IMG/VR virus record: IMGVR_UViG_3300042447_000209
Span: 1 to 24,657 of that record
Reading direction: 5' to 3' (one strand)
Length of the DNA stretch: 24,657 nucleotides
Source of the DNA: a virus
The translations under genes were made by a program, and so were the position numbers. This document shows positions 1 through 24,657 of the stretch, piece by piece (the stretch's first letter is position 1; every line of letters starts with the position of its first letter). The notes beneath the pieces were generated by a model. That model ran no database searches and was not told the origin of the DNA. It saw nothing but the letters and a program-made list of their open reading frames with translations.

Positions 1-126
1 GTACACCTTGAATACCTTGAGTAGCAGTACCTGTTGTACCTTGTACACCTTGAATACCTTGAGTAGCAGTACCTGTTGTACCTTGTACACCTTGAATACC
101 TTGAGTAGCAGTACCTGTTGTACCTT
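1..126 (-). repeat. Three perfect 42-base tandem repeats in a collagen-like array
   Basis: Copies at 1-42, 43-84 and 85-126 are identical and may continue beyond the window. Each encodes 14 residues: the triplets GIQ, GVQ and GTT followed by GTATQ. The last element has four residues between glycines, so each unit breaks the Gly-X-Y register once. Confidence 0.9.
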
Positions 127-1822
127 GAATACCTTGAGTAGCTGTGCCGGTGGTACCTTGAATTCCTTGAGTACCGGTGATACCTTGAATACCTTGAGTT
201 GCTGTACCGGTTGTTCCTTGAATACCTTGACCACCTGTAATGCCTTGTATACCCTGAGTACCGGTAGTACCCTGTACACCCTGTGTTCCTTGAACACCCT
301 GTGCTCCTGAAGTTCTAGTTTTTAGAGTACCGTCCGATGCTCTTACTAAGAAATCTGTTAAAGCATTATCTACTTCAGGGGTTTGGAGTTTTACACTACC
401 TGAGATTGTGTTAGATGATCCGGAAATACCTGCTTCAATATTACCGCTTGCGTCAATGTTTAGGAATGGAGTACCTGAGATATCAGATACTGTAAAGATG
501 TCTCCTGTTAGATCATCTGTAATTTCAAACAGTCTACCGGAACCTCCATCAATAGCAAATACTGTTCCTCCGGTTGCATTGGCTGACCTTAAAATCAACC
601 CTTCTCCAGAGGCAGAAATAAACATACTGCCGGTAAACTTATGAGTATCTGTTACATCATCACCGAACTTAGTTGAACCGGATCTGTAAATGATAGAAGC
701 TGATACAAACTGAGTATGAAATTCTCTTGCAGTTACCTTACCGTCTACCGATACATCACCGGTTACAGTTAAGGTTGAACCGTCAAAGGTCATGTTAGCC
801 TCTGCTACAGCTGAATTTGATGAACCGTCCGAAGTTAGTACCCTGTTATTTGCAGCAGAAGATACCGTTGAAAATCCTGGTCCTTGAACACCTTGTACGC
901 CCTGTGTTCCGGTAACGCCTTGGATGCCTTGAGTACCAGTTGTACCTTGTACGCCCTGTGTTCCGGTAACGCCTTGGATGCCTTGAGTACCAGTTGTACC
1001 TTGAATGCCTTGTGTTCCGGTAACGCCTTGGATGCCTTGAATTCCTTGGGTACCTGTAGTACCCTGGGTGCCGGTAATGCCTTGAATTCCTTGGGTACCT
1101 GTAGTACCCTGGGTGCCGGTAATGCCTTGAATTCCTTGGGTACCTGTAGTACCCTGGGTGCCGGTTATTCCTTGAATACCTTGATTACCGGTTGTGCCTT
1201 GAGTACCTTGAGTTCCGGTGATACCTTGAGCTCCAGTGATACCTTGTATACCCTGAGTACCATCAGTACCTTGAGTTCCGGTGGTGCCTTGTACGCCTTG
1301 AGCTCCGGTGATACCTTGTATACCCTGAGTACCGTTAGTACCTTGAGTACCTTGTGTTCCGGTTGTACCTTGAGCTCCAGTGATACCCTGTATACCTTGA
1401 GTACCATTAGTACCTTGAGTTCCGGTTGTACCTTGAGTGCCTGTAATACCTTGAATGCCTTGATTACCGGTTGTACCTTGTGTGCCTTGGGTTCCTGTAA
1501 TACCTTGGATACCTTGAGTTCCAGTGGTTCCTTGAGTTCCGGTGATACCTTGAATTCCTTGAGTTCCGGTGATGCCTTGAATACCTTGAGTTCCGGTTGT
1601 ACCTTGAGTTCCGGTTATACCCTGAGTACCCTGTATACCTTGAGCACCTGAAGTTCTTTTCTTTAGCGTACCGTCCGCGGCAAGTACAATAAAGTCTGTT
1701 AGCGCATTATCGGTAGTAACTTGTGTTACTGCAATACTTCCAGTAACAGCAAAACTACCTGTTACGCTTGAGTCCCCTTTGGACACAAACCCGTTACGGG
1801 CAACAAACTTTTTATCTGCCAT
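1..1822 (-). CDS. Collagen-like tail fibre protein, 3' part beyond window
   Basis: This frame is open from the ATG at 1822 to the window edge (607 codons, no stop), so the C-terminus is missing. The N-terminus starts MADKKFVARNGFVSKGDSSV and is followed by a 25-residue linker (1637-1711). A long Gly-X-Y array rich in GIQ, GTQ, GTT and GIT triplets follows (about 884-1640), then a non-collagen domain of about 190 residues (about 305-883), a second copy of the linker (296-370) and a second Gly-X-Y array reaching the edge. Collagen-like triplets in phage proteins form trimeric rods, so a fibre role is likely. Neighbouring fibre genes and shared ITGS/VTGS motifs support this. The start is preceded by AAGGA, the only Shine-Dalgarno-like sequence at a clear gene start here. 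Whether it is a tail fibre or another virion fibre is inference. Confidence 0.85.
   Translation of the reverse strand, partial: MADKKFVARNGFVSKGDSSVTGSFAVTGSIAVTQVTTDNALTDFIVLAADGTLKKRTSGAQGIQGTQGITGTQGTTGTQGIQGITGTQGIQGITGTQGTTGTQGIQGITGTQGTQGTTGNQGIQGITGTQGTTGTQGTNGTQGIQGITGAQGTTGTQGTQGTNGTQGIQGITGAQGVQGTTGTQGTDGTQGIQGITGAQGITGTQGTQGTTGNQGIQGITGTQGTTGTQGIQGITGTQGTTGTQGIQGITGTQGTTGTQGIQGIQGVTGTQGIQGTTGTQGIQGVTGTQGVQGTTGTQGIQGVTGTQGVQGVQGPGFSTVSSAANNRVLTSDGSSNSAVAEANMTFDGSTLTVTGDVSVDGKVTAREFHTQFVSASIIYRSGSTKFGDDVTDTHKFTGSMFISASGEGLILRSANATGGTVFAIDGGSGRLFEITDDLTGDIFTVSDISGTPFLNIDASGNIEAGISGSSNTISGSVKLQTPEVDNALTDFLVRASDGTLKTRTSGAQGVQGTQGVQGTTGTQGIQGITGGQGIQGTTGTATQGIQGITGTQGIQGTTGTATQGIQGTTGTATQGIQGVQGTTGTATQGIQGVQGTTGTATQGIQGV
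891..998 (-). repeat. Two perfect 54-base tandem repeats
   Basis: Copies at 891-944 and 945-998 are identical, and a third, diverged copy follows from 999. Each unit encodes 18 residues (six Gly-X-Y triplets), so copy-number change would keep both reading frame and collagen register. Confidence 0.9.
1040..1174 (-). repeat. Three 45-base tandem repeats
   Basis: Copies at 1040-1084 and 1085-1129 are identical. The third (1130-1174) differs by a few bases near its end. Each encodes five Gly-X-Y triplets (15 residues). Confidence 0.9.
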
Positions 1823-1872
1823 AGTTTTGATCCTTTTTCACTTTCCAAAGGACGGTATTAGAAAATTATACT

Positions 1873-1880
1873 AATAAATA
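1873..1880 (-). promoter_or_regulatory. TATTTATT, late-promoter-like motif
   Basis: On the minus strand this reads CCTATTTATTAG, just after the stop codon of the 1017-residue fibre gene and 50 bases before the ATG at 1822. It is a one-mismatch member of the recurrent TATTTATA set. The promoter role is inferred from recurrence and placement. Confidence 0.5.
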
Positions 1881-1882
1881 GG

Positions 1883-4800
1883 TTACATATATCTTAGGTG
1901 TCCTTTTACTGTCCAGGTGCCGGCCGGTACTGCTAATATCAGATTTGCGTTAGATCCGGCAAGAGTCGGAGTAAATTCTGCACCTACAGTACTTCCTAGG
2001 TCTAAGGTAGATACATCATTCCATTCAATGTCTAAAGGAGTCCAGACTGTAGCTAAAGTACCTGCACGTTTGTTACTCCCGCTAGCGATTACATAGTCCA
2101 GGAATGCTCCTTCGTAAGAACCTGTGCTGATAGATGTAACGGTGAGTGAAGTAGTTCCGCTTACTAGAATGCCTTGCTGTACAACTGCTGTAGTACCTTG
2201 AATGGTTAATGAGCCTGAAACTATTGCACTTCCATTAACATCTATAGCTGCTGACGGAGTAATCTTTTTGATACCTATATTGCCGGAAGTATCTTCATAA
2301 ATCGAAGAAGTAGTTGCACTGTTTGAATCTTCATAGCGCATGATGTAACGAGCTACACCTCCACTGCCGGCATTCTGTACAAATGTACCGGCGGTTTGAC
2401 CTCCGATATCAGAGAGTAGCTGTGCACCAGTTCTGTAGACTACTTCTGCACCCGTAAGTGCTAGGAACTTATCCGGATCTGAACCGAAGTTATCCACCGT
2501 ATTAATGTTTACTTTTCCGGTAGTGGTTAGTGAACCCGTAATAATGGTTGTAGATCCGCTTGTAAAGATTTGAGAATCGTTTAAGTGATCTCCGCCATCA
2601 GACCTTGGGACAAACCATTTTGTAAGGTTAGGTTCATCACCTAGTGATCCTGTGTTTCTGGGGCCAGCTAGTAGCATACCTCCGGTATACGTAGACCCGC
2701 TTACATTCTGATATACCCAGTGGTTGTGCAGTGAGTCCCAAGCAAGAGATGCTGTAGCCTGGTGGGATAGAGATCCTGAATCGTATACTTTTAATCCTCC
2801 GAATCTTTCTGCAGGTTCAAATATGTTTACAGAAATGAACGAGGCTGCGACGTTTAACTGTGAGGAGGTTACGTAGGTAAGTGACGAAGTTCCGAATACT
2901 TGAAGATTCCCGTTTATTACTACGTTCTGATTTAGCTGCCCTACTGACTCGGCTTTTAAGGCATAAGATGCAGTGGTGGCTGTAGAAGCATTGCCGGTAA
3001 GGTTTCCTGTTAGGGTTCCATTTATCCCTAAGCTACCGGTGAGTTGGTAGGCTCCAATCAGATTACGGGTGTGACGCCATACCCCTCCGGTTCCACTTCC
3101 GCTGTAGATTAGCAGGTCTCCGTGAGTATACGCTCCCTCTACTCTAACTGAGCTTAGGTCTGCAAAGTCTTTTGGTTGTTCTGTAGTTACGTATATAATA
3201 CCACTTCCACCGGGGCCCGCTTTAACAACAATTCCTACTGGGATTACCTCATAAGGAGCCGGAGGAGCTACTTTGGTAAGTTTACCTGCTGATGATGATA
3301 CAAATAACCTATCCCCATCGCTAAACGCATTTGTATTTAATCCTTTAACAAGTCCCTCAGTGGTGACATATCCTATAGTGTTTATCTCAATATCATGAGT
3401 AGCAAGACCTAGTATTTGATTACTTGTTTCTACACTTCCTGATACTGCAATAGCTTGTGCTAGCTGTATTTCAGGAACGTCTCCGTGAGATCCTACAAGT
3501 CTTACTGGAGTACCATCTTGTATTAATACCCCGCTGGCATTAAAAACTCTTGTCCAGTTTTCCTGTCCTACTTGTAATGTAATATCTGCTTCAGCATTAT
3601 AAACTGATAAAGCTCCATCTGTGTTATCCCAAAATACTCTACCTGATTTCCAAGCAGGGGTTGCGGATCCTGTATTAAAGTCAATATAGTTTACATTGGC
3701 TATGCTTCCTGAGATGGTTAGGTTCGCAGCATGGGATGCTGTAAGAGCATAAGATGCTGAAAGTGCGTAGGATGATGAAAGTGCATTTAAAGCAAGCGAT
3801 GCTGTACCGAACAACGAACCTGTAAACGATGCTGCAGTAATAGAGGTGGTTGTAGTATTTCCTTGAGTGGTGACTTGTTGTAAAGTCGGTACTACGGCTG
3901 CTTGAGAGCTTACACTGGATAGAGAAGCTGATACTGACCCCCATTGGTCAATTCTAACATCTGAACCTGTGATCGAACCATTAGTATTTAAGCTACCGGT
4001 TACTGTTAAGCTCTCAGATACATGCAAATCTCCGTAGACTTTTAAAAGCTGATTGTCAAACTCACCGTAAAGTAGAGGCTGGTTACTGCCTGTGTTGTGT
4101 ATGTAGAGTTTGTTAGATACAGTAACAAGTCCTCCGATAGGTCCTGCTCCTGTTCCGATAAAGACGCTATCAGAAGAGTATTGAGCGGTACCGCCTGCTC
4201 GATATCCTAGCAGTACGTTATTACTCCCAGAGTACAGGTAGTAGCCTGCATAGGCTCCTAATCCTGCATTATATCCACCCATATTAAGGGTCTGTAGACT
4301 ATGGCGGCCTAGAGCACTATTCCAGGCATTAAATTCAGAGGCACCTATATTATCTAATCCTCCTAGAGCAGTATGACCTACAGCGGTATTACTGCTACCG
4401 GATGTTAAGGAGTCTAAAGCGTTGTTACCTACAGCAACATTCAAGTATCCTGCAGTGCTGTTACGTAGAGCCTGGTAGCCGATAGCAATACTTCCTGGGT
4501 TTGGCATTGCATTACTCCCAAGTGTCTGGTGTCCGATTGCAAGACTGGTTAGGTTGCCTGCAGACTGATTGGCAGGTCTGCCGATCTTAATTAAGTTAAA
4601 GTAACTGTCTTGAGAAGCACTTATTCCTCCTGTTACCTGTACTGTCTGATCTAGAGGGTTTACGTATGATGCTGTTGCCGTATAGGAAGAAGAAACTACT
4701 CCTGTGATTGCACTTCCGTTACCTTTAAAAAATGAAGCTGTTACTGGCCCGTTGATATTTAAGCTACCCGTTATTACAGCATTAGTAGTGACGATAGTTT

Positions 4801-4936
4801 GAATAGTATCATCATCTCGCTTAAAGTATACTTTACCGTCAACAGTATTAATTGCAAGCTCTCCTGTGGATAACGAGCCTGTTGAAGGTACTTTACCGGC
4901 TATCGCCGACCTTTTGAGTTTGATTTGTTGGGCCAT
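1883..4936 (-). CDS. Large modular fibre protein with YadA-like head repeats (1017 aa)
   Basis: A multidomain fibre protein. Residues 1-50 (MAQQIKLKRS, then GELAINTVDGKVYF) are an N-terminal module I know from fibres of marine T4-like phages. Residues 130-270 hold repeats with the AIGYQAL, AVGNNAL and AVGHTAL pattern of trimeric autotransporter (YadA/Hia) heads, which form a trimeric left-handed beta roll. Two segments of A-S-Y-A-L repeats (about 375-405 and 645-660) resemble shaft linkers. Residues 460-600 are a compact domain containing GLATHDI and VPVG-like motifs that recurs in phage fibres. The last 80 residues (AFLDYVIASGSNKRAGT to the end) resemble a C-terminal domain seen in other phage structural proteins. 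The role is receptor-binding or structural fibre by inference; no enzymatic motif is visible. It forms its own transcription unit behind a TATTTATA motif. Confidence 0.85.
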   Translation of the reverse strand: MAQQIKLKRSAIAGKVPSTGSLSTGELAINTVDGKVYFKRDDDTIQTIVTTNAVITGSLNINGPVTASFFKGNGSAITGVVSSSYTATASYVNPLDQTVQVTGGISASQDSYFNLIKIGRPANQSAGNLTSLAIGHQTLGSNAMPNPGSIAIGYQALRNSTAGYLNVAVGNNALDSLTSGSSNTAVGHTALGGLDNIGASEFNAWNSALGRHSLQTLNMGGYNAGLGAYAGYYLYSGSNNVLLGYRAGGTAQYSSDSVFIGTGAGPIGGLVTVSNKLYIHNTGSNQPLLYGEFDNQLLKVYGDLHVSESLTVTGSLNTNGSITGSDVRIDQWGSVSASLSSVSSQAAVVPTLQQVTTQGNTTTTSITAASFTGSLFGTASLALNALSSSYALSASYALTASHAANLTISGSIANVNYIDFNTGSATPAWKSGRVFWDNTDGALSVYNAEADITLQVGQENWTRVFNASGVLIQDGTPVRLVGSHGDVPEIQLAQAIAVSGSVETSNQILGLATHDIEINTIGYVTTEGLVKGLNTNAFSDGDRLFVSSSAGKLTKVAPPAPYEVIPVGIVVKAGPGGSGIIYVTTEQPKDFADLSSVRVEGAYTHGDLLIYSGSGTGGVWRHTRNLIGAYQLTGSLGINGTLTGNLTGNASTATTASYALKAESVGQLNQNVVINGNLQVFGTSSLTYVTSSQLNVAASFISVNIFEPAERFGGLKVYDSGSLSHQATASLAWDSLHNHWVYQNVSGSTYTGGMLLAGPRNTGSLGDEPNLTKWFVPRSDGGDHLNDSQIFTSGSTTIITGSLTTTGKVNINTVDNFGSDPDKFLALTGAEVVYRTGAQLLSDIGGQTAGTFVQNAGSGGVARYIMRYEDSNSATTSSIYEDTSGNIGIKKITPSAAIDVNGSAIVSGSLTIQGTTAVVQQGILVSGTTSLTVTSISTGSYEGAFLDYVIASGSNKRAGTLATVWTPLDIEWNDVSTLDLGSTVGAEFTPTLAGSNANLILAVPAGTWTVKGHLRYM

Positions 4937-4972
4937 ATGTATGGAACTTTTTTAAGGTATAAACCGGAAAAT

Positions 4973-4984
4973 GTCTATGTAGAC
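4973..4984 (-). other. Short inverted repeat at the predicted mRNA 5' end
   Basis: Minus strand GTCTA-CA-TAGAC lies 3 bases after the TATTTATA motif at 4988-4995. The two-base loop is tight, so the pairing may be shorter in RNA. It is one of four such dyads at the start of predicted transcripts. Confidence 0.35.
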
Positions 4985-4987
4985 TAT

Positions 4988-4995
4988 TATAAATA
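4988..4995 (-). promoter_or_regulatory. TATTTATA, late-promoter-like motif
   Basis: Minus strand CCTATTTATAATAG lies 51 bases before the ATG at 4936 and directly follows the hairpin at 5000-5017. This terminator-motif-gene order supports a promoter for the 1017-residue fibre gene. Confidence 0.55.
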
Positions 4996-4997
4996 GG

Positions 4998-5020
4998 AAA
5001 GCCGGCTGTTGCCGGCTCCT
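4998..5020 (-). terminator. Terminator-like hairpin after the 654-residue fibre gene
   Basis: Minus strand AGCCGGC-AACA-GCCGGCT forms a perfect 7-bp GC-rich stem (5000-5017). It lies about 20 bases after the stop codon at 5039. Only three T follow before CCTATTTATA, so the U-tract is weak. Flanking AGGA/TCCT can extend the stem with a small bulge. Confidence 0.6.
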
Positions 5021-5038
5021 AATCTATATATGAGTCTT

Positions 5039-7003
5039 TTAGAACGTTCCTCCGTCGATTACCGAAGTTGCTACAAATGTTCCGTCTGCTTTGTATCCGA
5101 CTAGTGTTGATACTTCAACAGCTGAGTCTGTATTGGCGAGAGCTCCTAATCTGTTTGATCCGTCTCTAAAAATTACTCTAGAAGATGTATCGATTACTCC
5201 TTGAAGTCCTACTGCTGTAATACCTGTTGCAGCATTTACGACGCTACCGCTAACAGTACCTGCTACAGTTACAGTACTGCCGTTGTCGGTAATGATTGAT
5301 GCTACTAATCTTTTGTTACTGTCTACTTTCTGAATGCTGTTGGCAGCAGGAGAGGCGTTATCGTAGGTAGTTAACCTGTATTGAGTAGATCCGCTAAGAC
5401 CTGCATACCAGTAGTCGTCTGTTGCATTCCAGAGCAATGAACCTGAAAGTAGCTGTGCTCCTAATGCGTCTCTTACTACGATACCGCCGTCTGCTGCAAC
5501 ACCTGCTGCGTTTAGTACGATGATATTATCTCCAATCTCAACAGTAGTTGAGTTGACAATTGTCTGGGTGCCTGTTACAGTGAGGTTTCCTGCAACAATT
5601 ACATCGTTGCCTGTAAAGCGAGTACCTTCTACGTAAACGTCTCCGTTGGTTGAAGCAATTGAAAGATTACCAGTTGCTCCGGTGTGGGTGATGGATTGGT
5701 TGCCGTTATTATTTAAGACGAAATCATTATCGGTAGAATTACCGTTGTTCATGATATCGTCTAGAGGTAATGAAGCTGGATTGATACCACCAATAGTTAA
5801 GCTATCGATAGATGCACTTACGAAGTAGCCAACTCTCCACTTATCAGAAGAAGCACCAAGATCGAAGGCATTATTAGCTGAAGGTATAATACTAGAGCTT
5901 ACATCTGCTTTGTAAGTTACAACATCTGTTGCAGCATCACCTAGGTTTACATTTCCATTAAGGGTTGTTGTACCCGCTACTGTTAACGAGCTTCCTAGTA
6001 CAGCTGAGCCTGTTAAGATTAAAGTGCCGGCGATCTTAGTGTTACCTGTGTCGGACTTTACTAAGAATTTCTCAGTATTACCGGTACCCATCTGGAAGGT
6101 ACCTATACTACCGCCTGTACCTACGTATAGGTCTAGGGCAGTAGTGATAGCTCCGATTGTTAGGTTGTCCTGAATGACGGCACTGTTATCTACGTATAGA
6201 GCAGAAGCAGATGCAAGTACACCGACATTTAAAAAGTCTACAGAAGCAGCTGATCCTGCTGAACCGCTGAAGTTGTCAGCGTAAACTGTCTTCCAGTATT
6301 TGGTAGTGCTACCTAGGTCAAATGCACTATCAACGTCAGGTACAAACGATGAAGAAATTTCAGCTCCAAAGTTTACAAAGTCTGTTGTAGCATCACCTAC
6401 TGTGATGTTACCTCCGATAACTACGTTACCGCTAATGTCAGCATTTCCTGTCAACTTTAAATTAGAACCGGAAATGTTACCGGTTGTGTTAATATTTAAA
6501 GTTGTAGCATCTAAAGCTGTTGCAGTAACCTTTAAGTTACTTGTTGCTGCAACTGCTCCGGCGTTGTTAAAAAGTACTTCAGTGGTATTACCTGGTGCTG
6601 TAATACTTGCTAGAGAAAGGTTCGTTAATGCTGAACCATTACCGGTAAATGATCCGCTAAATGAGCCTGAAGCAATAATACTTGAGATCGTAGTACCTTC
6701 TAAGTTACCTGAAAGGTCTAATGCAGTACTGCCGGCGTTATTAAGAATAAAGAGGGCTTGGGAGTCAGTCTTGTAATATGGTAGCCCGTTGAGGGTGTTA
6801 ATAAAAGAACTCGCTAAAGCAGTACCTGTGTAGAGCTTGTTTATAGGAGTAAAGGTATTGTTACCGTCTGCATTACCGACGAATACTACGTTCTCGATTC
6901 CACTATTACTGCCTGTAGCAAAAAGTAATTCTCCTTTTGATACGGCGATAGTAGTCCCTAGATTGCCTATACTACCTCTCCTAATTAATATTTTTTGTGC
7001 CAT
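5039..7003 (-). CDS. Modular tail fibre-like protein (654 aa)
   Basis: A repetitive, Gly/Ser/Thr/Asn-rich virion protein. Residues 1-50 (MAQKILIRRGSIG, GELLFATG) match the N-terminal module type of the next fibre gene. Residues 198-240 and 348-394 are two copies of a module containing GDATTD or GDAATD, then FDLGSTTKYWKTVY or FDLGASSDKWRVGY. The FDLG-x-W motif is common in phage fibres. Residues 470-545 (VTGT, EIGDNIIVLN, DGGIVVRD, SLLWNATDDYW) are a domain frequent in fibres of T4-like marine phages, with a diverged counterpart at about residues 675-745 of the 1017-residue fibre. It has its own TATTTATA motif and a downstream hairpin, so it is probably monocistronic. The fibre role is from domain resemblance; its place in the virion is unknown. 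Confidence 0.82.
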   Translation of the reverse strand: MAQKILIRRGSIGNLGTTIAVSKGELLFATGSNSGIENVVFVGNADGNNTFTPINKLYTGTALASSFINTLNGLPYYKTDSQALFILNNAGSTALDLSGNLEGTTISSIIASGSFSGSFTGNGSALTNLSLASITAPGNTTEVLFNNAGAVAATSNLKVTATALDATTLNINTTGNISGSNLKLTGNADISGNVVIGGNITVGDATTDFVNFGAEISSSFVPDVDSAFDLGSTTKYWKTVYADNFSGSAGSAASVDFLNVGVLASASALYVDNSAVIQDNLTIGAITTALDLYVGTGGSIGTFQMGTGNTEKFLVKSDTGNTKIAGTLILTGSAVLGSSLTVAGTTTLNGNVNLGDAATDVVTYKADVSSSIIPSANNAFDLGASSDKWRVGYFVSASIDSLTIGGINPASLPLDDIMNNGNSTDNDFVLNNNGNQSITHTGATGNLSIASTNGDVYVEGTRFTGNDVIVAGNLTVTGTQTIVNSTTVEIGDNIIVLNAAGVAADGGIVVRDALGAQLLSGSLLWNATDDYWYAGLSGSTQYRLTTYDNASPAANSIQKVDSNKRLVASIITDNGSTVTVAGTVSGSVVNAATGITAVGLQGVIDTSSRVIFRDGSNRLGALANTDSAVEVSTLVGYKADGTFVATSVIDGGTF

Positions 7004-7029
7004 TCTCTACGTTGTTGTTTGAGTCTTTA

Positions 7030-7037
7030 TATAAATA
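7030..7037 (-). promoter_or_regulatory. TATTTATA, late-promoter-like motif
   Basis: The motif begins immediately after the TGA (7040-7038) of the 84-residue gene and lies 26 bases before the ATG at 7003. It probably drives the 654-residue fibre gene. Confidence 0.55.
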
Positions 7038-7292
7038 TCAATAAAAACCTCCTAAATCTAAATTAGCATTACTACTTCGATCTGCAAGAGTACCCAGGTT
7101 TTGAATTGTTAAACTAGCAGAAACTACTTGGGATTGAATCTCTGCTTTTACGATCTCTATAGCTCCTGAGACTATCAAAGCGCTCTGGGCTGCTGTTGTT
7201 TGGTATAGCGTGGTTTGCCCTTGAACTGAGAAGGATCCTGTTATGTTTAACGATCCTGATGGATCTAATTCTCTTAACCTAACTCTAGACAT
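7038..7292 (-). CDS. Small fibre-like virion protein (84 aa)
   Basis: The sequence has the low-complexity Ser/Thr/Gly style of the fibre genes (SGSLNITGSFSVQGQTTLYQ, then ALIVSGAIEIV) and ends in LDLGGFY. It starts one base after the stop of the 418-residue gene, so it is probably the last gene of the neck operon. ITGS/VSG motifs match those in the large fibres, suggesting a small trimeric fibre or an adaptor between tail and fibre. No family is recognised. Confidence 0.7.
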   Translation of the reverse strand: MSRVRLRELDPSGSLNITGSFSVQGQTTLYQTTAAQSALIVSGAIEIVKAEIQSQVVSASLTIQNLGTLADRSSNANLDLGGFY

Positions 7293-7293
7293 C

Positions 7294-8550
7294 TTAATTA
7301 AACTTACCTATAAGTAGAACTTCGTCTGCTGCCTCTAAAACTGCACCAGCTTGCTCAAAGAATCCTGCAACATCGAGTAGTACTTCAATATTAACACTTA
7401 CTTGAGTAACTGAGGTGATCTGAGAATCCGGAACTCTTCTACCGTTTACATAAACTTCAAAGTCCTTAGTAGTGATTGCAGCAAAGCCTGGAGGCGGAGT
7501 TGCAATAGTTCTACCCGTAAATGTAGCAGTGCCGCCCGACTTGGTGGTGGCGATTCCTGCGTTCCTTAATGAAACGTAAACTATTTCTGCTGCTGTCATA
7601 CCTGCTACGATTTCTGATACTAACTGAGTTGAGTTAAGCTGTCCGTCGTAGAATCTTACCGCTCCCTTATTAGTAAACGATTGTGACTGTACTTCCGTAC
7701 CCGTCACATCAGTAACAGTCTCTGTGCTGAACAGAAGCTGGGATTTTGAATAAAATTTCTTAAGGTTGGCCTTATCTCTATTATACGTATCTGTAATTAT
7801 ATATCCATTTAACTTTATGCTAAATGTAGCTTTAACTCCCCTATCCTGACCCTGTAGTACTTCTACAGTAGGGGTGTAGGAGTCGATCATCGCTCTAAAG
7901 CGGTAACGGTCTTTATCCCCCCAATATGAATCCGAGGCAAAGTTCAGAGCTTCAATCAGCTTATCACACTGCTCTACGTAGTCGGTAAACATAATGCACT
8001 GGTAGGTGATGGTAACGTAGTCCGGTACTACTACTCCGTATAGTTCCTGAGAAGGATTTCTGTTTGATAGAACTGAGAATCTATCGTAGATATTTCTCTT
8101 AGAGTATTTCTTCTCGTAAATTACAAAGTTGTTAACTTCGTTACCGTCTAACTTGTTTCCTAGAGTTCTATTCTTTTCAATATTACTCTTCTTAAACATA
8201 ATTAACGGTACTTGAATCTTACCGTTCTTATCTCTATAAAATCCTCCAGCTTGAACGGATGACCATCTTTCAGGAGATCCGTAAAGAACCGGTACGTCTA
8301 CTTTGTTACCGTTCTGAATTACTGAAGGTTTGATTACATTGTTAAAGTAGTAGATGATTGCTTCATCCATATCCTTAAAGCCAACAACTGGTAATTTTAC
8401 CGTATCGTCTTTAAGTGAGATTTGATTCTCTCTTTTAGATTTACTTGAAGCAGGCACAGCACCCTTCAACGCGTCATAAGGAACGATTTGTTCACGCGTT
8501 AACTCTGATTGAGTCTTTGGTACGGGCACTCTTTTTTTAGGTTGTGCCAT
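7294..8550 (-). CDS. Putative tail-completion/connector protein, gp15-like position (418 aa)
   Basis: A soluble protein with a basic, Pro-rich N-terminus (PKKRVPVPKTQ) and a conserved-looking core: residues 60-110 (MDEAIIYYFNNVIKPSVIQ, then VLYGSPERW) and 175-260 (VPDYVTITYQCIMFTDYVEQ, FASDSYWGD, IKLNGYII). I associate this core with structural proteins of marine T4-like phages. It follows gp13-like and gp14-like genes, the place of the tail sheath stabiliser gp15 in T4, and the central DYVTITY-TDYVEQ region would suit that family. At 418 residues it is longer than T4 gp15 (272), with a C-terminal extension (VYVNGRRVPDSQI) resembling a small beta domain. The start overlaps the upstream stop by one base (TAATG). 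Virion role likely; gp15 identity is only a positional suggestion. Confidence 0.6.
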   Translation of the reverse strand: MAQPKKRVPVPKTQSELTREQIVPYDALKGAVPASSKSKRENQISLKDDTVKLPVVGFKDMDEAIIYYFNNVIKPSVIQNGNKVDVPVLYGSPERWSSVQAGGFYRDKNGKIQVPLIMFKKSNIEKNRTLGNKLDGNEVNNFVIYEKKYSKRNIYDRFSVLSNRNPSQELYGVVVPDYVTITYQCIMFTDYVEQCDKLIEALNFASDSYWGDKDRYRFRAMIDSYTPTVEVLQGQDRGVKATFSIKLNGYIITDTYNRDKANLKKFYSKSQLLFSTETVTDVTGTEVQSQSFTNKGAVRFYDGQLNSTQLVSEIVAGMTAAEIVYVSLRNAGIATTKSGGTATFTGRTIATPPPGFAAITTKDFEVYVNGRRVPDSQITSVTQVSVNIEVLLDVAGFFEQAGAVLEAADEVLLIGKFN

Positions 8551-9035
8551 TATCTAACTGTAGTTATACCGAGCTTGTCTGCTCTTGTTAGGTGTGCTTT
8601 ACAGATGATAGAAACACTAGTACCGTAGTCAGAACTTCTACCGTAGTTGTAGGAAGGATCTTTACCCCAGAATAGCTCATTCTCGCTAACGTTATCTACT
8701 TCGTAGTAGTCCTCCTGCCACATTATAATATCTCCTACTTCCGGTACTAACTGTTTATCTACTAGATCATCTCTTAGGAAAGCAAATGAACTCTCTCTGG
8801 TTAGATCTCCTCCAAATTCATCAGCAGTCATAGTCTGATCTCCTCTAGTAACAAGGCAGTTAAAGAGTAAAGGTCCGTAGAAAGTTTTTTCTAAAGACTC
8901 CCCGTAAATGTTAGCTTGAGTATCTACCAGAGAAAATTTATAGTAAGCGATTTCCTGCTGGATGATGTCCTGGATGATCTCTCTATTCATATGTCGAATA
9001 AGAGCAAAGTCTCTTTGACTGCCGAATAAGCTCAT
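8550..9035 (-). CDS. gp14: Neck protein, gp14-like (161 aa)
   Basis: The protein resembles short gp14 neck proteins of marine T4-like phages. Residues 17-55 read NREIIQDIIQQEIAYYK and later NIYGESLEKTFYGP. Residues 84-125 contain FAFLRDDL, PEVGDIIMW and YYEVDNVSENELFWGKDPSY. In T4, gp14 and gp13 form the neck that closes the filled head and accepts the tail. At 161 residues it is shorter than T4 gp14 (256). It overlaps the upstream gene by 4 bases and the downstream gene by 1, so the neck genes are probably translated in a coupled fashion from one mRNA. Confidence 0.8.
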   Translation of the reverse strand: MSLFGSQRDFALIRHMNREIIQDIIQQEIAYYKFSLVDTQANIYGESLEKTFYGPLLFNCLVTRGDQTMTADEFGGDLTRESSFAFLRDDLVDKQLVPEVGDIIMWQEDYYEVDNVSENELFWGKDPSYNYGRSSDYGTSVSIICKAHLTRADKLGITTVR

Positions 9036-9346
9036 ATCTCTGACTGTTCTATGTGGCGTTCAGAGAATTGAAATTTTTTGAGATCAGGAATAGCAGTCAT
9101 TGCTGCTTTCTGAACTTCTTGGAACGTCTCAAGGGCTGGCTTAGTTGTAATAATTTTAATCAATAGCAGACCTCTAGGTCTAGGGTCTTCCTTATTCGAT
9201 TTATTGTTTACAACTGCAACCTTGTCTACGCTTCTAATAAGCTGTGCGACAGTAGTAATATCTGTCTCGGGATTGAACTCAACGTATACGTACGTTTTGT
9301 ACATCCTAAATTCTACCTCGCTTAGTAACTGCTCTAGTGTAATCAT
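9032..9346 (-). CDS. Uncharacterised neck-operon protein (104 aa)
   Basis: A small soluble protein with segments TYVYVEFNPETDITTVAQLI, VAVVNNKSNKEDPRPRGLL and LIKIITTKPALETFQEVQ. The order strand, helix (AQLIRSVD), strand (VAVVNN), strand (LLLIKIIT), helix (ALETFQEVQKAAM) suggests a compact ferredoxin- or ACT-like alpha/beta fold, but this is only a guess from the pattern. It sits between the gp13-like and gp14-like genes, overlapping both by 4 bases. Constant placement of such ORFs in T4-like neck clusters suggests a role in head completion or connector assembly. No catalytic motif is seen. Confidence 0.75.
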   Translation of the reverse strand: MITLEQLLSEVEFRMYKTYVYVEFNPETDITTVAQLIRSVDKVAVVNNKSNKEDPRPRGLLLIKIITTKPALETFQEVQKAAMTAIPDLKKFQFSERHIEQSEI

Positions 9347-10485
9347 CCTACAAAGATAGTCATTGGAACACTCTGAAGTGTTGTTTTTATAAATTCACTT
9401 TCGTTAGCTTTTCTTTCAAGCTGATTACGTCTTGAGGTTTGCTCAAGCATGTCTCTTAATTGAGTAAGCAATTCAGTTTTTTCTGTTCTAGCATCTGTAA
9501 GAAGATCGGCCTGGTTTAGGGTTGTGTTTGAACCCGGAACCGGTACCTGCTGGTACTTTCCTCTGATATATCCTAAAAGTTCTTTTGATAGAGCTAAAGC
9601 ATACCGGTAGATCCACTGACGACCTACTGAGTTGATTCCTGTGTAGGTTGGGTTATCGTAAGGAACTTCTCCTACGTTGGTAATTAGACCTGCTCCTGAA
9701 CCTGATACTGCAGCTGTTCTTTCTGATCTCTTGAAGTAATCAATTCTGATTGCTAGTCTTTCTCTAGGAACTGGTAAGATTGAAAGCTTGTTTCCTATTA
9801 ATTCAAAGCTATAAGAAGATTTTCTAATCTGATCGTTAAACTCGATTGCCTGTACTTTCAGCATATCATAGTATGCTGGCATTAAAAGGAAGTTGATACC
9901 TGGTGAGTATGAACCAAAGTCAAATGCATCCATTAAAGATTGGATACCGGTACCGGTTCCTGCATACGGGTCAAAGTAGCGAAGGATTGCAGGAGGTGCT
10001 TCGTAGTAAACTTTTACAATTTCAATTCCTCCGGTGATGCCTTGTGATGTTGCCCATGCGTCTAAATCATAAGTCTGTACGCTAGAGGAAAGCTGTAATA
10101 GTCCAGAGTACTTCTCTATACTTCCTCCAACACCGGCTTCAGTACCGTAGTTCTGAGAGATTTGAATTACTCTGTCTAATGAAGGTTGAACTAAGGTGTT
10201 ATTAAAAGATCCGGCTGAAGAAGCTCCTTCCATTGAGAGATAGTTCTCTCTTACTTTATACTGGAATACTTCGTTGCCGTAAGTTGTTACTGCTTCTTCA
10301 AAACAGGCATAAAAAGATCTAGCCTGAAGCTCTACATCCATCAGAGGATATCCTAAGCGGGTGGCACAAAATGAAGCTACCTTATCGGCATCAGCTTGAA
10401 ACTGTGTGTCGCTGTCATAAAAGCCAAAAGGTGTTTCTCCTGGAAAGAATGTACTAGTACCGGTCCAGATTGTTACGTCAGCCAT
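9343..10485 (-). CDS. Putative neck/head-completion protein, gp13-like (380 aa)
   Basis: The N-terminal third (FGFYDSDTQFQADADKVASF, RLGYPLMDVEL, FEEAVTTYGNEV, KVRENYLSMEG) resembles an alpha-helical domain annotated as gp13 neck protein in T4-like marine phages. The middle contains Trp- and Tyr-rich segments (VYYEAPPAILRYFDPY), and the C-terminal part is charged and helical (AAVSGSGAG linker, then ELLTQLRDMLEQTSRRNQLE). It heads the operon that continues with the 104-residue, gp14-like and 418-residue genes. The TATTTATA motif is only 10 bases before the ATG, so a transcript from it would be nearly leaderless. T4 gp13 has 309 residues; this one is longer. The gp13 call rests on remembered resemblance and context. 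Confidence 0.65.
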   Translation of the reverse strand: MADVTIWTGTSTFFPGETPFGFYDSDTQFQADADKVASFCATRLGYPLMDVELQARSFYACFEEAVTTYGNEVFQYKVRENYLSMEGASSAGSFNNTLVQPSLDRVIQISQNYGTEAGVGGSIEKYSGLLQLSSSVQTYDLDAWATSQGITGGIEIVKVYYEAPPAILRYFDPYAGTGTGIQSLMDAFDFGSYSPGINFLLMPAYYDMLKVQAIEFNDQIRKSSYSFELIGNKLSILPVPRERLAIRIDYFKRSERTAAVSGSGAGLITNVGEVPYDNPTYTGINSVGRQWIYRYALALSKELLGYIRGKYQQVPVPGSNTTLNQADLLTDARTEKTELLTQLRDMLEQTSRRNQLERKANESEFIKTTLQSVPMTIFVG

Positions 10486-10495
10486 GCTTTTTCTT

Positions 10496-10503
10496 TATAA
10501 ATA
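10496..10503 (-). promoter_or_regulatory. TATTTATA, late-promoter-like motif
   Basis: Minus strand GCTATTTATAAAG lies 10 bases before the ATG at 10485 and about 34 bases after the stop of the 159-residue gene. It is the shortest motif-to-start distance of the nine and would head the neck operon. Confidence 0.5.
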
Positions 10504-10537
10504 GCAACTTTGTACACCTACTGTGTATGAGTACCTT

Positions 10538-11017
10538 TTAGAAAAAAGTCAAAGTTATCGTCTGTGTAGGGGCGTTAACAGTGTATTCATTTGTACCACC
10601 CCAGTTCTGATTATTAATCATAGGTCTCAAAGCGTAGGTACTAGTAGCACTGCAGGAAGCAGTATTCGAGAACTCAACAGCTACTCCGCCGATTTTCGGG
10701 GTTCCGCACCCAGTCCCAACTCTCCAAAAAACTGTATCAATTGCCACTACAGTTCCGTTGGTTGCGTTCCTCAGTCCGTTTGCTAGAGTCTGTACGTGAG
10801 TTGGATGTGTGACAGTTAAGCTATTGCCGTTAGTACTAGACCATGTAAAGGAGGTGTACGTACCTGTTAAGCTTGCTCTAAAAGTATTCCATGCTGTCTC
10901 AACTGCGGTAGAGGGAGCCTGGTTTTGAGTAAAGAGTTGTGAAAACGTAGGTCCGATTGGCGGGGTTATAACCTGTACCGGTGCTGGCTGTTGCCTAAAT
11001 GCAAACGGAACAAACAT
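10538..11017 (-). CDS. Uncharacterised beta-rich virion protein (159 aa)
   Basis: No family is recognised with confidence. The N-terminus is Pro-rich (RQQPAPVQVITPPIGP). The rest looks beta-rich, with Thr/Ser/Asn/Trp-heavy segments (TGTYTSFTWSSTNGNSLTVT, MINNQNWGGTNEYTV) and two cysteines near GTGCGTP and TASCSATS that could form a disulphide or bind a metal. There is no signal peptide or transmembrane segment. Its ATG overlaps the stop of the collagen-like gene by one base (TAATG), so it is probably made together with that fibre and may be its tip, chaperone or adaptor. Confidence 0.75.
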   Translation of the reverse strand: MFVPFAFRQQPAPVQVITPPIGPTFSQLFTQNQAPSTAVETAWNTFRASLTGTYTSFTWSSTNGNSLTVTHPTHVQTLANGLRNATNGTVVAIDTVFWRVGTGCGTPKIGGVAVEFSNTASCSATSTYALRPMINNQNWGGTNEYTVNAPTQTITLTFF

Positions 11018-12237
11018 TAAATCAGGTTCTTAACGTTAGCTAAATATACGTCGGTAGAATCGAATGTAATAAGGGATACAATGTCAACTCCGGTTCCGGC
11101 TGTAGGAGTGTAGCTTGAGCCGCTGACTTGTTTAACAGCTGAGTTAAAAGTTACTGTTCCTGAACCTCCTGTGTTGATTCTAAGGTTTACTGTCTGTCCT
11201 GGTTGCTGTCCACTAACATTAACGTGTGTGTTACTTCCTGCTGCTAGTTGCAAAGTGAAGAAATTTGATGCAGACATATTTAGAGACGCAGTAGAAGAAG
11301 TTATAGTCAGCGGACTGACACTTCCCTGTAATGATCCGCTCATTACTAGTAAGTCTCTTATATAGTTTTTTGCAGGAGAATTACTACCGAATCCTAAATA
11401 AATTTCGTTACTTGCAGAAACAAATACGTTTACTCCGTGGTTTACGGTCGCTAGTGCAATGTCCTGGGCGGTGCTGAGTGGCTGTAATACTACCGGGTTT
11501 TTAGTTGTTCCGAAGGTACTGCCGGCTTGGTTGTATAGCGATCTAGCAACTAACGGGTATAAATACCCGCCCCATGCTGTGTTCGGGAATCCAAAAGCGC
11601 TTGAATGTCTTACAACTTTAATACCTCCGTCACTGGTTGTTGTGATGGCATTAGATCCTGTGTTAAGTATCTCTAACGATCCTGTGATTTGAGCTGTTCC
11701 TGAGTATGGAAATGCAGATGTTCCTGTTATTCCAGTAAGTCCTGATCCATCTCCTTTAAAAGACCCTGTAAATGATCCTGTAGCTGTAGAATCTACTAAA
11801 CTAACTCCGTTGATATAAAACGGAAAAGAAGGAGTGTTTCCTAAACTAATACCGGTATTTCCTAGAGCAATACTGTTATTTGTAATCTGTGTACCGTTGA
11901 TCTGGGAAGATCCAGATACTAGTCCGGCTGGCTTGCTGCTGATACTGTTCCAGTCACTTGCTCCTGATGTACCTTGTGTACCTTGAATTCCTTGAGTGCC
12001 GGTTCCTGAAGTACCTTGAATTCCTTGGGTTCCTGTACCGTTGTTACCCTGTATTCCTTGGGTTCCTTGTATACCTTGTATTCCCTGTACGCCCTGGTTA
12101 CCTGTTGTACCTTGTACACCTTGGACACCTGTAGCTCCAGTAGCTCCAACAATTCCTGTAGACGATACTGTTACTGCGGTAGTACCTGTTTGAGATACTG
12201 ATAAGTCGGTTCCGCTAACCTGTACTGTTAAACTCAT
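11017..12237 (-). CDS. Collagen-like fibre protein of the head/neck cluster (406 aa)
   Basis: Residues 1-30 are Thr/Val/Ser-rich (SLTVQVSGTDLSVSQ). Residues about 31-94 are Gly-X-Y repeats (GATGATGVQ, GIQGTQGIQGNNG, GTSGTGTQG). The remainder is a fibre body with SGSFTGSFKGDGSGLTG motifs and a C-terminal domain (QTVNLRINTGG, YTPTAGTGVDIVSLI, DSTDVYLANVKNL) of a type found at the end of several phage fibres. Its ATG overlaps the stop of the 126-residue gene by 4 bases and its own stop overlaps the 159-residue gene, so the three form one unit. Placement among head and neck genes, away from the other fibres, suggests a head, collar or whisker fibre. That location is inference. Confidence 0.82.
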   Translation of the reverse strand: MSLTVQVSGTDLSVSQTGTTAVTVSSTGIVGATGATGVQGVQGTTGNQGVQGIQGIQGTQGIQGNNGTGTQGIQGTSGTGTQGIQGTQGTSGASDWNSISSKPAGLVSGSSQINGTQITNNSIALGNTGISLGNTPSFPFYINGVSLVDSTATGSFTGSFKGDGSGLTGITGTSAFPYSGTAQITGSLEILNTGSNAITTTSDGGIKVVRHSSAFGFPNTAWGGYLYPLVARSLYNQAGSTFGTTKNPVVLQPLSTAQDIALATVNHGVNVFVSASNEIYLGFGSNSPAKNYIRDLLVMSGSLQGSVSPLTITSSTASLNMSASNFFTLQLAAGSNTHVNVSGQQPGQTVNLRINTGGSGTVTFNSAVKQVSGSSYTPTAGTGVDIVSLITFDSTDVYLANVKNLI

Positions 12238-12614
12238 CGGGTTACTTCTTTATCTAATTTAATAGTTCCTTGAAGTAGCCTTGTAACTGTAATACCTGTT
12301 ACTAGCTCTAAATCATAAACTGCTGTATCAAAAGTAAAACCTGATGAAGAAGCTGCTGAGATATAAACTCCGATTGATCCTGAAGATAGAGGTAGAGTTC
12401 CGGCTGATCCGCTAAGATTCAGGCCTGTTCCATCAGCATCTAAAGAACTAGAGAGACGGCCGATAATTGTAGACGAGCCAATAGTTTCTCTGATCTGCAT
12501 ACGGGCATGATATCCGGATAGATTTACCGGAGTTCCGTTTGCATCTTTGTATACAACCTGGAAGCTTGTGGTAGAGCCCTGTTCAACTGTGAATGAGTAT
12601 TTGCCTGCAGCCAT
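12234..12614 (-). CDS. Small beta-sandwich-like virion protein (126 aa)
   Basis: The pattern KYSFTVEQGSTTSFQVVYKD, NGTPVNLSGYHARMQIRE, VYDLELVTG, VTRLLQGTIKLDKEVTR is one I know from short uncharacterised phage proteins found next to fibre genes. It predicts an all-beta, immunoglobulin-like fold. It has no signal peptide or membrane segment. As first gene of a three-gene unit, 4-base overlapped with a collagen-like fibre, it may anchor or cap that fibre. The TATTTATT motif lies only 13 bases upstream. Confidence 0.75.
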   Translation of the reverse strand: MAAGKYSFTVEQGSTTSFQVVYKDANGTPVNLSGYHARMQIRETIGSSTIIGRLSSSLDADGTGLNLSGSAGTLPLSSGSIGVYISAASSSGFTFDTAVYDLELVTGITVTRLLQGTIKLDKEVTR

Positions 12615-12627
12615 GAGAGAGATTTAT

Positions 12628-12635
12628 AATAAATA
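12628..12635 (-). promoter_or_regulatory. TATTTATT, late-promoter-like motif
   Basis: Minus strand CCTATTTATTATAAATC lies 13 bases before the ATG at 12614, in the gap after the PhoH-like gene. It has one mismatch from TATTTATA. It would head the collagen-fibre cassette. Confidence 0.5.
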
Positions 12636-12646
12636 GGATTTGCGCT

Positions 12647-13333
12647 TTAATCCCTAAATGTCTCGTATACCTTTAAGATCGGTTCAACGATTGGGTGTCT
12701 GTGGTTCTGTTTAAGGGTAACAACACGTACGCCCTTAACCTGCTCTTCAACTCGAGTTAAGAAAGAAAGACCTGTCTCTTTTTTGACTTTAAGATCGATC
12801 TGGGCGATATCTCCGCAGATTGACATCCAGCTATTTTTACCTAATCTTCCTAGCACCATCTCCATCTGGGTGTGGGTTACGTTCTGGGCTTCATCCACAA
12901 TCACAAATGCATTGATAAAAGTCCTACCTCTCATAAACGCGAAGGGTAGAATCTCTATCCTTCCGTCTTCTACCTCACGGTCGACTTTCACCTTATCGTA
13001 TAACAGGTAAAGGTTGTGATAGATCGGAGCAAGCCACGGGTCCATCTTTTCTCTGATGTCACCGGGTAAGAATCCGATATCTTCTTTCGATACAGTTGGA
13101 CGGGTGATAATAATTTTTTCGACTTCCCCGGTAAATAGTAAATCAAGTGCAGTTTGAACTGCCACTAATGTTTTACCTGATCCGGCCATGCCTCTTAAGA
13201 CAGTTACGGGGTTAGACAGAATGACCTCTTTGGCAGCCTTCTGTTCCTCATTTAGAGTGATATTAAACTTGATAGGATTCTTGGGGCGTCTCTTTGCTTT
13301 GAAGATCTCGTCTTCGTGGTGGTTTGAGGCCAT
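12647..13333 (-). CDS. phoH: PhoH-like P-loop ATPase (228 aa)
   Basis: A PhoH-family ATPase. Residues 48-55 are the Walker A motif GMAGSGKT and residues 144-151 the Walker B region VIVDEAQN. RPTVSKEDIGFLPGD (78-92), PWLAPI and a late Asn-His-Arg-His segment (KQNHRHP) are family hallmarks related to superfamily 1 helicase motifs. PhoH-like genes are common in phages and cyanophages; the function is unsettled, with proposals from RNA metabolism to phosphate stress. It lies alone between two predicted promoters, after the capsid-gene terminator. A metabolic or RNA-linked ATPase inside the structural cluster is unusual. Family assignment is firm; its job here is unknown. Confidence 0.93.
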   Translation of the reverse strand: MASNHHEDEIFKAKRRPKNPIKFNITLNEEQKAAKEVILSNPVTVLRGMAGSGKTLVAVQTALDLLFTGEVEKIIITRPTVSKEDIGFLPGDIREKMDPWLAPIYHNLYLLYDKVKVDREVEDGRIEILPFAFMRGRTFINAFVIVDEAQNVTHTQMEMVLGRLGKNSWMSICGDIAQIDLKVKKETGLSFLTRVEEQVKGVRVVTLKQNHRHPIVEPILKVYETFRD

Positions 13334-13344
13334 AAATGTAACGT

Positions 13345-13359
13345 TAGGTTATACACCTA
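13345..13359 (-). other. Short inverted repeat at the predicted mRNA 5' end
   Basis: Minus strand TAGGT-GTATA-ACCTA is a 5-bp stem with a 5-base loop that begins within the last two bases of the TATTTATA motif at 13358-13365. It would sit at or just before the start of the PhoH mRNA. Confidence 0.35.
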
Positions 13360-13365
13360 TAAATA
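13358..13365 (-). promoter_or_regulatory. TATTTATA, late-promoter-like motif
   Basis: Minus strand CCCTATTTATAGG follows the U-tract of the capsid-gene terminator by a few bases and lies 24 bases before the PhoH ATG. This is the clearest terminator-then-promoter arrangement in the window. Confidence 0.6.
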
Positions 13366-13370
13366 GGGAT

Positions 13371-13398
13371 AAAAAAAAGAGGGGCCCGAAAGCCCCTC
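13371..13398 (-). terminator. Intrinsic terminator after the major capsid gene
   Basis: Minus strand GAGGGGC-TTTCGG-GCCCCTC is a 7-bp GC-rich stem followed, after no gap, by eight T (13378-13371). It begins 23 bases after the capsid stop codon. It is a canonical rho-independent terminator. Confidence 0.92.
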
Positions 13399-13421
13399 CT
13401 TGTTTCTCTATCCGAGTTCTA

Positions 13422-14999
13422 TTAGATAGTAGCTACGTCAGAAACGTAGATCTTACCGTAGAATTCTGGACGGATCATCTTCTTAGCGTAACGAGTCATG
13501 ATGCCCTTCGTTGGAGTGAAGTTAGCAGGATCGTACACTAATGGAGTCATCATTAGAGGGATGTAAGGAGCGTAAACCGCACCAGTCTCTAGGAACTGTG
13601 AACCTCTGTAGCCCATAAGGATTACGTTCTCAGTCATGTATGGGTTCTTGTATACGCGGAAGCGGCTGTTAAGCTGACCTACCTTCTGTACGCCCATTGC
13701 GAAGTCCATCTTGTCTCCGTTTGTATCAGCAGCATATCCTGGGATTGACTCGAGGATAGTTGCAACAGTCGGAGAAACTACTAGGAAGTTTGCACCGCCA
13801 CGTAGAGTCTTCTGGTGGATCTTGTTAGACACCTTCTGGACCTTAGTACCAAGAGTTTGGAACCACTGACCTTGAGTGTTGTAGAAGTCTGCAGTAGCAG
13901 TAGACCACAAGCCAGTAGTGGCATTCCACACTTTGTTGTTCTCAGCTGACCAACGCTCAGTAGTAACTGCGTCTTGGATAAGCATGTCAAGAAGCTCAAG
14001 ATCGATTTCCATAGAGATGTACTCTGATAGAAGTGAGGTAAGCTCGGCCTCAGCATCGATGCTGTGGTAAGCGTTCAAGTCTTGAGCGAATTCTGGAGAC
14101 CATTGAGCTTTAAGCTTTCTAGTCTTAGCAACGATAGCCTCAGAAGCAAGAGATACGTTGATCTCAGGGATAGCTGGGCTTCTGTCGTCAACACCACCAG
14201 TGAATTCGAAGTCACCTCTAGTAGTGTCAGTAGGCTGCTTGTGGTACATTACTGATCCAGTGATTTCTCCAGTTACAGAAAGGTCGCTAGCTTTAACTAC
14301 GAAGATAATGTTAGTACCGTCGTAAGTAGTGAATTCTGGGTAGTTAGTTACGTCAGTTGAACCAGAACGAAGACGGAAAGCTCTTACACCCTTAAGATCT
14401 GGGGCTGTGAAGCTAGCAGCAGAAACTGATACAGTCTTGAATAAAGTTCCAGCTAGTTCGTCACGGTATCCGATAGAAGCTGAAGTAGCAGCACCAGTAG
14501 ATTGAGTGATAGCTAAAGAAGCTGAGTTGATAGTGTAGCCGAATTGACCAGCACCGTAAAGGCCGCCAGAAACTTCCTCGTCTACAGACATCTTGTTGTT
14601 AGCAGTAGATACGTTACCGTACATATTGTCACCGTCAGTTCTTCCGTTAGCAGTAGTACCGTACTTGAAGTCAAGATAGAATACAAGACCTGAAGGAAGG
14701 TTCATAGGCTGTACAGATACGAAATCTTTAGCAGCGATCTGAGCGAATACCTTTCTTACAAGCGGTAGAGCAACACCAGCCCACTGCTCGGCTCCGCCGT
14801 TAGCATTGGTAGCGTTGGATTCCTTGATGATTTGTTTTGCCTGGTTCTCAAGGATCATAGACATATTGTTCTTGTCGATCTCGTTGCCAAGACCCTCAAG
14901 AAGACCAGTTGCAGACCACTTGTCAGCGAGTCTAGCAGCATCAGCTTGCAGAGACTTGAAGCCCTGTGCTGATTCGTTTAAAAGAGAATTTAATTCCAT
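13422..14999 (-). CDS. gp23: Major capsid protein, gp23-like (525 aa)
   Basis: The protein forms the hexameric head shell. Length is close to T4 gp23 (521). Diagnostic segments are VRKVFAQIAAKDFVSVQPM (81-99), then GLVFYLDFKYG, RKLKAQWSPEFAQDLNAYHS and DAEAELTSLLSEYISMEIDL, FLVVSPTVATIL, FRVYKNPYMTENVILMGYRG, and VYAPYIPLMMTPLVYDP near the end. The N-terminal 60 residues look like the removable propeptide. I58-K59-E60 fits the (I/L)-x-E site cut by T4-type prohead proteases, so mature protein may begin at S61. It lies 17 bases after the scaffold gene, has no promoter motif of its own in that gap, and ends at a strong terminator, so scaffold and capsid are probably co-transcribed. The ATG has an A-rich leader and no Shine-Dalgarno sequence. 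Confidence 0.97.
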   Translation of the reverse strand: MELNSLLNESAQGFKSLQADAARLADKWSATGLLEGLGNEIDKNNMSMILENQAKQIIKESNATNANGGAEQWAGVALPLVRKVFAQIAAKDFVSVQPMNLPSGLVFYLDFKYGTTANGRTDGDNMYGNVSTANNKMSVDEEVSGGLYGAGQFGYTINSASLAITQSTGAATSASIGYRDELAGTLFKTVSVSAASFTAPDLKGVRAFRLRSGSTDVTNYPEFTTYDGTNIIFVVKASDLSVTGEITGSVMYHKQPTDTTRGDFEFTGGVDDRSPAIPEINVSLASEAIVAKTRKLKAQWSPEFAQDLNAYHSIDAEAELTSLLSEYISMEIDLELLDMLIQDAVTTERWSAENNKVWNATTGLWSTATADFYNTQGQWFQTLGTKVQKVSNKIHQKTLRGGANFLVVSPTVATILESIPGYAADTNGDKMDFAMGVQKVGQLNSRFRVYKNPYMTENVILMGYRGSQFLETGAVYAPYIPLMMTPLVYDPANFTPTKGIMTRYAKKMIRPEFYGKIYVSDVATI

Positions 15000-15016
15000 G
15001 TTTGAAATTTGGGTTT

Positions 15017-16372
15017 TTATTTAATAATACCTGCAAGTTTTTGCATACGCAGTACAGCCGCATTAGTTTCAGTGATTACTTCTGGCTTGGTAGAGATTCC
15101 TGCAGCAGCTGAAGCAAAGCCCTTGGCTTCCTTCACTACTTCTTTCTTACCTCCAGCAGTAACGTTGTTACTAACTGTTTCGTATACTAGCTTAACTTCC
15201 TTAACTGTTTCAGCCTTATCGAAAGTAGCGATTACGTTTGCTTTCTGACCTTCAGTCAAGTTGTTAGCCTTGAACACTTTGTTTACGTAGAGTAACTTAG
15301 CGTTAAGCAAGTTAGTCTCGTTTAATTCGTTACGGAGAGTTTCGATGGTAGATAGAGCTTCCTGTATGTCAGCGCTTTCGTATCGGTTTCTTGGATCAAG
15401 TGGTGTGTAGTCAATAAAATCAGTAACTGCTTTAACGACTGCTTTAGCAGCGTCTTTGCCCATACTTTTAATTTTTTCAATTACATCCTCAGCGCTTTCT
15501 TCCATTGCGGGAGCAGTAGCTACAGGAGTTGTGATAAGTCTTTCCATTACTCTGTTGCAAGCAGCCTCACCTAATCCGTGAGCAGCTTCAAGCATCTTAG
15601 CAACTTCTTTCATATCAACGGATGCACCGTACTTAGCCATCTCCGTCATCACCTCTTGTAGAGTCATACCTTTGCGTTCAGCAAAAGCACCTACAGTCTG
15701 CTTAACTTCGGCTTTTAGGTAGCCCATTAATTCGTTTACTGCAGCTTCAGCAAGTGGATCTGCTTCTTTCTTAGCCTCCGGAATGTTACCGTGTGCTGTA
15801 GGTCCTTCTGGGTCATTGATAAGAGCTAGCTCGGCCATAAGTTCGTCGATATTGATCTCTGTATCAGTTACAGCGGTCATATCTTCAGCACCCATTTCCT
15901 CAGCACCAGCCTCTAGTTCGTCCTCTTGTCCTGCTTCCTTGTCGCCCATTACTTGCATAAGTACGTCGCGGATTAAGTCCTTAAGGTCATCAACGCTCAT
16001 CTCACCAACCTCTTCTTCTGCCTCGTCCTCTGATTCTTCAGAGTCACCCTCGGCTTCTTCGCCAGCTTCTTCACCTTCTTCTTCGCCTTCTTCTTCAGCG
16101 CCTTCTTCTTCTGCTTCGGCAACAGCCCGTAGGCCGTCTGGTCCGATTGCTTCTTCAAGAGACTCTTCAGCTACTTCCTCTGTTACTTCTTCTTCAGAAA
16201 TTACAGCGGCAGGTGCTTCCTCTTCTTCCATCTCAGCGAGACGTTGAGCTAGAAGCTCTTTCAATTGAGGAGTTAGAGACTCTTCCAAAGCAAGTTTAGC
16301 ATTAGCAATGGCAGCTTCACGAATAGACTTAGCATCGGCAATAGCCTGCTTAAATAAATCTTTGTTAGCCAT
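15017..16372 (-). CDS. gp22: Prohead core/scaffolding protein, gp22-like (451 aa)
   Basis: An acidic scaffold that shapes the prohead and is degraded by the prohead protease. The start MANKDLFKQAIADAKSIREA and the C-terminal ETLRNELNETNLLNAKLLYV, NKVFKANNLTEGQ, then REVKLVY-like KEVKLVYETV fit gp22 proteins of marine T4-like phages. Residues 48-125 are almost pure Glu/Ala/Gly (poly-acidic), and the protein ends RMQKLAGIIK. It is much longer than T4 gp22 (269), with an extra helical, Lys/Ala-rich middle (about 205-345). I chose ATG 16372 over the in-frame GTG at 16396 because MANKDLF is the usual start. Gene position immediately before gp23 supports the call. Confidence 0.88.
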   Translation of the reverse strand: MANKDLFKQAIADAKSIREAAIANAKLALEESLTPQLKELLAQRLAEMEEEEAPAAVISEEEVTEEVAEESLEEAIGPDGLRAVAEAEEEGAEEEGEEEGEEAGEEAEGDSEESEDEAEEEVGEMSVDDLKDLIRDVLMQVMGDKEAGQEDELEAGAEEMGAEDMTAVTDTEINIDELMAELALINDPEGPTAHGNIPEAKKEADPLAEAAVNELMGYLKAEVKQTVGAFAERKGMTLQEVMTEMAKYGASVDMKEVAKMLEAAHGLGEAACNRVMERLITTPVATAPAMEESAEDVIEKIKSMGKDAAKAVVKAVTDFIDYTPLDPRNRYESADIQEALSTIETLRNELNETNLLNAKLLYVNKVFKANNLTEGQKANVIATFDKAETVKEVKLVYETVSNNVTAGGKKEVVKEAKGFASAAAGISTKPEVITETNAAVLRMQKLAGIIK

Positions 16373-16391
16373 GTTGTTAACTTTGGATTTG

Positions 16392-16418
16392 TACACCCAT
16401 TAAATTTGTGGGGGTGTA
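16392..16418 (-). other. Inverted repeat in the scaffold/capsid leader
   Basis: Perfect 7-base arms TACACCC and GGGTGTA are separated by 13 bases, 20 bases before the scaffold ATG. It could form a hairpin in the leader that affects ribosome access. Function is unproven. Confidence 0.45.
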
Positions 16419-16438
16419 ATGTAGTTTGTTTACATTCG

Positions 16439-16459
16439 ATATCGTATCTGTGACGATAT
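16439..16459 (-). other. Inverted repeat at the predicted 5' end of the scaffold/capsid mRNA
   Basis: Perfect 7-base arms ATATCGT and ACGATAT with a 7-base loop start 7 bases after the TATTTATA motif at 16467-16474. A hairpin here would be at the very 5' end of the transcript and could protect it from decay. Confidence 0.45.
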
Positions 16460-16466
16460 ATTCGTA

Positions 16467-16474
16467 TATAAATA
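16467..16474 (-). promoter_or_regulatory. TATTTATA, late-promoter-like motif for scaffold and capsid genes
   Basis: Minus strand TGTATTTATATACG lies about 18 bases after the U-tract of the terminator at 16493-16519 and 94 bases before the scaffold ATG. It would give the longest leader (about 85-90 bases) in the window, carrying two inverted repeats. Confidence 0.57.
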
Positions 16475-16492
16475 CATATGAGTTACAAAAAC

Positions 16493-16519
16493 AAAAAAAC
16501 CCCGGCCTTTCGACCGAGG
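16493..16519 (-). terminator. Intrinsic terminator with GAAA tetraloop
   Basis: Minus strand CCTCGGTC-GAAA-GGCCGGGG forms an 8-bp stem (two G-T wobbles) closed by a GNRA tetraloop and followed by seven T (16499-16493). It lies 26 bases after the stop of the 40-residue gene and closes the unit that starts at 19702. Confidence 0.9.
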
Positions 16520-16545
16520 TGCCCAAGGTAGCGCCCGAGGGAGTT

Positions 16546-16668
16546 TTATTTAGCTTCTAACTTGCTTAAGATCTCGTTATTGGTCTGCATTCTTTTTTTG
16601 AATTTAACCTGAGATTTTCTACTTAAGGGCTTGAAAGCGGCTTGTCTTCTCTTGGCTGACTTTGCCAT
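16546..16668 (-). CDS. Very small basic protein (40 aa)
   Basis: The protein begins MAKSAKRRQAAFKPLSRKSQ and ends NNEILSKLEAK. Thirteen of 40 residues are Lys or Arg against two acidic ones. The ATG overlaps the stop of the 57-residue gene by one base (TAATG), and the gene is followed by a terminator, both signs of a real gene. It sits between the prohead protease and the acidic scaffold, so it may be an internal head or core peptide that binds DNA or scaffold. No family is recognised. Confidence 0.72.
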   Translation of the reverse strand: MAKSAKRRQAAFKPLSRKSQVKFKKRMQTNNEILSKLEAK

Positions 16669-16841
16669 TACTTTGCCTTACTTTCAGCAGTTGAAACTTT
16701 TCTGTATTCGGTAACAAGTTTTTTAATCTCTCCTAGATTCTTACGGGCTCTTGCTTTAGCGGCCTTAGTCTCTTTGTTGTGATTAGAAACGAATTCCTGG
16801 TACAGGGCATCAATTTTTTCGAATAACTCTTGTGATGTCAT
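16668..16841 (-). CDS. Small basic helical protein (57 aa)
   Basis: The protein begins MTSQELFEKIDALYQEFVSN and continues with a Lys/Arg/Ala-rich helix (KETKAAKARARKNLGEIKKL) ending TAESKAK. It is likely a single long amphipathic helix or coiled coil. It is coupled by a one-base TAATG overlap to the 40-residue gene. Context (between gp21-like and gp22-like genes) suggests a prohead core component. Function unknown. Confidence 0.72.
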   Translation of the reverse strand: MTSQELFEKIDALYQEFVSNHNKETKAAKARARKNLGEIKKLVTEYRKVSTAESKAK

Positions 16842-16874
16842 AACAAATATAATTAAAATTAGGGTTTGGGTTTA

Positions 16875-17171
16875 CTATAGGTTCATCGGACGACCCATAT
16901 CGTCAGTGACTCCTGTGATTTTCGTAACAGCTCTTACTGTTCTGTTTTTGAATTTGATTGTTACTGGTAGGGGGCTATTTTTTATGTACAGGTCAAACTT
17001 CTCGGCGCTAAGTTTAGTATAGGACTTTATTTTACCGTCTTCATCAAGTACCTCTACTTCGTAGATAATTTCTTCCTCACCGGTCGATTTAATATCATAT
17101 TCTAATAATTCCTTAGAATTATCAGTAAGCTTATTCTCTACTAAGAATTTTTTTAAATCAAAGTTTTCCAT
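16875..17171 (-). CDS. Uncharacterised protein after the prohead protease (98 aa)
   Basis: The N-terminus MENFDLKKFLVENKLT is a leader type I associate with several structural proteins of marine T4-like phages. The rest predicts a small beta domain (IIYEVEVLDEDGKIKSYTKL, then LPVTIKFKNRTVRAVTKITG). It lies 23 bases after the protease gene and 33 bases before the 57-residue gene, with a strongly A-rich leader. Context suggests a head-assembly role. No enzyme motif is seen. Confidence 0.75.
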   Translation of the reverse strand: MENFDLKKFLVENKLTDNSKELLEYDIKSTGEEEIIYEVEVLDEDGKIKSYTKLSAEKFDLYIKNSPLPVTIKFKNRTVRAVTKITGVTDDMGRPMNL

Positions 17172-17194
17172 CTTCTTTTACTTTTTTTTTAGTT

Positions 17195-17773
17195 TTATGC
17201 TCTTAAAATGTCTCCGATAATGTTATGAAGCTTGCTGTAGCGGTCTACAACTTGCTTTGTTTCATTTAAAGAGACGGGGTTTAGAAATGCTCCGTGTGTA
17301 GAAGGATTCGATACGAAATCCCAGCACACCAATTCAAAATCGTCTTTAACCATTAGGGTGTTCTCACCAATTGGCTGGACTGAACCTGTACCTCTAGAAG
17401 AGATACCGATTGTGTGTCCGCCTTTGATGATTTCTTTTACGATGTTACCGGCCGGGGTGTTGAGTAGCTCAACCTTACCCATTAGATCATCTCCATCCCA
17501 CCATAAATCCTTCACAACGTGTGAAGCATTCTTTAGTGATACAATTGGAGATTCTGGGTGATCTAGTTCACCGTATGCGTTACCTACTTTAACGAAAGCT
17601 TCCATGTACTTCTTAACCTCTCTATCGAGGATAGCTCTTTCGTAGATTCTTCCGTTTTGGTTCTTCTTTCCGGCTCTCTGCATAACACCTGTCACCTCAA
17701 AGATACCGGGTCTTTTGACGGACTCGGTGATCGTAGGACGGAAGGGGGTATATTCAATTAAGAGATTTGCCAT
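17195..17773 (-). CDS. gp21: Prohead protease, gp21-like (192 aa)
   Basis: A serine protease that matures the T4-type prohead by cutting scaffold and capsid proteins after (I/L)-x-E. Visible motifs are NGRIYERAIL (40-49), GELDHPESP (68-76) with likely catalytic His72, GISSRGTGSV (123-132) with the likely nucleophile Ser125 or Ser126, and FELVCWDFVSNPSTHGAF (146-163) with Asp152. The fold is related to herpesvirus assemblins. Length is close to T4 gp21 (212). It lies 2 bases after the 286-residue gene and upstream of scaffold and capsid genes, as in T4. Which serine and acid are catalytic is from the family pattern. Confidence 0.95.
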   Translation of the reverse strand: MANLLIEYTPFRPTITESVKRPGIFEVTGVMQRAGKKNQNGRIYERAILDREVKKYMEAFVKVGNAYGELDHPESPIVSLKNASHVVKDLWWDGDDLMGKVELLNTPAGNIVKEIIKGGHTIGISSRGTGSVQPIGENTLMVKDDFELVCWDFVSNPSTHGAFLNPVSLNETKQVVDRYSKLHNIIGDILRA

Positions 17774-17775
17774 GA

Positions 17776-18636
17776 TTATGATTCTAGAGTCTTCTTAATT
17801 AAAGCCTTTACTGCTTCTTTGAGCTGGGCTTCTTTCATTATGTCTTTGATGTCGTAAGTGCCGTCGTCTTTCTTTTTTGGATGGCTTGAAGCGAAATCTC
17901 TAGTATTGGTTCTGTTAGCTTCAAAATCATCTACATTAACGTCTTCTGCTCCTTCTTGGAAGTCAGGCTGACCTGCAATAGCATCCATTCGCTCTTGAGC
18001 TTCTTGATCGATGTAGTAGTTCTCTTTGTAGTCTTTGAAAGCAGCAATAAGCTCGTCTTTAGACATTTTCACATACGTCTCAGGCTCTTGCATTACCATA
18101 TCTCTGAATGCTTTACCTACATTGTTAGGCTCATCTGCTACTGCAGCAGCTACTTCCTTGTCTGAAAGTTCATCTCTTAGTCTTTCACGGTCTCTTAAGA
18201 AAGTATTTTGAGTGTCACCTTCTTGAAGCTTTGCTTTCTCCATTTTCTCACCCATCTCAGGCATGGTCTGGGCATTCTTATAATGAAGAGGATCTTTTGC
18301 TAGATTCTTAGCTGCTTTCTCTTTTGCTTTTGTGTACTCTTCTTCAGAAGGAGTTCCTTCGATGCCCTTAGCTTCTAGTTCAGCTCTGATGCCGTCATCT
18401 AAAAGGTCCGGGGCAATTAAATCGATAGGATCTACTTCTGGCTTTTTGTAGGCTGTTACTTCTTCTTTTTTAGCTTCAGCAATCATACCTCTGTTCTTGA
18501 GGATGGCTGTCATATCTTCAAAGCTGTTAAACTTAGAAACAACGTTAGGAAGCTGCATAACTGCATCTCTCCTAAATTGCTCTTTTGAGAAGTTTCCTTC
18601 TAGAACAGCATTATATTTTTCCTGTAGTGTTCTCAT
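17776..18636 (-). CDS. Charged helical head-assembly protein between portal and protease (286 aa)
   Basis: The N-terminal domain (MRTLQEKYNAVLEGNFSKEQ, MQLPNVVSKFNSFEDMTAIL) resembles a conserved uncharacterised protein located between portal and protease in marine T4-like phages. The rest is highly charged and largely helical (EEEYTKAKEKAAKNLAKDP, DRERLRDELSDKEVAAAV), with an acidic stretch (EGAEDVNVDDFEAN) and a helical C-terminus (KEAVKALIKKTLES). It overlaps the 72-residue gene by 4 bases. In T4 this position holds the core protein gp68, so a prohead-core role is plausible by position only. Confidence 0.78.
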   Translation of the reverse strand: MRTLQEKYNAVLEGNFSKEQFRRDAVMQLPNVVSKFNSFEDMTAILKNRGMIAEAKKEEVTAYKKPEVDPIDLIAPDLLDDGIRAELEAKGIEGTPSEEEYTKAKEKAAKNLAKDPLHYKNAQTMPEMGEKMEKAKLQEGDTQNTFLRDRERLRDELSDKEVAAAVADEPNNVGKAFRDMVMQEPETYVKMSKDELIAAFKDYKENYYIDQEAQERMDAIAGQPDFQEGAEDVNVDDFEANRTNTRDFASSHPKKKDDGTYDIKDIMKEAQLKEAVKALIKKTLES

Positions 18637-18851
18637 TTGAAATCAAACATTTTAGTGTGTGAGGGTCTCTTTGGTCTTTCTGCTTTAGTGTAACCAAAGC
18701 CCTTCATTGTCTTAACGGCTCTGTTGTCTTTTTTTCCTTTTGAAAAAGCGAAAGGAGTTGTGATAGGTGCAATAGCTCCTGTTACGTTCACCTCGTTGAG
18801 CTCCTGTTGAATGAGCTCTCTTAGTACTTCGATGAATTCGCTCTTTTTCAT
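18633..18851 (-). CDS. Small core-like protein (72 aa)
   Basis: An N-terminal amphipathic helix (KKSEFIEVLRELIQQELNEV) is followed by a basic, Gly/Lys/Pro-rich tail (FSKGKKDNRAVKTMKGFGYT) ending HTKMFDFK. It overlaps both neighbours by 4 bases (ATGA), so it is translated in a coupled row. Size and place match T4 gp67 (80 residues, prohead core), but the sequence alone does not show homology. Confidence 0.75.
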   Translation of the reverse strand: MKKSEFIEVLRELIQQELNEVNVTGAIAPITTPFAFSKGKKDNRAVKTMKGFGYTKAERPKRPSHTKMFDFK

Positions 18852-19702
18852 ATTGACTTTAACTCATTTACTAATTCGTAGTATTGCAACAAATTAACAA
18901 TATGATTATCGTCGATACGAGTCTTCTTATCTAAAGGTTTGATAATCTTATGTACTTCGTCAAGCTTGATTTTTACAATCTCGTCGTTTACTTTAGCCTT
19001 CAAAGTTTCAACTTCTTTAGAGATCTTCTCTAATTCTTCGTTGATCATATTTCTTAACTTAACCTGAGATTCAGAAGCTGTGATAAACTCTCTAAGGATT
19101 GCTTTCTGCTCAGGTAGGAAGTTTTCGTACTCGCCGTTAAACTTCTCAAGTAGAATTCTGTAGGTAAGGAGTCTTAAGTCCTTATCGTATTTTGCGTACT
19201 CTTCAATTAGTGCATCTTTTACGTCAACCTCATTTTGCTTCTTAGCAGTCAAGTGCTCTAGAATAGTAACTCTGTTATCGACGATGAACTTAGGATCAGC
19301 GAGATCTTCAGAGCTTTGAGTCTCCATCAAGCAGTACAGAGCAGCTAACGGCTTATAGTCCCGGACCTTCATAGAGAAGAACTCCTCTAGGTCGTAAGAC
19401 TCTTTAATCTCTTTGATAAGATCGTACTTCTGCTTCTTGATAGCAGTTCTATCTAACTTGTTAGAGATCTCGATGATAGTGGAGACGATGGTGTCGGCTT
19501 TGGGCTGGGATACTCCTTTGTTCTTAAGGATGTATTCGTAGAGTTTAAATTCTCTAACTAGCGATGTCTTTCCTGTGTAGAACTTCTTGAGTACCTTCAC
19601 TGCCGGGGAGTCTTTCCTCGATAGAGTATCGGCAGCGATCTGCTTTACCAATAGCTCAAAAATAAGGCCAGTGTTTTTATACTTTGAATGCTTAATTTTC
19701 AT
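18848..19702 (-). CDS. Conserved uncharacterised protein after portal (284 aa)
   Basis: An all-helical, Lys/Glu-rich protein starting MKIKHSKYKNTGLIFELLVK. This N-terminus recurs, as I remember it, in uncharacterised proteins next to the portal gene in marine T4-like phages. Predicted coiled coil at about residues 215-265 (EELEKISKEVETLKAKVNDE). There is no transmembrane segment, signal peptide or enzyme motif. It begins the long operon running to the terminator at 16493 and its own TATTTATA motif is 19 bases upstream. Context suggests prohead assembly or a portal-associated chaperone. Confidence 0.8.
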   Translation of the reverse strand: MKIKHSKYKNTGLIFELLVKQIAADTLSRKDSPAVKVLKKFYTGKTSLVREFKLYEYILKNKGVSQPKADTIVSTIIEISNKLDRTAIKKQKYDLIKEIKESYDLEEFFSMKVRDYKPLAALYCLMETQSSEDLADPKFIVDNRVTILEHLTAKKQNEVDVKDALIEEYAKYDKDLRLLTYRILLEKFNGEYENFLPEQKAILREFITASESQVKLRNMINEELEKISKEVETLKAKVNDEIVKIKLDEVHKIIKPLDKKTRIDDNHIVNLLQYYELVNELKSI

Positions 19703-19721
19703 GAGTATGTAATTCTACTAA

Positions 19722-19729
19722 TATAAATA
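19722..19729 (-). promoter_or_regulatory. TATTTATA, late-promoter-like motif
   Basis: Minus strand CATATATTTATATTAG begins 4 bases after the portal stop codon (19736-19734) and lies 19 bases before the ATG at 19702. It would head the core/protease operon. Confidence 0.52.
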
Positions 19730-19733
19730 TATG

Positions 19734-21611
19734 TTACTTATCTAAATCCTTAATATTGCTTTCATCCAGTAGTGTGCTGGATTCTGCAGTATGGTCCTGT
19801 TCAAAGATTAGCTTTTTACGCTCTTTGAATAGATCCTGATTTTGATAGAACACTGCTCTAGTAGCGAGACTGCCTTCCTTCAGTTTGTCATTCTGAGATT
19901 CGTAGCCTCCTTTCATATCATGTTGTCCAAGTCTGTCTCTGCCTAACGGATCTTCTTGAGTTCCGTAGATAGAGATATTGGTTCTAGGGCGACCTTCCGG
20001 GTTAGGCTCACCTACTAGTTCATCGTAACCAACAGGTACTTTTTGTGAATCTGATCCTCTTCTACCGTACATCGAAGCAAGGTCGTGAGGAGTTCCGTAA
20101 GATATACCTGATTTAGCTGGGTCATTGCCTTCGTTCTCAATTTGAGTTGCACGGAAGGTTCTCTTACTATCTTCTCTGATAAGATCGCGCATTTCGTTGT
20201 ACTGATCTTCAGATAGGTTAAAGATGTTTTCGTAGATGTAGTCAGAAGAGAATAACTTACTGTCCATCATCTGGCTTGCTAGGTCGATCTTCTCTTTTAG
20301 AAGGGCAACTTTCTCCTGTTCGTAAATGATAGAAGGAGTTGTAAGCTTAAGTTCAAAGTTTGTTAAGCTTTCACCCTTGTAGCCCTGGGTGTATAAGTGA
20401 ATAAGAGCAATCTTAGTAAGCTCTGATTCGATGATGCGCTGGATTCTTTCGATTGTTCTTGCAAAACGAATATCTTCTGCAGCTAGAGTTGCTTTACCTT
20501 GAAGATCTCCTTCGTATCCAAAGTACGCTTTAGGTACTTTAAGGGCAGCAAACATTTTATCTCTTAAGTAAGCGACGTCGTTGGTGCCGTCGTACTCAAG
20601 TCCTTTAGTTGTTTCGATTCTAGTTGAAGTATCTCCTCCACGAACAGGGATGTAGAAGTCCTCGATCATGTTCTGCATATTGAAACGCAGGTTGTATTGA
20701 CCGGTTTGAGGATCTACATAAGGAGTTTTCTTCATCTGGTTGATAGTCTTCTGCATGAACTGCTCAACCTCGTTTGGTGGTACGTTACCAACGTTGACAT
20801 AGAAAGTTCTCTTCTCAGGAGCTCTCATGATGCGGTGAATCAGCATCGCATCTTCCATTAGTATCAACTGCTTGTATACTTTTCTAGCAGGCTCTAGGTA
20901 AGAACGTCCGTAAGGAAGGAAGTTAGTATCAGATAAAAGACGGAAGTGTGCTACTTCGTAGTTATCTAGCTGAATTACTTTATCCTTATGTCTAGGAATG
21001 TAGTTAGGATCGGTAGATGAAGCGATTCCATCTGGGTCGATGGTAAAGGTTACCTTAGCAGGAGCGTTAGGATCCTGACTCTCATGGCGTACCATACTGT
21101 AGACTGTATACGGCAGTACGTTGTAAACACCGAATGTTTCTGCAATCTCTAGCTTAAGGAAGAAATCACCATACTTACACATATTACGAGTCCAAGACCA
21201 AAGATTGAACTCGATATTAAGTACGTCGTAAAATAAGTTATTTAAGATCTTCTTAATGTTCTCGTCCGATGTCTTAACTGTAAGTACATCCCCCATATCA
21301 TTTCTCAGGGTAGCTTCGTCGGCTAGGATATCAAGTGCTGAAGCGATGATTGGATCAGAGTCCATTGCTTCGTAATCCGAGTAAAGTTGAATCCTTAACG
21401 TCTGGTAGTTAAGGTTCGGATTAAAAATGTTCTTATTATTGTAGATGTAAAGACGAGAGAAACGGTCAACCAACGAGTTAGTCTCGTATCGACCGGTGCT
21501 CTGAATGTGGTTTACGTCTGCTATCTTGAGCTGATTACCGCCAACGTTGCGAATAACTACGTCGGTAGAGAAAAGTCTCTGTAATCTACTAAATAATGAA
21601 GTATCAGCCAT
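19734..21611 (-). CDS. gp20: Portal protein, gp20-like (625 aa)
   Basis: The dodecameric portal at the unique head vertex, through which DNA enters and leaves and on which the prohead starts. Typical gp20 segments include DYEAMDSDPIIASALDILAD, LWSWTRNMCKYGDFFLKLEI, LPYGRSYLEPARKVYKQL, LIHRIMRAPEKRTFYVNVGN, TPYVDPQTGQYNLRF and MIEDFYIPVRGGDTSTRIET. At 625 residues it is about 100 longer than T4 gp20 (524); the surplus is a charged C-terminal tail from about residue 515 (YGTPHDLASMYGRRGSD onward). It lies 27 bases after the terminase gene with no sheath or tube gene between. The start has no Shine-Dalgarno sequence. Confidence 0.96.
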   Translation of the reverse strand: MADTSLFSRLQRLFSTDVVIRNVGGNQLKIADVNHIQSTGRYETNSLVDRFSRLYIYNNKNIFNPNLNYQTLRIQLYSDYEAMDSDPIIASALDILADEATLRNDMGDVLTVKTSDENIKKILNNLFYDVLNIEFNLWSWTRNMCKYGDFFLKLEIAETFGVYNVLPYTVYSMVRHESQDPNAPAKVTFTIDPDGIASSTDPNYIPRHKDKVIQLDNYEVAHFRLLSDTNFLPYGRSYLEPARKVYKQLILMEDAMLIHRIMRAPEKRTFYVNVGNVPPNEVEQFMQKTINQMKKTPYVDPQTGQYNLRFNMQNMIEDFYIPVRGGDTSTRIETTKGLEYDGTNDVAYLRDKMFAALKVPKAYFGYEGDLQGKATLAAEDIRFARTIERIQRIIESELTKIALIHLYTQGYKGESLTNFELKLTTPSIIYEQEKVALLKEKIDLASQMMDSKLFSSDYIYENIFNLSEDQYNEMRDLIREDSKRTFRATQIENEGNDPAKSGISYGTPHDLASMYGRRGSDSQKVPVGYDELVGEPNPEGRPRTNISIYGTQEDPLGRDRLGQHDMKGGYESQNDKLKEGSLATRAVFYQNQDLFKERKKLIFEQDHTAESSTLLDESNIKDLDK

Positions 21612-21627
21612 GTAAAAGCAGTTTAAA

Positions 21628-21635
21628 TATAAATA
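21628..21635 (-). promoter_or_regulatory. TATTTATA, late-promoter-like motif
   Basis: Minus strand GACTATTTATATTTAAAC begins 3 bases after the terminase stop codon (21641-21639) and lies 16 bases before the portal ATG. Confidence 0.52.
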
Positions 21636-21638
21636 GTC

Positions 21639-23219
21639 CTAGCGGAGTAACCAAGAGATGTCCTCTTTTCCGTACGGAGTATCCATAATATACGGGTTAT
21701 TTTGCATATTTCCAACATTATACACGGGAGCCTGACGATTATTTAGACTAGAAAACGAAGATAGCTGTGCTCTAGCCAGGTCCATACCCTGTTGTCTTAG
21801 TCTTAGAGCTGTATCTCTAACGTATAATGAGGTAGCGAAAGCTATAATAAGATCATCGTTGTAGCCATTCTGTGCTTGAGCCTTTCCATTCTTCCAAACA
21901 AATACTCTCATCTCTTCCAGCAACCTTTTTGACTGAATGGTTACTGATTTATCTCGGATATATTCCATCATCTTGGCGATAACCAGGGGACGAGTCTTCA
22001 TAGACATGGTAAAGCCAGGTACTAGATTACCCCGCTCATACTTTGTCATATAACTCTCAACCGTATCCTGGTCTGATCTGGATGAATAATAAAGGTTTGG
22101 ATATTCTCTTTCTAGGATCTGCTCGATTGTAGCCCATCCCATTGAAGCATTTTCTACTACTAGTAGGGCGTTGTTGTATTCTGAGGCTATTCCTACTAAA
22201 ATGTTACCGAAATCCCTAGGAGATACCTTGCTTCTATACTCTCCGATTTGCGTAGCCCCTTCAACGTCCATGATATGGAAGGTAGAGTAGTCGGCTCCGT
22301 CCCCTCTTGCTACGTCAGCCACAACCATGTATGACTTTGTATAGTCGGGATATTCCCAGATCCATAAGTTGCTATCAACTCCTCTTTTTTCGCTAGGGTC
22401 CTTCTGGTAAGTCTGTTCGTAGAATGAAAGATATTCAGGCTCAAATACTGTCTCACCGGATGCAAGGAAGTCACAGTCACATTCCTGTGCTGCCATTCTA
22501 GGCCCTAGGTCAGCATCCTGCTGATCTCTCCAGGCTTGGGTTCTTTCCGGGTGAACGGTCCAAGGTAGCTTAACAGGTATAAAAGAATTCTCTCTTGTTT
22601 CTGCTTTTACCCAGGTTTGATGGAACCAGTTACCTACACCGTTAGGAGTAGATAGTGCCATACACTGACCTCCTGTTGCTAGGGTTTGTTGGGCTGCTGC
22701 GAACGTCTCGTCGATGTTCTCAATGAATGCAGCTTCATCAATTAAAAGCAGAGATACAGCTTCCGATCGAGCAGCATCTGAATTAGATGATTTAGCTGAG
22801 ATCCTTGACCCGTTGGTGAGACGTAGGGATAGTTTGTTCTTTTCTACTGATTTTAGTCTCAGCCAGCTTGGTAGCTGATCGTACATAAACTGTACTTTAG
22901 TTACTAGATTTCTAGCAGTAGATTGGGTGGTTGCAAGCGCAAGGACGTTCTTGTCTTTGTGAAACAGCATCAACCACAGAGCATACCCTGATGCTAGGGT
23001 TGAGATACCAAGCTGTCTAGATTTTAGCGTAATCAGGAACTGATTATCTCTAAAAAGGTGTAAAACCTTATCCTGGAATGGGTAGAGATTGAATAGGATT
23101 CTACCTCGGGTAGGGTGCTGAATATAACAATATTTACGCATGAAGTATGCCGGGTCTTGGGCACACTTTGCGTATTCTTGAATTACTAGCTGTTTGACAT
23201 TTACTGGTTGTTCACTCAT
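21639..23219 (-). CDS. gp17: Large terminase subunit, gp17-like (526 aa)
   Basis: The DNA-packaging motor: an N-terminal ATPase and a C-terminal nuclease. Residues 66-74 (KSRQLGIST) form a Walker A variant with isoleucine where T4 has lysine (SRQLGKTT); Lys66 may take over, as in other terminases with an upstream lysine. Walker B is LLLIDEAAF (157-165), and the coupling motif is STPNG (190-194). Nuclease acidic residues are Asp302 in VVADVARGDGADYSTF, Glu356 in LLVVENASMG and Asp455/Asp456 in NGYNDDLIIAF. Its ATG overlaps the upstream 139-residue gene by 4 bases. No small terminase gene is visible in the window. Confidence 0.97.
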   Translation of the reverse strand: MSEQPVNVKQLVIQEYAKCAQDPAYFMRKYCYIQHPTRGRILFNLYPFQDKVLHLFRDNQFLITLKSRQLGISTLASGYALWLMLFHKDKNVLALATTQSTARNLVTKVQFMYDQLPSWLRLKSVEKNKLSLRLTNGSRISAKSSNSDAARSEAVSLLLIDEAAFIENIDETFAAAQQTLATGGQCMALSTPNGVGNWFHQTWVKAETRENSFIPVKLPWTVHPERTQAWRDQQDADLGPRMAAQECDCDFLASGETVFEPEYLSFYEQTYQKDPSEKRGVDSNLWIWEYPDYTKSYMVVADVARGDGADYSTFHIMDVEGATQIGEYRSKVSPRDFGNILVGIASEYNNALLVVENASMGWATIEQILEREYPNLYYSSRSDQDTVESYMTKYERGNLVPGFTMSMKTRPLVIAKMMEYIRDKSVTIQSKRLLEEMRVFVWKNGKAQAQNGYNDDLIIAFATSLYVRDTALRLRQQGMDLARAQLSSFSSLNNRQAPVYNVGNMQNNPYIMDTPYGKEDISWLLR

Positions 23220-23635
23220 AACAATGTTAATACCAGTACTAGGCCTGCACCTGCTCCTAGTCCGGTGAATAACCCTTTCCAGTAGTTAGCGGCTTTGCCG
23301 GTCTTTAGTACTGCGATTTCTTTTTCTTTAATTCCTAATTGTACATTAAGTTCGGTAATAATGCCGTCTTTCTTAGTCACAATAGTTTTAAAGTTTGTAA
23401 TTTCTTCTTCTTTAATACCGATTAGAGTAAGGTAGCTTTCAACGTCTTTTTTGTAGCTTAGAAGCTCTCTTTGACATAAGTCTCCTTCCTCTAGATCAGC
23501 GATAACTTTTCTAGCAATTGAATCTGGCAGGCAGATTAGGGTGTCGTTATTTACGATTGTAACGCTCTGCGAAGTAGCGGGCAAGCTCAGCATTAGAAAG
23601 CTTACCAAGCTCAGCCATTTTACGATTGTGTGCAT
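23216..23635 (-). CDS. Secreted coiled-coil protein with C-terminal membrane segment, spanin-like (139 aa)
   Basis: The N-terminus (MHTIVKWLSLVSFLMLSLPA, then TSQS) is a convincing signal peptide, with likely cleavage after Ala or Gln near residue 20-23. No lipobox cysteine is present. The middle is helical and coiled-coil-like (EEEITNFKTIVTKKDGIITE, LGIKEKEIAVLK). The end (YWKGLFTGLGAGAGLVLVLT) is a Gly-rich transmembrane helix. The first 89 bases overlap the upstream gene in another frame, and the last 4 overlap the terminase start. Overlapping membrane-tethered coiled-coil proteins are the layout of Rz/Rz1 spanins, which fuse inner and outer membranes in Gram-negative lysis. The function is inferred from architecture only. 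Confidence 0.7.
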   Translation of the reverse strand: MHTIVKWLSLVSFLMLSLPATSQSVTIVNNDTLICLPDSIARKVIADLEEGDLCQRELLSYKKDVESYLTLIGIKEEEITNFKTIVTKKDGIITELNVQLGIKEKEIAVLKTGKAANYWKGLFTGLGAGAGLVLVLTLL

Positions 23636-23891
23636 CTCTTTCTTGTTTACGTTTGGTTTCTGAAGTTCCTAGAACTACTAGCACAGAATCTGTTCTCTCT
23701 TCTAAGATTGCATTTTCTACTTCCAGCATAAAGATCTCTGATTGCAGAGTATCTACTTTGGCTTGGCTAGCTTCTTCTTGAGCCTTTAGTTCGGTCAGGT
23801 ATTTTTTCTTGTACGGATTTAAAACTCCGGTCATTGCTAATATAGCAATTGCGATTGCTATAAGAGTAACTATTGATTGTAATTTTTGCAT
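23547..23891 (-). CDS. Rz-like inner-membrane coiled-coil protein (114 aa)
   Basis: Residues 4-23 (LQSIVTLIAIAIAILAMTGV) form one N-terminal transmembrane helix. A long coiled coil follows (LKAQEEASQAKVDTLQSEIF, LEVENAILEERTDSVL), ending ELARYFAERYNRK. This is the shape of an i-spanin: short cytoplasmic N-terminus, one membrane span and a periplasmic coiled coil. It overlaps by 89 bases, in another frame, a second exported coiled-coil protein. It lies 3 bases after the first gene of the window's right end. No endolysin or holin is seen nearby, so the lysis role is inference. Confidence 0.72.
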   Translation of the reverse strand: MQKLQSIVTLIAIAIAILAMTGVLNPYKKKYLTELKAQEEASQAKVDTLQSEIFMLEVENAILEERTDSVLVVLGTSETKRKQERDAHNRKMAELGKLSNAELARYFAERYNRK

Positions 23892-23894
23892 GGC

Positions 23895-24657
23895 TTAAAT
23901 AATTACTGTTCCACGTAGGGAGGTGTGTGATCCTAATCTAGAGCTAGCTGTAGTTCCGTTAGGTTTGCTAGCGAAGATTCTCGGCATGGTTACTCCGTTG
24001 ACTGTCTGCATATTATCTACAAAGTAGTAATCTCCATCTCTTTTTCTAATATGAAGATATAAATCCTGCTTTGCAAACTCTTCTACTGGTTTAATATTAC
24101 CATTAAAAGTAATTACGTTTCCTTCTACCTGAGGCTGTACGTTCATATCTCCGATGTAGTATGCGTCTACTTCTCCTCCTACTGCTGGGGTACCTTTTAC
24201 GATCTCTAGTACAATATCTTCAGGAACTTTTCTGTTAACGTCTTTAAAGTAGCTTGTTTTGTAGAGGTTATATTCGGGAGTCAGTTCGGAATGCTCTTCA
24301 AAGATCTTTTTGTAATACTGGTATGCATCTTCGTAGAACTGTTTTATAAACTCTTGTACTTTAGGGGATAGTTTCATAGCTCCCTGTAGGCCTCCTCCTG
24401 CAATGGTAGGAGAGGTAAGCCCTTTAGCTGAGATTAAGAAAGGATCTTCGGTACCTTGAATTACAAGTTTAATATCAGAGTAAGGTTCATGCCTGTATCC
24501 CGGCACTGGTGACATTTTTTCTGCCCGAACTACACCTTCGATAGTGTGTCCGTTTTGATCTTTAATTGTCTTAATTCCTTCAATAGAATTAATAGTGTTG
24601 ATCACTCCGTGCTCCTGTCTTTCAGAGGTCTCTTCTTTAGGACCGCCGGCTAGAATT
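23895..24657 (-). CDS. Uncharacterised protein, 5' end possibly outside window
   Basis: The frame is open to the window edge, so the gene may begin upstream. The only start seen that fits is a GTG at 24605 (MINTINSIEGIK), giving 236 residues. Segments include VVRAEKMSPVPGYRHEPYSD, LVIQGTEDPFLISAKG, LTSPTIAGGGLQGAM and a beta-rich end (LYLHIRKRDGDYYFVDNM, MPRIFASKPNGTT). The upstream codons (AGGPKEETSERQEHG) read like a plausible linker, which favours a longer protein. No signal peptide, membrane segment or catalytic motif is recognised. It is followed after 3 bases by the Rz-like gene. Confidence 0.65.
   Translation of the reverse strand, partial: ILAGGPKEETSERQEHGVINTINSIEGIKTIKDQNGHTIEGVVRAEKMSPVPGYRHEPYSDIKLVIQGTEDPFLISAKGLTSPTIAGGGLQGAMKLSPKVQEFIKQFYEDAYQYYKKIFEEHSELTPEYNLYKTSYFKDVNRKVPEDIVLEIVKGTPAVGGEVDAYYIGDMNVQPQVEGNVITFNGNIKPVEEFAKQDLYLHIRKRDGDYYFVDNMQTVNGVTMPRIFASKPNGTTASSRLGSHTSLRGTVII

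Follow-up and report, generated by a model that had tools for sequence, protein, structure and literature searches.

The octamer TATTTATA recurs ahead of genes in a viral DNA stretch of 24,657 nucleotides (IMG/VR record IMGVR_UViG_3300042447_000209; hereafter the window) and in its relatives. Very probably it is the -10-type core of the late promoters of a T4-like phage clade, likely of Bacteroidota, with a protein of the type of gp118 from Flavobacterium phage immuto as the candidate reader and early genes transcribed via host sigmaA. Judged from sequence, a late promoter of the T4 type, changed in its specificity and read in the gene direction, is the most likely interpretation. We infer that the octamer is recognized as promoter DNA: host RNA polymerase with a phage sigma factor would recognize TATTTATA, sigma region 2 of the gp118-type protein would bind the octamer, and early genes would use host sigmaA via GTTG-N20-TAnnTTTAG promoters.

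Octamer sites in the window

TATTTATA occurs eight times in the window (Table 1), always on the minus, coding strand, as compared to a mean of 1.67 and a maximum of 5 in 100 dinucleotide shuffles; the plus strand holds no copy. TATTTATW occurs ten times (shuffle mean 3.38, largest 9). Intergenic DNA makes up 680 bases (2.8%) with two small unlisted ORFs counted, and nine TATTTATW sites lie in the gaps between genes, where gap-wise base shuffling in 5000 trials gave a mean of 0.158 and a maximum of 2. Automatic gene calls divided the eight octamers into six intergenic and two genic ones; by hand the division was seven and one. Twelve gaps measure at least 8 bases. A site is present in all six of 34 bases or more and in shorter ones of 32, 31 and 27 bases, and gaps of 33, 23 and 17 bases are without TATTTATW. 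The first-pass annotation had placed seven intergenic copies of TATTTATA and two of TATTTATT on the minus strand, 10-94 bases ahead of start codons, in every gap longer than about 35 bases and within a gene only once; all of this, including each coordinate, was borne out. The order terminator, motif, gene that it described at 4988, 13358 and 16467 was also recovered, the hairpins being the first three rows of a terminator scan of bases 1-20000. The sites may head the nine transcription units that were proposed. Since the major capsid gene has no motif in its 17-base gap, its transcription would depend on read-through from the unit that begins at 16467. Scanning the window for Rfam families and tRNAs gave no match.

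Table 1. Positions of octamers, hairpins, genes and leader RNA in the window, and of the sigma candidate in immuto
Feature	Position	Strand	Remarks
Octamer TATTTATT	1873-1880	-	50 nt ahead of fibre-like gene start at 1822
Octamer TATTTATA	4988-4995	-	51 nt ahead of gene start at 4936; downstream of terminator-like hairpin
Terminator-like hairpin	4998-5019	-	directly upstream of 4988 octamer; terminator scan
Octamer TATTTATA	7030-7037	-	26 nt ahead of gene start at 7003
Octamer TATTTATA	10496-10503	-	10 nt ahead of neck (Ad2-like) gene start at 10485
Genic TATTTATA, sole one	11558-11565	-	within collagen-like gene 11017-12237
Octamer TATTTATT	12628-12635	-	13 nt ahead of phrog_1084 gene start at 12614
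Octamer TATTTATA	13358-13365	-	24 nt ahead of PhoH-like gene start at 13333
Terminator-like hairpin	13376-13401	-	3' of major capsid gene, upstream of 13358 octamer
Major capsid protein gp23	13422-14999	-	phrog_138 E 1.1e-72; query for finding relatives
Predicted 5' leader RNA, two covarying hairpins	16373-16463	-	coordinates hand-counted from alignment row
Leader hairpins	16459-16453 with 16445-16439; 16418-16412 with 16398-16392	-	
Octamer TATTTATA	16467-16474	-	ahead of scaffold-like and major capsid unit; preceding base G, not A/C; spacer of 94 nt assumes start ATG 16372, not GTG 16396
Terminator-like hairpin	16499-16520	-	upstream of 16467 octamer
Small unlisted ORFs	16546-16668; 16668-16841		
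Octamer TATTTATA	19722-19729	-	19 nt ahead of gene start at 19702
Portal protein gp20	19734-21611	-	
Octamer TATTTATA	21628-21635	-	16 nt ahead of portal gene start at 21611
Terminase large subunit gp17	21639-23219	-	
Unannotated gp55-like protein, immuto gp118	NC_055915 78174-78872		

The full signal reads [A/C]TATTTAT[A/T]nnnR and is without a strong -35 element. Where the start codon was more than 30 nt away (57 sites), the base four positions 3' of the octamer was A with a frequency of 0.56 and G with 0.42, C being absent (0) and T rare (0.02). The distance of this purine from the octamer was constant, whereas that from the start codon varied. All nine gap sites of the window have the purine, as does the genic copy at 11558, where a preceding G breaks the A/C rule. 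The bases flanking the octamer are conserved and asymmetric. Further upstream, the information at positions -26 to -6 did not exceed 0.19 bits (75 sites, similar flanks removed), with a weak G/T trend from -19 to -17. The possibility of a -35 element, suggested by 0.35 bits at -19 to -15 in the first profile, was rejected; the signal fell to the same level once similar flanks were removed, and terminators and gene ends are confounders there. The probable start of transcription is the purine four bases past the octamer or a position adjoining it, and the octamer is predicted to occupy -11 to -4 relative to the start. The mRNAs of structural genes would have short leaders, mostly of about 10-14 nt.

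At the scaffold unit, the predicted leader RNA with its covarying hairpins sits just downstream of the octamer, on the gene side. Its alignment comprised 22 of 27 sequences, with the repeats L012, L043, L058 and L061 and the badly aligned L019 left out. One of five covariation measures was weak, with 19 further pair types against 17.0 in shuffles, a value reached by 42 of 500, and the structure was derived from the same sequences that were used to score it.

The signal in relatives and its split between gene classes

Relatives were found via gp23, and the best 80 of at least 599 contigs were analyzed. In the 81 sequences formed by these closest contigs and the window, TATTTATA was the commonest intergenic octamer, with 254 intergenic and 66 genic copies, where its reverse complement had 28 and 31; the contigs are related and not independent, and their ORFs were called automatically. 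The occurrence of TATTTATW in gaps after a plus-strand gene depended on gap size: 1 of 245 gaps of <15 nt, 24 of 90 (15-24 nt), 116 of 163 (25-39 nt), 73 of 101 (40-79 nt) and 95 of 113 (80 nt or more) carried it, and the reverse octamer was found in 2, 9, 17, 11 and 3 gaps of the same classes. Altogether TATTTATW was present in 309 of 712 such gaps and WATAAATA, the T4 orientation, in 42. The gap scan recovered TATAAATA in T4, included as a control, and TATAAATA in the gene direction, as in a T4-type promoter, did not characterize the gaps of the relatives.

In the clade contig G003, with late genes on the minus strand, 36 octamers are on that strand and 6 on the plus strand. According to the first-pass annotation, an octamer equally common within genes or on the other strand would speak against a promoter; this was not what we observed, and the strand bias across Mel-JY01 is weak (35 versus 28). 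The first 50 kb of Mel-JY01 have 11 copies of TATTTATA on the plus and 9 on the minus strand, and of 20 Mel-JY01 gaps, 6 carried TATTTATA and none its reverse. Jumbo phage LR756508 has TATTTATA in 0 of 37 gaps, despite encoding a homologue of the sigma candidate described below. In RM378 the corresponding motif is TATTTAA, present in 29 of 83 gaps against 1.5 expected (reverse, 10).

The spacing between octamer and start codon in the relatives ranged from 1 to more than 100 nt and was most often 13-17 nt. Such proximity would suit an RNA element, a leader signal for translation initiation or processing, but this is very improbable in view of the wide spacing range, the near absence of octamers from the shortest gaps, the position downstream of terminator-like hairpins at three window sites, and the purine, whose spacing is fixed relative to the octamer rather than the start codon.

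TATTTATA and the T4 consensus are reverse complements of each other, and the first-pass annotation had considered a late promoter of different or opposite-strand specificity. The different specificity is well supported, as the motif is common to relatives, strand-specific and concentrated ahead of structural genes, and a gp55-like sigma candidate occurs alongside it. To the opposite-strand version, with TATAAATA as a T4 late promoter driving antisense transcription, we give next to no credence because the octamer's orientation follows the genes, the purine distance is fixed, the conserved flanking bases are asymmetric, the covarying leader is found on the side of the gene, and the RM378 motif has a reverse complement, TTAAATA, that is not the T4 box.

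The gene classes differ in their signals. In immuto, the TATTTATW-type signal was present in 20 of 28 structural-gene gaps versus 1 of 30 in the block of small genes (Fisher p 3e-8). A sigmaA-like motif had the opposite pattern (1 of 28 and 20 of 30, respectively), counted in the very immuto gaps from which it was derived. The comparison was repeated in a second genome with the two motifs set in advance: TATTTATW was found in 13 of 15 structural versus 1 of 13 small-gene-block gaps and the sigmaA-like motif in 0 of 15 versus 5 of 13. The TATTTATW signal is not confined to structural genes, since it also occurs elsewhere, in 8 of 26 further immuto gaps and, for the second genome, in 5 of 20 and in 8 of 28. 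The structural genes behind it would be late, going by gene content, and the two gene classes would represent early and late genes.

Bacteroidota sigmaA promoters have a -33 element, TTTG. The octamer might be a variant of such a host promoter, with its -7 box TAnnTTTG, that gives strong constitutive transcription. T1, A2, T5 and T7 of TATTTATA match this box, and the predicted position of the octamer is near that of the flavobacterial -7 box, -12 to -5 (PMC9723704, accessible text). Still, we consider this improbable: the late sites are without a strong -33 element, the G/T signal at -19 to -15 shrank as described above, and a separate, uniform sigmaA-like motif lies in a different immuto gene block. 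The host-type TAnnTTTG itself occurred in 1 of 25 head and tail gaps of immuto, against 0.8 expected.

A candidate sigma factor

A gp55/gp33-type late sigma gene located elsewhere had been proposed as something to look for, and an unannotated gp55-like candidate was found in immuto gp118. Of 10 clade contigs, 7 encode a member of the family, as does RM378. The sigma alignment comprised 41 of 80 loci; among far loci, L247 and L261 were dropped due to an internal stop and others of the 88 were not taken. The relatives of T4 gp55 were represented by 20 of 45 plus T4 in one set, and by 11 of 45 plus T4 and 5 distant members in a 17-row profile from which an Agrobacterium phage protein was left out.

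Alignment of a 103-member profile to gp55 with hhalign gave scores of 31.8 in local mode (shuffle maximum 21.5, 60 shuffles) and 24.7 in global mode (14.0, 58 shuffles). Only this profile was significant; the 41-member profile of close candidates reached E 0.1 against gp55 and E 0.75 against the annotated RM378 sigma p144. Sigma70 region 2 (PF04542) was the most-matched Pfam family, hit by 22 of 41 members with a best E of 0.006, all below the curated cut-off, and the immuto protein itself gave no Pfam sigma match in the genome search. The structure model had a VIA Z of 9.8 to 7d7c_F (T4 gp55; rmsd 5.2, 123 aligned), in the range below about 13 that may be chance for helical models. The best Foldseek E was 0.36, a sequence search of solved structures gave two doubtful matches only, and phmmer with T4 gp55 and RM378 p144 against the annotated immuto proteins returned nothing significant among the matches listed. 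The hhalign scores above shuffles, the Pfam matches and the VIA resemblance support similarity to sigma70 region 2, and the results of the shallow profile and Foldseek argue against it.

The N-terminus of the candidate is colinear with gp55, with T4 Y10 and W23 aligned to family Y11 and Y23; conserved aromatic residues of gp55 are named in the accessible text of PMC2988020. By eye, a hydrophobic-acidic clamp-binding C-terminal tail was seen neither in the listed rows of the 41-member alignment nor in Mel-JY01. The C-terminal domain of about 95 aa is helical (model pLDDT 88.8) and no relative of it was recognized. A fused sigma2-sigma4 factor was considered and dropped, since the domain modelled well but no sigma4 appeared by title among the matches listed.

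No T4-type clamp or clamp loader was detected in immuto. Models of gp45 matched T4 only and 0 of 7 other records, where diverged clamps could be missed, and nothing in the clade matched PF02916, phrog_223 or PF00712, all models of sliding clamps. The clamp loader gp44 gave a strong match in Mel-JY01 and G002 and none in immuto, G001 and RM378.

Co-occurrence and remote similarity make the gp118-type protein a candidate reader. It is rather unlikely that the late promoter is read by another regulator of the phage or an alternative sigma of the host, with the gp55-like protein acting otherwise. The weak profile matches and model resemblance behind the sigma assignment leave room for such a reader, as do the three of ten clade contigs without a sigma match (G003, G007 and G008, which may be incomplete) and LR756508 with its protein and no motif. 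The protein family and the TATTTA core are, however, both common to RM378 and immuto. Scans of immuto with Sigma70_r2, phrog_1740 and Sigma70_r4_2 revealed no other sigma domain, a weak argument because the Sigma70_r2 search also missed gp118. With a gp118-type reader, a wider scenario is quite possible, if short of probable: a gp55-derived sigma would have switched from TATAAATA to TATTTATA (TATTTAA in RM378), with clamp coupling lost at least in immuto, the clamp-binding tail replaced by a new helical domain, and one promoter heading a structured capsid-scaffold leader.

Comparison with known systems

No description of the motif was found in the open-licence literature on T4-like late promoters, immuto, Mel-JY01, RM378 and Flavobacterium/Bacteroidetes phage promoters, as far as its text is accessible (including PMC5587285 and PMC11348598), and no transcription study of this phage group was found there. 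The results offer a promoter code that can be tested, name a sigma candidate for a group common in IMG/VR (at least 599 relatives) and suggest promoter parts for Flavobacterium phages. The proposed switch would be an example from nature of a gp55-type sigma with changed specificity. It raises the question whether late transcription in T4-like phages is generally coupled to the clamp, as one review considers probable (PMC2988020, accessible text).

The T4 late promoter (TATAAATA, with gp55/gp33/gp45) has an AT box of eight bases, located about one turn upstream of the start, and no -35 conservation, according to the same text. The signal described here resembles it in the AT octamer, the missing -35 element, the AT-rich downstream region and the location before structural genes. 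It differs in having TT instead of AA at bases 4-5, and its predicted box is about two bases nearer the start. Unlike T4 gp55, the candidate shows no DFLYE-like tail, and its C-terminal part is a separate helical domain; the T4-type clamp and clamp loader are not detectable in immuto. The in-silico late promoters of KVP40, 44RR, S-PM2 and Aeh1 have been described as highly similar to that of T4, with a/gC replacing TA at -13/-12 in Aeh1 (PMC2988020, accessible text). As in these phages a late box is proposed in a T4-related phage, but here it is the central bases of the box that differ. The Bacteroidota sigmaA promoter (-7 TAnnTTTG) has a similar position relative to the start (PMC9723704, accessible text), whereas our signal has no strong -33 element and other letters at -7, and the sigmaA-like type occurs in another gene block. 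With the phage gp55 family (phrog_234) the candidate shares a sigma region 2 match and a colinear N-terminus, and it differs from that family by its extra C-terminal domain.

The octamer in the window and its relatives

This 24,657-base IMG/VR virus record comes from a T4-like phage and carries its late module on the minus strand. Among cultured phages Flavobacterium phage immuto is the closest, with 74.3% identity in the major capsid protein and 74.5% in the terminase; further relatives are Microcystis phage Mel-JY01, the metagenomic jumbo phage LR756508 and Rhodothermus phage RM378. The window phage presumably has a host in the Bacteroidota. Eight homologues of the sigma candidate treated below lie in bacterial and archaeal genome bins, three of them in flavobacterial bins and five elsewhere. 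The capsid and terminase of Mel-JY01 (PP395634), recorded from the cyanobacterium Microcystis elabens, are the closest to this lineage after those of immuto, and the motif stands ahead of some of its late genes; its recorded host may deserve a check. In the window (19734-23219) the portal gene directly follows the terminase gene, whereas in T4 the sheath and tube genes lie between the two. In immuto, unlike T4, these genes are located elsewhere, and none were seen in the window. The product of the larger of two small unlisted ORFs presumably resembles a histone H1-like protein of Bacteroidota.

Features of the window and of related phages
Feature	Genome	Position	Strand	Remarks
Terminase, portal, prohead protease, scaffold-like, major capsid, PhoH-like, neck and fibre-like genes	window		minus	late module; "scaffold-like" read from position ahead of the capsid gene
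Conserved 5' leader	window	16373-16463	minus	predicted; about 90 nt, separating the 16467 octamer from the scaffold-like gene; two strongly covarying hairpins
Small unlisted ORF	window	16546-16668	minus	40 aa, Lys/Arg-rich
Small unlisted ORF	window	16668-16841	minus	57 aa, Lys/Arg-rich
gp118	immuto	78174-78872		annotated hypothetical; phrog_234 E 0.008
p020	RM378	17032-17826		gp118 homologue, E 2.3e-8

All ten sites of the octamer TATTTATA and its variant listed in the first-pass annotation were present, each on the coding strand, and the plus strand of the window held no copy of TATTTATA. Exact octamers numbered 8, against a shuffle mean of 1.67 and maximum of 5. Nine of the ten sites fall within intergenic DNA, which makes up 2.8% of the window; base-shuffling of the gaps gave a mean of 0.158 gap sites and never more than two in 5000 trials. 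The proposal that each long gap carries a site held for all six gaps of at least 34 bases, and the terminator-like hairpin said to lie upstream of the motif was found at three sites. The octamer ahead of genes is a real feature of the window.

Among the best 80 of at least 599 IMG/VR contigs, taken with the window, TATTTATA was the commonest octamer of intergenic DNA, with 254 intergenic and 66 genic copies although the genic part is far larger; its reverse complement occurred 28 and 31 times, respectively. For gaps following a plus-strand gene, the slightly looser form TATTTATW was found in 1 of 245 shorter than 15 nt and in 95 of 113 of at least 80 nt, a dependence on gap length that a promoter should show. 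Immuto copies were intergenic in 24 of 30 cases on the coding strand and 7 of 15 on the other. In a related contig with its late genes on the minus strand (G003) the octamer occurred 36 times on that strand and 6 times on the plus strand. Because the contigs share ancestry, the independent evidence lies in the many different gaps inside one genome. We conclude with high confidence that the octamer is a promoter acting in the gene direction.

Predicted start site and leaders

The signal was profiled from 251 sites, reduced to 190 once near-repeats were removed. The base preceding the octamer was A (0.60) or C (0.38), and the fourth base past it A (0.76) or G (0.19). At the 57 sites whose start codon is over 30 nt away the latter was A 0.56, G 0.42, T 0.02 and C 0, and at the 133 nearer sites A 0.84 and G 0.09; the purine distance is fixed relative to the octamer, not to the start codon. 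All nine gap sites of the window have this purine and eight have A or C in front, the exception being 16467 with G; the genic site at 11558 also has G in front, together with the purine. The purine is likely the transcription start, give or take one or two bases, in which case the octamer would occupy -11 to -4. This is near the positions of the flavobacterial sigmaA box, which spans -12 to -5 (excerpt of PMC9723704), and of the T4 late box, with its first base at -13 (excerpt of PMC2988020). The most frequent spacing between octamer and start codon was 13-17 nt, so predicted leaders are about 10-14 nt long. By automatic gene calls, 11 of the 251 octamers stood merely 1-4 nt ahead of the start codon (for example L029 near 6605 and L067 near 7722), and three annotated cases occur in immuto (1337, 10515 and 142462); such octamers would yield nearly leaderless late mRNAs.

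The leader of the scaffold-like gene contrasts in length with most other late leaders, which are predicted to be much shorter. It occurs in 27 sequences, the window among them. In 22 of these the two hairpins were paired in 99.4% of 308 cells, and changes on both sides were found at 13 of 14 pairs, in 57 cells against 14.0 in shuffles. Sliding the structure by 1-3 columns lowered pairing to 17-46%, a comparison that favours the unshifted structure since it was derived from the same sequences. The first stem starts at +5 of the predicted transcript, which suggests that RNA is made from the 16467 octamer in the gene direction; the G-U pairs are confined to two cells and cannot by themselves establish the strand.

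Gene classes and the motif in other phages

Immuto gaps of at least 25 nt were classed as structural (78-104 kb and 114-160 kb), small-gene block (60-78 kb) or elsewhere. TATTTATW was present in 20 of 28, 1 of 30 and 8 of 26 of these, respectively. The opposite pattern was obtained with TAnnTTTAGnTA (1/28, 20/30 and 3/26), where the count of 20 is non-independent as the motif was derived from those same small-gene gaps. Promoters of this block of hypothetical genes are very uniform, with aGTTG, about 20 bases and TATaTTTAGgTAT; they resemble a host -33/-7 promoter and probably serve early transcription by way of host sigmaA. In another contig of genome size (161,982 bp), with genes classed via immuto homologues and both motifs fixed beforehand, TATTTATW occurred in 13 of 15 structural gaps, 1 of 13 small-gene-type gaps and 5/20 and 8/28 of the remaining classes; the TAnnTTTAGnTA-type motif occurred in 0/15 structural and 5/13 small-gene-type gaps. 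Judged from gene content, the two classes would correspond to late and early genes.

The same gap script was run on four other phages. In 40 kb of the T4 late region it recovered TATAAATA in 7 of 18 gaps, and TATTTATA in 4 of 18. RM378 had TATTTAA in 29 of 83 gene-oriented gaps (1.5 expected; reverse 10). In the first 50 kb of Mel-JY01, TATTTATA was found in 6 of 20 gaps and its reverse in none; plain strand counts were balanced (11 vs 9 there, 35 vs 28 in the whole genome). No clear motif was seen in 48 kb of LR756508 (TATTTATA 0/37, TATTTAA 4/37). By these counts the TATTTA core typifies the immuto group and RM378, not LR756508, and Mel-JY01 probably has it as well.

A candidate late sigma factor and comparison with T4

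The phrog_234 profile (T4-type late sigma), searched against twelve records, matched T4 and, weakly, immuto gp118. Relatives of gp118 occur at no fewer than 80 further IMG/VR loci, and homologues in Mel-JY01 (36% identity), LR756508 (41%) and RM378, which has an annotated ECF-like sigma, p144, besides p020. A gp118-family profile matched 8 of 12 records searched, with no match in T4 or the contigs G003, G007 and G008. Among 41 members, the Pfam family most often matched was sigma70 region 2 (22 members; best E 0.006, which falls short of the curated cut-off) and the PHROG most often matched was late sigma (15 members; best E 0.026). A 103-member profile aligned to 17 gp55 proteins, the T4 late sigma family, scored 31.8 locally (E 3.9e-4) and 24.7 globally (E 1.1e-4), against at most 21.5 (n=60) and 14.0 (n=58) for column-shuffled controls. 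The alignment pairs both N-terminal aromatic residues, which are described as absolutely conserved in gp55 (excerpt of PMC2988020). An AlphaFold model of the candidate (pLDDT 77.4, pTM 0.47) gave nothing significant with Foldseek alone. With VIA-align, nearly all of the 50 matches listed were by title sigma factors or sigma chains of RNA polymerase complexes, and T4 gp55 in 7d7c ranked second (Z 9.8, rmsd 5.2, 123 residues), although helical models may reach such Z by chance. The family is likely homologous to gp55 and would function as a late sigma; that its members read the octamer we hold with moderate confidence.

Clamp coupling is the hallmark of T4 late transcription. T4 clamp models matched T4 alone (0 of 7 other records), and a bacterial clamp model matched 0 of 8 records. 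The model of the T4-type clamp loader matched strongly in Mel-JY01 and the contig G002, no more than weakly in G003 and G004, and not at all in immuto, the contig G001 and RM378. Since neither clamp nor clamp loader was matched in immuto, clamp coupling may be missing there; possibly a diverged clamp or the host clamp is used instead. A further difference from T4 gp55 is that no DFLYE-like tail was seen in the gp118 family, which has a well-predicted C-terminal helical domain, of a kind not recognised among the matches listed. Most likely, the octamer serves as late promoter in a T4-like system whose specificity has changed.
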